Source: Sinomicrobium kalidii
Lineage (GTDB): Bacteria > Bacteroidota > Bacteroidia > Flavobacteriales > Flavobacteriaceae
Assembly (NCBI RefSeq): GCF_021183825.1
Contig: NZ_CP089211.1
Location: 1,798,001 to 1,862,000 of the forward strand
Direction of reading: 5' to 3'
DNA length: 64,000 bases
The position numbers and the translations under genes are program-made. A model generated the notes under the pieces. The model was not told the DNA's origin. It ran no database searches and worked only from the letters and a program-made list of their open reading frames with translations. Below are positions 1-64,000 of the stretch, piece after piece (position 1 is the first letter of the stretch; the number at the start of each line of letters is the position of its first letter).

Positions 1-1545
1 CTGGTTTGCGGGCATGCTGTATACGTGGAAAACAACGGGGTATTTTTTTGAAGCATCAAAGTTCGGCGGCTTTATCATCCACGAATCCAATGCCACATCA
101 TCTTCAATCTGTATTTCGGAGTACGTGACCGGAGAAGGGTGGATCGCTTCGATCTTACTGCTCAGCGCTGCATTGTCCTCCATCGTTTTAACCACCTTGT
201 GGGCGGGTAATTTTACCAGCCTTGTCCGGGTAGGGATATCAAAGCGTGAAAAATTCTGGAAAGCCCATTTGCCATCCGGTGAAATATCGTATTTATGGGT
301 CCCTGTTTCTTTTTCGGGTGTAATTCTTTCGATCTTTCCTTTTCCGTCCAGGCTGGCCCTGAACAGATACAGGTGCAGGCTGTTTTCCGGGGAAGCGTGG
401 AAGTACACCCATTTGCTTTTGGGGGCTGCCCTGACCTGTGTTTTATTGAACACATCGAATTCTCCCGGGGTGATACACGTTTTTTGTTTGCCGTCCGAAG
501 TGATCTTGTACAGGTGTCTCCAGCCGTCATTTTCACTCATCCACAGAAAATCGGAACCGCCGTTGAGCCAGACCAGGTCAAAAGCATCCAGAAAGGTATC
601 TTCTTGTTCGGTATAAATCTTTTCGGTATTCCGGCTGCCTGCTTCCGCGACAAAAATGTCCATGACGTTTTGATTGCGGTTTAGCTTTTGTATATACAGC
701 TTATTGGATTTGGGGTTCCACTTGAGATTGGTTATATAAGAATTTCTGTAGTCCTCACCTATATCCGGCCAGGTGACCTTTTGAGTAGCGACTTCTACGA
801 TTCCGGGTTTTACGGCCGGGAGTGTTTTTCCGGGTTTGATGTATTGAAATTCCTTGACAAAAGGATAGAGGGAATCCGTATTGTTGATGATCTTGTAGGT
901 GGGAACCTCCTTTGTATCGAACTGGTTGAAAGCTACATACTTGCTGTCCGGACTCCAGTAATGGTCGCGGGAGCTGAGGATGGATGCAAACCGGAAAGAA
1001 GCATTGGAGTTGATAATTTCATCGCTTCCGTCGGTTGTCAACCGGATTGTTTTTTTATTGCGGACATCATATGCGTATATATCTGATTTACACACAAATG
1101 AGACCATCTTATTGTCCGGGGACAACTTTAGATTCCTGGGGATTCCCAGAGTCTTATCAAGGAGCAGCTCCGTATTTGTATTGCCTGTTAAGTCTACGAG
1201 AAAGATACGTGTTTTACCTTCGGTATTCAGGCTGACGATCACTGCGGATCCATCTTCCGAAAAAGTGTAATTCCTTATTTTTCCCTTTTTGTTTTTACCT
1301 ATCAGTCCGGCAACTGAGACCAGTATCTTTTGTTCTTTTGTGCCGGCAACGTAACCGACAAGTCTTCCCGTTTCATTGTCCAGGTGGACGTACCGGTTTT
1401 CGTTTGTCCACGAACTGTAGTCGGCCTTTTTGGCTATAAAGCTGCCGTTTGTGATATTCTCAATGTTGAGTTTTACCTCTTGTGCCCCGGATATTGTGCT
1501 TAGCAGTCCGGACACGATCAATAATATTTTTTTTACAGGTCTCAT
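1..1545 (-). CDS. S9 family (dipeptidyl peptidase IV-like) peptidase, 3' end outside window
   Basis: The frame is open from an ATG at 1545 to the first base of the window (515 codons) and continues outside it. A signal peptide ends near residue 21 (ISGAQ). What follows is the beta-propeller of DPP IV-type serine peptidases, with blade motifs such as WSPDSKYVAF and W-M-S-E-N-D-G-W at about residues 335-342, then the start of the hydrolase domain near residue 490. The catalytic Ser/Asp/His lie beyond the window. I do not see the double-Glu motif (as in WVYEEE) that binds the substrate amino terminus in true DPP IV, so the exact specificity is open. The protein should be periplasmic or surface exposed, cleaving peptides. 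It lies 159 bp downstream of a sulfatase gene on the same strand, across a long hairpin, and fits the peptidase/sulfatase theme of the locus. Confidence 0.88.
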   Translation of the reverse strand, partial: MRPVKKILLIVSGLLSTISGAQEVKLNIENITNGSFIAKKADYSSWTNENRYVHLDNETGRLVGYVAGTKEQKILVSVAGLIGKNKKGKIRNYTFSEDGSAVIVSLNTEGKTRIFLVDLTGNTNTELLLDKTLGIPRNLKLSPDNKMVSFVCKSDIYAYDVRNKKTIRLTTDGSDEIINSNASFRFASILSSRDHYWSPDSKYVAFNQFDTKEVPTYKIINNTDSLYPFVKEFQYIKPGKTLPAVKPGIVEVATQKVTWPDIGEDYRNSYITNLKWNPKSNKLYIQKLNRNQNVMDIFVAEAGSRNTEKIYTEQEDTFLDAFDLVWLNGGSDFLWMSENDGWRHLYKITSDGKQKTCITPGEFDVFNKTQVRAAPKSKWVYFHASPENSLHLYLFRASLDGKGKIERITPEKETGTHKYDISPDGKWAFQNFSRFDIPTRTRLVKLPAHKVVKTMEDNAALSSKIEAIHPSPVTYSEIQIEDDVALDSWMIKPPNFDASKKYPVVFHVYSMPANQ

Positions 1546-1601
1546 TTGGTTTCTGAAAATTATAGTTGAACTCGTTTGATTTTTTTGGATTTGATATTTT
1601 T

Positions 1602-1667
1602 CCCGCAGATGATGCAGATCCCCGCAGAAAGCACTAAAAATCTGCGCCTATCTGCATCATCTGCGGG
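1602..1667. repeat. 18-bp perfect inverted repeat, terminator-like hairpin
   Basis: CCCGCAGATGATGCAGAT at 1602-1619 is the exact reverse complement of 1650-1667. A second hairpin, CGCAGA (1623-1628) with TCTGCG (1641-1646), is nested inside. It lies between the sulfatase and the S9 peptidase, both on the minus strand, so it may end or attenuate the upstream transcript. The sequence resembles dispersed intergenic repeats seen in Bacteroidota, but I cannot check copy number here. Confidence 0.75.
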
Positions 1668-1704
1668 CTGTCTTTTTAAGTTAGACCATTGGTTTGCTCA
1701 TTTT

Positions 1705-3279
1705 TTAATCCTTTAAATCAAACCCCTTACTCAATTCCCGGTGCATTTGCGCTATTAATGCCTTGTTTGCAGGGTCTTTGGCTATATTGATATTTTCCCG
1801 GGGGTCATTTTCATGGTCGAAGAGCTCTTTAGCAATGAGTTCTCCTTTTGATTTTGTGTTTTTATCCCAATGGTACCACTCCATATACCGGTAGCGGTCC
1901 GTTCGGACGGTATATCCCATTCTTTCCTGTTTTCTGTATTCGGCAGGGCCGAACCTTCCGAGCAGGAATTGACTGTAGGCGGCATCTTTTATTTCCGTAT
2001 TCACATCCTTTAACAGGGGGTTGAGGCTTTTACCCTGTAAATATTCCGGGACTTCAAATCCGGCAAGATCGCAAAGAGTGGGATAGACGTCTACGAATTC
2101 GGTCAGGGAATTTGATGTTTTTCCTTTTTCCTTCACTCCTTTTCCACTGATAATGAGGGGAACTCGGGTGTCTATTTCGTAATTGGACATTTTTGCCCAA
2201 CTGTTGTGTTCTCCGAGTTTCCATCCGTGATCTCCCCATAGGACAACAATGGTATTTTCCCTGAGCCCCAGGCGGTCCAGTTCCTCCAGTAACCTTCCCA
2301 CCTGTGTATCTATATAGGATACGCAGGCGTAATAGGCATGCTTTATTTCCCGCTGCCGTCTCTCCTCCCAGGGTTCGTCTTGTGGTTTCGGCAGATCATG
2401 ACTACCTGTATATGCCCGTAATTCCGCATCGCCGTGTACAGCAAAAAGGGGGCTGCCTTTGGGAACGTATGGATTAGGGGCCAGGGGAATGTCTTCGCTG
2501 TTGTATAGGTCCCAGTATTTTTCCGGAGCGTTAAGAGGGAGGTGGGGCTTATAAAACCCGATGGACAAAAAGAACGGTTGCTTTCTGTCTTTTAGTTCTC
2601 CCAGCTTTTTGATGGCCATCGTGGTCTGGGCGCCGTCATAATAGTCATCATCGTCTACATCCGCCGTTTCAAAGGCTTTTGCCTTAGTATAAATAAAGCC
2701 GTAGTGGTCAAATCCGGCCTTTCCGTTTTTTAAAAGCCGAAGTTCTTTTTCCTTTTGGATAATCAGGTTGTCCGGGTCAGTATAAACCGCATCGGGATCG
2801 AATGGAAAGCCATCGACATGTAATTTTTCATTCCAGGATATCGTATCGGGGAATATGTTGTGGAAGGTTTTTCCGAAACCTACCGTATAATACCCGTTAT
2901 TCTTAAAAAATTGCGGTAATGTCACCAGGTCCGGCATGTGATCCCTGAAATTGGTCCCCAGGTCCCATACCCGGGTCGAATCGGGCCTGAGGCCTGTTAA
3001 TAAGCTGGTACGCGAAGGGGTACAGACAGCTTGTTGACAGTATGCGCGGTTAAAGACCACGCCATGGGATGCAAGTTTGTCTATATTGGGGGTCTTAACA
3101 ACATTATTGCCGTAACATCCCAGTTCGGGCCTCAGGTCATCAATGGGGATAAACAGTATGTTGGGCCTTTGTATTTCTGCCGTATCTCTTAATCGGGGCT
3201 CTTTACTTTTATCTTCCCTGCAAGAACTCAGGGCCAAAAGGCCAACAAGTAGAAATACCCGGAGTTTACCTGTTTTCAT
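1705..3279 (-). CDS. Lipoprotein sulfatase, iduronate-2-sulfatase-like (S1 family)
   Basis: A formylglycine-dependent sulfatase that hydrolyses sulfate esters on a glycan. The ATG at 3279 is chosen over a GTG at 3306 because it starts directly before a lipoprotein signal (LLALSSC, Cys20), giving 524 residues. Metal-binding Asp47-Asp48 sit in the FIPIDDLRPELGCYGN block. The C-x-P-S-R activation signature is CTPSR with Cys86, which needs maturation by a formylglycine-generating enzyme, and WGDHGWKLGEHNSW supplies further active-site residues. The overall pattern is that of bacterial iduronate-2-sulfatase-like enzymes, though substrate cannot be read from sequence. It follows the F5/8 metallopeptidase by 74 bp and is a paralogue of the sulfatase at 5078-6649. 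No sulfatase-maturation gene is seen in the window. Confidence 0.92.
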   Translation of the reverse strand: MKTGKLRVFLLVGLLALSSCREDKSKEPRLRDTAEIQRPNILFIPIDDLRPELGCYGNNVVKTPNIDKLASHGVVFNRAYCQQAVCTPSRTSLLTGLRPDSTRVWDLGTNFRDHMPDLVTLPQFFKNNGYYTVGFGKTFHNIFPDTISWNEKLHVDGFPFDPDAVYTDPDNLIIQKEKELRLLKNGKAGFDHYGFIYTKAKAFETADVDDDDYYDGAQTTMAIKKLGELKDRKQPFFLSIGFYKPHLPLNAPEKYWDLYNSEDIPLAPNPYVPKGSPLFAVHGDAELRAYTGSHDLPKPQDEPWEERRQREIKHAYYACVSYIDTQVGRLLEELDRLGLRENTIVVLWGDHGWKLGEHNSWAKMSNYEIDTRVPLIISGKGVKEKGKTSNSLTEFVDVYPTLCDLAGFEVPEYLQGKSLNPLLKDVNTEIKDAAYSQFLLGRFGPAEYRKQERMGYTVRTDRYRYMEWYHWDKNTKSKGELIAKELFDHENDPRENINIAKDPANKALIAQMHRELSKGFDLKD

Positions 3280-3353
3280 ATTCTTTATTTTAGGTTTATT
3301 TATCACTGAAAGCGTTCTACAATTTTTGTCGTGGAACGCTTTGCCAATTGCAA

Positions 3354-5066
3354 TTAATCGACAATGATATCAAGCTCGTTAATAGTTAAATTTTCTACGC
3401 CATTACCCGTGTAGACCTCATCTACGGTAATCCTGATATAGCGCGCCGTCTGCTCATTGTCAAACAGTACCTTTACATCCGTATTATTTATGGGTTCCGT
3501 ATAATCTGCGGCAGTGGTAAACACGATATTATCACTGCTCAGTTCAACAAGAACATGCTTGGGCCTGAATTGCGGGTTGGGCGTTCTGAGAGAGTGCATA
3601 TAAATACCGTTAAAGGTGTTTTCCTCTCCCATATCCACATTTATGATATGCGGCGTATCTGAAGCAGATTGCGTGGGCCAGTCTGAAAACCAGAAGGTAC
3701 TGAAGTCTCCATCCAGCATAGTCTCGGCTCCCTGGGCAATTGGTTGGCCATGTGTTGTAGTATTTGCAGTGATCGACCATGTTGAGCGGTCTGAAAGCAC
3801 AACAGTTTCTTTATTGATATTATTATCCGGCTCCGGACTGTTGGCTGAAGAAATAGTAAAATTATACGTAAGCGGAATTTCTCTGAAACCGTTTTCGGTA
3901 AGTATGTTTACAGAAAACTCGATGTTATTGTCTGTTTTAATTCCATCCCGATCAAAGCCGTTAAAAAATTCTGAATACGGCATCTCAAGTTCGGCCTTAT
4001 ATTCATTTGTATTTCCGGTAGGCATTGCCGTTGTTGTAAATGCAACTTTATCATAGTCAGAGTTTGTAGCTGTCGGTTCTGCATCCATACCGACATAAAG
4101 ATATTTTGCGGGAATATCTGACGTGAAGGTAAAAGTTGCTTTGGTCGCCTGAATGCTATTATCTTTTTCAACGGCGTAAGAGACCATCTTTACATCCGGT
4201 TCCTCCGCATAGTAATCAATACCATTATCGGTTTTATTAAAAACTGCGCAAACATCGAATATGGCTAAGCTCGAAGCGAGAAATTTCACTTCGTCTTCCC
4301 GGCCTCCGGTATCCCATCTGTTAGCTCCGCCTCCTCCCATAATACTCAGATAAGGACTTTCTGAAGCCTGGTGCGCAACGTGCGGGGCGTTTAGTGCATG
4401 GCCCAGTTCATGAAGTAGCGTACCGTATTTTACCGAGGTTAATAGCTGTAGGCCATCTATTGTTTTCCCCGTGTTTACCATCGTAAAATCATCAGGTGAT
4501 CTGGCAACCGCCATTCTGCCATTTGCATTATTCTGAAAACCTGTACCATCATCACATAATATAAGAGTGTGCGCTCCGCCTGCCTCATCCGGTATACTTT
4601 CAAGGTAGGTCCTGACCTCAGTTCTTACCTCATTGTTATTCGCATATTCATCGCTGGCCTTATTTCCGTAAACAGGGATCACGCGTACATCGGTATTTGA
4701 GTTCCTGGTAAATAATGCAAAGGTTTTATCCGGATACCCTCCTAATTCCATTTGCTTTTTATACCATTCCTGGGCAAAAAGCATGGCTTCACTCAAATTA
4801 GACTGAATCGTACTTTCTTTTGATTCATAAACATTTACAAAGTCGGTAGGTATAAAATACACCACATTGAGCGGTTCCTGATCGGGCCTGTTCGCGGTAA
4901 AGACTTCGTCGGGGTAGGTATTGTCATCCGGTTCTTCATCGGGCTTTTCCATTACGGTTTCCTCTTCAACCAGATCAGAGGAGCAGGAAACAAAGTTTGC
5001 AGAAATACAAAATGCCATAAGCAGCCCTGAAACTTTTTTGATAACATTCATCTTGATGGTTTTCAT
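3354..5066 (-). CDS. Lipoprotein metzincin-type zinc metallopeptidase with C-terminal F5/8 type C domain
   Basis: A 570-residue lipoprotein with the lipobox FVSC (Cys28). The central domain carries a zinc site of metzincin type, HELGHALNAPH (His219, Glu220, His223, His229), with a candidate Met-turn at SIMGGGG (Met243). The last 140 residues form a discoidin-like F5/8 type C module (CBM32-like), suggesting binding to a glycan or glycoprotein. The predicted role is endoproteolysis of a glycosylated protein at the outer membrane surface. It starts 11 bp after the stop of the neighbouring sulfatase, so the two are almost certainly co-transcribed. A second in-frame ATG at 5051 is an alternative start. 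I do not assign a named peptidase family beyond metzincin-like. Confidence 0.85.
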   Translation of the reverse strand: MKTIKMNVIKKVSGLLMAFCISANFVSCSSDLVEEETVMEKPDEEPDDNTYPDEVFTANRPDQEPLNVVYFIPTDFVNVYESKESTIQSNLSEAMLFAQEWYKKQMELGGYPDKTFALFTRNSNTDVRVIPVYGNKASDEYANNNEVRTEVRTYLESIPDEAGGAHTLILCDDGTGFQNNANGRMAVARSPDDFTMVNTGKTIDGLQLLTSVKYGTLLHELGHALNAPHVAHQASESPYLSIMGGGGANRWDTGGREDEVKFLASSLAIFDVCAVFNKTDNGIDYYAEEPDVKMVSYAVEKDNSIQATKATFTFTSDIPAKYLYVGMDAEPTATNSDYDKVAFTTTAMPTGNTNEYKAELEMPYSEFFNGFDRDGIKTDNNIEFSVNILTENGFREIPLTYNFTISSANSPEPDNNINKETVVLSDRSTWSITANTTTHGQPIAQGAETMLDGDFSTFWFSDWPTQSASDTPHIINVDMGEENTFNGIYMHSLRTPNPQFRPKHVLVELSSDNIVFTTAADYTEPINNTDVKVLFDNEQTARYIRITVDEVYTGNGVENLTINELDIIVD

Positions 5067-5077
5067 AATTCCGGTTT

Positions 5078-6649
5078 TTATAATGTGGGTCGGGCAGCTC
5101 TCCAGCCTTCTGCCAATTTTTCGGAAAGCTTTTCTACTAATGCTGTATTTTCCGGGTATCCTGCAATATTTTCGGTCTCATACAGGTCTGTTTTGTGGTC
5201 GTAAAGTTCTGCCGCTGCAAAATCCCCCCTTGTTTTGGTTTCATTATCCCAGGTATACCACTCTACATAATGATATCTCCCGGTCTGCATGGAATAGCCC
5301 ATGTATTCCTGTCCGTCCTTAGACATCCGTGACCTTCTTCTAAACTGGCTGAAAACAGCATCTTTCCAGGGGAGGTCGGGATTTTCAAACAGGGGAGCGA
5401 GACTGGTCCCCTGGAAATACCCGGCCTTTTCCACTTCCGCCAGATCACATACTGTGGGGAAGATGTCGACAAGCTCGGACAAGGCTGTTATTTTTTTTCC
5501 CTGCTTTTGATTCGATGGTTTTATAATCAGGGGGGTGTGGGTATCGATGCGGAAGTTGGTCTGTTTTCCCCAACCGTTATGATCTCCCAGTTTCCATCCG
5601 TGGTCACCCCAGAGCACAATAATAGTATTATCGTAAAGGTCCATAGCTTTCAACCCTTCTATCAACCGGCCTACCTGTGCATCGATAAAAGAAACACTGG
5701 CATAATATCCCCTTCGGAGGCTATCGGTATATTGTTCCGGCAAGGGAGCATCTTCGGGCCTGCCGATTTTGTGCGGGTTATGGTAAAACCGCAGTTCGTA
5801 GTTGGAGTCGGCAGCCATCACCGGGACGTTTTCGGGTAGCTTCGGATTGGGAGGGGAAGAAACGGATCCTTCCGGGTACAGGTCCCAGTATTTTTTGGGA
5901 ACTACAAAGGGAAGGTGGGGCCTGTAATATCCGAGTCCCATAAAAAAAGGTTGTTTTTTATCTTTTATCCTTTTCAGCGTTTCCAGGGCCAGGGTAGTTT
6001 GTTTGTCATCATAATAGATCGAATCGGGGAGGTCTGCGATCTCCATGGCCGGACCGCGGTTCCATCCATCGGCATAGAGTTCATGCGGGCTATCGACCTT
6101 TTCCAGTAGTTTGTTTCTCGTCGCTTCCTGTATGGCTTTAGACTCCGCCGTATACCAATACGTTTCGCCATCCCTGTAGCGATGAGGTTCCGTATTATAG
6201 GGGTAAGGCCGCAGATCGGGCTCATCCCACGAGATGGAGTCGGGCATAAAATTGTGGAAGATCTTCCCTATGTTCACTGTGTGGTATCCTGCCTTATGAA
6301 AGTACTGGGGCATGGTCACCGCATCCGGGTCAATCTTTCTGAACTCGTCCCCCAAATACCAGACCCGGGTAGAATCGGGCCTGTAGCCCAGCATGGTACT
6401 TGCCCTGGAGGGGGCGCAGACCGCCGACTGGCAATGCGTGTTCAGCATGGTCATGGAAACGGAAGCCAGGGCATCGATGTTCGGGGTTCTTATTTCCTCG
6501 TTCCCATAACACCCGAGTTCCGGTCTTAGGTCATCTATCGATAAGAGCAGTATATTCGGCCCCTTTGGCGGTTCGTCCTTTTTAGTTGCCGGTGACTGGC
6601 ACCCTGTTAAAAACAGGGAATACGCAATACAAAAAATAGTCGTTCTCAT
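5078..6649 (-). CDS. Lipoprotein sulfatase, iduronate-2-sulfatase-like (S1 family)
   Basis: The second formylglycine-dependent sulfatase of the locus, 523 residues. A short lipoprotein signal ends in FLTGC (Cys17). Asp39-Asp40 in LLSIDDLRPELGCYGN bind the metal, CAPSR places the formylglycine precursor at Cys78, and WGDHGWKLGDHNGW follows in the central region. It shares these blocks with the sulfatase at 1705-3279 but differs widely elsewhere, so they are paralogues that may act on different sulfate positions or residues. It lies 104 bp downstream of the T9SS metallopeptidase and 11 bp upstream of the F5/8 metallopeptidase. The target would be a sulfated glycan or glycoprotein glycan. The sulfatase superfamily is certain; the substrate is not. 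Confidence 0.92.
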   Translation of the reverse strand: MRTTIFCIAYSLFLTGCQSPATKKDEPPKGPNILLLSIDDLRPELGCYGNEEIRTPNIDALASVSMTMLNTHCQSAVCAPSRASTMLGYRPDSTRVWYLGDEFRKIDPDAVTMPQYFHKAGYHTVNIGKIFHNFMPDSISWDEPDLRPYPYNTEPHRYRDGETYWYTAESKAIQEATRNKLLEKVDSPHELYADGWNRGPAMEIADLPDSIYYDDKQTTLALETLKRIKDKKQPFFMGLGYYRPHLPFVVPKKYWDLYPEGSVSSPPNPKLPENVPVMAADSNYELRFYHNPHKIGRPEDAPLPEQYTDSLRRGYYASVSFIDAQVGRLIEGLKAMDLYDNTIIVLWGDHGWKLGDHNGWGKQTNFRIDTHTPLIIKPSNQKQGKKITALSELVDIFPTVCDLAEVEKAGYFQGTSLAPLFENPDLPWKDAVFSQFRRRSRMSKDGQEYMGYSMQTGRYHYVEWYTWDNETKTRGDFAAAELYDHKTDLYETENIAGYPENTALVEKLSEKLAEGWRAARPTL

Positions 6650-6753
6650 AGCAGTTATATTAAAATGGTGATACCAGTATAATTTTGTTTATTCTTAAAT
6701 ATTCGTATACACACCTTTTTGCCACGAATTCACGAATACTTTTAAATAACTAT

Positions 6754-8295
6754 TCATCGTTTAATAAATTTTTCAGTCGTGCTGCTGCCATCCTCAAACC
6801 GGGCGATAAAAAAGTAAATGCCCCGGGGCAGGGCCGATACAGAAACACCATTTTCGGGATCTCCGGAAAGTGCTGTAAGCTGTTGCCCGCTTGAGTTGAT
6901 AATATGCCACTCGAAAATCTGCTTTTCCGCATTGAAATACAGGAGGTTATTGGCAGGATTGGGATAAAGGTGAGGATTGTGTAATCGCTTTTCGGTTGTG
7001 GAGGGAATGATTTCTGCCATCACCGGACCGGAAGAAGCTAATTGGTAATTACCTATATAAGCGTGAAGTTTCCCCTTATCGGCCGTCATTTCAAAGCCCG
7101 GGCCAAAATTCACCTCTCCGGCGCTTATCGTAACATAGGCGTTGCCATCGACTGTCGAGGTTACATCGATATTCTGAGATGCCCTATATACATTTTCGCT
7201 GTTTACATCATAGCTGTTTAGGGGATGGTCTATGGTTATGGAATAATCATTGACCTCTGTATCAGGCAAACTACAGTTGCTACCGGAAAAAGCTACGGTT
7301 TTTCTTATATGATTTCCCGGCTGCGGCCCTAAGGCGAGGCTAAAATTAACACCCACATCACTGCATTTGGTAATTTTGCAGTAACTCATTATCGTCCCTT
7401 TATTATATTCGGGAACCGGTGGCCTTGAGCAGGGATCATTATTTAGTGCTTCCGTTTCCTTGCAGCCGTCTATGGCTGTATTATTTCCGTTCCAAAAGCA
7501 GCCTTGCGTATGAGGAGAACCCAAACTGTGTCCCAGTTCATGGGCCAATATATGGACTCCGTTAGACCAGTCCGGTAATCTCACGGTGTCATCAGGGTCA
7601 ACACCTCCCGCAACCAAAGCTCTTTCATATTTGGGGCGATTACTTCCATTTAGCCGTTTACATATGCCACTTCCGGCCCTGCTGGCTACCCCTGCATTTT
7701 TTCTTGATGTCAGTAAAACGGCTATATTGCCATTATAATCGGGGTTGTTATTCTCCAGGTAACTGGTAAAGCTTTGTAACATTTCACTCACCTTATTCCC
7801 CGTAAAGGGATCAGGAGTGTCCCAAACATCCATCCCTCCTATGCTGATGTTCACTTTTTCTGAAGCGTAGATGTCCGCAACCTGCTTAATGAGGACGTTT
7901 TCAATATAGTCCCTCGTTGCTGTTTCGTCATTAAAATTATTATACACAGAATTGTCTGCAACTACGTATAGTTCTACAATTTTTTCTGAAGACGTACTGT
8001 AATAGTCTTCTGCAAAAGGGTTATTTTGATAGATGCCACTTGAGGTGTTGTCATTGTATTCTACCGGTGTAGGGGTATATCCGTCACCACATACCTGGGC
8101 AAAGGAACAGTCCATAACATCATCGCCCAAAACTTCTGAATATTCCTGAGCCGAAGGACTTGCGTCTTCTTTTTTCCGTTGATCCGTAGAAAGTCCGAAA
8201 GTAGTCAGAACAATCAATCCAATAACTGTAGTGATTATAACTATCTTACGAAAAGACTTACTGGCCACTTTCTTTTTGTTTATATTGTGATCCAT
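6754..8295 (-). CDS. Secreted reprolysin-like (M12B-type) metallopeptidase with T9SS sorting domain
   Basis: A 513-residue secreted protease. An N-terminal hydrophobic segment (about residues 18-36) serves as signal. The catalytic domain has HELGHSLGSPH (His252, Glu253, His256, His262) and a Met-turn TIMSYC (Met303), the arrangement of adamalysin/reprolysin metallopeptidases. Paired cysteines around the active site (CFW, DGCKE, DPCSR, SYCKITKC) suggest disulfides. A repeat-like beta segment with VNFGPGFEM follows, typical of Bacteroidota secreted proteins. The last 75 residues form a type IX secretion sorting domain (LYPNPANNLLYF ... GIYFFIARFEDG). It should be exported through T9SS and released or attached at the surface. 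It starts 5 bp after the fibre-like gene, so these form one transcription unit. Confidence 0.9.
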   Translation of the reverse strand: MDHNINKKKVASKSFRKIVIITTVIGLIVLTTFGLSTDQRKKEDASPSAQEYSEVLGDDVMDCSFAQVCGDGYTPTPVEYNDNTSSGIYQNNPFAEDYYSTSSEKIVELYVVADNSVYNNFNDETATRDYIENVLIKQVADIYASEKVNISIGGMDVWDTPDPFTGNKVSEMLQSFTSYLENNNPDYNGNIAVLLTSRKNAGVASRAGSGICKRLNGSNRPKYERALVAGGVDPDDTVRLPDWSNGVHILAHELGHSLGSPHTQGCFWNGNNTAIDGCKETEALNNDPCSRPPVPEYNKGTIMSYCKITKCSDVGVNFSLALGPQPGNHIRKTVAFSGSNCSLPDTEVNDYSITIDHPLNSYDVNSENVYRASQNIDVTSTVDGNAYVTISAGEVNFGPGFEMTADKGKLHAYIGNYQLASSGPVMAEIIPSTTEKRLHNPHLYPNPANNLLYFNAEKQIFEWHIINSSGQQLTALSGDPENGVSVSALPRGIYFFIARFEDGSSTTEKFIKR

Positions 8296-8300
8296 GCTTT

Positions 8301-8972
8301 CTACTGTTTATGTTGTTGAATACGTTCCAGTTTTTTACGCTGCCCGATCAGGTAAAGGGTCAGTTCTTCTACTTTCTGTAAGAGCCGGTTGGTCATTTTC
8401 CCCGCATCGAGACCATTTTTCTTAATAGCTTCGGCAGAAGGGATTCCCGGTAAATGATGCTTAGCTTTTATAAAAGCTTCCACTTCTTTTAAAGGTGGCA
8501 TTCTATACCCGGGGAGTAATTCTGACTTTCCCGTATAGTATTTCTGGAAAACATAATCGGCCGGGATCTCATTGCTTACTTTAAAGGCAACAGCACGGAT
8601 TTCACCATTTACGGTGAGTTCGGAGTCGGGGTTTTGAGAACCTATGCCCACCAATCCTTCTTTGGCAACGGATAGCAGGTTGCCGGCGCCCGAGTTGATC
8701 TCAAACCTGTCACCGGTTCTGTGATGCCGCAAGGTAAATTGATCGTCGTCGGCTGAGTCATACAGTCGAATGGTAGGGGCATTAGTGTCATGGGAGATCT
8801 TTAATTCCCCTTTATCGATATGGAGGGACTGCTCCGGACCGGATGTCCCTATTCCCGCTTTTGTTCCGGTTACGTACAGGTCACCCCCGGCATTTGTCTG
8901 CCAGCCCTGAGCGTATATTCCTCCCTGCAGGAAGATAAAAATCGAAGAAAACAGATATATAAGATGTTTCAT
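8301..8972 (-). CDS. Secreted fibre-like protein (tail fibre/endosialidase-chaperone-like C terminus), copy 2
   Basis: A 223-residue protein with a signal peptide ending at IYAQG. The middle holds beta-rich repeats (AGIGTSGPEQSLHIDKG, VGIGSQNPDSELTVNGE) seen in phage tail-fibre-like proteins of Bacteroidota. The C terminus (YVFQKYYTG ... HHLPGIPSA ... LLQKVEELTLYLI) is a predicted coiled coil of the type found at the ends of such fibres. These modules usually trimerise; the role here is unknown, perhaps structural or adhesive. It is a close tandem duplicate of the gene at 8977-9642, with a 4 bp gap, and is followed 5 bp later by the T9SS metallopeptidase. No other phage genes are present, so this is not a prophage. 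Confidence 0.8.
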   Translation of the reverse strand: MKHLIYLFSSIFIFLQGGIYAQGWQTNAGGDLYVTGTKAGIGTSGPEQSLHIDKGELKISHDTNAPTIRLYDSADDDQFTLRHHRTGDRFEINSGAGNLLSVAKEGLVGIGSQNPDSELTVNGEIRAVAFKVSNEIPADYVFQKYYTGKSELLPGYRMPPLKEVEAFIKAKHHLPGIPSAEAIKKNGLDAGKMTNRLLQKVEELTLYLIGQRKKLERIQQHKQ

Positions 8973-8976
8973 GGCA

Positions 8977-9642
8977 TTATTGCTTTTCTTCGTTCATTAT
9001 TTGTTGGATCAATTCTTCCTGTTCTATAATATACAGGGTGAGTTCTTCTATTTTCCGGAGAAGCACATTGTTCATTTGCGCCAGGTCCATCCCTTTTTCC
9101 TGTAGTTCCTTGGCAGAAGGGACACCCGGCAGGTGGTGGTTCTCTTTTACAAATTTTTCCACTTCTTTCAGGGAAGGCATTGTATATTCGGGCAGCAGGT
9201 CAGATTCCCCAGTATAATACTTTTGAAAGACATAGTCTGCAGGAATATTCAAGCTAAGTTTTACGGCACTGGCATGTACACGTCCGTTTACGGTCAGTTT
9301 GGAATCGGGGTTTTGAGAACCTATGCCCACCAACCCTTCTTTGGTAATGGATAGCAAGGTGCCGGCGTCTGACCTGAGCTCAAACCTGTCACCGTTTCTG
9401 TGATGCCGCAAGACAAATTGATCGCCGTCGGCTGAGTCATACAGCCGTATGGTAGGGGCATTAGCGTCATGGGAGATCTTTAATTCCCCTTTATCGATGT
9501 GAAGGGCGTTTTCCGGATCAGACGTCCCGATCCCTACATTTGTTAATGCATATACATCGCCATTGGCGTTGGTATCCCATTGGGCATTGGACATATTGGC
9601 CATGAATAAAAGTATTCCCGATGTTATAAGTATTTTTTTCAT
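8977..9642 (-). CDS. Secreted fibre-like protein (tail fibre/endosialidase-chaperone-like C terminus), copy 1
   Basis: A 221-residue protein with a signal peptide (MKKILITSGILLFMANMSNAQ). It has the same layout as its downstream twin: short beta repeats with G-I-G-T/S motifs, the shared core ISHDANAPTIRLYDSADGDQF, and a C-terminal coiled coil ending in EELTLYIIEQEE. Several stretches match the twin almost base for base, pointing to recent duplication or gene conversion. The function is not recognised. Its position between SusD and the secreted metallopeptidase suggests a surface structural or substrate-contact role, but that is inference. Confidence 0.8.
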   Translation of the reverse strand: MKKILITSGILLFMANMSNAQWDTNANGDVYALTNVGIGTSDPENALHIDKGELKISHDANAPTIRLYDSADGDQFVLRHHRNGDRFELRSDAGTLLSITKEGLVGIGSQNPDSKLTVNGRVHASAVKLSLNIPADYVFQKYYTGESDLLPEYTMPSLKEVEKFVKENHHLPGVPSAKELQEKGMDLAQMNNVLLRKIEELTLYIIEQEELIQQIMNEEKQ

Positions 9643-9771
9643 AATGGTTTTGTTTTGTCTTTTAATGGTGAGCCGATTTAAACTTTTATTTTTGCGGTGT
9701 GATCCGGCTTATGACTTCAGGATCTATGACATAAGACATGCTGCGTATGAAGCATAGACAGGAGAATCCGA

Positions 9772-11202
9772 TTAACGGTTGTCATTAACAGACGCGTCGA
9801 TATTTTCATTTGCATCGGTCTCGCTCTCCGGAACCTGCATAACAAACTGTATATCGTTGGGCACTATAGTAAGTGCAATCAGGTGATTTGATGTTCTGGT
9901 AATCCCTCTTTGCAGACGTTTGGCATCAAACCATTCTACACCGATTTCTCCATAGAGTTCTTTTCGCCTTTCTAACAGGATCTCCTCTTCCAGGTCAGAA
10001 CCCGTATTAGTCGATTTTACGGCGTCGGGGTCCCTGTTTTGCTGAACATAAAACAATAAGTCGTGAGCCCCGTCTTCATCGCCTTGCCTGAATTTGGCCT
10101 CTGCTTCGGTCAGTACCATTTCCGGTTTTCTCAGAATTGGATAATCGAGGTTCTCTTTATCGAACAGGAATTTTGTAGTAGTCATATGCCTCACATTATT
10201 GACATTTGTATTATTGATTACAAAAAGATTACGCACATCGGTAGCAGAAAATAAATTTGTAAAGTTTACATTCATGTATCCTACCTTATAGGGGGCTAAA
10301 CCCGAACCCAGGATGTCTGTCCACGCAGCCGGAGTATGTGCCGAAACCCATTGATCGGGGGTTTGGTCGTACCCCCATATCCATTCCGGATTGTTAATGT
10401 CAATAAACCCGTCACCATAAAGTTCGGGTGCAAAAGAGCCCGCCAAATCGTTATTATAGGCCAGGTTAGCCATCTCTTCTGCTCCGGACCAGTTTTCCAT
10501 AGTTAAGTACACCCTGGCCAGAATACCTGCGGCTACCTGTTTATTGACATACGATTTACCCAGGCGATCTGAAGTTAAATTATCGACGGCAAAGGTTAAA
10601 TCGTCGACAATTAATTCATACATTTCTGCACAAGTACGCATTGATTTTCCTTCTGTAGTAAGTGCTGTATAGATCGGGCCTGCGGGAAAGGAAGGATCGA
10701 CCGAGTAGGCTTTTGAAAACTCCAGGGCCAGTTGAAAATAATAATACCCCCGTAAGGCTTTTCCCTTAGCGGAATAATAAGCTTTTTCACTATCGGACAA
10801 AGCGTCGAAAGCTTCAACACCGTTAATAAGGTTATTAATTTGGTTAATCATATGATAACAGAAGTTCCAAATAAACCTCGGCCTGTAATTATCAGCCGTT
10901 CTGCCGGTATAATCATAATCTATTCTCCAAAATCCGGTGCCTAAAAACATCATGTCATCCCCTTTCCAAATTCTCGACGTATAAAAGGACGCAATATTTG
11001 AATTTGCCTGCCCTGCAAAACGCCCTCTACCTTCCCGTATAATACCGGATATAAATGCCTCTACCCCGTCTGTGGAACCAAATACTACTCCTTCGGAAAC
11101 TTGTTGTGTGGGCTGGGGTTCGTCTAAAAAATCTGTAGAACAACCTGTCAAGGTTATTAATATGACAAACGTATATATTCTGAAAGTTGACAACTTTTTC
11201 AT
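9772..11202 (-). CDS. SusD-like outer-membrane glycan-binding lipoprotein
   Basis: A 476-residue SusD-family lipoprotein, the lid partner of the adjacent SusC transporter. The ATG at 11202 is preferred over a TTG at 11229 because it directly precedes the lipoprotein signal (ILITLTGC) and clears the SusC stop by 4 bp. SusD hallmarks are the N-terminal DFLDEPQPTQQVSEG, the helix segment AKGKALRGYYYFQLALEF with TPR-like helices, and the C-terminal LLERRKELYGEIGVEWFDAKRL. It binds oligomers at the cell surface for import. The ligand is not evident; neighbouring sulfatases and peptidases suggest a sulfated glycoconjugate. Confidence 0.94.
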   Translation of the reverse strand: MKKLSTFRIYTFVILITLTGCSTDFLDEPQPTQQVSEGVVFGSTDGVEAFISGIIREGRGRFAGQANSNIASFYTSRIWKGDDMMFLGTGFWRIDYDYTGRTADNYRPRFIWNFCYHMINQINNLINGVEAFDALSDSEKAYYSAKGKALRGYYYFQLALEFSKAYSVDPSFPAGPIYTALTTEGKSMRTCAEMYELIVDDLTFAVDNLTSDRLGKSYVNKQVAAGILARVYLTMENWSGAEEMANLAYNNDLAGSFAPELYGDGFIDINNPEWIWGYDQTPDQWVSAHTPAAWTDILGSGLAPYKVGYMNVNFTNLFSATDVRNLFVINNTNVNNVRHMTTTKFLFDKENLDYPILRKPEMVLTEAEAKFRQGDEDGAHDLLFYVQQNRDPDAVKSTNTGSDLEEEILLERRKELYGEIGVEWFDAKRLQRGITRTSNHLIALTIVPNDIQFVMQVPESETDANENIDASVNDNR

Positions 11203-11206
11203 CCGT

Positions 11207-14200
11207 TTAAAATTTAAGGTTAACACCAATGCTTATTGTTTTTAACTGTGGGGATCTAAAATTTGTTGATCCGGCTAAATCCTGCTCCGGGTCTATACCC
11301 TTGTGGCTCTGCCAGGTAAACAAGTTATCTCCGCGTAAATAAAACCTGACATTGTTTATGAAAATGGTATTTAACGTAGATTCCGGTAGGGAGTATCCTA
11401 ATGTTATCGCTCTCATTCTAATGTAGTCGTTATCAAACAGGAACCTGGTCGACGCACCGTTAAATTGGTTAGACGCCGTTAAATACAACGGAACATCTGT
11501 AATATCTCCCGGCTGCTGCCACCTATCGGCAGCTATATTTACACCATTGGGGTTACCCACAGCCTTATAACCTGCGCTAAGTCCCGCATAATTGGAATCG
11601 TATATCTGCCCTCCGTAAGAAAAAATGAATAGTGTATTGAAATCAAAATTCCCGAATTTTAAGCTGGTATTAAAACCGCCTGTAACGTCCGGCAGGGAAG
11701 ACCCTGAGTAATATCTGCCGGCATCACTAAAAGTTTTAGTTGTCACCCGTTCACCGGTTGGCTCTCCGTTATCGTCCAAAACATCCTGATACCACATACC
11801 ATAACCGTCTTCCGGGTCTACACCGGCCCATTCCCGGATATAGAAGTCAAAAATCGACCTTCCCACTTCCAATCTTTTATTTCCTCTGATAACCGATTCC
11901 TGAGTAAGTTCCGTAACTTCATTGTTAACCCGGGTGAAGTTAATCCCGGCAGACCAGGTTAATTTATCGGCTCTGATTATATCGGCATCCAAATTGAACT
12001 CTATCCCATAATTTCTGAGAGAACCAATATTTGTGGTGATACTTGTGTTCCCTGTAGATCCGGGTAAAGGTTTGGCGAAAATTAAGTCTATAGATTCTTT
12101 ATTGAAATAACCTATGGTGCCCTGCAGCCTGTTGTCGAGAAATCCGAAATCCAGACCTATGTCTGTAATAGCCGTGGTTTCCCATGTAAGATCGGGGTCT
12201 GTAATCCCTCCGAGGAGCACACCTTTGTTTTCTAAATTACTAACTCCCGTGTTATACCCCTGCAGGTAAGGAAAAAGACCAAAACCACTGTTATTGCCCA
12301 GCTCTCCGTAAGATGCCCTTAATTTTAACAAATTAACGGCGCCACTGTCCTTCAGGAAATTTTCATCAGATATAATCCAGGACCCGCCAATAGAATAAAA
12401 ATTACCCCATCTTTGATTTGTTGCAAATTTTGTAGAACCATCCCGGCGGAATGAGCCTTCGATAAAATATTTATCCCTGTAGTTATAACCTATCCTGCCC
12501 AAATATGAAGTCAATCGTTCCTCACCAACATACCCGCTGACATTCGTTGGAGTTGCAGCTCCGTTAAGCACGGAAATATTTGCTAAAAAATCTGTACCTG
12601 TTGCTCCTAAAGGGTCGAACTTATATTGGTAGGTCTCAAAAATAGCATTGGCATTAATGGTATGATCGCCAAATGTTTTATTGAATGATAAATTGTTATT
12701 AACATTAAGTGTCGTTGTAATGTTTCTGTTCTGAATTACTCGTCCGCCCAAATCTCTACCGAAACCGCCATACGGGTTTGAATAACTATAGCCGTTATAA
12801 AGAAAATGCTGATATGCTATATTCGTTTTAAATGCTAAAAAATCCGTAAACTTTACATCGATGAAACCATTTGCAATGATGGTGGTGTTCTTATCAATAT
12901 GCTTATCGTCAAACAACATGCCTACAGCGTTATAATTTCCATTAATCGGCCTTGAACCGTTTAAATCATTGCCATTATTACCATAGTCATAGATTTTGGC
13001 ACCTGTGGCATCCAATACATAAGCCCCTGTAGCATCTCTTCTGTAAATCGGAAAAACGGAAGCAACATTGTAAGACCACCCTATCGGATTGCCCATGGCA
13101 TTCCCGGACTGAGTCGGGTTATTGGATTTTGAAGTTGTTATTGCAGTATTAAGCCCAAGAGTCAACCAGTCCTTTAATTTGCTGTCAAGGTTAACACGGG
13201 TAGATATACGTTCAAAATCCGAATTTCTCATAGCTCCTTCCTGATTCAGATAATTGATGGACACGAAGTATTTGGACTTGTTACTCCCTCCGCCTATTCC
13301 CAATGTATACTCATTACGCAATGACGTTTTATTCAGCAATGCATCCTTCCAGTCAGTATCCCAAAGCAGTTCCGCTCCCGGAACAATATTACCTTCAGCA
13401 TCGATGGGTTGTGCCACATTATAGGGATTGTAACCCAAATCAGCTATGATACCGTTAGCCGCATTTTGACCGGCCTGTTCTGCAGATTGCCCGTCTACGT
13501 ATTGAAATGTATTACGTCTGGCTTCCCAGAAATGGCGCAGATAACTTTCGGCACCTTCTGCTTCGTGTAAATCAACTGCCGGGGAAGAGAACCCGGTTAC
13601 CGCCGTAGCGGTTACCTGCAGATTCGAGTTGAATTTCCCTCTTTTTGTAGTGATTAAAATCACCCCGTTAGCACCTCTGGAACCGTATAGTGCCGTAGAA
13701 GAGGCATCTTTTAAAACGTTCATAGACTCTATCTGGTCAGGACTTATGGAATTCAGGTTTCCGTTAAAGGGAACTCCATCTACCACATATAATGGGCCGG
13801 CATTTGCATTAATTGAAGAAATACCGCGTATCCTTATCGTGGGATTACTTCCCGGCTGCCCTCCGGAAGTAATGACATTTACCCCGGGTACAGTACCTTG
13901 AAGAGCCTGTGTTACTGAAGTCAATTGCTGTGCCTCTATATTTTCAGAATCGAGAGAAGAAACAGAACCCACTAATGATTTTTTAGTCTGATTGCCATAA
14001 GCAACAACTATAACTTCATCCAGCTCATTTCCGGGCTGCATCATAACATCAAGCTGATTTGAAGTTCCTACGGTAATACTTTGCTTCTGCATACCCACAT
14101 AGGAGAACACCAAAACATCTCCTGTTGCCGCACGAATAGTATACATTCCGTCAAAATCTGTTTGAACTCCTCTACCCGTTCCGCTAACAACAATATTTAC

Positions 14201-14323
14201 CCCGGGGAGTATCAAACCGTCAGCATCTTTTACCACTCCACTAATTGTTCGCTGTTGAGCACTGACAGTTTGTGTCAGTAAGAGGCTAAAAAACAATAAG
14301 ACCCTTGTAATTTTTACCGTCAT
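11207..14323 (-). CDS. SusC-like TonB-dependent outer-membrane transporter
   Basis: A 1038-residue SusC/RagA-family transporter. The ATG at 14323 begins a good signal peptide ending at VSAQQ; a longer frame starts only with TTG. A carboxypeptidase-D regulatory-like domain (about residues 25-100, SGVVKDADGLILPGVNIVVSG) is followed by the TonB plug with the DEVIVVAYGNQTKKS box, LQGTVPGVNVITSGGQPG and SLYGSRGANGVILITTKRG. The beta-barrel fills the rest and ends in a terminal Phe (VNLKF). It forms the import pore with the SusD at 9772-11202. The 554 bp upstream leader and the TPR/LuxR regulator beyond it suggest that regulator controls this operon. Confidence 0.95.
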   Translation of the reverse strand: MTVKITRVLLFFSLLLTQTVSAQQRTISGVVKDADGLILPGVNIVVSGTGRGVQTDFDGMYTIRAATGDVLVFSYVGMQKQSITVGTSNQLDVMMQPGNELDEVIVVAYGNQTKKSLVGSVSSLDSENIEAQQLTSVTQALQGTVPGVNVITSGGQPGSNPTIRIRGISSINANAGPLYVVDGVPFNGNLNSISPDQIESMNVLKDASSTALYGSRGANGVILITTKRGKFNSNLQVTATAVTGFSSPAVDLHEAEGAESYLRHFWEARRNTFQYVDGQSAEQAGQNAANGIIADLGYNPYNVAQPIDAEGNIVPGAELLWDTDWKDALLNKTSLRNEYTLGIGGGSNKSKYFVSINYLNQEGAMRNSDFERISTRVNLDSKLKDWLTLGLNTAITTSKSNNPTQSGNAMGNPIGWSYNVASVFPIYRRDATGAYVLDATGAKIYDYGNNGNDLNGSRPINGNYNAVGMLFDDKHIDKNTTIIANGFIDVKFTDFLAFKTNIAYQHFLYNGYSYSNPYGGFGRDLGGRVIQNRNITTTLNVNNNLSFNKTFGDHTINANAIFETYQYKFDPLGATGTDFLANISVLNGAATPTNVSGYVGEERLTSYLGRIGYNYRDKYFIEGSFRRDGSTKFATNQRWGNFYSIGGSWIISDENFLKDSGAVNLLKLRASYGELGNNSGFGLFPYLQGYNTGVSNLENKGVLLGGITDPDLTWETTAITDIGLDFGFLDNRLQGTIGYFNKESIDLIFAKPLPGSTGNTSITTNIGSLRNYGIEFNLDADIIRADKLTWSAGINFTRVNNEVTELTQESVIRGNKRLEVGRSIFDFYIREWAGVDPEDGYGMWYQDVLDDNGEPTGERVTTKTFSDAGRYYSGSSLPDVTGGFNTSLKFGNFDFNTLFIFSYGGQIYDSNYAGLSAGYKAVGNPNGVNIAADRWQQPGDITDVPLYLTASNQFNGASTRFLFDNDYIRMRAITLGYSLPESTLNTIFINNVRFYLRGDNLFTWQSHKGIDPEQDLAGSTNFRSPQLKTISIGVNLKF

Positions 14324-14877
14324 AAGTAATGTGTTTGAATTAATAAAAGATTTATTCCTGAACAAGCTCGCATGGATTTGCAACAGTTAATCCAAAAAAC
14401 CGATTCCCGCGCATAACCACATAACACACTGAATATCATATAGAATAACCTGGAATTAAGACCTTGTTTAAAAAATACCTGCCGACAGCCCCGATATTCT
14501 TACCGGGATCAATTCCGTTTAAACATGCTCTAATACTGTAATTACCATCAAAATCCATCCGGGGCCTCCGGGTGATATTTGTTACCCGGGCATAGGATAA
14601 TTGTATTATACATAAAAGGGCGAAGACAATGAAAATTCCGGTTTGTTCTCATAGTGTCAGTTGGTTTGCGTATTGTGGTACGGCTAATGTAGGTAATAGG
14701 GTCAGAAAAGAATTGATAAAAAAAAGCATATAGTGATACTATTGTGCGGTGCGATAAAAGGTTCGGGCACGAATGTAAGTAAGTTTTATTAAGAAGGGGA
14801 ATATGGGACAGGGCGAAAATGAAGATTGAAGATTCTGACCAACTTATAAGATGGGAAGAGCCCTAAAGCCCTAAATC
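14324..14877. other. Intergenic leader upstream of SusC, gene-free
   Basis: There is no credible gene in these 554 bases between the regulator stop and the SusC start, both on the minus strand. The stretch should hold the SusC promoter, but I find no clean -33/-7 Bacteroidota pair (TTTG / TAnnTTTG). It contains a copy of a motif with core GTTTAAACATGCTCTAA at 14511-14533 that recurs upstream of the acetylesterase at 34 kb. Confidence 0.6.
14511..14533. repeat. Dispersed 23-bp motif, copy 1
   Basis: The sequence matches 34097-34119 at 22 of 23 bases; the shared core is GTTTAAACATGCTCTAA. It lies about 190 bp upstream of the SusC start. It could be a regulatory site, an element end or a dispersed intergenic repeat. 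Confidence 0.55.
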
Positions 14878-16317
14878 TTAGTTGCCATCATTTAAAGTCT
14901 TAAAAAAGCAATATAGATCTACATGGGTCGGTATACTGAGCTTTTTTCGGAGCCTGTATTTTTTTACCTGAACTGTTTTGTGGGTGACGAAAGTATATCT
15001 TGCAATTTCTTTTGAAGAAAAATTTAACCAGATGTAGGCACATAAAGTAAATTCCGAGGGAGTCAGGGCCGGCTTTATCTTTAACAGTTTTTCTGAAAAT
15101 TCGAGGTATACTTCCTGAAACTTTCTGGTAAATGCGGGATCGTTGTTCTTTGCTAACTTTACCACCTCATCAAAGGCCTGGTTCATTTTCTTTTTCAGTA
15201 ATACATTTTCTCTTTCCCTATTTACTATTAACTCATTTTTTCTCCGGTTTCTAAAAAACAATACGGTAAGTATGAGAATAAGGGAGAATGTTATCAATCC
15301 GAGGATGTTGTAGAGCCTTTTATGAGACGATACATGTTCCCTTTCCTTTTGTTCCAGCAATATGTTAAGAGAAGCATTAATAGCGTTATTTTTTAATTTG
15401 TGTATACTGTCGTTAAAAACCTTGTGTTTCTGTCTGTACAAGAGTTCCATTTTCTTGTTTTGTAAAATGCCATATATACCGATCAATGATTCATAAGTAT
15501 TTATATACACATAGGGTACATTAATAGCTTTTGCAAACTCCAGCGCCTTATTATAATGGACAATAGCTGTTTCGTAATCTTTAATTTCCGAACAGTAACT
15601 GCCGAATACCTGGTTCACGACTGCTTTTTCATAAATGGTTGCATTGTCATTCTCTACTATGGAGAACGCTCTTTTCAGGTAATATGCTGTTGAATCCAGG
15701 TCTCTTTCTTCCGCATAGTACAGATAATGATCGGCCAGATTGGAGAGATTGACGGGTTTAGGCCTTATTTTTACAGATTTGTAAAGATAGACAAGAGACG
15801 AGTCCGGAAGATTTAGGTTACGCAAAAAAACGCTTCTGCTCCCGTACATGTATGACAGAACCTTTCTTTTTCGGGTGGCATCTCGTATGTTTTTAATATA
15901 TTTCAAGGCTATGGTATTGTTTTTCAAAGCCTGGTGATACAACCCCATACTATTGTAAGTCTGTGCGTATTCCTGATAGATTTTCCCTCTTAAAAACGGA
16001 TTATTGATCTTTTTCGATTTGGTTTCGGCTATATTTAAAAATTCAATGCTTTCCTCATATTTTCCAATGATCCAAAGAGCATTTCCAACATTGATGTAGC
16101 CCAGTATTTCTCCTTCGGTATAGTTTTGCTTTTTTGAAATTTCAATAAACCGGATATTCCATTTAATAACTTTATCATACCTCCCCTGCACCTTAAAATT
16201 CCGGCTTCCACTTTGTATCAGGCTGTCAATTTCTTTAGAAGAATAATCCTGAGCGTTCAAAATGTAACTCTGAAAGAATAAGGAAATAAAAATTATATAT
16301 CGGTAATTCTTCAACAT
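14878..16317 (-). CDS. TPR-containing membrane regulator with C-terminal LuxR-type HTH
   Basis: A 479-residue protein with a signal peptide (to about LNAQD), a long helical periplasmic region built of TPR-like repeats (about residues 30-310), one transmembrane helix near residues 333-353 (GLITFSLILILTVLFF), a short coiled coil, and a cytoplasmic helix-turn-helix at about residues 415-475 (LTPSEFTLCAYIWLNFSSKEIARYTF ...). This one-component architecture is common in Bacteroidota next to SusCD operons and links a periplasmic signal to transcription. It lies directly upstream of the SusC/SusD-peptidase-sulfatase operon on the same strand, so it is the likely regulator. There is no kinase or receiver domain. 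The ligand is unknown. Confidence 0.83.
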   Translation of the reverse strand: MLKNYRYIIFISLFFQSYILNAQDYSSKEIDSLIQSGSRNFKVQGRYDKVIKWNIRFIEISKKQNYTEGEILGYINVGNALWIIGKYEESIEFLNIAETKSKKINNPFLRGKIYQEYAQTYNSMGLYHQALKNNTIALKYIKNIRDATRKRKVLSYMYGSRSVFLRNLNLPDSSLVYLYKSVKIRPKPVNLSNLADHYLYYAEERDLDSTAYYLKRAFSIVENDNATIYEKAVVNQVFGSYCSEIKDYETAIVHYNKALEFAKAINVPYVYINTYESLIGIYGILQNKKMELLYRQKHKVFNDSIHKLKNNAINASLNILLEQKEREHVSSHKRLYNILGLITFSLILILTVLFFRNRRKNELIVNRERENVLLKKKMNQAFDEVVKLAKNNDPAFTRKFQEVYLEFSEKLLKIKPALTPSEFTLCAYIWLNFSSKEIARYTFVTHKTVQVKKYRLRKKLSIPTHVDLYCFFKTLNDGN

Positions 16318-16624
16318 ATTTCAGAGAAATAGCTTTCCTCCAAAATAGGTATTTATTTGATAACAACAGGTGTCTTTTTGCCCATAAACAAGAAAATCCG
16401 ATGTAATGCATATGTGCACTCATTTTGGGAAATGTTAATATCGTACATAATGACAGTCTCCGGGATGTGTTACTCAGCCATAATCCCATTTAAACAAACG
16501 GGGAGAAAGAAAAATCAACGACAACACACTTGTGACGGATCAGGATCAAAGGTTGTGAGTTTTTCGCTTGTTGTAAGTTTCCCTTTTGAGATTGATCCTT
16601 GAATTGTCAACGAAATTGTCATCT

Positions 16625-16662
16625 AAAAAAAACCTTGCAAACACAGGGTTCACAAGGGTTTT
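16625..16662 (-). terminator. Candidate rho-independent terminator, minus strand
   Basis: On the minus strand, CAAGG pairs through a loop with CCTTG, flanked by A/T, and is followed by a run of eight T. One G is bulged. Just upstream on that strand is a tRNA-3'-end-like stretch containing GTTCGAG (16678-16684) and CATCTCCACC. No intact gene feeds into it now. Confidence 0.5.
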
Positions 16663-16690
16663 CGGTGGAGATGACGACTCGAACACCTTA
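16663..16690 (-). other. tRNA 3'-end-like fragment 1 (degenerate)
   Basis: The minus strand reads GGTGTTCGAGTC and then CATCTCCACC, resembling a T-loop and acceptor strand. No matching 5' half or complete cloverleaf is present upstream. It may be an old attachment-site or tRNA remnant; confidence is low. Confidence 0.3.
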
Positions 16691-16900
16691 TTCCCTTTTT
16701 AATCTTCCTCGATAGTCTTGATATATCTTGACCCACACCTCAATAAGGTGTTGATTATCAAAAAAACTAGTGATTAAATTTTATTCAACATAAATTAGAT
16801 CAAACATATTATGACTTGGATTATCCCATGTAATAGCTATACAAAATACATAAAATTAAACATCTCCTCTCCCATTAAGATACTTTCTATTTTTGTCAGT

Positions 16901-16998
16901 ATCGAACTCAAAGCATGAATATCGAACCCTTAAAATGAAGAATTATCGGTTCGATGTTTTCTGGAAGATTGATTTTTGACGGTTCGCAATATCGAACC
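16901..16998. repeat. Cluster of ATCGAACC / GGTTCGAT repeats
   Basis: ATCGAAC occurs at 16901, 16921 and 16991. Its inverse GGTTCGAT is at 16948-16955. GGTTCG at 16981-16986 pairs with CGAACC at 16993-16998 as a 6-6-6 palindrome. ATCGAACC at 16921-16928 and GGTTCGAT at 16948-16955 form a second inverted pair. The pattern suits operator sites or an element terminus. Confidence 0.5.
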
Positions 16999-17052
16999 TC
17001 CCGAGTCAATGAAGCTTTAGCTATTATCTTATTAATTTACAAACATTTACGC

Positions 17053-17093
17053 AAAAAAAACTGGACAAATCCTAAAAATTTGGACTTGTCCAG
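17053..17093 (-). terminator. Rho-independent terminator, minus strand
   Basis: Arms at 17061-17072 (CTGGACAAATCC) and 17082-17093 (GGACTTGTCCAG) form a 12-bp stem. Read on the minus strand all pairs form, including one G-U, whereas the plus strand has an A-C mismatch. The minus-strand hairpin is followed by eight T (17060-17053). A tRNA-3'-end-like sequence with GGTTCGAG (17119-17126) lies directly upstream on that strand. Confidence 0.65.
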
Positions 17094-17150
17094 TCGGGTT
17101 GGACCCAACGATACGAATCTCGAACCGGTTTTTAGAGGATTTGCAGATCT
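17094..17150 (-). other. tRNA 3'-end-like fragment 2 (degenerate)
   Basis: The minus strand holds a loop-like CTGCAAA, then GGTTCGAG and GTTGGGTCCA, in the order anticodon loop, T-loop, acceptor end. The T-stem does not pair and no 5' half is found, so it is not a working tRNA. It is followed by a strong terminator, as a real tRNA would be. Confidence 0.3.
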
Positions 17151-17411
17151 TGGTTGATTTGACTACTTGATTCATTCCATTTTGAGGCTTGGAAAGAGTC
17201 GGATCACCTAAAACAAACTACATTCTCGTTAAGGTGATATTCTATTTTTTTACGTTTTCTCCTCAACTATAATGTTAGTTAGATGTAAGCCACCCTTAGT
17301 TTATGAAATTCATAACACCCCTCCTTTGGAAACATAAGAACCCTCTGAACGTATTTTTTTATCAGAGATTTGAAGCCTGAATATTGTATTGAACTCCTTT
17401 TCCGATACCAG

Positions 17412-20276
17412 ATGAAAAACCTAAAAAAACTATTGAATTTATTGGTACTGTTGATCTTTGCGGCATGTGCCGAGTCTCCCTATCAAAAGACCGATGATGG
17501 TGTCATTATCAATCTAAAACAACAACAGGAAACCGGGACCCGAAAGGTTCGTTTGCAGGTGTTGGGAGACGAACTGATCCATGTTTCCGCTACCCCCGAA
17601 AAAGAATTTCCCCGGGATTCCAGCCTGATCATTGTTCCGGGACTTCAGACAGTTCCCTTCTCCATAGAGGATATCGGTGATTCCATCACCCTGAGCACGG
17701 CAAAGCTGAAAGCAACAGTATCCAAATCGGATGGCGGCATACGGTTCAAAGATAAAGCCGGCAAGGTAATACTGGCCGAAAAGCAAGGCGGGGGCAGGTT
17801 ATTTACGCCTATTGAAGCAGGTGATACAAAAGGCTACTCGATAAGGCAGCTGTTCGAATCTCCCGACGACGAAGCCTTTTATGGCCTGGGGCAGCACCAG
17901 TCCGATGAGTTCAATTATAAGGGTAAGAGTGAAGAACTTTTCCAGTACAACACCAAGGTTTCCGTACCTTTCATTATTTCCAACAAGAACTACGGCCTCC
18001 TGTGGGACAGCTATTCCTTAAGCCGTTTTGGCGACAGCCGGGAGTACAGGCAATTGAATGAAACATTTACATTATATGACAAAGAAGGGCAACAGGGCGG
18101 GTTAACAGGCACCTACGTATCCCCGGCCCCGGAAAGACCACGATTGGAACGCAAAGAAGAGTCCCTCTATTTTGAAGATATAAAGACCATAAGGAATTTA
18201 CCTGAAAATTTCCCCTTAAAAGAAGCCGATGTAACCTACGAAGGCACTATTGAAGCACAGCATGACGGCACCTACCGGTTTATCCTGTATTATGCCGGTT
18301 ATGTCAAGGTTTACCTGAACGACGAATTGGTGGTGCCCGAACGCTGGCGGACCGCCTGGAACCCGAACAGCTATAAATTTACTTTTGATCTGGAATCCGG
18401 TAAAAAGGTCCCCTTACGCATCGAGTGGAAACCCGACGGGGGAAAATCGTATTTTGGTCTGAGGGTGCAACCGCCGCTGGAAGAAGAAGAACAGGACAGC
18501 CAGATATGGTGGAGCGAGATGAACAAGAAAATAGATTACTACTTTGTATACGGCGAATCCATGGACGAGATCATCGGGGGCTACCGGACCCTGACCGGAA
18601 AATCCCGGATCATGCCCAAATGGGCCATGGGCTTCTGGCAGAGCCGGGAAAGATACAAGACCCAGGACGAAATATTGGGTACACTTAAAGAATTCCGGGA
18701 CCGTAAAATTCCGATCGACAATATTGTCCTCGACTGGAACCACTGGCCCGAAGACGCCTGGGGAAGTCATGAATTTGATAAAAGCCGCTTCCCGGACCCG
18801 AAGGCCATGGTAGATTCCATCCATGCCATGCACGGGAAAATGATGATCTCCGTGTGGCCCAAGTTTTATGCGACCACCGAGCACTACAAGGAGTTTGACA
18901 GTAAAGGCTGGATGTACCGGCAGGCCGTGAAAGACAGCATCCGGGACTGGGTGGGACCCGGGTACGTAGGCTCATTCTACGATGCCTATGCTCCCGGTGC
19001 CCGGAAGCTGTTCTGGAACCAGATATACGAACATTACTACCCACTGGGCATAGATGCGTGGTGGATGGATGCCAGCGAACCGAATATACTCGACTGTACG
19101 GATATGGAATACCGCAAAGCACTTTCTGGCCCTACGGCCCTGGGCTCTTCCACAGAATATTTTAACGCTTATGCACTGATGAATGCAGAAGCGATTTATG
19201 AAGGGCAACGCAGTGTAGACCCCGATAAACGCGTGTTTTTACTAACCCGTTCCGGCTTTGCCGGGTTACAGCGATATTCCACGGCCACATGGAGCGGTGA
19301 TATTGCCACCCGCTGGGAAGATATGAAAGCCCAGATCTCTGCCGGGCTTAATTTTGCCATGAGTGGTATTCCCTATTGGACCATGGATATCGGGGGCTTT
19401 TGTGTGGAGAGCAGGTATGTCGGGGCACAACTGGAATACGACAGAAGCGGAAAGGAAAATGCCGACCTGAAGGAATGGCGCGAACTCAATGCCCGGTGGT
19501 ATCAGTTCGGTGCCTTTGCACCCTTATACCGGGCACACGGGCAGTTCCCGTATCGCGAACCCTGGCATATTGCTCCCGAAGGGCATCCTGCATACGACGC
19601 CATACTGTACTATACCGATCTGCGCTACCGGTTAATGCCCTATATCTATACCCTGTCCGGAATGACCTATTTTGACGATTACACCATGATGCGGCCCCTG
19701 GTCATGGATTTCGGGGATGACAAAAAGGTAGAAAATATAAGCGACCAGTTTATGTTCGGCCCCGCATTTATGGTATGCCCCGTTTATCAATACCAGGCAC
19801 GAAGCCGGGAAGTTTATTTTCCCGATGGAACAAACTGGTATGATTTCTACACCGGACAATCCGTAACGGGCGGACAGCAGTTAAAAGTGGATGCCCCCTA
19901 TGAACGTATCCCCCTGTATATCCGTGAAGGTGCCATCATCCCCATAGGTCCGGATATACAGTATAGTGATGAGAAACCGGCAGAAACCATTGTTCTATAT
20001 GTTTACCGGGGACAAAACGGCAGCTTTACACTATACGAAGACGAAGGGGTAAACTACAATTACGAAAAAGTGAATTATTCAACCATCTCTTTTAATTATA
20101 ATGACACCGAGGGGACGCTTACCATAGGAGAACGAAAAGGAGCATTTGACGGGATGCTCAGGGAAAGGAAATTTATCATTGTTCCGGTGAGCAGGGAAGA
20201 CCCCAGGTCATTTCAATACACCGATCAGGGCAAGCAGGTAAATTATGACGGGAAACAACAGATCATAGAATTGTAA
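17412..20276 (+). CDS. GH31 alpha-xylosidase with PA14 insert, lipoprotein
   Basis: A 954-residue GH31 enzyme. The ATG at 17412 is used because it begins the lipoprotein signal (LLIFAAC); the upstream extension begins at TTG. The N-terminal GH31 beta-sandwich is interrupted by a PA14 domain (about residues 265-355, EGTIEAQHDGTYRF ... GGKSYFGLR). The barrel carries the nucleophile Asp553 in WWMDASEPN and the acid/base Asp630 in TWSGDIATRWEDM. A PA14-bearing GH31 with WMDASEP matches alpha-xylosidases that remove non-reducing-end xylose from xyloglucan oligosaccharides. It is the first gene of the plus-strand locus, 52 bp ahead of the regulator, and should act in the periplasm or at the membrane on imported oligosaccharides. 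Confidence 0.93.
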   Translation: MKNLKKLLNLLVLLIFAACAESPYQKTDDGVIINLKQQQETGTRKVRLQVLGDELIHVSATPEKEFPRDSSLIIVPGLQTVPFSIEDIGDSITLSTAKLKATVSKSDGGIRFKDKAGKVILAEKQGGGRLFTPIEAGDTKGYSIRQLFESPDDEAFYGLGQHQSDEFNYKGKSEELFQYNTKVSVPFIISNKNYGLLWDSYSLSRFGDSREYRQLNETFTLYDKEGQQGGLTGTYVSPAPERPRLERKEESLYFEDIKTIRNLPENFPLKEADVTYEGTIEAQHDGTYRFILYYAGYVKVYLNDELVVPERWRTAWNPNSYKFTFDLESGKKVPLRIEWKPDGGKSYFGLRVQPPLEEEEQDSQIWWSEMNKKIDYYFVYGESMDEIIGGYRTLTGKSRIMPKWAMGFWQSRERYKTQDEILGTLKEFRDRKIPIDNIVLDWNHWPEDAWGSHEFDKSRFPDPKAMVDSIHAMHGKMMISVWPKFYATTEHYKEFDSKGWMYRQAVKDSIRDWVGPGYVGSFYDAYAPGARKLFWNQIYEHYYPLGIDAWWMDASEPNILDCTDMEYRKALSGPTALGSSTEYFNAYALMNAEAIYEGQRSVDPDKRVFLLTRSGFAGLQRYSTATWSGDIATRWEDMKAQISAGLNFAMSGIPYWTMDIGGFCVESRYVGAQLEYDRSGKENADLKEWRELNARWYQFGAFAPLYRAHGQFPYREPWHIAPEGHPAYDAILYYTDLRYRLMPYIYTLSGMTYFDDYTMMRPLVMDFGDDKKVENISDQFMFGPAFMVCPVYQYQARSREVYFPDGTNWYDFYTGQSVTGGQQLKVDAPYERIPLYIREGAIIPIGPDIQYSDEKPAETIVLYVYRGQNGSFTLYEDEGVNYNYEKVNYSTISFNYNDTEGTLTIGERKGAFDGMLRERKFIIVPVSREDPRSFQYTDQGKQVNYDGKQQIIEL

Positions 20277-20328
20277 TTGTTACATTTTTTATATCTTAGG
20301 CGGCCCTGGTTTTCAATGAGGCAAGGAG

Positions 20329-23300
20329 ATGAGAGCATTTATCAAAATATTAGGCATACTTGTGATGGGGCTGATGGCTACCATTCGGACCACAGGGCAA
20401 TCTCCTTACATATTCCATCACCTCACCACAGGAGACGGGCTTTCCAATAGTCATGTCGGTGCTGTTTTAAAGGATAGTTACGGGTTTTTATGGGTAGGAA
20501 CGGCGTCAGGATTGAACCGTTATGATGGCTATGGATTTAAAACCTACACCGCAAGACCCGGGGAGCCCGGTACGATGTCTGCAAATAACATTTGGGGACT
20601 ACAGGAAGACGGTCTGGGCAATATCTGGGTCAGGAGCTTCACTTATATGGTGTATAACCGCGACAAGGACAATTTCATTACGGATGTCCCCGGGTTTTTG
20701 CAGGATCTGGGTATTTCCGTAGACCGCAATTATAAAGTTTACGTAGACAGGGAAAAGGACCTGTGGGTGATGAGCGGACAAAAAGTATACCTGTACGATA
20801 CCCGTAAAGAAGCCCTGAAGGTCTTTAACATCAAAATACGGGTGGATGAAGTGGTCACCGTCGAGTTAAGCGATAACGGGAATACCTTGTATGGCATGTT
20901 GAAGCCGGGATTTTTGTGGCAGATGGATAAACACACCGGCAGACAGCGGGTACTTGAATTACAGCATATCGCAACCCCCGGATTATATAACAAAATATAC
21001 GCCGATAGCCATGGCGGGTTATGGCTGTTGTCCGGTAAAACCGACCTGATCTACTACCGGAAAAGCCCGGACTCGGATTGGGAGAAATTGTTGTTGAGTT
21101 CCGTTAGCGGGGCCAGGCGCAATAAAATATTAAATATGCTGGACGATGAGAACGGCCGTATCTGGATAGGCACCGACCACGACGGATTGTTCATATATGA
21201 CCGGGCTACCGGAGCACTTACCAATCTATCGGAAGACCCGGCAATAAATTCTTCGATCGCATCCGATAATATTGCCTGCCTGTATAAAGATGATAACGGA
21301 ATTATATGGATAGGCCACAACAAGAAAGGCATTTCGTATTATCACCATAGCTTTCGTAACATCGTAAATGAAGAACATCCGGATTGCAGGAATGTCAGCG
21401 TCATATTAGAAGACCGGCAAGGCAATACCTGGCTGGGTACAGACGGAAACGGGTTATTCCTGAAAGAGAAAACAAAAGAAAATAAGATCAGGAAACTACC
21501 CTTGCAAAGTGATGTTATCGTTTCTTTACTGGAAGACCGTAAAGGACGGATATGGATCGGGACCTATATAGATGGCCTTTTTTGCTATGAGAACGGAAAG
21601 TTCAGTCACTTCACCAAAGACAACAGCGCACTGGTCTCCGACGACATCTGGAATTTGCAGGAAGATCGATATGGGAATTTATGGATAGGGACCCTTGGTG
21701 GAGGGATACAATGCCTCCGTAATGAAGAAGAGAACATGAATGCCCTCTCCACGGTGTGCGAACAGACGAAACACCCTATGGACATGTATTACGACAACGG
21801 GGACAAGCTGTACATCGGTACGGTCTACGGGCTCTATGTAGTCGATATTACCACCGGCGGCCATGTCGTCCATACGGGAAACAAGCGGGGAACACAGCAT
21901 TTCAATAAAATGCTGATATCCAGCGTATATAAAGATTCGAAAGACAACATCTGGCTGGGGCATCTGGAAGGGCTGACATTATGGGATCTGAAGAAGGATA
22001 CACTCTACTTCATGGATAAAGACACAGGTCTTACCGATAATCTCATCCAGGGTATTATTGAAGATGATCACAGGAATATATGGGTGACCACAAGTAATGG
22101 CCTGTCCATTCTCTCCGCCGAACGTGATAGCCGGGATGTGATGAAGATCAGCTATAGGAATTTCTCTTCCAGAGACGGGTTCAAGGACAATCATTTTAAT
22201 AATAATGCTATTTATAAACTCCGTAACGGAGATATTCTTTTGGGAGGAGTTGAAGGACTAACCGTTGTGAACCCGAACAAAATGGCGGAAAAAAACAGAT
22301 CTCCTGCCCAAGTGATCTTTACAGGGCTGAGCGTGGGGAACAGCAGTGTTAAAGTAGATTCGCTCTATAAAGGAAATAAGCTGTTGAAACACCCGATGGA
22401 ACAGACGGACTCACTGACGTTCCGGCATAACGACAAGCAGATCACCATACAATTCACCACCGGCGACCTGCTGCACGCCGACAAGGTGAAATATGCTTAT
22501 AAACTGGAAGGATTTGACACACAGTGGCTCTACACACAAGACCATAAAATTATGTTTTCCTCCCTGGCCCCCGGCAGTTACAGGCTCCTTGTCAAAGCCG
22601 GCAACAGTGATGGTGTATGGAATGGTGAGGCTTCTGTGCTGAATATAACGGTTACCCCGCCCTTTTACCTGTCGGGATGGGCAATCGCTCTGTATGCCGT
22701 ATTGGCTATCGGTCTTATCTCGTTCATTGTTTATCGGATCAGGAAACATCATCGCCGCAAATTCGAACAGCAAAGAATACAATTGAGGCGCAAGCAGGAA
22801 GCCAGTCTCAATGAAATGAAACTCAGGTTCTTTACAAACATAAGTCACGATCTTCGCACCCCGCTTACACTTATCACCACCCCGTTACAGGCCATATTGA
22901 ACCAGGAACTGGAAGTGGGTTTACGCAAAAAACTGAACACGATAAACAAGAATGCAGAACAATTACTGACACTGATCAATTCTTTGCTCGATTTCCGTAA
23001 ACTCGACACAGACGCCGAATCCCTGCACTTGCGGCAAGGTAATTTCGTGGTTTTTATGGAAGAAGTATGTGCGCCCTTCCATGCGTATGCCGTTGATCGT
23101 CATATCAATTTTTCCTTTTCCGGGGAACTAAAAAAACTTTCCATGCAGTTCGATCCGGATAAAGTGCAGAAGATAATGCTGAACCTGCTTTCCAACGCCT
23201 TCAAATTCACACAGGAAGGAGGCGAGATCGATGTCCGTGTGTACTGGGAAGAAGACCATGTATGCGTCGATGTTACGGACTCCGGCCCGGGTATTGGGGA

Positions 23301-24324
23301 TACCCATAAAAAACACATTTTTGAACGGTTTTACCAGGGGCCGCAACTACAGGAAAAGACAGGCAGCGGTATCGGCCTTCATATCGTAAGCGAATATGTA
23401 CGTATGCACGGGGGCACCATTGCCGTAAAGGACAACATACCGCAGGGCAGTACGTTCACGTTTACACTGCCGGTAACCGAAACCGGGGAGACGGAAGAAC
23501 TGAGTCCCGAAGAAGTCTCTGTGGATGATATTGCGGAACAGGTAGAAGACATGCAAGGCATGCCCGGATGTCCGGTATTGCTGTTCGTTGACGATAATAA
23601 GGATCTATGCGAATTTATGGAAGACAGCCTGTCTGACGAATATACCGTACTGCTTGCTAATAACGGCCGGGAAGCATTAGCACAGCTGGAAAAACACGAC
23701 ATTAACGTAGTGGTAAGTGATGTGATGATGCCCCTTATGGACGGAATAGAGCTTTGCAACCGCATCAAGACAAACATACAATGGTCTCATATTCCCGTGA
23801 TCCTGCTCACCGCCCGTACAGCCGAAGAATATGAAATAAAAGGGCTGGAAGTGGGAGCCGATGATTACCTGACCAAACCTTTCAATTTTAACCTGCTGAA
23901 ATTGCGCATCCGCAAATTCCTGGAGTGGACGGAAAAGTGCCATCTTTCATTCAGTCAAAAGATCGATGTCTCTCCCGGCGAAATTACCATCACCCCCCTG
24001 GACCAGCAACTGATAGAAAAGGCCATTAAAGTGGTGGAAGAACATATCGCTGACCCGGAATTTTCCGTGGAGGAACTGGGCAGCGAGGTCGGGCTCAGCA
24101 GGAGCCATTTATATAAAAAGCTGATGAGCATCACCGGAAAAGGACCGGCTGAGTTTATCCGCACCATCCGCCTGAAACGAGGCCGGCAACTTCTGGAAAA
24201 AAGCCAGATGCAAATTGCAGAAGTGGCTTATAGTGTGGGCTTTAATTCGCCAAAACGGTTTACCATCAACTTCAAAAATGAATTCGGTATCTCACCTTCG
24301 GAATACCTGCGCAGCATAAAATAA
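20329..24324 (+). CDS. Hybrid two-component system regulator (HTCS)
   Basis: A 1331-residue sensor-regulator fused in one chain. After a signal peptide come two seven-bladed-type propeller domains made of reg_prop repeats (for example WVGTASGLNRYD, WIGTDHDGLFIYD, WIGTLGGGIQCL), a Y_Y_Y domain (about residues 700-775) and a transmembrane helix near 781-803. The cytoplasmic part has a HisKA domain with the phospho-acceptor His840 (FFTNISHDLRTPLTL), an HATPase domain (about 935-1050, DSGPGIG and GSGIGLHIV), a receiver with Asp1131 (VVSDVMMPLMDG), and an AraC-type HTH at about 1230-1331. HTCS proteins bind an oligosaccharide in the periplasm and switch on the neighbouring locus. Here it lies directly before the SusC gene and probably senses xyloglucan oligosaccharides. 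An AAGGAG lies unusually close to the ATG. Confidence 0.96.
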   Translation: MRAFIKILGILVMGLMATIRTTGQSPYIFHHLTTGDGLSNSHVGAVLKDSYGFLWVGTASGLNRYDGYGFKTYTARPGEPGTMSANNIWGLQEDGLGNIWVRSFTYMVYNRDKDNFITDVPGFLQDLGISVDRNYKVYVDREKDLWVMSGQKVYLYDTRKEALKVFNIKIRVDEVVTVELSDNGNTLYGMLKPGFLWQMDKHTGRQRVLELQHIATPGLYNKIYADSHGGLWLLSGKTDLIYYRKSPDSDWEKLLLSSVSGARRNKILNMLDDENGRIWIGTDHDGLFIYDRATGALTNLSEDPAINSSIASDNIACLYKDDNGIIWIGHNKKGISYYHHSFRNIVNEEHPDCRNVSVILEDRQGNTWLGTDGNGLFLKEKTKENKIRKLPLQSDVIVSLLEDRKGRIWIGTYIDGLFCYENGKFSHFTKDNSALVSDDIWNLQEDRYGNLWIGTLGGGIQCLRNEEENMNALSTVCEQTKHPMDMYYDNGDKLYIGTVYGLYVVDITTGGHVVHTGNKRGTQHFNKMLISSVYKDSKDNIWLGHLEGLTLWDLKKDTLYFMDKDTGLTDNLIQGIIEDDHRNIWVTTSNGLSILSAERDSRDVMKISYRNFSSRDGFKDNHFNNNAIYKLRNGDILLGGVEGLTVVNPNKMAEKNRSPAQVIFTGLSVGNSSVKVDSLYKGNKLLKHPMEQTDSLTFRHNDKQITIQFTTGDLLHADKVKYAYKLEGFDTQWLYTQDHKIMFSSLAPGSYRLLVKAGNSDGVWNGEASVLNITVTPPFYLSGWAIALYAVLAIGLISFIVYRIRKHHRRKFEQQRIQLRRKQEASLNEMKLRFFTNISHDLRTPLTLITTPLQAILNQELEVGLRKKLNTINKNAEQLLTLINSLLDFRKLDTDAESLHLRQGNFVVFMEEVCAPFHAYAVDRHINFSFSGELKKLSMQFDPDKVQKIMLNLLSNAFKFTQEGGEIDVRVYWEEDHVCVDVTDSGPGIGDTHKKHIFERFYQGPQLQEKTGSGIGLHIVSEYVRMHGGTIAVKDNIPQGSTFTFTLPVTETGETEELSPEEVSVDDIAEQVEDMQGMPGCPVLLFVDDNKDLCEFMEDSLSDEYTVLLANNGREALAQLEKHDINVVVSDVMMPLMDGIELCNRIKTNIQWSHIPVILLTARTAEEYEIKGLEVGADDYLTKPFNFNLLKLRIRKFLEWTEKCHLSFSQKIDVSPGEITITPLDQQLIEKAIKVVEEHIADPEFSVEELGSEVGLSRSHLYKKLMSITGKGPAEFIRTIRLKRGRQLLEKSQMQIAEVAYSVGFNSPKRFTINFKNEFGISPSEYLRSIK

Positions 24325-24827
24325 CGTGAAGAATGTTTAAGTTGTTCCGGTCAAAAGCATTGAATTGTAAAAAAGATTTCCTCTACTTCGACTAGGCTCA
24401 ATACAACGCCTTTAGACAAAGGGAGGTGGACAAACTTTCGTTTGGTCGGAGGGTTTGATAACCCAAGCTATAGGTATTGTATAAAAGTTTGAGGTTAAGC
24501 CCAGGGTATGGGCTGGGTCAAACTCCCCGTCCTGCAAGCGGGACACCCCTACTTTGGCTTTGCTCAGCACAGGCCTTCGTCTGAAGAGGGAAGCCTTTTT
24601 CTTATCCATTACTCACGTTAAAATAGAACGGTTTCTTAGAAACTGTATTAATTTTTTAACAATACATTATAAAATAGGCCGGATTTTTATCAAAATATGG
24701 AAGAATAACACATTGCTCTCCCTTATTAAAAACATGGCGAACCCTGTCTAGGCAGCGGAATTGATACTTTCACGACTTTGAACGACCGTTAAAAGGTCAA
24801 CTATTAAAAAACCAAAACCACTATTTT
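24325..24827. other. Hairpin-rich intergenic region before SusC
   Basis: About 500 bases between HTCS and SusC with no gene. Short hairpins include CCTTT/AAAGG (24409-24422), CAAAC/GTTTG (24431-24444) and AGCCCA/TGGGCT (24498-24514), in a stretch that resembles a dispersed Bacteroidota intergenic repeat. A small GACC/GGTC inverted pair lies at 24784-24798, about 30 bp before the SusC start. This region should hold the HTCS-controlled promoter. Confidence 0.5.
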
Positions 24828-27800
24828 ATGAAGACGTGTACACGTATTAAATGGCCGGGTAAGAGGCTGAGGCGCTCTCTTGTTCCGTTGCTGATGAATT
24901 TGTGGATGGTCCCTGTTCTCGGGCAGGCCATCCAGGTATCGGGGGTAGTAACCTCAGGTGAGGATAAAGAACTGCTTCCGGGGGTTAATATTGTTGTTAA
25001 AGGAACCAACAAGGGAACTGTTACCGACTTTGACGGGAACTATTCCATAGAAGTTCCCTCTCCCGAAGCCGTCCTGGTATTCAGTTCCATAGGCTTTGTC
25101 TCAAAAGAGGTTGTCGTCGGACAGAAATCGGTAATCAATGTTGCCCTGTATACCGATATGACCGCCCTGGATGAAGTGGTAGTCATCGGGTACGGAACCA
25201 CAAAACGAAAGGACATTACAGGCTCTATTTCGTCGATAACCGGTGAGGACCTCCGGAAGACCAGTCCTGTTACAATGGACCAGGCCCTGCAGGGAAAAGT
25301 TCCCGGGCTTGTGGTACAACAGGTTTCGGGGCAACCGGGCGGAGCAGTATCTGTTCAGGTCAGGGGCTTGTCTTCGTTCGGGTCATCCGATCCCCTGTAC
25401 GTCATAGACGGTGTTATTATAAACAACACGGCCACTCTCGGTTCCGGCACCAATCCCCTGGCCGGAATAAACCCGTCTGAGATCGAGTCTATCGATGTTT
25501 TAAAAGATGCATCCGCTACGGCCATTTATGGTTCGCAGGCTACCAATGGAGTTATCGTAATTACTACAAAAAGGGGAAAAGATGCCCCGCCCAGTATTAA
25601 TTATGAATTTTATACGGGCTTTCAACAACTTCCGAACAGGTTGCCTCTTATGAATTTGCAGGAATATGCTACTTTCATCAATGAACGAAATACGGGACTG
25701 GGCTGGGGCTTCGATGAAAGACCGGAGTTTGTCAATCCCCAATATCTGGGCAAGGGAACAGACTGGCAGGATGAACTATTCAGAAACGCGCCGGTCAGCA
25801 ATCACACCATTACGGTCAAAGGAGGCGATAAAAGAACGCAATACCTGCTTTCCGGTTCCTATTTTGAGCAGGAGGGCATTGCCCTGGGATCTGATTTCAA
25901 AAGAATGTCGGTACGGCTTAACCTGGATAACCAGACAACCGATTGGTTAAAAATAGGAACAAGCCTTCAACTGGCAAACATCAAGGAAAATGTCAACTCC
26001 ACCAGTTCGAATGTGATCCGCACGGCACTCAGTCAAACACCCGATATTTCCGTGAGAAATGCCGACGGTAGCTGGGGCGGTGCTTATAACCCGAACGGCT
26101 GGGTGAACAATACGGTAAATCCGTATGCCATAGCCCTTATCAATAAAGATCGCGCAAGGCGGAAGCAAATTTTCGGCAATGCTTACGCTGAGATCACATT
26201 TACAAAAGACCTGGTACTGAGAAATGAGATCACGGGAAGCTTTTCCATGGCTACACAGGACAGGTTTTTTCCGAGTTATAAAATGGGGCTTGTGGAAAGA
26301 ACCATCAATGAAGGCTCCTATACCTTCGCACAAAGCTATAATTCAACCATACGAAATTACCTCACCTATTCCCGCTTGTTCGTCGACAGGTACAATATGA
26401 ACGTCATGGTGGGACACGAAGCACAGCTGAACAAATCCGAAAACGTAGCTGCGGGCCGTACCAACTTCCCCTCCAATAACGTACAGGTGATCAGCGGCGG
26501 CGATCCCAATACCGCTACAAATTCGGGGATTAAGACCCACAGTGCACTGGAATCGTATTTCGGGCGGATAAATTTCGGAATGGATGATAAATACCTGTTG
26601 ACCAGCAACGTCCGGGTAGACGGTTCTTCAAAGTTTGCTGCGGGAAACCGGTGGGTAACAACCTATTCGTGGGCCCTTGCCTGGAAAATGAATAATGAGG
26701 CATTCCTGAAGGATGTAGAAAAAATAAATGAATTAAAACTACGGGCCGGTTACGGACTGACGAACAATCAGAATATAAGGGATTATGCCTATACCTCCAC
26801 ATTGGCTACGGTGACTACAGGTCTTTCCGGAATATCCCAGATTACCAGTAACATGGCAAACCCCTATGTAGAATGGGAAAAGACAAAATACACCAATATC
26901 GGTCTTGACGGAACATTCTTTAACTGGCGTCTCAACTTCTCGGTAGATTTTTACAACAGGGACACCGATGGCCTTTTGATGCAGATTCCGTTGCCATTAT
27001 ACTCAGGAACAGCTACCGGCTATTCCCCCGGTTCGATAGCATCTCCTTACGTAAATGTCGGTCAGATCAATAATAAGGGATTCGACCTTAGAATAAGTTC
27101 TAAAAATTTTAACGGGGAAGATTTTTCATGGACAACAGATCTCACCGTATCCCATAACATCAATAAGATCAAAAAACTCAATACCGAAGGCGCTTCATTA
27201 GACGGACAGTACAGCAAAACCACCGTAGGAAGATCGATAGGTGAATTTTACGGATATGTGGTAGAAGGGGTTTTTGCGAATGCGGAGGATTTTGAGACGC
27301 ATGCCATACCTGTGAGAAACGGGGAAAAGCTTAATATTGGCCCGGCAGGAGGAAGTATCTGGTATGGCGACCTGATGTTTAAGGATTTCAATGGCGACGG
27401 GATCATTGACGAACGCGATCAGACCTATCTGGGGTCGCCGATCCCCAAGTACCAGGTGGGACTTAATAATACATTTTCTTATAAGAACTTCGACCTGAAT
27501 ATATTTTTCAACGCCAATTACGGGAACAAGGTGTTTAACCAGCTGCGTATCAACGGAGAATATCCCGGAACCAGTTTCGGTTACCTCAAGGCATTAAACA
27601 ACTACGCTAAACTTGCGCTGATAGACCCGGACGGATCAGACAGTGACGTTAACAATGTTTATGTTACCAATCCCGATACCAGGATCGTAGGTATCAGAAA
27701 TGATAATACAAACGATAATAACAGAACTTCAGATAAATTTATCGAAGACGGATCTTTTATCCGGTGTAAAAACATTTCCTTAGGGTACACCTTTCCCAAA

Positions 27801-27995
27801 GAGCTCACGCAAAAAATACATATCAATTCCCTTCGGATTTACGCGAATGTTACCAATGCATTTATCATTACCAAATACAAAGGAATGGATCCCGAGATCG
27901 GGTCCTGGGATCCGCTTAACGCCGGTGTGGACAATGGTTTCTATCCCCAGTCGCGTGTATTTTCGGTTGGTGCAAGCATTACTCTTAACAAATAA
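24828..27995 (+). CDS. SusC-like TonB-dependent transporter of the xyloglucan locus
   Basis: A 1055-residue SusC-family outer-membrane transporter. The N terminus has a signal segment (residues about 15-33), then a carboxypeptidase-D regulatory-like domain (VSGVVTSGEDKELLPGVNIV), the DEVVVIGYGTTKRKDITGS box, and a TonB plug with LQGKVPGLVVQQVSGQPGG, YVIDGVIINN and ATAIYGSQATNGVIVITTKRG. The barrel follows. With the SusD 12 bp downstream it should import xyloglucan oligosaccharides released at the surface. Expression is expected under the HTCS encoded just upstream. It is a different lineage from the SusC at 11.2-14.3 kb. Confidence 0.96.
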   Translation: MKTCTRIKWPGKRLRRSLVPLLMNLWMVPVLGQAIQVSGVVTSGEDKELLPGVNIVVKGTNKGTVTDFDGNYSIEVPSPEAVLVFSSIGFVSKEVVVGQKSVINVALYTDMTALDEVVVIGYGTTKRKDITGSISSITGEDLRKTSPVTMDQALQGKVPGLVVQQVSGQPGGAVSVQVRGLSSFGSSDPLYVIDGVIINNTATLGSGTNPLAGINPSEIESIDVLKDASATAIYGSQATNGVIVITTKRGKDAPPSINYEFYTGFQQLPNRLPLMNLQEYATFINERNTGLGWGFDERPEFVNPQYLGKGTDWQDELFRNAPVSNHTITVKGGDKRTQYLLSGSYFEQEGIALGSDFKRMSVRLNLDNQTTDWLKIGTSLQLANIKENVNSTSSNVIRTALSQTPDISVRNADGSWGGAYNPNGWVNNTVNPYAIALINKDRARRKQIFGNAYAEITFTKDLVLRNEITGSFSMATQDRFFPSYKMGLVERTINEGSYTFAQSYNSTIRNYLTYSRLFVDRYNMNVMVGHEAQLNKSENVAAGRTNFPSNNVQVISGGDPNTATNSGIKTHSALESYFGRINFGMDDKYLLTSNVRVDGSSKFAAGNRWVTTYSWALAWKMNNEAFLKDVEKINELKLRAGYGLTNNQNIRDYAYTSTLATVTTGLSGISQITSNMANPYVEWEKTKYTNIGLDGTFFNWRLNFSVDFYNRDTDGLLMQIPLPLYSGTATGYSPGSIASPYVNVGQINNKGFDLRISSKNFNGEDFSWTTDLTVSHNINKIKKLNTEGASLDGQYSKTTVGRSIGEFYGYVVEGVFANAEDFETHAIPVRNGEKLNIGPAGGSIWYGDLMFKDFNGDGIIDERDQTYLGSPIPKYQVGLNNTFSYKNFDLNIFFNANYGNKVFNQLRINGEYPGTSFGYLKALNNYAKLALIDPDGSDSDVNNVYVTNPDTRIVGIRNDNTNDNNRTSDKFIEDGSFIRCKNISLGYTFPKELTQKIHINSLRIYANVTNAFIITKYKGMDPEIGSWDPLNAGVDNGFYPQSRVFSVGASITLNK

Positions 27996-28007
27996 AAACA
28001 GAAAACC

Positions 28008-29591
28008 ATGAAATTCAAATATATCATAGTGTATTCCCTCATCGCAGCTACAGGGCTTTTGGTGTCCTGTGGTGAGGATTTTCTTGAGCGTGCTCCTTTA
28101 TCGGAGATCAGTACAGAAAACTTTTATCAGACCCCCGAAGACCTGAGACTGGCAACTGCGGCTTTATACGGGGGTGCGCCATGGGCCGACTGGAATTATA
28201 ATTGTTATTTGCCCGTAGGCGAGGTGCTTAGCGGCAATATGGCCGTAGGTTATTGGGGCGATGCGGTTCAGCTGAATACGTTCTCCGTAACCGGGTTGAA
28301 TGAGATCATGATAGCGAACTGGAAGTCCATGTACAAGGTTATTGCCCATTGCAATACCACCATTAATGCCATACAGGAAAAAGCACCGCCTTCCATTCCT
28401 GAAGAGGACAGGAACGCTGCCATTGCCGAGGCGAGGTTTATACGTGGATTTGCTTATTACAATCTGGCTTTGTTGTGGGGGCCGGTCCCCATTATAGAGG
28501 ATAACACCAGCCTGATCGGCGCTCCCCTGGTTTACAGAAATAAAGTTAACGACGTATACCAGTTTGTGGTGAATGACCTCACTTTTGCGGAGAGCCACCT
28601 CCCCGATTCCGATACGAAAGGGAGGCTAACCACCTGGTCTGCACAGGGTATGTTAGCTAAAGTCTATTTGACATGGGCAGGGCTGAATTCGGAAGGCTCC
28701 GGCCAGCGCGACCAGGCATTACTGGACAAGGCCAGATCTTATGCCGGCAATGTCTGTAAAAACAGCGGGCTGACGTTGCTGGACAATTATGCAAACCTCT
28801 TCAAGACCGAGTACAATGACAACCAGGAATCATTGTTTGCTTTGCAATGGGCGCCGGGCCTCGGCTGGCTGGAGGGCAACATGCTACAGGTATATTCCCC
28901 CGGCGGCCCTGAAATATCGGCCAACGGACAGGCGGGCTGGTTTAATATCGAGCCTACTATCGATATGTTTGCTTTATACACAGAGCAGGATTCCATAAGA
29001 CGCAAGGCCACTTTTATGCTGAGAGGCGATTATTACCCCGAGTTAAATGCTGCGGGAGGCGGCTTTACATTTGATAGCCATACCGGTTTAAAGAAACATA
29101 TTATCGGCACCAATGTGGATAACAATGCACCGACCATGACCATGACCTCTTCCACAGAGCACAACTCATTATTGAGGCTTGCCGATGTTTATTTACTGTA
29201 TGCCGAAGCGATCCTCGGCAATAACGCCGCCACATCAGATGCCGATGCACTGTTTTACTTCAACGAAGTACGCACAAGGGCCGGACTCGATCCCGTGGCC
29301 TCCATCGATGCGGACATGTTGCTGAAGGAACGAAGGATTGAGCTCGCCGCCGAAGGTCAGTTCTGGAACGACCTCGTAAGGCTCTCCTACTACGATCCCC
29401 AAAAGGCCATCGGTATTCTCAACAACGAGCAACGTGTGCCTTTTGATTATGAAGACGGGACGGCAACCCCCCGGGACCCGTACGGGGAAATAACCCCGGC
29501 CACGGTGAATACATTTAGGTTTCCGCTGCCGTCATCCGAGATAACAGCCAATCCTAAGCTGTTGGAACCACCGGTATCTTATTCATTCTAA
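28008..29591 (+). CDS. SusD-like glycan-binding lipoprotein of the xyloglucan locus
   Basis: A 527-residue lipoprotein with signal LLVSC (Cys21). The SusD fold is shown by DFLERAPLSEISTENFYQTPEDLRLA at the N terminus, the helical core EARFIRGFAYYNLALLWGPVPI, and the C-terminal LLKERRIELAAEGQFWNDLVRL. It is the surface lid of the SusC pore and binds the polysaccharide or its oligomers. It lies 12 bp after SusC and 18 bp before the TIG-repeat binding protein, so the three form the core operon. By position it corresponds to SGBP-A of the Bacteroides ovatus xyloglucan locus. Confidence 0.95.
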   Translation: MKFKYIIVYSLIAATGLLVSCGEDFLERAPLSEISTENFYQTPEDLRLATAALYGGAPWADWNYNCYLPVGEVLSGNMAVGYWGDAVQLNTFSVTGLNEIMIANWKSMYKVIAHCNTTINAIQEKAPPSIPEEDRNAAIAEARFIRGFAYYNLALLWGPVPIIEDNTSLIGAPLVYRNKVNDVYQFVVNDLTFAESHLPDSDTKGRLTTWSAQGMLAKVYLTWAGLNSEGSGQRDQALLDKARSYAGNVCKNSGLTLLDNYANLFKTEYNDNQESLFALQWAPGLGWLEGNMLQVYSPGGPEISANGQAGWFNIEPTIDMFALYTEQDSIRRKATFMLRGDYYPELNAAGGGFTFDSHTGLKKHIIGTNVDNNAPTMTMTSSTEHNSLLRLADVYLLYAEAILGNNAATSDADALFYFNEVRTRAGLDPVASIDADMLLKERRIELAAEGQFWNDLVRLSYYDPQKAIGILNNEQRVPFDYEDGTATPRDPYGEITPATVNTFRFPLPSSEITANPKLLEPPVSYSF

Positions 29592-29609
29592 CATAATCAA
29601 GAACATATC

Positions 29610-31118
29610 ATGGAAAAAACTAAATATAAATTTAATCGTTTTCTACTTCCTTGTCTGGCGGCAGTTTTTGTCCTGATGCTTGCCTGCGAGAAGGAAGATA
29701 CCGTGTCTGCCCCTGTCATTACAGAGGTCCGGAATTATGAAGCTTCTCCCAATGACACGCTCGTCAATACGATCAATACCGGTCAGTGGGTGGTGATTAT
29801 GGGAAAAAACCTAAGCCATGTATCCGAAGTATATTTTGCGGATACCCCTGCAACGATCAACAATACCCTTTTTACCGATGCAAGTATAGTAGTGCAAATA
29901 CCCTCTATAGCGTTTCAATACGTACCGGATGAAAAATTGAATGAAATTACGGTAATCAGTGAGGGAGGCAGTGCTCATTATATGATCAGCATTATGGGTG
30001 AACCTGTGATCTCACGCGTAAGAAATTATGAAGACGCTCCCAATGATACCATTGTGGATGCCGTTGGTCCGGGGCAACACATTAATATTATCGGATATAA
30101 CCTGAAAGATGCCTCTGAAATAGCTTTTCAGGGGGTCAGTGCCGATCTGGGAAATATCATGTACACTGATTCCAGTGCCGTAGTAAAAGTTCCTGAAGAC
30201 CTGTCGGGAGGCGATGCTTCACTGGCCAATACGATCACTTATACAACAAGCCTCGGAACGGACATGTATACCATTAAGATCCTGGGGCCTCCTGTAATTT
30301 TGAGGATATCCAATGAAAACCCCAACGCTGGCGACATGGTTTACATTTATGGCAATAACTTATCGCCGGTTCAGAGCCTGTCCTTTGCAGGGACTGAAAT
30401 CTCGGAATTCACCGGATCCGAAGATGGGGAATCCGTTGGTTTTATCGTCCCGGAATTATCCCAAAGTGGGCCTGTGGAGATTGTTACATTAGGCGGGACT
30501 TTTACTACGGCATTTAATGTCAACGATCTGACAACAGGGATAATAGCCAATTTCGAATGGGGAGATGATTTTGGCTGGAAATGGTGGGGAGGAGCCGAAT
30601 TAAAAAGCGATGACCCTGACTTTCCCGGCAATTCAAGCCAATATCTCGTACTTAAGACCGCTATCCTGGACCCCGGTGCTGGTGATGATCAGAGTACCGC
30701 GATCCGAATCGAAGAAGCACCGTGGTTACCAGTCGAGAACATTTCCGATCCTGTGAATAGCTGGGCGCTTAAGTTTGAGATCAGTATTCCTGAGCCCTGG
30801 AATGGTGGCACCCTTTCTATCAAGACCTCAAATAATAACTATATGGCCCGGTACGAACCCTGGCAGGTCTCTTCCACAAATACGGCGGCACATTCTACTG
30901 AAGGCTGGCAAACGGTGACTATTCCGCTCTCTGCATTCCGCAGAAATGATGCTACGGGAGATGGCAAAGGTGAACCGGTAGCAAGTATCAATGAACTGTT
31001 TGGAGGAACAGGGACCACCACGAGCAACTTATTCCTCTATATGCACAATTATGGTTCTTCACCCACCAGGACAGGGTTTAATGCCGCCTTTGATAATTTC
31101 AGGGTAGTGAGAAGGTAA
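29610..31118 (+). CDS. Surface glycan-binding protein with TIG repeats and C-terminal xyloglucan-binding domain
   Basis: A 502-residue lipoprotein (LMLAC, Cys26). Three IPT/TIG-type beta-sandwich repeats (about residues 33-125, 126-220 and 221-300; motifs VVIMGKNLSHVSEVYF, INIIGYNLKDASEIAF, VYIYGNNLSPVQSLSF) form a rod. The last 200 residues are a larger beta-sandwich rich in Trp (GWKWWGGAEL, ALKFEISIPEPWNGG, EPWQVSS) ending FDNFRVVRR. This is the layout of SGBP-B in xyloglucan loci, where the C-terminal domain binds the glucan backbone. It displays polysaccharide to the surface endo-enzymes and has no catalytic role. Its position after SusD is the usual one. Confidence 0.9.
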   Translation: MEKTKYKFNRFLLPCLAAVFVLMLACEKEDTVSAPVITEVRNYEASPNDTLVNTINTGQWVVIMGKNLSHVSEVYFADTPATINNTLFTDASIVVQIPSIAFQYVPDEKLNEITVISEGGSAHYMISIMGEPVISRVRNYEDAPNDTIVDAVGPGQHINIIGYNLKDASEIAFQGVSADLGNIMYTDSSAVVKVPEDLSGGDASLANTITYTTSLGTDMYTIKILGPPVILRISNENPNAGDMVYIYGNNLSPVQSLSFAGTEISEFTGSEDGESVGFIVPELSQSGPVEIVTLGGTFTTAFNVNDLTTGIIANFEWGDDFGWKWWGGAELKSDDPDFPGNSSQYLVLKTAILDPGAGDDQSTAIRIEEAPWLPVENISDPVNSWALKFEISIPEPWNGGTLSIKTSNNNYMARYEPWQVSSTNTAAHSTEGWQTVTIPLSAFRRNDATGDGKGEPVASINELFGGTGTTTSNLFLYMHNYGSSPTRTGFNAAFDNFRVVRR

Positions 31119-31127
31119 CAGGTAAGA

Positions 31128-31196
31128 GAAGTTGTCTGAAAAAGGCAGTGATGCTGTCGGGACAGGGTGGCGTAAAGCTACTTTTCAGACAACTTC
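31128..31196. repeat. 15-bp perfect inverted repeat, hairpin
   Basis: GAAGTTGTCTGAAAA at 31128-31142 is the exact reverse complement of 31182-31196. It lies 10 bp after the stop of the glycan-binding protein gene and before GH74. It could end or attenuate the SusC-SusD-SGBP transcript, or protect its 3' end. Confidence 0.7.
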
Positions 31197-31268
31197 TTCC
31201 CAAAATGTTTTTCGCAACCAAAGCCACCAAAAATTTACACCATTTAATTAACCCCTTAAACTTAAATT

Positions 31269-34019
31269 ATGAAAAAAATCAATCATGACTATGGAAAAAA
31301 CAGTTTCAGGTATAAAATACCTGCCTTTCTCTGTTTATTTGTCACAATTCTTATGTGCCAGGGCCATAAGGTTAAGGCCCAGGCCACAGCTGATTACAAC
31401 TGGAAGAGTGTAGCTATCGGCGGTGGCGGATTTGTATCTGCCATTATACCGAGTAAGACCCAGCAAAACCTGGTTTATGCCCGGACCGATGTAGGAGGTG
31501 CCTACAGATGGAATGCTTCGACGGGCAGCTGGATACCTCTGACGGACTGGGTATCGGAAGATCAGGTAGGGTTTCTGGGTGTCGAATCACTGGCAACAGA
31601 TCCTAATAATCCCGGCAGGTTGTATATGCTTGCAGGCATCAGTTATTTTAATAATGGCAAAACTGCAATCCTTCACTCCAGTGATTATGGCAACACGTTT
31701 ACCGTAACAGATGTCACGGATCAATTTAAGGCTCACGGTAACGGTATGGGGCGACAAACCGGCGAGAAACTTGTAGTTGATCCCAACAACAGCAATATTG
31801 TGTACTGCGGTACGCGGCGGAACGGATTGTTCAGGAGTACGGATGCCGGTGTAACATGGAGCAGGCTCAATACGCTAAACGTTACCACGACCCCCAATGA
31901 AAACGGGATAAGCTTTGTTATTCTGGATGGCAGCAGCGTTTCGGGGGGAGTTACGCAACGGATCATTGTCGGAGTTTCGCGCAGTGGCAGTACAAACCTG
32001 TACCGAAGTGAAAATGGCGGCCAGTCCTTTTCGGCAGTTTCAGGGGCTACCACCACCTATATGCCCCATCGGGCGGCTTTGGCAAGTAACGGAGACCTGT
32101 ATATAACCTATGGCAATGGAGCCGGGCCTCACGGGCACTCGGCAGTGCCCGAACCCATGGATAACGGACAGATCTGGAAATACAATATTCCTTCAGGTGC
32201 ATGGACCAACATCACACCTTCGGGTTTCAACAGGGCATTCGGAGGAATAAGCGTTGATCCGAATAATCCTAACCGGGTTGTGACATCTACCATCAACACC
32301 TATATGAACCAGAATGGGACCTGGGGTGACCGGATATTCCTGAGCACCAGCGGCGGATCGAGCTGGGTTGATGTGGTAGACCGGGGATTTAACATGGACC
32401 CTGATGGTGTAACCTGGATCAACGGCCATTCCATCCATTGGGCAGGCTCCGTAGAATTCGACCCCTTCAATACGCAAAAAGTCTGGGTCACTTCGGGGAA
32501 TGGTATTTTCGTGAATGACAACATCAATAGCAGCGGTACCTGGCGGTTTACTGTCCGGGGGCTTGAAGAAACCGTGCCCCTTGGCCTGGAAAGTATTCCC
32601 AATGGCCCTTTAATTTCGGTTATCGGCGACTATGACGGATTCAGGCATACTGACATTGGTCAATATGCACCCATTCATAACCCGCAAATGGGAACCACCA
32701 CCGGGCTGGCAGTAGCGGCCCAGAATACGGGCAAAATGGTTCGGGTGGGAAATTCCATGTATTATTCCACCGATATGGGATCGACCTGGACCCAAAGCAA
32801 TATGAACGGAACGCAGGGAAAGGTGGCGCTATCGGCCAATGGCAATATCGTTTTGCATTCGCCCAGGCAATCGTCTGTCACTTACCGTTCAACGAATAAC
32901 GGGTCTTCCTGGTCCACGGTAAGCGGGTTAAGTTTTAATGAAGCACATCCGGTTGGCGACCCGGTCAATTCCAATAAATTTTATGCATACAACCCCGGGA
33001 ACGGAGCGGTAATGGTGAGCACCGACGGCGGATCTTCATTTTCCCAGACAGGTTCAGTCGCGGGCTGGGGCTCAAAAGTCATCCGGCTGGCGCCCGGAAG
33101 GGAAGGCCATGTCTGGATAGCTTTGAACAATGGAGGTCTGGTACGTTCAACAGACTCCGGGCAATCCTTTTCAACCATAAATGGTATCAGTTATTGTGGA
33201 GCCGTTGGTTTCGGTATCGCTGCCCCCGGAGCCAATTATCCTGCCATTTACATTTGGGGTACCATCAACAATGTAAAAGGTGTTTATCGCTCCACAGACC
33301 AGGGAGCATCCTGGACCAGGATCAATACGGACACGCAACAATACGGAGGTCCGGGAAACGGGCAATTCGTGCAGGGAGATATGAATGTCTTCGGAAGAGT
33401 ATATATGAGTACGGCCGGTCGTGGTATCGTATATGGAGACCCTGCCGCCTGTACGCCTACGGGCATTATACCGTACGTACAGATCAATAACGGAACCTGG
33501 CAGCAAACAGCCAGTGCCGCCTTAGACGCAGGCGGGACGGTGAAATTCGGGCCCCAGCCTATCCAGGGAGGATCGTGGAGCTGGAGCGGACCGAACGGTT
33601 TTAGTGCTTCCACCCGGGAAGTAACCATTTCCAATATACAGGCCAGCCAGGCAGGAAGCTATGAAGCTACCTATACGAACAGCGGAGGGTGCCAAAGCAC
33701 GCAGACTTTTGATGTCACAATAACAAGTGGAGCCCAGGCGGAGAAAACCATTGCCCTTCAGGTAAATGACAATACTTTAGCTAATGAAGTTGTTATTTAC
33801 CCGAACCCTACCCGGGCAGGGAAATTTTCGATAGCATTACCGGCCCCTTTACAAACAGCGATCATCAGTATTTATGATAATCGGGGCAGATGGTTGTACC
33901 AGGAAGTTACGGGAGGAGATGAAATACGGGAATTCGATCAGTCTCTGGATAGAGGAATTTACCTGGTCAATATACGATCCGGCCAATATAACATAACGAA
34001 GAAGTTAATTGTCAATTAA
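31269..34019 (+). CDS. GH74 endo-xyloglucanase with Ig/PKD-like domain and T9SS sorting domain
   Basis: A 916-residue secreted GH74 enzyme that cuts the xyloglucan backbone. A signal peptide ends near KVKAQ (residue 38). Two seven-bladed propellers follow with repeated SxDxGxSW-type motifs (STDAGVTWSR, SEDGGS-like, STDQGASWTR). The likely catalytic aspartates are Asp74 in YARTDVGGAYRW and Asp454 in VIGDYDGFRH, the positions conserved in GH74. An Ig/PKD-like domain (about 735-825, SWSGPNGFSAS) and a type A T9SS sorting domain (last 80 residues, VVIYPNPTRAGKFSIALP ... GIYLVNI) follow. Export by T9SS would place it outside the cell or on the surface, whereas most enzymes of the locus are Sec-exported. 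Confidence 0.94.
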   Translation: MKKINHDYGKNSFRYKIPAFLCLFVTILMCQGHKVKAQATADYNWKSVAIGGGGFVSAIIPSKTQQNLVYARTDVGGAYRWNASTGSWIPLTDWVSEDQVGFLGVESLATDPNNPGRLYMLAGISYFNNGKTAILHSSDYGNTFTVTDVTDQFKAHGNGMGRQTGEKLVVDPNNSNIVYCGTRRNGLFRSTDAGVTWSRLNTLNVTTTPNENGISFVILDGSSVSGGVTQRIIVGVSRSGSTNLYRSENGGQSFSAVSGATTTYMPHRAALASNGDLYITYGNGAGPHGHSAVPEPMDNGQIWKYNIPSGAWTNITPSGFNRAFGGISVDPNNPNRVVTSTINTYMNQNGTWGDRIFLSTSGGSSWVDVVDRGFNMDPDGVTWINGHSIHWAGSVEFDPFNTQKVWVTSGNGIFVNDNINSSGTWRFTVRGLEETVPLGLESIPNGPLISVIGDYDGFRHTDIGQYAPIHNPQMGTTTGLAVAAQNTGKMVRVGNSMYYSTDMGSTWTQSNMNGTQGKVALSANGNIVLHSPRQSSVTYRSTNNGSSWSTVSGLSFNEAHPVGDPVNSNKFYAYNPGNGAVMVSTDGGSSFSQTGSVAGWGSKVIRLAPGREGHVWIALNNGGLVRSTDSGQSFSTINGISYCGAVGFGIAAPGANYPAIYIWGTINNVKGVYRSTDQGASWTRINTDTQQYGGPGNGQFVQGDMNVFGRVYMSTAGRGIVYGDPAACTPTGIIPYVQINNGTWQQTASAALDAGGTVKFGPQPIQGGSWSWSGPNGFSASTREVTISNIQASQAGSYEATYTNSGGCQSTQTFDVTITSGAQAEKTIALQVNDNTLANEVVIYPNPTRAGKFSIALPAPLQTAIISIYDNRGRWLYQEVTGGDEIREFDQSLDRGIYLVNIRSGQYNITKKLIVN

Positions 34020-34037
34020 TGGGAAAACATAAAAACC

Positions 34038-34074
34038 CCTTATCAGACACATAGCATCCCCTGTCCGGATAAGG
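34038..34074 (+). terminator. Hairpin downstream of GH74
   Basis: CCTTATC at 34038-34044 pairs with GATAAGG at 34068-34074, with an inner GACA/TGTC extension. It lies 18 bp after the GH74 stop and lacks a long T run, so it may be a transcript-stabilising or weak terminator structure. Confidence 0.5.
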
Positions 34075-34096
34075 TTATAAATACTTTAGCCAATTA

Positions 34097-34119
34097 AATT
34101 CAGTTTAAACATGCTCTAA
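34097..34119. repeat. Dispersed 23-bp motif, copy 2
   Basis: It is 22/23 identical to 14511-14533, with shared core GTTTAAACATGCTCTAA. It lies 32 bp before the acetylesterase start. Relative to the downstream gene its orientation is opposite to that of copy 1. Confidence 0.55.
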
Positions 34120-34151
34120 AGCCACAGTCAAAATAAATTAACCTGAAAACA

Positions 34152-36113
34152 ATGTTAAATACGAAAACAAGAATAGCGGGAGGACTTTTCATACTGTTCC
34201 TCTTTTGCCAGGGGCTATGTTACGCCCGGATCACCATGCCCAAAGTATTCGGGAATGATATGGTTTTACAAAGGGGCATAAAAATTCCGGTTTGGGGAAA
34301 TTCGGACCCCGGAGCACACATCATAGCAGAATTGGGAACCGTGCGTGCAACCACAAAAGCCGATACCGAAGGAAAGTGGATGGTCCGGTTTCCGAAGTTC
34401 AAAGCAGGCGGTCCCTATACCCTTAAAATTTATGAAAAGGGAAAGCCAACCGAAGGTTTGGAACTGAAGGGTATCCTCATCGGGGATGTATGGGTGGCTT
34501 CCGGGCAGTCCAATATGGAATGGCAGGTGCAGCAGTCCGCAGACGCAGAAAATGAGATCGCAAATGCCGATTTTTCCAATATACGTTTCCTTCCGGTAGT
34601 GCACAATAAGAAATTAACCCCGCAAACCGATATTTCTTCCGGAAAGTGGCAGGTATGCGACAGCGCCAATGTAAAGGAGTTTTCGGCTGTTGCCTATTTT
34701 TTTGCGAGAAAGATACACCGGGACCACAATGTCCCAGTAGGCATTATCCAGAGTACCTGGGGGGGAACACCCGTAGAATCCTGGACAAGCCGGGAAATGT
34801 TGCTTTCTTCCCCGATATCCAGGCAGGCCGTGCTGGCCAATGATACGCTCAGGGACCCCTACGATTTTGTACAGGACAGCCTGAATGTCATACGCTTTTG
34901 GGATATCGTCTTGAATCCTCAGGATAAGGCAGACAAGATAGTACCTTCGACGGAATACGACGACTCCGGCTGGACCGAAACGGAAATGCCCCGGTTGATC
35001 AAAGATTTCGGGATCGGGCCCTACGAAGGGGTGATGTGGCTGCGCAAAAGGGTACTATTGCCGGAGCGTTTTGAGGGTAAAGACCTGGTAGTGAATGTGG
35101 GACATCCGGAGTTTAACTATTCTCTGTACTTCAACGGTGAGGAGATCTGTAAGGCGGTCTGGAACTCAAATCCAACCCATCGGTATACCATTCCCGCCCA
35201 CCTCGTAAAAAAGGGGGAAAACGTGGTTTCTATCCGCCTGGCCATGATCTGGAACGGCGGAGGTATCTATCCCCCGGCCGACAGCCTCTATATCACGGAC
35301 GGCTCTTCAAAAATATCTTTAGCCGGAAAGTGGTTGTATCAAAAAGATATCGAACCCGCCCTTCCCAGGATCATGGATTATCATTACAGGCCCGCGGTAT
35401 TGTTCAATGCGATGATCAACCCGGTCATCCCTTACGGCATCAAGGGATTTATATGGTACCAGGGAGAAGCGAATGCCCCCGAAGCGTATCACTACAGGAA
35501 GCTTTTCCCCATGCTGATCACCGACTGGCGGGAATGCTGGGGCCAGGGCAACCTCCCCTTTTTGTATGTACAACTGGCAAATTTCAAAAAGAGAAAAGAT
35601 ACCCCTTCGGAAAGTGATTGGGCAGAGCTCAGGGAAGCCCAGACGCTGACGTTGTCACAACCGAATACGGGAATGGCCTGTATCATCGACATAGGCGAAG
35701 CGGATAATATCCACCCCACAAACAAGCAGGAAGTAGGCCGGCGACTGGCTCTGATCGCCGATAAAATGGTATATGGACGGAACGACCGTATCGCATCCGG
35801 TCCCGTGTATAAAAGCGCTAAAACAGAAGGAAACCGGGTCCGCATCAGCTTCACCAATACCGGTTCGGGACTATCCGCAAAAGACGGGAGACAAGTAACA
35901 GGTTTTGCCATTGCGGGAAATGACCGGAAATTCCATTGGGCCAAAGCTGTGATCGAGGGAAATGAGGTGGTCGTTTATTCCGATAAGGTGGTCAGTCCGG
36001 AAGCGGTACGCTATGCCTGGGCCGACAACCCCGAATGCAACCTGGTAAATTCCGAAGGATTGCCTGCGGTCCCTTTCCGGACAGATGACTGGAAAGGGAT
36101 CACCCGGAAATAG
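34152..36113 (+). CDS. SGNH acetylesterase, sialate O-acetylesterase/CE20-like
   Basis: A 653-residue secreted esterase with a signal peptide (to about CYARI). The SGNH hydrolase core carries Ser120 in GQSNM and the Asp518/His521 pair in GEADNIHP. It is split by an inserted jelly-roll domain (about residues 255-395, MWLRKRVLLPERFEGKDLVVN), and the block KGFIWYQGEANAPEAYHYRKLFPMLI follows. This arrangement is shared by sialate 9-O-acetylesterase-like proteins and by CE20 enzymes that deacetylate xyloglucan oligosaccharides. Between GH74 and GH5 genes, removal of acetyl from xyloglucan galactosyl residues is the most likely role. Confidence 0.88.
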   Translation: MLNTKTRIAGGLFILFLFCQGLCYARITMPKVFGNDMVLQRGIKIPVWGNSDPGAHIIAELGTVRATTKADTEGKWMVRFPKFKAGGPYTLKIYEKGKPTEGLELKGILIGDVWVASGQSNMEWQVQQSADAENEIANADFSNIRFLPVVHNKKLTPQTDISSGKWQVCDSANVKEFSAVAYFFARKIHRDHNVPVGIIQSTWGGTPVESWTSREMLLSSPISRQAVLANDTLRDPYDFVQDSLNVIRFWDIVLNPQDKADKIVPSTEYDDSGWTETEMPRLIKDFGIGPYEGVMWLRKRVLLPERFEGKDLVVNVGHPEFNYSLYFNGEEICKAVWNSNPTHRYTIPAHLVKKGENVVSIRLAMIWNGGGIYPPADSLYITDGSSKISLAGKWLYQKDIEPALPRIMDYHYRPAVLFNAMINPVIPYGIKGFIWYQGEANAPEAYHYRKLFPMLITDWRECWGQGNLPFLYVQLANFKKRKDTPSESDWAELREAQTLTLSQPNTGMACIIDIGEADNIHPTNKQEVGRRLALIADKMVYGRNDRIASGPVYKSAKTEGNRVRISFTNTGSGLSAKDGRQVTGFAIAGNDRKFHWAKAVIEGNEVVVYSDKVVSPEAVRYAWADNPECNLVNSEGLPAVPFRTDDWKGITRK

Positions 36114-36178
36114 AATCCAAAGATTGGATGAAAACGAATAATAAACAGTTTAGTACAAGGCAAAATTCAATTTCGCTG

Positions 36179-36229
36179 GATTTTCCTCGATGTTGCACCC
36201 CGTCCCTAAAGGGTGAATTGAGGAAAATC
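36179..36229. repeat. Inverted repeat between acetylesterase and GH5
   Basis: GATTTTCCTC (36179-36188) pairs perfectly with GAGGAAAATC (36220-36229). A nested CACCC/GGGTG stem lies inside. It is in the 211-bp gap ahead of the BACON-GH5 gene and may separate transcripts. Confidence 0.6.
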
Positions 36230-36324
36230 AGGTTCACTTTAGGGTTAGGGTAAAGCTGATTTTCCGACAACTTGCTGAAAAACAAATTTTGTCATGTACT
36301 AAAAACAAATAAAAACAACCCGAA

Positions 36325-37776
36325 ATGAAAAAAATAAATCCGGCCGGGATTCTGGCTATACTTTTTGTAATAATAGCACTTGCCTCTTGCAGTAGTAAAG
36401 AAGGAGAAATAGCCCCCGTGCTCGACGTTTCTTCGAATAAGGCTGATTTCACAGCGGAAGGAGGAGATGTAGAAATAACCATAACAAGCAACAGCGAGTG
36501 GAGTATTAGTAACCCGGTCTCATGGTTACAGCCGAGTCAGACAACAGGTAGCAGCGGAAGCACATCCGTAAAATTAAGCACAGAAGCTAATGGCACCGGT
36601 TCAGCCCGGGCCTCCGTATTGGAGGTTGCCGCGTCAAACGGCCAGGTGCGCAGGATTAATGCCTCACAGGGTTCGACGATCTACCCCTCTTATAATACTT
36701 CTCCGCTGCCGCCCGATGCCACAGGGATGAGCAGCAATGCCGTGGAGCTGGCGGCCAAAATGAAACTGGGCTGGAATATCGGCAATACCCTGGAAGCCAC
36801 GGGCGGTGAAAATGCCTGGGGTAATCCGAATATCACAAAAGAATATGTCGAGGCTGTTAAAAAACTGGGATTCAACGCCATTCGTATTCCCTGTGCCTGG
36901 GATCAGTATGCAGACCAGGCGACGGCAAAAATAGGACAAGAGTGGATGAACAGGGTCAAAGAAGTGGTAGGATACTGTGTAGACAATGACATGTATGTAA
37001 TGCTCAATATCCACTGGGATGGTGGCTGGCTGGAAAAAAACTGCACCCCCGAAAAGAAAGATTCGGTAAATGCCAAACAAAAAGCGTACTGGGAACAAAT
37101 AGCAACAGCCATGCGCGACTTTGATGAGCACCTGATGTTTGCCAGTGCCAATGAGCCAGACGTAGATAATGCTGAAGAGATGGCGGTACTCCATTCCTAC
37201 CACCAGACCTTTGTCAATGCCGTTCGGGCTACGGGCGGTAAGAACAGCTATAGGGTGCTGGTGGTCCAGGGACCTGCTACAAATATTGAAAAAAGCAATG
37301 ATTTGATGAACATGCCTACAGATGAGGTAGACGGCCGTATGATGGCTGAGGTACATTATTATACACCTTCTCAATTCTGCATCCTGTTCGACGGCGACAA
37401 GAGCTGGGGCAAGATGGCCTATTACTGGGGTGCAGATAACCACTCTGCCATTGAACCCGACCGCAACGCCACCTATGGGGAAGAGGATGAAGTAGATGCA
37501 TCTATGGCTTTGGCAAAAACGAAATTCATCGACAAAGGAATCCCGGTAATCCTGGGCGAATATGGGGCCTATCGACGTCACGAAAGTGAGCATGTCCCCC
37601 AGGACCTGGAGACACACCACAATGCAGTAGATCATTGGATCGAGTATGTAACAAGGAAGGCCCTGGCGAATGGTTTGATCCCTTTTTGGTGGGATACGGG
37701 AGTTGCGGTGGATAGAAACAACGGTTCCGTAAAAGACCAACGTACCATCGATAAACTTTTTGAGGCAATAGAATAA
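36325..37776 (+). CDS. BACON-GH5 (subfamily 4-like) endo-xyloglucanase lipoprotein
   Basis: A 483-residue lipoprotein (IIALASC, Cys22). A BACON domain spans about residues 34-115 (FTAEGGDVEITITSNSEWSI ... RINASQG) and is followed by a GH5 barrel with WNIGNTLEATGGENAWGNP. The acid/base is Glu277 in SANEPD and the nucleophile Glu412 in LGEYGAYRR. Domain order and motifs match BoGH5A, the surface endo-xyloglucanase of the Bacteroides ovatus xyloglucan locus. It should sit on the outer face of the outer membrane and make oligosaccharides for SusCD import. It lies 35 bp ahead of GH43, so the two are probably co-transcribed. Confidence 0.94.
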   Translation: MKKINPAGILAILFVIIALASCSSKEGEIAPVLDVSSNKADFTAEGGDVEITITSNSEWSISNPVSWLQPSQTTGSSGSTSVKLSTEANGTGSARASVLEVAASNGQVRRINASQGSTIYPSYNTSPLPPDATGMSSNAVELAAKMKLGWNIGNTLEATGGENAWGNPNITKEYVEAVKKLGFNAIRIPCAWDQYADQATAKIGQEWMNRVKEVVGYCVDNDMYVMLNIHWDGGWLEKNCTPEKKDSVNAKQKAYWEQIATAMRDFDEHLMFASANEPDVDNAEEMAVLHSYHQTFVNAVRATGGKNSYRVLVVQGPATNIEKSNDLMNMPTDEVDGRMMAEVHYYTPSQFCILFDGDKSWGKMAYYWGADNHSAIEPDRNATYGEEDEVDASMALAKTKFIDKGIPVILGEYGAYRRHESEHVPQDLETHHNAVDHWIEYVTRKALANGLIPFWWDTGVAVDRNNGSVKDQRTIDKLFEAIE

Positions 37777-37808
37777 TAAAAACCTGCCCGTATTTCAATT
37801 AAAAATAA

Positions 37809-39398
<1,590 letters not shown>

Positions 39399-39635
39399 AA
39401 TTATCGTGTTACCCACAAGGCAAACGCATTATATATGGAATAGTAATAGTGTTACAGTTCGGAGTTTTGGAGTTGAAGGTATTTTTTTTGTTACAGGTTG
39501 CGGGTTATATGTTTGGGTAATAGCATTTAACAAACCTGCAACATGTAACATGTAACTTGGAATTTGCCCTGGTGTTACCCGCTCCAATCAGAATAGCGTT
39601 ATTTTTTTGTCATGCATTAAAAATCAATATATCAA

Positions 39636-41621
39636 ATGAATAGAATTTTTTTATATATAGTCTCTATCGTGTTTTTATCAACCGGTGTTGGTATGGCGCA
39701 GGTCATCCATGTAAAGTCGCCCGACGGGAAGATCGACATGGCTTTGGAAAGCGGAGAGAAGATTTTGTGGTCTGTCAAACATGAAAATACGGAAGTTATA
39801 GCTCCTTCCACGATTTCATTGACACTTGGCAGCGGAGAGGTTTTAGGAAATAATGCAAAAGTTATCAGCGTTAAAAATTCAAAAGTCAGCAACACCTTTG
39901 CCACACCTGTTTATAAAAAGGCAACGGTAATTGACGAGTACAACCAGGTCGTAATAAAGTTTAAAGGCGGTTTCGGTTTGATTTTAAGAGCCTATAACGA
40001 TGGTGTGGCCTACCGCTTTTTTACCAGTAAGAAGGGACAGATCATTATTGAATCCGAAGAAGCCAATTTTAACTTTAGCAAGGATTATAAAGCCTTTGTT
40101 CCCTACGTGCGCGATCTGAGGGAAAACGATATGTATACATCCGCTTTCGAAGCGATGTATACTGAAATTCCCCTTTCCAAATTTGTGAAAGATTCACTGG
40201 CTATTTCCCCGCTCCTTGTTGATCTGGAAAATGGGAAAAAGGCGGCTATCATAGAGGCTGACCTGGAAGATTATCCCGGTATGTTCTTAACACGCAATAA
40301 TCAAACACAGCAAGGTTTGAAGGGGGCATTTGCCCATTACCCGAAGGAAGAACGCCTGGGAGGCTTTAATAATATGAACTACATGGTGGTGAAGCGGGAA
40401 CCTTATATGGCTAAAACAAGCGGTACCCGCAATTTCCCGTGGAGAGCAATAATAATAAGTGAAAGCGATAAAGACCTGTTGAATAATGACATGGTCCAAA
40501 AACTTTCAGCACCTTCACAAATTGCTGATGTAAGCTGGATAAAGCCGGGTAAAGTGGCATGGGACTGGTGGAATGACTGGAGTATATCGAAGGTTGATTT
40601 TAAGGCTGGAATCAATACGGAAACCTATAAGTATTATATTGATTTTGCCGCAGAAAACCATATTGAATATGTGGTGCTGGACGAAGGTTGGAGTGAAGAA
40701 AACAATATGCTGGAAATTTCACCCGGTATGGACATCGAAGAAATCATCAGCTATGCGAATCAGAAAAATGTCGGGATTATCTTATGGGCCACCTGGTATG
40801 CCATAAATCAGGATCTGGATAATACCTTTTCTCACTATTCAAAATTAGGGGTTAAGGGCTTTAAGATTGATTTTTTAGATCGTGATGATCAGAAAATGGT
40901 AAAATCTGTTTATGACATTTCAAAAAAGGCGGCCTCTTATAAACTCCTGATCGATTTCCACGGCATTTATAAACCTACAGGTATTCAGCGGACCTACCCT
41001 AATGTGGTCAATTTTGAAGGGGTCAAAGGTCTGGAGAACGTGAAATGGACGCCGAATGATGATATGCCGTATTATGCGACCTGTATTCCCTTCATCAGAA
41101 TGCTGGCGGGGCCTATGGATTATACACCGGGAGCAATGCGCAATGCAACAAGAGCAGATTTTCGTCCGAGCAATTCCATGCCGATGAGCCAGGGGACCAG
41201 GTGTCACCAATTAGGGATGTATATCATTTATGAAGCACCCTTGCAAATGATGGCAGATAGCCCTACGGCCTATATGAAAGAACAGGAAAGCACTACCTTT
41301 ATTTCCAGGATCCCTACCACTTTTGACGAAACAGTTGCCCTCGATGGCAAAGTTGGCGAATATGTTGCTCTGGCCAGGCGAAAGGATGAAAAATGGTTTG
41401 TAGGTGGTTTAACCAATTGGTCGGCAAGAGAAATATCGATAGACCTGTCTTTCCTGGGAGAGGGAACCTATTTGGCGGAGATTTTTAAAGACGGGGTTAA
41501 CGCAGATAAAGATCCCACGGACTATAAACGTGAGATAATTAAAGTAGTAAGTACCGATAAACCGGTAATAAGTATGGCTAATGGCGGTGGCTTTGCAATC
41601 ATAATCAGACCGGAAAAATAA
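39636..41621 (+). CDS. GH97 alpha-glycosidase, retaining type (alpha-galactosidase-like)
   Basis: A 661-residue secreted GH97 with a signal peptide (to about GMAQ). The N-terminal beta-sandwich begins KSPDGKIDMAL, the barrel has VVLDEGWSEE and GIILWATWY, and the C-terminal domain ends the chain. Asp412 (GVKGFKIDFLDRDD) sits where retaining GH97 alpha-galactosidases have their nucleophile, and Glu461 (VNFEGVKGLE) where they have the acid/base; inverting SusB-type alpha-glucosidases lack that Asp. So it probably hydrolyses alpha-galactosides or beta-L-arabinopyranosides rather than starch. Such an activity is not standard in the described Bacteroides xyloglucan locus, so it may widen the substrate range. 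Confidence 0.88.
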   Translation: MNRIFLYIVSIVFLSTGVGMAQVIHVKSPDGKIDMALESGEKILWSVKHENTEVIAPSTISLTLGSGEVLGNNAKVISVKNSKVSNTFATPVYKKATVIDEYNQVVIKFKGGFGLILRAYNDGVAYRFFTSKKGQIIIESEEANFNFSKDYKAFVPYVRDLRENDMYTSAFEAMYTEIPLSKFVKDSLAISPLLVDLENGKKAAIIEADLEDYPGMFLTRNNQTQQGLKGAFAHYPKEERLGGFNNMNYMVVKREPYMAKTSGTRNFPWRAIIISESDKDLLNNDMVQKLSAPSQIADVSWIKPGKVAWDWWNDWSISKVDFKAGINTETYKYYIDFAAENHIEYVVLDEGWSEENNMLEISPGMDIEEIISYANQKNVGIILWATWYAINQDLDNTFSHYSKLGVKGFKIDFLDRDDQKMVKSVYDISKKAASYKLLIDFHGIYKPTGIQRTYPNVVNFEGVKGLENVKWTPNDDMPYYATCIPFIRMLAGPMDYTPGAMRNATRADFRPSNSMPMSQGTRCHQLGMYIIYEAPLQMMADSPTAYMKEQESTTFISRIPTTFDETVALDGKVGEYVALARRKDEKWFVGGLTNWSAREISIDLSFLGEGTYLAEIFKDGVNADKDPTDYKREIIKVVSTDKPVISMANGGGFAIIIRPEK

Positions 41622-41781
41622 GGCGTGTTTGCATGCTGCGCTGCCATTCACCGGTAGCCCGGGAAAATTTATGCATAACGAAGGCAGCGGCCAATATAAC
41701 CGGCCGGTACTATACCTTGTTTTGATTTCAAAACAATTATAAAGTCCAAATAGTCATAATGACAAAATAAAAATTAAAAGC

Positions 41782-41789
41782 TAACTTTG
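41782..41789 (+). promoter_or_regulatory. Possible Bacteroidota -7 box (TAACTTTG)
   Basis: It fits the TAnnTTTG -7 consensus and lies 59 bp before the GH29 ATG at 41849. No matching -33 TTTG is found at the usual spacing, so this is tentative. Confidence 0.3.
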
Positions 41790-41848
41790 AGACATACAGT
41801 GCTTGCTGATACGTATAATAACCGTTGAACAATCAATAAAAAAAGAAT

Positions 41849-43921
41849 ATGATCAGGTATTTAGTATTCGGAACCGTTCTGGCCGTATGTATGGGGTGTA
41901 GCAGAGTAGCACCTCCGACTGCCTTCGGGCCTGTGCCATCCGAAAACCAGATGAGATGGCAGGAAATGGAATATTATGCATTTGTTCATTTCTCACTGAA
42001 CACCTACACCGACCAGGCATGGGGATATGGTAATGAAGATATCAACCTGTTTAATCCCACGGAACTGGATGCCCGTCAGTGGGCCCGGATTTGTAAAGAA
42101 GCAGGGATGAAAGGCATCATCATCACGGCTAAACACCATAGTGGCTTTTGTTTATGGCCGTCGGAGTATACGGAGTATTCTGTAAAAAACGCTCCCTGGA
42201 AGGGCGGCAAGGGGGATGTGGTCCGCGAACTGGCCGAGGCTTGCGAAGAATACGGTTTGAAATTGGGCATTTACGTATCTCCATGGGACAGGAATCACCC
42301 TGATTATGGAAAGCCGGAATACATCACCTATTTCCGAAACCAGATAAAAGAGTTACTGACCGATTATGGCCCCATTTTCGAAATATGGTTCGATGGCGCC
42401 AATGGAGGCAACGGTTATTACGGTGGTGCCAATGAAAACCGTAAAATTGACCGTACGACATATTACGACTGGCAGCCGACGTATAAAATGATCCGGGAGC
42501 TTCAACCCGACATTGTTATCTGGAACGATGGCGGCGACAGGGCGGACCTGCGCTGGGTAGGCACAGAAGGGGGCTTTGTAGGGGAGACCAACTGGAGTTT
42601 ATTGAACGGTACAGGCGACGTGGAGTGGGAGATGTTGCATTTTGGCCTGGAAACCGGCGATTCGTGGGTGCCGGCTGAAGTAAATACCTCCATCCGGCCG
42701 GAGTGGTTTTATCACCCGATTGAGGACGACAAGGTAAAAACAGTACCGCAGTTAATGGAGACCTATTATAACTCCATAGGGCGCAACGGCACGCTGTTGC
42801 TCAACTTCCCGATCATGCCCAATGGTCTGATTCATGAAAATGACGAAAAAGCGGCATTGGAATTTGCGGCAACCGTCGAGGCTTCATTTGCTGAAAACTT
42901 AGCCAGGAACAAGCATGCGATTGCGTCGGATGTCCGCGGTAAAGCCAAAGAATTTGGAGCGGATAAGGCGTTAGACAATAATAAGGACACATACTGGGCA
43001 ACGGATGATAGCGTAACAACAGCCTCCCTGACCATAAATTTTGAAAAACCAACCATGGTCAACCGGTTCCTTGCACAGGAATACATCCGCTTGGGGCAAC
43101 GGGTGAAAGCCTTTACGGTGGAAGCCCTCGTGGACGGAAACTGGAAAGAACTGGCCAAAGGAACGACCGTCGGGTATAAGCGTATCCTCAGGTTTCCCGC
43201 TGTTGAGGCAACGAAGGTTCGTTTCCGTATTACCGACTCGAAAAGCTGCCCGGTAATTTCCAATATCGGGATTTACAATGCGCCGTTATCTTTGAATCCT
43301 CCCGCCATTATCCGGGATCAATCCGGTGAAATCACCATATCGACCGATGATATAGGGCCATATTTTTATTATACATTGGATGGAAGCGAGCCTACCCCGG
43401 AATCAAAAAGGTATACAGGCCCGGTCCCGACAGACGGGAAAGTGGAAGTAAAAGCCATTGCCTATGATCCTTCCACGCATAAAAGCAGCCCTGTGACTAT
43501 CGGGAAATTTGACATTTGCAGAAAGGATTGGAAGATCGTCGGAACCGATGACCATAAAGCATACGCCGTTCTGGACGGAAATACAGCTACCACCTGGCGT
43601 CAAAGCAGGGACAAGAAGATGCCCGTTGATCTTGTCATCGATCTGGGAGGTCTGCAAAATTTGAATGGTTTCAGGTACCATCCGGACCAGAGCATGTGGG
43701 AACCCGGCATCATTACCAACTACGAGTTTTATGTGTCCGATGATAATAAGAAATGGAAACTGGCAGACAAGGGAGAATTCTCCAATATCAAAAACAACCC
43801 CGTTTGGCAAACCAGAATGTTTGCACCTCAAAAAGCCCGTTTTATCAAGTTCCGGGCATTAAAGAACACTGAGGGCAATGATAATATAGGATATGCTGAA
43901 ATAGATGTGGTCACGGATTGA
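41849..43921 (+). CDS. GH29 alpha-L-fucosidase lipoprotein with two F5/8 type C modules
   Basis: A 690-residue lipoprotein (VCMGC, Cys17). The GH29 barrel spans about residues 30-340 with AKHHSGFCLWPS and the nucleophile Asp182 in FEIWFDGANG. A first F5/8-C-like module (about 350-475, ENLARNKHAIASDVRGKAKEF) is followed by a chitobiase-C-like segment (YFYYTLDGSEPTP) and a second F5/8-C module (about 560-690, WRQSRDKKMPVDLVIDLGG). This form fits the GH29-B type often active on alpha-1,3/1,4-fucose, but specificity is not certain. In a xyloglucan locus the expected job is removal of terminal fucose from fucogalactoxyloglucan side chains. Carbohydrate-binding modules suggest surface or periplasmic anchoring. 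Confidence 0.92.
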   Translation: MIRYLVFGTVLAVCMGCSRVAPPTAFGPVPSENQMRWQEMEYYAFVHFSLNTYTDQAWGYGNEDINLFNPTELDARQWARICKEAGMKGIIITAKHHSGFCLWPSEYTEYSVKNAPWKGGKGDVVRELAEACEEYGLKLGIYVSPWDRNHPDYGKPEYITYFRNQIKELLTDYGPIFEIWFDGANGGNGYYGGANENRKIDRTTYYDWQPTYKMIRELQPDIVIWNDGGDRADLRWVGTEGGFVGETNWSLLNGTGDVEWEMLHFGLETGDSWVPAEVNTSIRPEWFYHPIEDDKVKTVPQLMETYYNSIGRNGTLLLNFPIMPNGLIHENDEKAALEFAATVEASFAENLARNKHAIASDVRGKAKEFGADKALDNNKDTYWATDDSVTTASLTINFEKPTMVNRFLAQEYIRLGQRVKAFTVEALVDGNWKELAKGTTVGYKRILRFPAVEATKVRFRITDSKSCPVISNIGIYNAPLSLNPPAIIRDQSGEITISTDDIGPYFYYTLDGSEPTPESKRYTGPVPTDGKVEVKAIAYDPSTHKSSPVTIGKFDICRKDWKIVGTDDHKAYAVLDGNTATTWRQSRDKKMPVDLVIDLGGLQNLNGFRYHPDQSMWEPGIITNYEFYVSDDNKKWKLADKGEFSNIKNNPVWQTRMFAPQKARFIKFRALKNTEGNDNIGYAEIDVVTD

Positions 43922-43978
43922 TTTAAGCTGGAAAAACACCATATCCCTTGTGAACTCCATACTTAAAAAATAAACAAA

Positions 43979-44446
43979 ATGACAAATACGCCAGAACAAA
44001 ATCTAAAAAAGCATTCAATTACTTTAAACGAAGTTTCGCAACCAATTGCAAGCTATGTGAATTGTGTAAGAACAGGGAATTTATTATTTCTTTCAGGTAA
44101 AGGCCCGATTAAAGAAGACAAGACTTATGTAATAGGAAAGGTAGGAAAAGACTTGACCATTGAGCAAGGAAATGAAGCTGCCCGTTTAGTTGCAATCGAT
44201 CATATAGCCGTTCTAAAAGACGAACTGGGAGACTTGAGCAAAGTAAAAAGAATCGTTAAAGTTTTCGGTATGGTTAATTGCACAAGTGATTTTATTGACC
44301 AGGCAAAAGTTATCAATGGATATAGCGATTTAATGTTTTCCGTTTTTGGCGAAAAGGGACGACACGCCAGAAGTGCGGTAAGTATGCACGCATTACCTTT
44401 AAATTTTGCCGATGAAGTTGAAGTAATTGTTGAAATAGAAGATTAA
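43979..44446 (+). CDS. RidA/YjgF/YER057c family protein
   Basis: A 155-residue cytoplasmic protein without a signal peptide. The family fold is shown by YVNCVRTGNLLFLSGKGPI, the Rid-type Arg131 in HARSAVSMHALPL, and the C-terminal strand VEVIVEIED. RidA proteins hydrolyse reactive enamines and imines made by PLP enzymes, and other subfamilies have different or unknown substrates; this longer form belongs to a RidA subgroup I cannot place further. It is AT-rich compared with flanking hydrolases and lies 44 bp before a PhzF gene. Both look like metabolic genes that joined the locus rather than core xyloglucan enzymes. Confidence 0.88.
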   Translation: MTNTPEQNLKKHSITLNEVSQPIASYVNCVRTGNLLFLSGKGPIKEDKTYVIGKVGKDLTIEQGNEAARLVAIDHIAVLKDELGDLSKVKRIVKVFGMVNCTSDFIDQAKVINGYSDLMFSVFGEKGRHARSAVSMHALPLNFADEVEVIVEIED

Positions 44447-44490
44447 TTCAATACTTTTTATTTTATAACCATAATAAAGATTCAAAATCG

Positions 44491-45300
44491 ATGCGTATAA
44501 AAACATATATTATAGATGCTTTCACCACAGCGCTTTTCAAGGGAAATCAAGCTGCTGTCTGCCTGCTTGAAAATGAACTTGATGAAAATACAATGCTCAA
44601 TATAGCAAAGGAGTTCGGGTTTTCGGAAACCGCTTTTGTTGTAAAGCAAAATACGGATTCCTTTTCCATTCGCTACTTTTCACCTGCACAAGAAATTCCG
44701 TTATGCGGACATGCCACATTAGCCTCATCCAAAGCCTTATTTACGGAGTATGAAGATCTGCCCAAGATCACCTTTTATACCCGTTTTGGCCATGTCTTGA
44801 AAATCTTCAGGAAAGAGGAATTAATAGAAATGTATTTTCCGCTTCATAACACAGAAAAATCAACTGCAGATGAGGAAATTAAAAAAGCATTGGGTATAAG
44901 CGAAATTCTTAACTGCGAGTATAATAAATTTCATAATATACTTTTAATGGAAATACAAAGCGGCGTAGTACTTCAAAATCTAAAACCCGATTTTTATGCA
45001 CTGAGGAATATCAAAACAACCGTTAGTGGCGTGCTGTTAACTGCTAAATCAGTGCATAAAAATTATGACTACGAATACCGGTATTTCTTTCCCTGGTCAG
45101 GTGTTGACGAAGATCCTGTAACAGGTGGAGTCCAAAGTTTTTTAGGTAAGTATTGGGCAAACAAATTGGATAAAAAAATAATGAGGGCTTACCAAAGTTC
45201 GGCCCGTACAGGGAGTATGGAAGTCGAATTGATGAAAGATTCTGTAGTGATCAGAAGCAGTGCCGTAATATTTTCGTCCGGAATATTGCATTTGCCTTAG
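44491..45300 (+). CDS. PhzF family isomerase/epimerase
   Basis: A 269-residue cytoplasmic protein of the PhzF/diaminopimelate-epimerase fold. Markers are IDAFTTALFKGNQAAVCLL at the N terminus, the catalytic Glu46 in FGFSETAF, the CGHATLASS loop, and GVDEDPVTGG near residue 207. PhzF proteins catalyse proton shifts on small metabolites; this one is a little short (typical about 260-300) but complete. The true substrate is unknown. It follows RidA by 44 bp on the same strand, so both are probably co-transcribed. Its codon and base use is AT-rich, like RidA and unlike the glycosidases around it. Confidence 0.88.
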   Translation: MRIKTYIIDAFTTALFKGNQAAVCLLENELDENTMLNIAKEFGFSETAFVVKQNTDSFSIRYFSPAQEIPLCGHATLASSKALFTEYEDLPKITFYTRFGHVLKIFRKEELIEMYFPLHNTEKSTADEEIKKALGISEILNCEYNKFHNILLMEIQSGVVLQNLKPDFYALRNIKTTVSGVLLTAKSVHKNYDYEYRYFFPWSGVDEDPVTGGVQSFLGKYWANKLDKKIMRAYQSSARTGSMEVELMKDSVVIRSSAVIFSSGILHLP

Positions 45301-45461
45301 TTGGCCCCCACCCGGGCAAAATATAAACGAAACAGACAACTGCTATTGTATATATATAATGCTGTTTTCGCGGATGAAGCCGAGTTTTTTAGCTTGAAAA
45401 GAACCTTATGCCAATCGGACAGTTCTCACAAAGAATGTAAAATACGCCCATTAATGCTATA

Positions 45462-45545
45462 ATGAATAAAACAAAAATTTTATTGATCTTAATTTGTGTT
45501 CAAACAGGGGCTTTGCGCAATGGGAGAAGGAAGTGTAATGTTTAA
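45462..45545 (+). pseudogene. Possible signal-peptide remnant of a lost secreted protein
   Basis: A 27-codon frame begins with a clean signal-peptide-like start (MNKTKILLILICVQTGA) and then goes out of frame. A one-base shift at the cleavage site would read FAQWEKEV and stop. It lies in the 277-bp gap before the second GH29. It is best read as the broken 5' end of a secreted-protein gene; chance is possible. Confidence 0.3.
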
Positions 45546-45577
45546 GAATTTCGCTTACAAGCCATTAAAATAAATAA

Positions 45578-47119
45578 ATGATGAGAAATATAATACACGC
45601 TATCTGCATGCTGTGCTGTTATTCACTGATAGCCCAGGAATCATCTGTTCGGGACAGCCAAGAGCCTGTTGCCGAAGGAAAGTTCGAACCCACGTGGGAA
45701 TCCTTGTCTGTTATCGAACGAGAACCCGAATGGTTCAAAGACGCCAAATTCGGGATCTATTTTCATTGGGGGGTCTACAGTGTACCGGCTTATAGTTCGG
45801 AATGGTATCCCCGGTGGATGTATGTTCCCGGCAGGGAAGACTGGGGAGGCGACATTTTTGAACATCACCGGAAGACATACGGCCCGCTGTCCGAATTCAA
45901 TTACCACGATTTTATACCTATGTTCACCGCAGAGCACTTCGATGCGAAGGAATGGGCCGCGCTGTTTAAAAAAACCGGGGCCAGGTTTGCTGGTCCCGTC
46001 GCACAACATCATGACGGATTCGCCATGTGGGGCAGCAAGGTGAACCCCTGGAATGCCAAAGACATGGGGCCGGAAAAGGATATCCTCGGGGAGTTGTTTG
46101 CAGCACTCAAAAAGAATGACATGAAAACGATCGCTACCTTTCATCATGCCAGGCTTCTCCAGAGATATGCACAGGATACTTCCAACTGGGCCGGTAATGT
46201 GCAGGATCCCGGCTGGGACAGCCATTATCCCTACCATCCCGATTATGTCACCTCTACTATCGATCCGAAGCTCAGGATGCTGTACGGGAACATTCCGGCA
46301 GACGAATTCCACGAGTACTGGTTGAACCAGGTAAATGAAGTAGTCGATGTGTATGCACCCGACATCATCTGGTTTGATTCCTGGCTGGATAAGATACCGG
46401 AAAACTATCGTCAGAAAATGGTCGCCCACCACTTTAACACAGCCGTCTCAAGGGGACAGGCTCCCATCGTGGCTTATAAACAGGAAGACCTGCCGGCTAA
46501 TGTGGGAATACTGGATATCGAACAGGGTGGGAAAACCGAAATTTCCGACGATTACTGGCTTACGGATATTACCCTGAGTTACGACAGTTGGTCTTATATC
46601 CATGGACAAACCTACAAACCGGCAGCCCTGGTCATCAGGAACATGGTTGACGTCTGGAGTAAAAAAGGTATCGTGTTACTGAATATTTCTCCTAAGGCCA
46701 ATGGAACCATACCCGCAGAACAAAGGAGCGTCCTGGCCGCTATCGGAAGATGGATCGATAAGCACAAAGAGGCTGTTTACGGGACCAGGGCATATTCCAC
46801 CTATGGCTACGGGGATGCCAAATTCGAAAAGGGGCATTTCGGGGGACAGTCCGCAACGATTGCCTACTCTGAAAAGGATATCCGGTTTACGGTGTCAAAA
46901 GACAAAAAGTACTTGTATGTATTTTCATTAGGGCTTCCGGCACCCGGTTCGGATCTTGAAATTCGTACTCCAATCGAATCCGGGATTAAAAAGGTATCCG
47001 TACTGGGAAGCGGAAAGGAGTTGAGGTGGACGCTAACGGATAATTTGTTAACGCTAACAACACCCGGTTCTTCCGACATGAACGAGTTGGCGACGGTATT
47101 TAAAGTGGAACTGAAATAA
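45578..47119 (+). CDS. GH29 alpha-L-fucosidase (second copy, no binding modules)
   Basis: A 513-residue secreted GH29 with a signal peptide (to about LIAQ). The barrel has WFKDAKFGIYFHWGVYSVPAY, PVAQHHDGFAMW, and the nucleophile Asp267 in DIIWFDSWLD, followed by a C-terminal beta-sandwich. It differs strongly from the GH29 at 41849-43921 and looks like the GH29-A type that often has broad or alpha-1,2 activity. Having two unlike fucosidases suggests the locus handles fucose in more than one linkage, or fucogalactan side chains as well as xyloglucan. It lacks a lipobox, so it is probably periplasmic. Confidence 0.92.
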   Translation: MMRNIIHAICMLCCYSLIAQESSVRDSQEPVAEGKFEPTWESLSVIEREPEWFKDAKFGIYFHWGVYSVPAYSSEWYPRWMYVPGREDWGGDIFEHHRKTYGPLSEFNYHDFIPMFTAEHFDAKEWAALFKKTGARFAGPVAQHHDGFAMWGSKVNPWNAKDMGPEKDILGELFAALKKNDMKTIATFHHARLLQRYAQDTSNWAGNVQDPGWDSHYPYHPDYVTSTIDPKLRMLYGNIPADEFHEYWLNQVNEVVDVYAPDIIWFDSWLDKIPENYRQKMVAHHFNTAVSRGQAPIVAYKQEDLPANVGILDIEQGGKTEISDDYWLTDITLSYDSWSYIHGQTYKPAALVIRNMVDVWSKKGIVLLNISPKANGTIPAEQRSVLAAIGRWIDKHKEAVYGTRAYSTYGYGDAKFEKGHFGGQSATIAYSEKDIRFTVSKDKKYLYVFSLGLPAPGSDLEIRTPIESGIKKVSVLGSGKELRWTLTDNLLTLTTPGSSDMNELATVFKVELK

Positions 47120-47192
47120 TAAAAGAAACATATGAACCGGAAAAGTGCCATTTTTCAGCGAATTAAAAAAATTTAAACAAGCTCTATATAAA

Positions 47193-49619
47193 GTGAAAAG
47201 AATTCGATTAATTTCATCATTGTTCCTTCTTTTCGTGGTGCTTGCATCATGCAACAAAGAACAGCCCGATGATAATACCAAGATCCCTTTCGATTTCGAC
47301 TGGAAATTTGCCCCGGAAGATCACCCGGGTGCAGAAAAACCCGGGTTCGACGATTCCGGCTGGCGTATACTGGATGTACCACACGATTTCAGTATCGAAC
47401 ATCCTTTCGATTCAACCTACGCTACTGGCGCAGGTGGTGGCTATACGTACAGCGGTATCGGCTGGTACAGGAAAACCTTCAGGACAGTGCCCGGGTTTTC
47501 AAATAAAAAGATCGGGATACTGTTCGATGGCGTGTATCGCAACAGCGAGGTCTGGATCAACGGGCAGTACCTCGGTATACGGCCCTATGGATATTCTTCC
47601 TTTTATTATGACTTGACACCACACCTGAATCCGGAGGGTGAGGAGAATGTCATTGCTGTAAAAGTAAATACCAGCGAACAGCCCAATTCAAGATGGTACA
47701 CCGGTTCGGGTATCTACCGGCATGTCTGGCTCCTTGCCAGGAACAGGTTGCACATCGATCAATGGGGCGTCTTTGCCCGCACGGTCGATGCCAGCGAAGA
47801 TGAAGCAAGTATCGATGTTTCCATCGAACTGCGCAATGAGAACGACACCGACCGGCCCTGCACGGTCATGACCAGGCTTATAGATGCCGCAGGAAAAGAA
47901 GCCGGAAAGGCCGGGTCGGAAGTTGAAATCAAAGCCGGCCAGCCATTGAAAATCGACCAGGACATCCGGGTCACCAGGCCTTCGTTATGGTCCGTTGAAC
48001 AACCTCATTTATATCGCCTGGAGGTGGAAGTCCGGTCGGGCGGAGCCTTAATGGATAGCTATACGACCTCCTTCGGGATCAGGACCTTCGATTTCGACCC
48101 TGACAAAGGCTTCTCCCTTAATGGAAAACATCTAAAACTAAAAGGGGTGAACAATCATCACGATGGCGGGCCATTGGGCGCGGCTGTACTGGACTATACC
48201 CATAAGCGACAGTTGGAGATTTTGAAGGAAATGGGTTGCAACGCACTAAGAATGAGTCATAACCCGCCTTCACCCGAATTGCTTGCCTATGCCGACAGCC
48301 TCGGTTTTGTGGTGATTAATGAACTATTTGACGAATGGATGGACGGAAAAACACCGGCGGGATATGCACCGCATTTTGCGGAATGGTACCAGAGGGATGT
48401 AGAAAACTGGATCAGGCGCGACCGCAATCATCCATCGGTCATTGCCTGGAGTATCGGCAACGAACTCCGGGAGCAATACAATGAGGAAAATGCCCTGAAA
48501 ATTGTAGAAATGCTGACTGAGACTTCGCGTAAACACGATACCACACGACCTTTGACCCTGGCCTGCAATGAAATTCTTAACTTCAATGCTTATGGAGTGC
48601 CGGAAATGCTCGATATTGTAGGGTATAACTACCAGGAAGCCTACTACAGGGCAGACCATGAAAAATACCCCGACCGGGTGATCTATGGTTCCGAAACCGT
48701 GATCTACCCCTACCACCCCGGCGATTGCTGGCAGTTGCGATCCTATGAGCAATGGCTGGAAGGACAGTTGGAAGATTATGTAGCCGGTGAATTCCTTTGG
48801 ACGGGTTTTGACTACCTGGGCGAGGCGGGCATCGGGCATGTCGGTTCCGGGTGTGAATTCTGGAAAACCTGGCCCGATTGGCCCTGGAGGGGAGCTGATT
48901 GCGGTGTCATAGACATGTGTGGTTTCCCCAAACCCGGATATTGGTTCAGAAAAGCCTTGTGGAATGACGAACCCATGGTGTATATCGCCGTACAAACCGA
49001 AGAATCGGCCAGGGACAGGGAAGAATGTTCTTTCTGGGGCTGGCCGGAAGTAGAGCCCCACTGGAACCACGACAAAACGGGCGATACGCTGGCCGTTCAC
49101 GTCTATACCAATGTGTCCGACGTGGAACTAAAACTGAACGGAAAATCTTTGGGAAGCCGGAAATGGGACCTTAAGAACGAAGCCTTCCTGTTTTGGGAAG
49201 TACCTTATGAACCCGGCAAGCTGGAAGCCATCGGAAAAACGGAAGAAGGAAAGACCGTTTCCTTTGCCGTCCGGACCGCGGGAGAACCGGCAAAAATCGT
49301 GTTATCACCAGACCGGAAAACAATAAAAGCCAACAAACAGGATTTAAGCTACGTGACTGTACAGGTAGTGGACGCTAACGATGTGCCGGTGCCCTTTGCC
49401 GGCAACATGATCGAATTTGAAATGGAAGGCGCGGGCAAACTCGCCGCAGTAGGCAACGGGGATCAGCAAAGCCATACCCCGTTAAAAGGAGACCGAATGG
49501 AAGCTTATCTGGGGAAATGCCTGGCCATCATACAGTCAACAGATCAAAAGGGCGAAATAATCATCACCGCAAGGAGCGGAACGCTGCCTGTGGCTACGGC
49601 TATTCTGAAAGCGGAATAG
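47193..49619 (+). CDS. GH2 beta-galactosidase lipoprotein
   Basis: An 808-residue GH2. The start is taken as GTG at 47193, giving VKRIRLISSLFLLFVVLASC with lipobox Cys20; the longer frame also starts at GTG (47145) and no ATG is in phase. The jelly-roll sugar-binding domain begins near IPFDFDWKFAPEDHPG, then an Ig-like domain, the barrel with acid/base Glu424 in WSIGNELREQ and nucleophile Glu501 in VIYGSETVIY, and C-terminal Ig-like domains (DUF4982-type). This is the layout of the GH2 of the Bacteroides ovatus xyloglucan locus, which removes beta-1,2-galactose from side chains. It is expected in the periplasm. Confidence 0.9.
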   Translation: MKRIRLISSLFLLFVVLASCNKEQPDDNTKIPFDFDWKFAPEDHPGAEKPGFDDSGWRILDVPHDFSIEHPFDSTYATGAGGGYTYSGIGWYRKTFRTVPGFSNKKIGILFDGVYRNSEVWINGQYLGIRPYGYSSFYYDLTPHLNPEGEENVIAVKVNTSEQPNSRWYTGSGIYRHVWLLARNRLHIDQWGVFARTVDASEDEASIDVSIELRNENDTDRPCTVMTRLIDAAGKEAGKAGSEVEIKAGQPLKIDQDIRVTRPSLWSVEQPHLYRLEVEVRSGGALMDSYTTSFGIRTFDFDPDKGFSLNGKHLKLKGVNNHHDGGPLGAAVLDYTHKRQLEILKEMGCNALRMSHNPPSPELLAYADSLGFVVINELFDEWMDGKTPAGYAPHFAEWYQRDVENWIRRDRNHPSVIAWSIGNELREQYNEENALKIVEMLTETSRKHDTTRPLTLACNEILNFNAYGVPEMLDIVGYNYQEAYYRADHEKYPDRVIYGSETVIYPYHPGDCWQLRSYEQWLEGQLEDYVAGEFLWTGFDYLGEAGIGHVGSGCEFWKTWPDWPWRGADCGVIDMCGFPKPGYWFRKALWNDEPMVYIAVQTEESARDREECSFWGWPEVEPHWNHDKTGDTLAVHVYTNVSDVELKLNGKSLGSRKWDLKNEAFLFWEVPYEPGKLEAIGKTEEGKTVSFAVRTAGEPAKIVLSPDRKTIKANKQDLSYVTVQVVDANDVPVPFAGNMIEFEMEGAGKLAAVGNGDQQSHTPLKGDRMEAYLGKCLAIIQSTDQKGEIIITARSGTLPVATAILKAE

Positions 49620-49716
49620 AACGGTGCTGTTAATCCTGACTCAATGTCGTTTGGTTGGCGGTCATTTAAAAACGAATAAGTCAACAACAAATATTTAACC
49701 CCAAACAAATAAATTT

Positions 49717-50610
49717 ATGGAACGGAGAAACTTTATAAGCTCAATGGCCGCCCTTGGAGCAACGGCATTACTGCCCATACCCGGTTATTCCATGCTTAAG
49801 AAACCCAAGTATAAAATGGGGCTTCAGCTCTTTACTATCCATGAAGAGATGATGAAAAACACTTTGGGTACGTTACATGCCGTAAAGGCTATGGGGTTCC
49901 AGGATTTTGAAATCTTCGGATTTGACGGCGAAAAAGAGACTTTCTATGGGTATAAATCGTCTGAATTCAGGAAAATAATTGATGATCTTCAGATCACGGT
50001 CTCCAGTGGACACTTCGGGTTTTCTCCATATCTCGATAAGCCTGATGACGTATTGAAACGATTTGCAGACCAGTGTATAAACGGGGCCCGTGCTTTGAAT
50101 ATGAAGTACATTACCTGGCCATGGTTGGCCCCCGAACAAAGAACAATGGAGCATTTTCAGCTACTGGCTGAAAAACTCAATCTGGTTGGAGAACAGGTAA
50201 CTGCGGCGGGACTCGGTTTCGCATACCACAATCATGGTTTTGAATTTATTGATTACAATGGAGAAAACGGCTTTGACATCATATCGAATGAAACAGACCC
50301 TGAGCTTGTGAAACTCCAGATGGATATGTACTGGGTAATGCATTCTTCCAAATATTCTCCGAAGGAATTGGTTGAAAAGCAACCCGGGCGTTATGTCATG
50401 TGGCATATAAAGGATATGGACAAGGCCACCAGGGATTACACCGAGTTGGGGAATGGCTCTATCAACTATGCTGAAATACTTCCTGATCCCGTTGAGTCCG
50501 GGCTTGAATTTTATTACCTGGAACAAGGAGGAAACTATGCCTACAGCCCCATGAAAAGTATAGCCGATAGTGCCGATTACTTTAAAAAACATTTACAAAC
50601 ATATCTGTAA
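49717..50610 (+). CDS. Secreted sugar phosphate isomerase/epimerase-like TIM-barrel protein
   Basis: A 297-residue protein with an N-terminal MERRNF twin-arginine-type start and signal (SSMAALGATALLPIPGYS), suggesting Tat export after cofactor loading. The xylose-isomerase-like barrel has a likely metal site: His171-Asn-His173 in AYHNHGFEF, Asp203 in LQMDMYWV, His230 in WHIKDMD and Glu269 in YLEQGG. Related secreted proteins in Bacteroidota occur near glycoside catabolism, and some act on 3-keto-sugars by beta-elimination or epimerisation; I infer such a role only loosely, because no partner oxidoreductase is seen here. It lies between the two GH2 genes and is followed 48 bp later by the DUF4440-like gene. 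Confidence 0.85.
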   Translation: MERRNFISSMAALGATALLPIPGYSMLKKPKYKMGLQLFTIHEEMMKNTLGTLHAVKAMGFQDFEIFGFDGEKETFYGYKSSEFRKIIDDLQITVSSGHFGFSPYLDKPDDVLKRFADQCINGARALNMKYITWPWLAPEQRTMEHFQLLAEKLNLVGEQVTAAGLGFAYHNHGFEFIDYNGENGFDIISNETDPELVKLQMDMYWVMHSSKYSPKELVEKQPGRYVMWHIKDMDKATRDYTELGNGSINYAEILPDPVESGLEFYYLEQGGNYAYSPMKSIADSADYFKKHLQTYL

Positions 50611-50658
50611 ATTCACCTGAATAGTACAACTCAAGAACAAACCTAAAAAAGCAATACC

Positions 50659-51099
50659 ATGAAAACACATTATTTGTTATTTATCGGTTTTATCCTCGCT
50701 ACCACAATTTCTTTCGGACAGTCCGAAGAGGAAACAGAGATCAGGCGTTTGGAAAAACATTGGACAGAACTGCTTGACCGGGGGGACACGACCTCGCTGT
50801 TGCAAATATGGTCTGAAAACTATGTGGTTAACAACCCCAATGGAAAAATCGTGACCCCAAAAGATATTGTGGCACTGATGAAAAGCGGACATAAATTCCC
50901 TGCTGTTGAGCGGATCATTGAGCGCGTAACTTTCAATCAGAACATTGCCATAGTCATGGGCAAGGAGTTACAACAGCCGGCCAGCATGGTCGCTGACCGG
51001 GATCAATGGATACCGAGAAGATTCACCAATGTATGGATAAAGTCCGAAAACGGGTGGCAGCTGGCCGCCCGGCAGTCCTCAAGACAAATTGTGGAATAA
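50659..51099 (+). CDS. Secreted DUF4440/SnoaL-like protein
   Basis: A 146-residue protein with a signal peptide ending at SFGQS. The mature part is the small cone-shaped alpha+beta fold of NTF2/SnoaL-like proteins (RRLEKHWTELLDRGDTTSLLQIW ... RRFTNVWIKSENGWQLAARQSS). Members act as isomerases, hydrolases or binding proteins, so the reaction is not known. It lies 48 bp after the TIM-barrel protein and 25 bp before the second GH2, so it is probably translated from the same messenger and works in the periplasm. Confidence 0.8.
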   Translation: MKTHYLLFIGFILATTISFGQSEEETEIRRLEKHWTELLDRGDTTSLLQIWSENYVVNNPNGKIVTPKDIVALMKSGHKFPAVERIIERVTFNQNIAIVMGKELQQPASMVADRDQWIPRRFTNVWIKSENGWQLAARQSSRQIVE

Positions 51100-51124
51100 T
51101 AGTCAAAATTGAAAAAAAAGAGAA

Positions 51125-52924
51125 ATGAATACATACGAAAAGGCGGCTATGGGGAAATGGATATTGATGGTTCTGTTCACTATGGTTTCCGTCAAATTGG
51201 TAACCGGGCAGACCGCAATGATAAATGTGCAGTCCAGGGACCGGACAAGCCTGAACGGTGACTGGAAAGCTATGATCGACCCGGCCGGGCGTGGCGAATA
51301 CCTCCGGGTATGGCTGGAGAAAAAACCGCAGAAAAAAACCGACTTTTTCGAATATTCGTTTGAAGGCGCCCCCGTATTGGAAGTGCCTGGCGACTTCAAC
51401 TCCCAAATGCCCGAACTCACCTATTACGAAGGCACGGTCTGGTACAAAAAACAGTTTACCCCTTCCCTTCAGCCGGGGAAAAGGCTGTTTGTTTATTTCG
51501 GGGCGGTGAATTACCTGGCGGATGTGTACCTCAACGGGGAGAAAATAGGAAGCCACGAAGGCGGTTTTACTCCTTTCCAGTTTGAGATTACCGGCAAAGT
51601 CAGGAAAGGGGAAAATTCCCTGATCGTTAAAGTAGACAACCGACGCTTGAAAAACGGTTTGCCCGGTACAGGCTACGACTGGTTCAATTACGGCGGCATT
51701 ACCCGGGATGTCGACTTGGTGGAAACCAACAACACCTATATCGAAGACTATTTCATCCAGTTAAAAAAAGGCAGCCTGGACACCGTTCAGGGATGGGTGC
51801 GGTTAAACGGGCCGGAAACAGTACAGAAGATCAACATACGGATTCCCGAACTCAACCTTGCCTATAGTACAAAAACTGACGGAAAAGACATTGCCCGTGT
51901 TGAATTTTCTTCGGATTTTGACCTGTGGTCACCCGAAAATCCCAAACGTTACGAAGTGATCGTTGAAAGCGAAACGGATACGGTTACAGACCGGATCGGG
52001 TTCAGGAGTATCGAAGTACAAGGGGATAAAATTTTGCTTAACAAGCGGCCCGTATTCCTGAAAGCGGTGAATATCCATGAAGAAAACCCGTATAAGGGGA
52101 CCAGGGCGTATTCCATGGAAGATGCCCGGCAGCTACTTACCCCTGCAAAGGAGCTGGGGTGCAACCTTGTGCGGCTGGTGCATTATCCGCACAGTGAGCA
52201 CATGGTGAAAGAAGCCGAAAAAATGGGTTTGATGGTGTGGAGTGAACTCCCCATATATCAGCATATCCGATTTTCCGATAGCCTTATGCCGCAGAAAATG
52301 AAGAACATGCTCCACGAAATGGTCCGCCGGGACCGGAACCGCTGCGGGGTGGTCATCTGGGCGTTGTCCAACGAAACCTACCCCGGCACCCCCGGCCGGA
52401 ACAAAGCCCTGGCAGAGCTGACCCGGAAATGCAGGGCAGCCGATCCCACCCGGCCGGTTACCCATGTGACGAACACCCAGAGCTACGAAAACAACACCTT
52501 TGGGATAAAGGATTCGCTTTACCTGCATTCCGATATTGTTTCGATCAATGAATATATCGGCTGGTATATCCCCTGGCAAGGCAGGCCGGCGGACACCAGG
52601 TGGAACATTGCGTTTCCTGATAAGCCCGTGTTTATTTCGGAATTCGGGGGAGAAGCCTTATACGGAAACAATGACGGCCCGGCTGACGAAGCCGCTTACT
52701 GGACGGAAGGATACCAGGAAAAAATTTATACCGACCAGGTAAAAATGTTCGGTACCATACCCAACCTGTCCGGGGTGTGCCCCTGGCTATTGTTCGATTA
52801 CCGGTCACTCGGGCGGATGCACCCTGTCTATCAACAAGGCTATAACAGGAAAGGGTTGTTGTCCGAGAACGGCGATAAAAAGAAAGCCTGGTATATCATG
52901 AAAAACTATTTCAAAAGTAAATAA
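51125..52924 (+). CDS. GH2 family enzyme, beta-glucuronidase/beta-galactosidase-like
   Basis: A 599-residue secreted GH2, shorter than the GH2 at 47193. A signal peptide ends at VTGQT; the internal ATG at 51149 is an alternative start. Domains are jelly-roll (LNGDWKAMIDPAG ... WYKKQFTPS), Ig-like (LDTVQGWVRL) and the barrel with acid/base Glu417 in WALSNETYPG and nucleophile Glu506 in FISEFGGEAL. The short form and motifs resemble beta-glucuronidase-type GH2 enzymes. Possible targets are galactose, galacturonate or glucuronate on side chains, and sequence alone does not decide. It is 16 bp ahead of the serine hydrolase gene. Confidence 0.88.
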   Translation: MNTYEKAAMGKWILMVLFTMVSVKLVTGQTAMINVQSRDRTSLNGDWKAMIDPAGRGEYLRVWLEKKPQKKTDFFEYSFEGAPVLEVPGDFNSQMPELTYYEGTVWYKKQFTPSLQPGKRLFVYFGAVNYLADVYLNGEKIGSHEGGFTPFQFEITGKVRKGENSLIVKVDNRRLKNGLPGTGYDWFNYGGITRDVDLVETNNTYIEDYFIQLKKGSLDTVQGWVRLNGPETVQKINIRIPELNLAYSTKTDGKDIARVEFSSDFDLWSPENPKRYEVIVESETDTVTDRIGFRSIEVQGDKILLNKRPVFLKAVNIHEENPYKGTRAYSMEDARQLLTPAKELGCNLVRLVHYPHSEHMVKEAEKMGLMVWSELPIYQHIRFSDSLMPQKMKNMLHEMVRRDRNRCGVVIWALSNETYPGTPGRNKALAELTRKCRAADPTRPVTHVTNTQSYENNTFGIKDSLYLHSDIVSINEYIGWYIPWQGRPADTRWNIAFPDKPVFISEFGGEALYGNNDGPADEAAYWTEGYQEKIYTDQVKMFGTIPNLSGVCPWLLFDYRSLGRMHPVYQQGYNRKGLLSENGDKKKAWYIMKNYFKSK

Positions 52925-52940
52925 CATAGCAATTAGTAAA

Positions 52941-54272
52941 ATGGATAAGATCAACTTGTTACTGGCATCATTGACTGTACTGACTTTTGCCTGCAAAAGC
53001 TTCTCAATGCAGGCAGATGACATTCCCCGGAGCTTTAACCGGAATCCCGACTTAAAAGACCTTGGCGTTCGTGCCAAAAAAGTAGAAAGTATGGATTCTT
53101 TGCTACAGTCATTTGTAGATGAAAGAAAGCTGAACAGCGTTGCCGGCTTTGTAGCAAAGGGGGGAAATATAGTGTACAAAAAAGCATTCGGTTGGAAAGA
53201 TATGGAAAATCAGCTTCCGGCGACCACAGATGACTATTATGTACTGTTTTCACAGACCAAAGCTATCACTACGGTTGCGTTCATGACCCTGGTCGAAAAA
53301 GGCCTGGTGGCGATAGACGACCCGGTATCAAAATACTTCCCTGAAATCCCGGACCGGGTGGTAACAAAGGTTCACGAAGACGGCACCTACGAAACCAGGC
53401 CGGTTCAATCGCCCATGACCTTTGTTCACCTGATGTCCCATACATCCGGCCTTAATGCGGGGCTTGTTGAGGAGATCCGCCGTTCCGAAGGTCAAAAAAC
53501 AGGTACGTTTGCCGGCTTTGGCGGTGCTATGCCCGAAAAAGCGCCCGACGGGCAACACAGCTTTGGCGGCGATTATAATGCAAAATACCTCGAAGACGAG
53601 ATGCTCGACCTGGCAAAATACCCTCTCGGCTTTGATCCGGGGACGGCATGGAATTACCACGTGAGTACCAATATGCTTGCCTACCTGATAGAACGTATTT
53701 CGGGTAAACCCCTGCGCCAATATGTGAAGGAAACGGTCCTGGACCCGCTGGGCATGACGGAAACCGATTGGTATTATGGAAAAGATGCATTGAAGCGTTT
53801 TGTAAAAACATATACTATGGAAGAAGGTGAGCTGAAACTGGGTTCACAGATATATGTGGAGGGCGCAGTCAGTAGTGAACAGACCTATTGCGAGGGAGCT
53901 ATCGGGTTGAACGGGCCCATAGAGGATTATGCCAGATTTTGCCAGATGCTGTTAAACAAAGGCGAATTCAATGGTCATCGGATTCTAAAACCCGAAACGG
54001 TAGAACTCATGACCACTGTAGACCGGCTCCGGGGAGCGGAAGCCTGGGGAGAAGGGTTCCGGTTTGGTTTGGGGTTTGAACTTTTCAATGAATTAAAGAA
54101 GCCCGTACCGGCAGTTTCCAATACGGCGTTTGCCTGGGGAGGGCTGTTTGGCACGGAGTATATTATAGACCCGGAAAACGATATGATTGCTTTGTTCTAC
54201 ATAAATATGTACCAGCGAGATCCCTTATACCCTTTATTCCTCGAAAAGGCTTATGAGTTGTTTAACCAATGA
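52941..54272 (+). CDS. Serine hydrolase of the beta-lactamase/class C (EstB-like) family
   Basis: A 443-residue exported protein with a lipoprotein-like start (VLTFAC, Cys18). The penicillin-binding fold is shown by the SxxK motif SQTK (Ser104, Lys107), the second-motif Tyr239 in AWNYHVSTNML, and a WGG element near residue 397 (FAWGGLFG). Family members are beta-lactamases, D-aminopeptidases or esterases. Its location between GH2 and GH3 favours an esterase, for example removing an acyl group from the glycan, but this is inferred from context only. It lies 16 bp after the second GH2 and is followed by a long inverted repeat before GH3. Confidence 0.85.
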   Translation: MDKINLLLASLTVLTFACKSFSMQADDIPRSFNRNPDLKDLGVRAKKVESMDSLLQSFVDERKLNSVAGFVAKGGNIVYKKAFGWKDMENQLPATTDDYYVLFSQTKAITTVAFMTLVEKGLVAIDDPVSKYFPEIPDRVVTKVHEDGTYETRPVQSPMTFVHLMSHTSGLNAGLVEEIRRSEGQKTGTFAGFGGAMPEKAPDGQHSFGGDYNAKYLEDEMLDLAKYPLGFDPGTAWNYHVSTNMLAYLIERISGKPLRQYVKETVLDPLGMTETDWYYGKDALKRFVKTYTMEEGELKLGSQIYVEGAVSSEQTYCEGAIGLNGPIEDYARFCQMLLNKGEFNGHRILKPETVELMTTVDRLRGAEAWGEGFRFGLGFELFNELKKPVPAVSNTAFAWGGLFGTEYIIDPENDMIALFYINMYQRDPLYPLFLEKAYELFNQ

Positions 54273-54327
54273 CAGACAATTTTAAAGAAAAAACACATCG
54301 TTAGTCTGTAACCTTTAAAAATTTAAG

Positions 54328-54391
54328 GGACGGTTGACCGAAGACAGATGATCGAAGCATACATCCGTCATCGGTCACCAGTCATCCGTCC
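54328..54391. repeat. Long imperfect inverted repeat before GH3
   Basis: GGACGG (54328-54333) pairs with CCGTCC (54386-54391), GACCGA (54336-54341) with TCGGTC (54371-54376), and GATG with CATC further in. It lies 14 bp before the GH3 start and could restrain read-through or translation. Confidence 0.5.
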
Positions 54392-54405
54392 ACAAATAAA
54401 CATAT

Positions 54406-56601
54406 ATGAAATCAGGAATACTTTATATTATGGTATTATTGTCCGTGCCGGTCATTGCACAGCATAAAATACCTGTTTACCTCGACGTTACAAAACCCGT
54501 AGAAGAACGCGTGGAAAATGCACTTTCGCTGATGACCACCGAAGAGAAGGTAGCCCTGTGCCATGCCCAGTCCAAATTCAGTTCAAAAGGAGTGGCCAGG
54601 CTCGGAATACCGGAAGTCTGGTCTACGGATGGCCCGCACGGCATACGGGAGGAGGTTTTGTGGGACGAATGGAGCGGCGCACAATGGACCAACGATTCCT
54701 GTACCGCATTCCCTGCGCTTACCTGCCTTGCAGCTACATTTAACACAGACCTGTCCCGGTTGTACGGGGTATCCGTCGGAGAAGAAGCCCGGTACCGCAA
54801 CAAGACCATACTGTTAGGCCCGGGGGTAAACATATACCGGACGCCACTGAACGGCAGGAATTTTGAATACATGGGAGAAGACCCTTACCTGGCCTCCCGT
54901 ATGGTCGTACCGTACATCCAGGGAGTACAATCTGCGGGAGTGGCTGCCTGCGTGAAACATTTTGCCCTGAACAACCAGGAGGTATGGCGGGGACATATCA
55001 ATGTCCATGTGAGCGACCGGGCACTTCACGAGATCTATTTACCTGCTTTTAAGGCAGCTGTTCAGGAAGGAAACGTTTGGTCTGTCATGGGAGCTTACAA
55101 TCAGTTCAGGGGAGAACATTGCTGTCACAATGATTTGCTTTTGAACAAGATCCTTAAACAGGATTGGGGATTTGACGGATTGGTGATCAGTGACTGGGGA
55201 GGAGTTCACAATACTGATCAGGCTGTCAATAACGGGCTTGATATTGAAATGGGGACTTACACCAACGGATTGACAACAAGCGGACACTTCCCTTATTCGT
55301 CCTATTATCTTGCCGACCCTTTCCTGAAAGGGATTGAGGAAGGCAAATACGATACGGATGTACTGGACGATAAGGCACGCCGCATTCTGCGTGTGATCTT
55401 CAGGACTACCATGAGGGGAGATCGTCCGTTTGGAAAGTTTGTTTCACCGGAACACAGCAAGGCGGCAAGAAAAATTGCACAGGAAGGTATCGTTTTGCTG
55501 AAGAACAAAGGGCAATTTTTCCCCGTACCCGTAGATAAATACGAAAAAATAGCCGTGATCGGGGAAAATGCTTCCCGGAGCCTGGTCATAGGAGGCGGAT
55601 CGTCTTCGTTAAAAGCCGCCTATGAAGTTTCCCCTTTGCAGGGGCTTAAAGACAAATATGGGGATGAGCGTATAGTCCACAGCCTCGGTTATGCCTCCGG
55701 ACCTTCGCTTTACGGGCGCGAAGAGCCGTTAGGTTTGGATGCGGATTCGTTGAGGACAGCCGCGGTAGAGGTTGCCAAAAGCGCAGATATTGTGCTGTTT
55801 ATCGGAGGCCTTAATAAAAATCACTATCAGGACTGTGAAGGAGGGGACAGAAGGTCTATGGATCTTCCGTTTGAACAGGACAAACTGATCCGGGATGTAT
55901 TGAAAGTCAACAAAAATACAGCCGTGATATTGCTCAGCGGAAATGCGGTAAGCATGCCCTGGGCAAACAAGGTTCCCGCGATCATGCAAGGCTGGTACCT
56001 GGGTTCGGAAGCCGGAAATGCATTAACGGATATTGTTTCCGGTGATGTAAACCCTTCCGGAAAACTGCCTTTTTCTTTTCCTGAAAAACTGGAAGATAAC
56101 GGGGCACATTTTTACGGGGAACTTTCATATCCCGGCGACAGTACCGATCAATTTTATAAGGAAGATATTCTCGTAGGCTATCGTTGGTTCGATACCAAAA
56201 AGATCAAACCGCTCTTTCCCTTCGGTTACGGATTGAGCTATACCTCCTTCGCCTATGATAATCTTGCTACAGATAAAACTCAATATAGAGATAAAGAAAC
56301 CGTAAAGGTATCGTTTACCCTCGCCAATTCGGGAAGGTCCGACGGGGCCGAAGTACCGCAATTGTATGTAGGCAAATCAAAATCGGAGGTGCCACGGGCG
56401 GCAAAGGAATTGAAAGCATTTAAAAAGGTCTACCTCAAAGCCGGTGAAAGTAAAGAGGTGGAACTGGAAGTACCCATTGGCAGCCTGGCATACTATGATG
56501 AAAATATAAGTGATTGGGTTGTAGAACCCGGTACTTACACGCTTATGCTGGGCAGCTCGTCCGGTGATATAAAAGCTGAGGTGAGTTTAAAAATTGAGTG
56601 A
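54406..56601 (+). CDS. GH3 beta-glucosidase
   Basis: A 731-residue secreted GH3 with a signal peptide (to about VIAQH). The N-terminal barrel has STDGPHGIREE, KHFALNNQE and the nucleophile Asp263 in LVISDWGGVHNTD. The alpha/beta sandwich follows (VIGENASRSLVIGGGSSSLKA), and the C-terminal fibronectin-III-like domain ends the chain (VPQLYVGKSKSEVPRAAKELK). GH3 beta-glucosidases take glucose from the non-reducing end once side chains are gone, so this enzyme closes the xyloglucan pathway. beta-Xylosidase activity is possible in the family but less likely here. It is the last gene of the plus-strand hydrolase series. Confidence 0.93.
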   Translation: MKSGILYIMVLLSVPVIAQHKIPVYLDVTKPVEERVENALSLMTTEEKVALCHAQSKFSSKGVARLGIPEVWSTDGPHGIREEVLWDEWSGAQWTNDSCTAFPALTCLAATFNTDLSRLYGVSVGEEARYRNKTILLGPGVNIYRTPLNGRNFEYMGEDPYLASRMVVPYIQGVQSAGVAACVKHFALNNQEVWRGHINVHVSDRALHEIYLPAFKAAVQEGNVWSVMGAYNQFRGEHCCHNDLLLNKILKQDWGFDGLVISDWGGVHNTDQAVNNGLDIEMGTYTNGLTTSGHFPYSSYYLADPFLKGIEEGKYDTDVLDDKARRILRVIFRTTMRGDRPFGKFVSPEHSKAARKIAQEGIVLLKNKGQFFPVPVDKYEKIAVIGENASRSLVIGGGSSSLKAAYEVSPLQGLKDKYGDERIVHSLGYASGPSLYGREEPLGLDADSLRTAAVEVAKSADIVLFIGGLNKNHYQDCEGGDRRSMDLPFEQDKLIRDVLKVNKNTAVILLSGNAVSMPWANKVPAIMQGWYLGSEAGNALTDIVSGDVNPSGKLPFSFPEKLEDNGAHFYGELSYPGDSTDQFYKEDILVGYRWFDTKKIKPLFPFGYGLSYTSFAYDNLATDKTQYRDKETVKVSFTLANSGRSDGAEVPQLYVGKSKSEVPRAAKELKAFKKVYLKAGESKEVELEVPIGSLAYYDENISDWVVEPGTYTLMLGSSSGDIKAEVSLKIE

Positions 56602-57220
56602 TTTTTTTGCTGTCATTGTTGATTTTCAAATGTATAAGGTAGTCGATAATCTGGCAACTTCCGGAAGGACTGATGCTCTTAGCTTATGAATCATCCTGAA
56701 CCGGTTATTTTATCTGGCATCGGTATTCGCCAGGAATTTGGTCTATAACCACCCGGAAAAGGTATGCAGAGAAAACAACTCTTATGTGTAGCATTTCTGT
56801 TACACGAAGGGATTTTCAGTTTGTGATTGATCGTATTCGTGAATTCCCGACGGATGCTTTTGTCACCCATGAAGTTCCTTACCTGGACATGTCTACGCAT
56901 TTTGATCAATGGACAGATCCCCGCTCCGGAACCATAAAGGCTATGGTGAGCTTTGAATAAACGAAGAAATCCGGGATCGTAATGGAAATTCAGCATGAAC
57001 CACTTACTATCCATATAGCGTTATCCATAGGTTATTGATGATAGACGTTCGGTAGGGTTAGGAGGTAATCACCAAATATCCTTTATATCACATATAAATT
57101 TAAACTAATGTTACTCCGAAAGTTCACATAAAAACTCCAATCTTCCAAAAAATGGCTAACGGAATGCTATCACCCGGAGATGTCCCGTAAATAAGTTTTG
57201 GCAAAAGGTGATTTTGATCT
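56602..57220. other. Intergenic region after GH3, with a dehydrogenase remnant
   Basis: About 620 bases between convergent genes. It holds a decayed zinc-dehydrogenase C terminus (56700-56960). I see nothing else supportable and no clear terminator hairpin. Confidence 0.5.
56700..56960 (+). pseudogene. Remnant of a zinc-dependent alcohol/glucose dehydrogenase C terminus
   Basis: An 86-codon open stretch with a stop directly upstream ends in SISVTRRDFQFVIDRIREFP, THEVPYLDMSTHFDQWTDP and IKAMVSFE-stop. This is the C-terminal end of medium-chain zinc dehydrogenases of glucose-dehydrogenase type (pattern NRRxFxxAI ... VTHxxPLDxxxxxF ... IKxVVxF). The catalytic and NAD-binding parts are gone, so it is a dead gene left by deletion or insertion. 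Confidence 0.5.
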
Positions 57221-58423
57221 TTACTCCATCTTATACGAAATATTAATCCAGTTCCATTCCCATGTTTTTCCGTTGTCTTCAGAGAAGGCCTGGCTCCATA
57301 CGGGATGCTCCCTGTCGCGCATATCCCAGCGGAATACCATGACGATATCTTTTCCATTGAAAGTATCTTTTCCGAAAAAGTGCCCGATATCATTGTCAAA
57401 CGAACCGACAACCGGTGGGTCCAGCACACCGGAATTGCTGGCTACCCAGTACAAACTCCACAGTTTTGTTTCCGGATCGAACAATCGTAACGTAAACCCT
57501 TCAAAAGGTTCGCCATCAAAGGTTGCCCTATACAAATCTGTATTGCCGATACCCTGTAATATGGTCCCATAATTCTCATCAACAGACTCCAGGTAAATCC
57601 ATTCGTTATTGTTGCTCAATCTGGACTTAAGTTTTTTATGGTACATTTTCCACTTGCCCGTTAACATGTCGAAGTCGTTGTGGGAAGAGGTTTCGGATGC
57701 TTTAATGATCAGTTCCCCGTTCTTATCGAACGAAAGATCTGGTATAGGGATACTTGTGTCAAATGTCAGTAGTTTTTCCCGGAGTTCTTTTTCATTTTCA
57801 ACCACCCGGTTTTCGTACATGTACCAGTTCCATTCCCATGTTTTCCCGTTGTCTTCCGAAAAGGCCTGGCTCCAGATAGCTTTGTCCGGATCAGTTTTGT
57901 CCCACCTTGCCATGACGATAACAGGTTTGCCATTAAAAGTTTCCCGGGCATAAAAAGTGCCGATGTTACCTTCAAAAGATCCTACCACGGGATTATCCTC
58001 ATCGAGTACACCGTTTTTGCTGCTCGCCCAGTAAATACTCCACAGTCTTGTTTTCGGATTAAAGAGGGTAAGACCTATGCCTTCGTAGGGTTTCCCGTCA
58101 ATAACAGAACGATTGTTATTGGTATGGCCCAGCCCGTTCAATATCTTTTTGTCCTTGTTGGTGCCGTTGTATTCAATCCATTCCGTGCTGTTGTTCAATC
58201 GTGTTTTGAGCTTTTTGTTACGGATCTTCCAATGGCCTTCAAAAAAGTCAAAATCATGTTGAGAAGAAGTTTCGGAGGGTGTGATTCTTAATTTGCCATC
58301 GGTGTCAATGGTGGCATTAACCAGGTCCTCTTTCGTTATTATGGATTGTGCGGAACCGTGTGTAAAAATGCCTGGTAGAACTAGTAAAAACAGGACTACG
58401 AGGTGTCTACTATAGTGTTTCAT
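57221..58423 (-). CDS. Secreted tandem-duplicated DUF1579-like protein
   Basis: A 400-residue exported protein (signal peptide to about GSAQS) made of two copies of one domain, about residues 40-215 and 235-400. Each copy starts with SETSS-x-x-DFD and carries G-x-W-K, LxNxxEWI, GIGxT or LGHT, and FxPxTxLWSxYW-like elements. Each ends with an almost identical SEDNGKTWEWNW. The fold resembles DUF1579/lipocalin-like proteins that bind small molecules; the function is unknown. It is divergently transcribed from the MocR-type regulator at 58694, which suggests that regulator controls it. It is not a typical polysaccharide-locus gene. Confidence 0.8.
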   Translation of the reverse strand: MKHYSRHLVVLFLLVLPGIFTHGSAQSIITKEDLVNATIDTDGKLRITPSETSSQHDFDFFEGHWKIRNKKLKTRLNNSTEWIEYNGTNKDKKILNGLGHTNNNRSVIDGKPYEGIGLTLFNPKTRLWSIYWASSKNGVLDEDNPVVGSFEGNIGTFYARETFNGKPVIVMARWDKTDPDKAIWSQAFSEDNGKTWEWNWYMYENRVVENEKELREKLLTFDTSIPIPDLSFDKNGELIIKASETSSHNDFDMLTGKWKMYHKKLKSRLSNNNEWIYLESVDENYGTILQGIGNTDLYRATFDGEPFEGFTLRLFDPETKLWSLYWVASNSGVLDPPVVGSFDNDIGHFFGKDTFNGKDIVMVFRWDMRDREHPVWSQAFSEDNGKTWEWNWINISYKME

Positions 58424-58693
58424 TTATTTTTATTTTACAGGGTTATATCGATTCAAAAGAACTGTTTTACAATCTAAAATCAGAGAGGTCATATATCTGA
58501 TATTACGTATACGGTTTTATGATTTCGAGACCTTTGACATTAGGATTTCCGGCCTCAGCCTGTTTTAATAAACTTGCCTCTGCCGCTATACACCTTGTTT
58601 TTCGTAATAAAAATATAATTATATTCGACTATCTTAGTGGTACACTTTTTACATTGTAACTGGGCCAGATCAAGGACCGGAAAATGGCTGTAT

Positions 58694-60148
58694 ATGTTTC
58701 CATGGAAATCGATATTAAAGTTTAGCAGGGAATCGACCAAACCGATCTACCTGCAGTTGGCAGATGCCATAATTAAATCGATCCATGAAGGACATCTTTT
58801 TCCCGGACAAAAATTACCCGGGGCCAGGGTGCTTGGAGATTTACTCAATTTAAACCGCAAAACGGTTACGGCTGCCCTGGAAGAACTATCGAGTCAGGGA
58901 TGGGTGGAAAGCTATGAATGGAAAGGGACTTTCGTATCGAATAAATTGCCTGAATTAAAGTATAAACCATTGCACAATACGGGTTTTGGAGAAGCGGTAG
59001 GGGAAACCGGCCATAAAGTCAATAAATTCCGTTTTCTTGAATCCCTATATCTCGATTATACTAATGTTCGCCTGATCGATGACGGGGTTTCCGATGTAAG
59101 GTTATCACCGTTGGATACGCTGTATGCATATCATCGTTCCATTCTTTCCAAAAATGCTTTTAGTGCTTTGTTGAAATACAATCATATCGAGGGAGATCTT
59201 GATTTGAGAATGACCCTTAAATCTTACCTGCATACAACCCGGGGAATAGTAACCGATCATCAGAATATTTTTATAACGAGGGGCAGTCAGATGGCCATTT
59301 ATATTACTGTTACTGCTCTGTTAAAGAAAGGTGATTATTGCATTACAAGTTTGCCCGGCTATCAGATCGTTGACAATATTATTAATCATTCGGGAGGTAA
59401 AGTAGCCCATGTAGCGGTAGATAACGAAGGTATCGATGTGGGCGAAGTGGATGAGATTTGTAAAAAAAAGAAAGTCAGATTGCTGTACATCACCCCCCAT
59501 CATCATTATCCGACAACGGTAAGGCTTTCTCCCAAACGCCGTATAGAATTGTTGCAACTGGCCATAAAGCACAATTTTTACATATTGGAAGATGATTATG
59601 ATTATGATTTGCATTATGATAATAGCCCGCTATTGCCCCTGGCAAGTTTAAACAAGGACGGACGGGTAATCTACATAGGTTCTTTCAGTAAATGCCTCTC
59701 ACCATCCGTACGTGTAGGGTATTTTGTTGCTCCGAAAGAGATCATGGAGGCTGCTAATAAATTGAGAAGGATCATTGACCGGCAGGGCGACCCCTTATTG
59801 GAAAGAGCGGTAAGCGAATTTATAAAGTCCGGCGATTTGGACCGGCATTTGAAAAAAACAGTCAGGATATATAAGCATCGCAGGGATTATTTTTGTGCTT
59901 TGTTACAAAGTAATCTCTCGGAATACCTGAGTTTCATGCAACCTGAGGGCGGCATGTCGGTCTGGTTGGTTTTCAAAAATGCGGAGATGTTAAAAAACTT
60001 GCCTGACAAACTTTTAAAACAAGGTTATTTGCTTGAAACCGACAATATTTTTACCGAAAGGTTCAATGGGGTCAGGATTGGATTTGCTTCGCTGAACGAT
60101 GTGGAAATGGACAAATTTATTGAGACGGTGAAGCATATCCTAGATTAA
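58694..60148 (+). CDS. MocR-type GntR/aminotransferase-fold transcriptional regulator
   Basis: A 484-residue regulator. The ATG at 58694 (MFPWKSILKFSRESTKPIYLQLADAI) is chosen over an upstream GTG at 58637 because it starts just before the winged helix, as in Bacteroidota relatives. The GntR-type HTH spans about residues 10-75 (GQKLPGARVLGDLLNLNRKTVTAALEELSSQGWVES). The rest is a class I aminotransferase-like domain with the PLP Lys333 in GSFSKCLSPSVRVGYF and the Asp-Tyr pair in EDDYDYDLHY. MocR proteins use PLP or an amino adduct as signal. It is divergent from the DUF1579-like gene and convergent with GH9, with a strong terminator after it. Confidence 0.93.
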   Translation: MFPWKSILKFSRESTKPIYLQLADAIIKSIHEGHLFPGQKLPGARVLGDLLNLNRKTVTAALEELSSQGWVESYEWKGTFVSNKLPELKYKPLHNTGFGEAVGETGHKVNKFRFLESLYLDYTNVRLIDDGVSDVRLSPLDTLYAYHRSILSKNAFSALLKYNHIEGDLDLRMTLKSYLHTTRGIVTDHQNIFITRGSQMAIYITVTALLKKGDYCITSLPGYQIVDNIINHSGGKVAHVAVDNEGIDVGEVDEICKKKKVRLLYITPHHHYPTTVRLSPKRRIELLQLAIKHNFYILEDDYDYDLHYDNSPLLPLASLNKDGRVIYIGSFSKCLSPSVRVGYFVAPKEIMEAANKLRRIIDRQGDPLLERAVSEFIKSGDLDRHLKKTVRIYKHRRDYFCALLQSNLSEYLSFMQPEGGMSVWLVFKNAEMLKNLPDKLLKQGYLLETDNIFTERFNGVRIGFASLNDVEMDKFIETVKHILD

Positions 60149-60362
60149 ATATTGTAGCACCGCCCTGAAACGGTATAGGTGAATGAATCAATATTTAACC
60201 TGACAGTTACAGGTAAATTTTACACTGTACAAGCCATACACAATTACTTTGTAACACATTGATTTACATTTTATTAAAATTATTTTTGCTCGGAAATCCC
60301 ATATAAAAGCTCCGAATCTCCCAAAGAATGGGTTCGGGAGTTGTATCCTTTGAATACCCTTA

Positions 60363-60398
60363 AAAAAACCCGCTCTTTCGTTTCGAAGCGGGTTTTTT
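60363..60398. terminator. Bidirectional rho-independent terminator
   Basis: The arms ACCCGCT (60368-60374) and AGCGGGT (60387-60393) form a strong stem. An A run precedes it and a T run follows it on each strand. It lies between the convergent MocR (plus) and GH9 (minus) genes and should serve both. Confidence 0.9.
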
Positions 60399-60421
60399 GT
60401 CTGTTTTGCTGTGATGTGCCC

Positions 60422-62971
60422 TTAATTTCCCATAGTCCATGAATTTACCATGTCTTTAAAAGCCGAACCAAAAAACAAATAACCGGTATTTCCGGCAATG
60501 GTCCCTTCGTTCTCTCCCCATAAAAAGGGCCAATCGTCGTAATTTTCAAAGTGATCGGGCTTTCTGAACAATACGCCCGGTGCAACATTCCCCGGAATAA
60601 AAGAGAAATCGGCCCGGTTGTTTCCGTAAAAAACCGCTTTGGGGCGGGCAGCACCTACCGTGGCTACCAGGGAATAATTGTGATAAGGATGACAGCCATA
60701 GAGCCAATCGGCTGCTTTAAAAGCGTGACCGGCATCAATAATTTCGGGGAAAAATTTGTTGGCCCAGATAACGGTTGTGCCAAAATTCACTACCATTCCG
60801 CTACCCGCCCAGTTGCCGAGTCCAATAGGTACACCGTAGGGGTTGTCTTCTTCCAGTTCGTCAATATAGTCTTTGTACCTGACCACATACGGACGAAGCT
60901 TTTCCTTAAAGGAGGCATCCATATGGGGGATCCCCTGCAATGCCGTAAAGATCACAAAACTGAGATTGCGGTCCAGTGCAGGCCATAAAAGTTCCTGGTA
61001 CTTATCGGCATACTGCTGTTCTCCGGTAGAGATATACAACTGAAGATTGGTAGAAACATCTGCCGCTCCACCTCTCCTGTCAGAGGGAGCCCCGGGTTGA
61101 TCAGCAAGTAATTCCGTCGCCTCTTTCAAAAGTCTTTTGGACTGGAACAGGGCCCTTTCCGAAAGATCGTCATTATACCCCTTCAACGCCCGGCTTACCG
61201 AAGCAAACATGGTTGCTGCCCACAGGTCGCGTGAGGGATCGCGGCTGGTAAATGCCCACATATCGTCCTTAACCCCGCTCGACTGTCCGTCGGCAGCTAC
61301 TTCATAGGGACCGAGTTTTGAATCGTAAGGAAGACCATCGGTGATAGAGGCGGCATCGCCAAGGTGGTGGTAATTATAGAGCACAGAATTGGAGAGGGTC
61401 TGTGCCATATGACCGATAATCTCGGCCTGAGCTACCAGTTGCTGAGCTCCGTGCTCGATAAACTGCAATATATCCGGCACTCCATCCTGACGGTGAAGCT
61501 CTACATAACGTTGCTCCTGGTCGACAAAAGTCTGGTCCCTCTGGGGTTCAAAACTTTCCCAGATCCGTACAAAATTCTGTACTACGCTAATATTGGACCC
61601 TGTCTCGATATCAAAATCCCCGGCATCGAAAAAACCTCCTGTGTTTAACCCCGGGATCAACTCCAGCCCTTCGTACTCAGTATCGGTTGTCGGTCCCTGC
61701 CAGTGAAGGTCAAAATGATCCGTATTGGGCGGGGCCTGGCGGTACCCTTCCTTAAAAGGCTCCCCGTGCCATACCCTGTAAGCCTCTCTCACAAACATAT
61801 GGTTCATGTGTATGGGAATCCAATTATCGCTTGTAGCGTCGGTAATCTTATCATAAACGCCATGGTCTATGATGAAGTTATTGGTTTTAATATCTCCGTA
61901 CTGAATATAGTATATCCCCGGAGTGGTGACCGAAGTAAAATCGAACTTCACATAGTGATATTTGTAATAATCGCCCCAGGGCTCCACCTTGCCGCTAAAT
62001 ACCCGGGTAGCTTTTCCATTCTCATCTATTTTAAACAGCGATGCCTTTGGCTGTGGCTGGCCGTTCTTATCGAGTTCAATCACGGAAACTTTGGGCTGTG
62101 AAGGGAGGTAGCCCACCTGGGAAAAACCTATATTCGGTTCCCTGATCCAACCTTTAATGGCGTTGGGTTCAACGGTCCAGGTCAAAACCTTTCCGGTTTT
62201 GCCTGCAGGAAGTACACTGCGCACTACATACCAGCCGTTTTGTGCCAGCACACGCCCGTCAAACAGCATCAGATCCGCATCCTTTGAGGTTACTTTTACC
62301 GTATGCTCCGGGTCATCTGGTGCAAGAAGAAGGTTATGACCGGTTTCGAGAGGAAGCGGATCGATAAACCTTCCCGTCCCCCTGTCATCAGAAGTTACAT
62401 AACCTTTGAACTGCTTTAGTTTTTCACGGTTGGGCTTTGTTGTATTATCTCCTGCCAGATAGCGGGAAAAACGATGAAGACGCCCATCCATCAGGTATGT
62501 TTTTCCCCAATACTTCGAGGGGAGGAATTCCAGGTTAAATCCGGCTTTTCCTTCAAGTTTCCCGGGAACGGGCTTGTCCAGGTAAACGGAGATCTCCACA
62601 CCTTTTCCCCGGGCACTGACCACAACACGGGAATCGAAGTCGTAATCTTCATACCTTAAAACAGCTTCGATACTTTGCGATTCGCGATCTACTTTCCGGT
62701 TTAAGACCTCGGGGACCAGATCCCACTGTTCCGGGGTGCTGGAAAGTCTCACAGCCCCTCCCTGGGAGGTTCTTACCCCATGTTGGATCAATTCGATCCC
62801 GGCGTTTTTCTCATCGTTAAACCCTCCGGTAAAAAGATTGCTGTACACCAGCACATTAAGCCCCTGTTTTTCAAAATATTCCAGGTCGTTAATTTTCAGT
62901 TCCTCCCCTCTGACACTGTGAAATGCTGTCAATAACAACACTGCAAATAGTATAAATAATAATCTTTTCAT
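60422..62971 (-). CDS. GH9 endoglucanase/endo-xyloglucanase
   Basis: An 849-residue secreted GH9 with a signal peptide (to about SVRGE). A long N-terminal beta-rich region (about 25-290) precedes a CelD-N-type Ig-like domain (about 290-390, GFSQVGYLPSQPKVSVIEL). The (alpha/alpha)6 barrel begins near residue 400. The catalytic base is Asp452 in GGFFDAGDFD (with Asp449) and the acid Glu822 in GENEGTIAGNTGYLF. GH9 enzymes act on beta-1,4-glucan backbones and one occurs in the Bacteroides ovatus xyloglucan locus, so this gene is a natural member of the plus-strand locus although it is on the other strand. It starts 49 bp after the carboxylesterase stop. Confidence 0.92.
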   Translation of the reverse strand: MKRLLFILFAVLLLTAFHSVRGEELKINDLEYFEKQGLNVLVYSNLFTGGFNDEKNAGIELIQHGVRTSQGGAVRLSSTPEQWDLVPEVLNRKVDRESQSIEAVLRYEDYDFDSRVVVSARGKGVEISVYLDKPVPGKLEGKAGFNLEFLPSKYWGKTYLMDGRLHRFSRYLAGDNTTKPNREKLKQFKGYVTSDDRGTGRFIDPLPLETGHNLLLAPDDPEHTVKVTSKDADLMLFDGRVLAQNGWYVVRSVLPAGKTGKVLTWTVEPNAIKGWIREPNIGFSQVGYLPSQPKVSVIELDKNGQPQPKASLFKIDENGKATRVFSGKVEPWGDYYKYHYVKFDFTSVTTPGIYYIQYGDIKTNNFIIDHGVYDKITDATSDNWIPIHMNHMFVREAYRVWHGEPFKEGYRQAPPNTDHFDLHWQGPTTDTEYEGLELIPGLNTGGFFDAGDFDIETGSNISVVQNFVRIWESFEPQRDQTFVDQEQRYVELHRQDGVPDILQFIEHGAQQLVAQAEIIGHMAQTLSNSVLYNYHHLGDAASITDGLPYDSKLGPYEVAADGQSSGVKDDMWAFTSRDPSRDLWAATMFASVSRALKGYNDDLSERALFQSKRLLKEATELLADQPGAPSDRRGGAADVSTNLQLYISTGEQQYADKYQELLWPALDRNLSFVIFTALQGIPHMDASFKEKLRPYVVRYKDYIDELEEDNPYGVPIGLGNWAGSGMVVNFGTTVIWANKFFPEIIDAGHAFKAADWLYGCHPYHNYSLVATVGAARPKAVFYGNNRADFSFIPGNVAPGVLFRKPDHFENYDDWPFLWGENEGTIAGNTGYLFFGSAFKDMVNSWTMGN

Positions 62972-63020
62972 ATCGGTTAAATTTGATTGGTGATAAAGGA
63001 TATAATCTCAGTTTATTCCA

Positions 63021-64000
63021 TCAGAGCCCCAAGTCCGGCTTGATAAAACGCATCAATTCCCGGTCGTGGTTACTTACTATCCTGCTTTCATTGTTAAAAT
63101 ACATGGTGGCACCGTTTTCTGCGGCATAAGGGGCCCACTCCGGTAGTTTACCTGCTACATTGGGGTTCCCTGTTTTGGCAAAGTTCAGCCATGCATCGCT
63201 CATTTTGTCGGCCAATGCCCGGGCTTCTTCTGTATTACCTGTCCAGTCCGGTCTTAAATCGACATTATTAAATACCAAAGGAATATCCAGGCCGTGAAAA
63301 GAACCTCTGGATGCATTATCCACAGCACTTTTCCACGCTAAAAAGTAAACATACAAAGGGGCACTTTCCTGTCTGGCCCTGGCGTCGGCGGTCCTGATGG
63401 TATAGGGCCTGAAAACCGTATCAACAGAAAGGAGATCCTGGGGGGTATAATCCGGATAGGCCGCTGCGAATAACCCGACGTATTGATCAGTCTTGTTTCC
63501 ATACACTTCCGACAGACGTTCTTTTGCCTGTTCCATCATCAATTCTTTTTCTCCATAGGCCGTAGGCATCAACTCATTGAGGGTACTTCCGATCATAAGC
63601 GGTATGTCACTGGAAAAATCGGTAAACCCGGGACTAAAAGGCTGACGTATCAAATCGACACCATCTGCCGAAGGTGCGAAACCGAACATCTCCGGTGAGC
63701 CGGGTTTTCTCGGACCATGTATATCAGCGATGGCTTCGTTTCCCGCTTTTACCAGATCAGCATAGTTGACGGTGTCTAGTTTTTCTGCTTCACCGGGCGT
63801 GAGCCCTAACTTTTCAAGTACTGCCAACCCCAGGGCCTGCGATTTTTCCCGGGTCATTACATTAAGTAGTGTACCGCTTTGAATGATGGCTTTGTGAAAC
63901 AAGCCTTTTGCCGCAGGCATCCCCATCAGCGTGCCTACTTTTCCGCCACCGCCCGATTCGCCGAAAACGGTTACATTGTCAGGATCGCCTCCGAAATGTT
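63021..64000 (-). CDS. Type B carboxylesterase, 5' end outside window
   Basis: The frame is open to the right edge of the window, so the N terminus is missing. The visible part starts HFGGDPDNVTVFGESGGGG, which holds the nucleophile Ser of the G-E-S-G-G motif. Glu in STLNELMPT and His in RGSFHGLDIPL complete a type B carboxylesterase triad. About 326 codons are present, and full proteins are about 500-550 residues. In this setting it may remove acyl groups from a plant cell-wall glycan. It lies 49 bp upstream of GH9 on the same strand, so the two are probably one transcript. Confidence 0.9.
   Translation of the reverse strand, partial: HFGGDPDNVTVFGESGGGGKVGTLMGMPAAKGLFHKAIIQSGTLLNVMTREKSQALGLAVLEKLGLTPGEAEKLDTVNYADLVKAGNEAIADIHGPRKPGSPEMFGFAPSADGVDLIRQPFSPGFTDFSSDIPLMIGSTLNELMPTAYGEKELMMEQAKERLSEVYGNKTDQYVGLFAAAYPDYTPQDLLSVDTVFRPYTIRTADARARQESAPLYVYFLAWKSAVDNASRGSFHGLDIPLVFNNVDLRPDWTGNTEEARALADKMSDAWLNFAKTGNPNVAGKLPEWAPYAAENGATMYFNNESRIVSNHDRELMRFIKPDLGL

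Follow-up and report, generated by a model that had tools for sequence, protein, structure and literature searches.

The window analysed here is a stretch of 64,000 nt from Sinomicrobium kalidii (GCF_021183825.1, contig NZ_CP089211.1, positions 1,798,001-1,862,000 of the forward strand). A cluster of 11 neighbouring genes, all on the minus strand, reaches into it from the left. The genes follow an operon-like order of SusC, SusD, two fibre-like proteins, an M12B metzincin, sulfatase B, a second metzincin, sulfatase A, an S9 peptidase, a DUF885 gene and sulfatase C. Coordinates marked G000 are positions in the focal genome and stand outside the window numbering.

The SusC/RagA TonB-dependent transporter (11207..14383; TIGR04056, 816 bits) and the SusD-like lipoprotein (9772..11229; PF14322 and PF07980) carry the profiles of a canonical PUL pair. 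They share 83% and 85% identity with their counterparts in a Sinomicrobium MAG (L045). The alignment with L045 places the true start of SusC likely near 14323, and that of SusD likely lies near 11202. Fibre-like protein 2 (8977..9642; P0030) and fibre-like protein 1 (8301..8972), which are 63% identical to each other, gave only weak tail-fibre matches with PHROGs, and the L045 ortholog of protein 1 is shorter. Their family is a common one, with 1542 matches at E <= 1e-8 in the homolog search, the window's own included, and the fibre-like proteins carry little weight. The M12B (reprolysin-type) metzincin (6754..8295) combines PF13688 (E 3e-19), the motif HELGHSLGSPH and a Met-turn with a T9SS sorting tail (PF18962, TIGR04183). 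Next come sulfatase B (5078..6649; CAPSR), the second metzincin (3354..5066; HELGHALNAPH) with its C-terminal CBM32-like F5/8 type C domain, and sulfatase A (1705..3306; CTPSR). The S9 (DPP-IV-type) peptidase (1..1545; PF00930, PF00326, GWSGGG motif) is cut by the window end and occupies G000 1797353-1799545 in full. Left of base 1 the cluster continues with the DUF885 gene (G000 1795560-1797290), a family of unknown function in Pfam which we take to be a putative peptidase, and with sulfatase C (G000 1793908-1795563; CNPSR).

An initial annotation of the window had described a SusC/SusD pair with two sulfatases, two metzincins, an S9 peptidase, two fibre-like proteins and gaps as short as 11 bp. 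Profiles and motifs recovered every one of these features, and the 11-bp gap separates sulfatase B from the second metzincin. The same annotation reported no glycosidase or lyase and proposed that many glycosidases beyond base 1 would count against its reading. Pfam detected no glycoside hydrolase or polysaccharide lyase in any of the 11 cluster genes, and the genes beyond base 1 proved to be DUF885 and a third sulfatase. A canonical PUL would normally have such a sugar-cutting enzyme beside its SusC/SusD pair. A GH31 gene and the block to the right (17370-41621) were considered as part of the locus and rejected, as they lie on the opposite strand with xyloglucan-type content, and 21.7 kb of L045 contained no GH31 match.

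Conservation and putative regulators of the cluster

All 11 genes are syntenic and in the same order in L045, together with the same AraC gene; the orthologs were identified by BLAST to the 11 genes and the flanks of L045 were judged by eye. In every one of the 11 genes pN lies well below pS, indicating purifying selection. Synteny and selection together rule out a chance neighbourhood. The M12B protein of L045 lacks the T9SS tail. Across five other genomes of the genus that were searched, SusD reached 86% identity in G782, 51% in G781 (with an internal stop) and at most 33% in the other three. The rest of the cluster is absent around the G781 gene (L092), and three stretches holding SusD relatives of 50-56% identity (L120-L122) have no peptidase-sulfatase cluster. 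Sulfatase C had a single relative besides itself at E <= 1e-130 among 378 genomes, and G782 was not among the matches listed.

The AraC gene (G000 1792940-1793848, plus strand) lies left of base 1 and is convergent to the cluster. A TPR-LuxR type regulator (14878..16317, minus strand; PF13424, PF00196) is encoded upstream of SusC. In L093 a homolog of 68% identity precedes the same cluster. Between the TPR-LuxR gene and SusC, a short conserved stretch (14726..14747, minus strand) with the inverted repeat ATAGT-atc-ACTAT is a candidate operator; SusC of L045 is preceded by an identical stretch. Both regulator genes, AraC and TPR-LuxR, presumably control the cluster.

The second metzincin

The two metzincins belong to different families. 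No Pfam family reached the cut-off for the catalytic part of the second metzincin (best PF12044, E 0.006), whose catalytic and beta-sandwich domains have the fold of OgpA. The focal protein has intact zinc and catalytic residues (H205, E206, H209, H215) and an intact Met-turn (M231), and so do all 55 rows. It belongs to a subclade of 13 rows, set off by a branch with 100/100 support. None of the six residues by which OgpA contacts Gal-GalNAc (Y116, F166, K198, W199, N235, Y236) is kept in any of these 13 rows. The position of W199 is a lysine in seven of them (six distinct proteins), and lysine also occurs there outside the subclade (P0012, L089, L096, L097). With the six contacts absent, any glycan dependence of the second metzincin is putative. 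The N-terminus is lipoprotein-like (CSSDLVEEE). By the rule given in the accessible part of PMC5080379, a lipoprotein export signal is formally present in the second metzincin and mixed among the sulfatases.

The initial annotation had suggested a search for neighbourhoods that combine sulfatase, HELGH peptidase and SusCD. The search was partly successful: of 23 other OgpA-family metzincin genes, 4 lie in a SusCD locus and have a sulfatase as immediate neighbour. This count leaves out the focal gene, its L045 ortholog, L106 (a 3.3-kb contig) and matches confined to the F5/8 domain or to fragments. Immediate neighbours were expected at 0.21 genes (P about 5e-5), by a criterion chosen post hoc, after the loci were known, and with rounded genome sizes. 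Within 20 kb, the 4 observed genes compare with 2.05 expected, which is not significant (P 0.14). Ten of the 23 genes lie outside any SusCD operon. The VIA list holds mostly matches to the CBM32-like domain, which makes the lack of other folds there uninformative. The focal genome also has another SusCD locus of the OgpA family (L046), which includes PL8 and heparinase II/III.

The sulfatases and their other contexts

Sulfatases A, B and C each have the PF00884 domain (E 1e-39 to 1e-50) and the CTPSR, CAPSR or CNPSR motif of S1 formylglycine sulfatases. No anaerobic sulfatase maturase was detected with TIGR03942, and the FGE family is present. In the PDB search, the nearest solved structure to all three was 6hhm, an ulvan S1_7 enzyme, followed for sulfatases B and A by human iduronate-2-sulfatase (E 2e-70 and 6.5e-83). 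S1_7 enzymes are also the best solved matches of sulfatase C, with lower scores than for A and B. According to the parts of PMC5066984 and PMC9096561 available to us, S1_7 includes human iduronate-2-sulfatase, ulvan P18_S1_7 (6HHM) and kappa-carrageenan enzymes. By these PDB matches the three cluster sulfatases are candidate members of S1_7.

The second metzincin sits between sulfatases B and A in the focal cluster, whereas the two sulfatases adjoin each other, with no metzincin between, in four other genomes. Loci in other genomes of the family (L111-L113) have the order SusCD, sulfatase B, sulfatase A and Asp/Glu racemase. They resemble the focal cluster in sulfatases A and B (68-72% identity) and in a TPR-LuxR gene upstream of SusCD (33-36% homologs). 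They differ in having the racemase, a BPSS1187-family protein and another SusD subtype, which is RagB-type by PF12771/PF12741 in the two loci scanned (L111 and L112), and no OgpA-fold metzincin was seen in them. Two GH3 genes follow the racemase on the same strand in L112. Five genomes (L115-L119) encode homologs of sulfatase B, at 53-56% identity, that are not part of a cluster of this type.

Discussion

The locus appears, with a somewhat better than even chance, to serve the utilisation of a protein carrying sulfated glycans. We infer the substrate to be a sulfated O-glycopeptide, and likewise the cellular locations and order of the steps. The OgpA-fold lipoprotein protease, tethered to its substrate by the CBM32-like domain, would cut the glycoprotein at the surface alongside the secreted M12B protease. 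SusC and SusD might then take in glycopeptides, from which the S1_7-like sulfatases A, B and C could strip sulfate. The S9 and DUF885 enzymes may trim the peptide, leaving the remaining sugar to glycosidases encoded elsewhere.

A sulfated glycoprotein target had already been suggested by the initial annotation. The OgpA fold of the second metzincin adds strong new support, and the part of the cluster beyond base 1, which includes no glycosidases, strengthens the case. The suggestion is only partly borne out because the six sugar-contact residues are absent, the T9SS tail of the M12B protein is not kept in L045, and the B-A sulfatase pair occurs elsewhere with an Asp/Glu racemase and RagB-type SusD, a setting that also fits a sulfated peptide. 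Further observations against a glycoprotein locus are that S1_7 has its known members among GAG, ulvan and carrageenan enzymes, that the 20-kb sulfatase association falls short of significance and that ten of the 23 OgpA-family genes lie outside SusCD operons. The lack of a glycosidase in the cluster, the sulfatase B homologs outside the cluster type and the GH3 genes of L112 belong here too.

The substrate could instead be free of glycan, either a sulfated peptide or another conjugate of amino acids, imported by a RagAB-like SusCD. The peptidases and sulfatases would then both act on peptides. The cluster and its 11 L045 orthologs include no glycosidase or lyase, and the B-A pair of L111-L113 lies between RagB-type SusD and the racemase. 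SusCD relatives in L120 and L122 are located in stretches which, by eye, have no CAZyme. The SusC comparison with the PDB is undecided, with a 'SusC homolog' (331 bits) ahead of RagA (294 bits). The OgpA fold with its CBM32-like domain and the sugar-active nearest solved sulfatases speak against a glycan-free substrate, which we regard as unlikely. Less probable again is a proteoglycan locus, where S1_7-like sulfatases would act on GAG chains in trans with the PL8 and heparinase II/III locus while the peptidases remove core protein. The presence of that locus and the closeness of sulfatases B and A to human iduronate-2-sulfatase would fit. However, the cluster has no lyase, S1_7 also includes ulvan and carrageenan enzymes, and the sulfatase A and B orthologs of L111-L114 adjoin no such lyase (by eye, with part of the genes scanned). 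An ordinary sulfated polysaccharide such as an ulvan-like one, with peptidases that hitch-hike or clear bound protein, seems improbable. The ulvan enzyme 6hhm as best match, the abundance of sulfatases in many searched genomes and the GH3 genes near one B-A pair agree with it, but an 11-gene locus kept in two genomes has no polysaccharide-cleaving enzyme, and the M12B, OgpA-fold, S9 and DUF885 genes are conserved along with it.

Within the glycoprotein reading, the focal subclade might have swapped the Gal-GalNAc site for a reader of sulfated or acidic glycans and inserted into the sulfatase pair, coupling protein cutting to desulfation. The lysine at the W199 position is the reason for proposing such a reader, and we consider the scenario tentative and rather doubtful. 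If true, it would give Bacteroidota a glycosidase-free route to eat sulfated glycoproteins, and dependence of a protease on sulfated O-glycans would add a new enzyme specificity. A conserved glycosidase-free flavobacterial version of a locus opened by a protease, with three sulfatases and a rebuilt sugar site in its OgpA-fold enzyme, would suggest that other Bacteroidota also feed on sulfated glycoprotein. OgpA-fold proteases with a rebuilt sugar site would also offer candidates for mapping sulfated O-glycoproteins, for which, to our knowledge, few tools exist.

Among the titles and beginnings of abstracts listed, in a search mostly outside subscription journals, no paper on this gene combination was found. 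OgpA of Akkermansia muciniphila, as described in the available part of PMC7518263, shares the fold, the HELGHxLNxPH zinc motif and the Met-turn with the second metzincin, but has 385 residues and no CBM32-like domain. The second metzincin differs in all six Gal-GalNAc contacts and in its SusCD-sulfatase locus. A mucin O-glycoprotein locus in which a protease rather than a glycanase makes the opening cut is PUL BT4240-50 of B. thetaiotaomicron (PMC11992087, in the part available). That locus pairs SusC/SusD with a CBM32-bearing lipoprotein O-glycopeptidase at the surface, has a model of glycopeptide import and uses an endopeptidase in place of an endo-glycanase. The focal cluster resembles it in its parts, with surface location, O-glycan dependence and glycopeptide import as putative shared traits. 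The BT4240-50 peptidase is M60-like and is accompanied by GH2, GH109 and a kinase. The focal cluster has no glycosidase; beside its OgpA-fold enzyme it has three sulfatases, M12B, S9 and DUF885. On this resemblance the cluster may best be read as a BT4240-50-like architecture in which sulfatases and peptidases replace the glycosidases.

Composition and conservation of the locus

The minus-strand block of SusCD, sulfatase and metallopeptidase genes proposed in the initial annotation is borne out as described, and more firmly than was stated, in the single-contig genome of 5.36 Mb (window at G000:C1:1798001-1862000). Left of window base 1, a reading of the genes extended the block by an S9 peptidase, a DUF885 protein and a third sulfatase, followed by a convergent AraC gene. 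The 11-gene operon runs from SusC and SusD through fibre 2, fibre 1, an M12B metzincin (6754-8295), sulfatase B (5078-6649), a second metzincin with an OgpA fold and a CBM32-like F5/8 domain (3354-5066) and sulfatase A (1705-3306) to S9, DUF885 and sulfatase C, with intergenic gaps of -23 to 159 bp and no glycosidase or lyase recognized by Pfam. The sulfatase signatures are CTPSR in A, CAPSR in B and CNPSR in C. The S9 peptidase and the DUF885 protein, which we presume to be a peptidase as well, carry putative catalytic motifs.

The plus-strand locus at window 17370-41621 is xyloglucan-type and separate from the focal cluster. Two of its products, GH31 and a hybrid two-component regulator, were recognized by eye; the others are SusC, SusD, a protein bearing the SGBP-B domain for xyloglucan binding, a T9SS-tailed protein with sortilin/BNR repeats, SASA esterase, GH5, GH43 and GH97. 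Left of the AraC gene, a plus-strand block (L022/L023, G000:C1:1774376-1792456) contains SusCD, an SSS-type transporter, phosphodiesterase-like and GDPD-like proteins, two sugar kinases and a phosphoglycerate-mutase-like protein, and was judged by eye to be a phosphodiester or polyol utilization locus.

In a named genome collection, one of 14 matched stretches encodes a relative of the second metzincin, in a Sinomicrobium MAG (sister locus L045). The order and orientation of all 11 cluster genes are preserved there, protein identities lie between 67% (M12B) and 86% (SusD), and the AraC gene shares 89% identity. Comparing both loci, pN was 0.08-0.20 and pS 0.62-0.80, and dN/dS was at most 0.105 in the six of 11 genes with unsaturated dS. 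The stretch upstream (14726-14747) with ATAGT-atc-ACTAT is identical in the sister locus, and the TPR-LuxR gene (14878-16317) has a 68% homolog upstream of the sister cluster too (L093), with one opposite-strand gene intervening. Given the synteny, the selection figures and the shared upstream features, the unit is therefore a conserved locus common to two genomes. In the sister locus M12B is shortened by 106 residues and the two fibre-like proteins (window 8301-9642; L045:6166-7147) by 44 and 70, most other cluster genes having kept their length.

The conserved locus seems rare. A word-limited search across ~5.8 billion proteins recovered 28 metzincin relatives, itself included, with more distant members off that list found by genome searches. 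Matches at E 1e-10 or better occur in 16 of 397 genomes of the family, none of which, except its own genome, has a relative above 40% identity.

Possible origin of the gene combination

The best solved matches of the sulfatases are 6hhm, an ulvan S1_7 enzyme, and human iduronate-2-sulfatase; S1_7 also includes kappa-carrageenan enzymes. Sulfatase B has relatives at E 1e-120 or better in ten of the 397 genomes besides its own, with surroundings read in nine (G519 left out). Four genomes (L111-L114) encode B and A orthologs of 68-72% identity, adjacent and 7-42 bp apart. In five (L115-L119), a homolog of B with 53-56% identity is present but not in a cluster of this type. The two sulfatase genes, an Asp/Glu racemase and a BPSS1187-family protein are conserved across L111-L114, with SusCD in L111-L113; the order in three of the loci is BPSS1187-family protein, TPR-LuxR, SusC, SusD, B, A, racemase. 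Two same-strand GH3 genes downstream in L112 argue that the surroundings of the pair are not entirely free of glycosidases. In L112-L114 the racemases are extended at the N-terminus by sequences resembling signal peptides. The sulfatase signatures at L111:8166-9731, L111:9774-11336 and L114:9654-11219 read CTTSR, CATSR and CTASR instead of C-x-P-S-R. In G336, a Cas9-like protein (L123:11112-15668, 1518 aa, by eye) is encoded close to the racemase-type sulfatase locus, as is an AraC gene with 35% identity to the focal one (L123:2143-2991).

The position of the metzincin between two sulfatase genes that are adjacent elsewhere suggests that it was recruited into a sulfatase operon, although it may instead have been lost from between these genes elsewhere. 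The racemase beside the B-A pair hints that the substrate contains amino acids, as would be expected of a sulfated peptide or amino-acid conjugate rather than a glycan. The putative glycoprotein target proposed in the initial annotation gains an independent pillar from the OgpA fold of the metzincin.

The surroundings of 23 other OgpA-family genes were read; SusD calls there relied on BLAST against reference SusD proteins or on gene position and a lipoprotein-type start, and not in every case on Pfam. Twelve of the genes lie downstream of SusC and a SusD-type gene of their own strand, separated from them by one gene or none, one follows SusCD after two sulfatases (L089), and ten have no such placement (L048 twice, L050, L091, L097, L098, L103, L104, L108, L109). 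Two paralogs reside in the window's own genome. One (L046, G000:C1:2545001-2565000) accompanies SusCD, a heparinase II/III-type lyase and a PL8 lyase that carries CBM96 and a T9SS tail; in the related L107 of G683, no PL8 was seen beside the two heparinase II/III-type proteins. The other (L047, G000:C1:531001-551000) accompanies SusCD, an M60 peptidase, GH2 and GH29, and the akin L101 in G683 has M60, GH2, GH20 and GH29, a locus type that looks mucin-like. A sulfatase directly adjoins the OgpA-family gene in L089, L096, L099 and L100, three of which also have GH97 or GH95. Sulfatases within 20 kb showed no clear excess (4 versus 2.05 expected, P 0.14), and those as immediate neighbors a clear one (4 versus 0.21), in a test picked after the loci were seen.

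Proposed mechanism and described systems

Most likely, a sulfated glycoprotein would be cut by the M12B protease and the OgpA-like metzincin, predicted to be secreted and a lipoprotein, respectively. The pieces would then most likely be taken in through SusCD, with sulfatases and exopeptidases the most likely agents of final breakdown. For sulfatase maturation, the genome encodes FGE-type proteins (five matches to PF03781), some of which may be T9SS proteins of the same fold.

The literature searched, with most subscription journals outside its reach, yielded no published match to this gene combination. A glycoprotein target was already proposed for a PUL type from the North Sea in which peptidases are co-located (PMC6298971), and the use of sulfated arabinogalactan protein by B. 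plebeius depends on a sulfatase and glycosidases (PMC8406133). The closest described system is the B. theta PUL BT4240-50, where mucin is opened by an M60 O-glycopeptidase with CBM32 and glycopeptide import through SusCD is a model (PMC11992087). The focal cluster employs another peptidase family and differs in its sulfatases, exopeptidases and absence of glycosidases, whereas the logic of both systems is shared.
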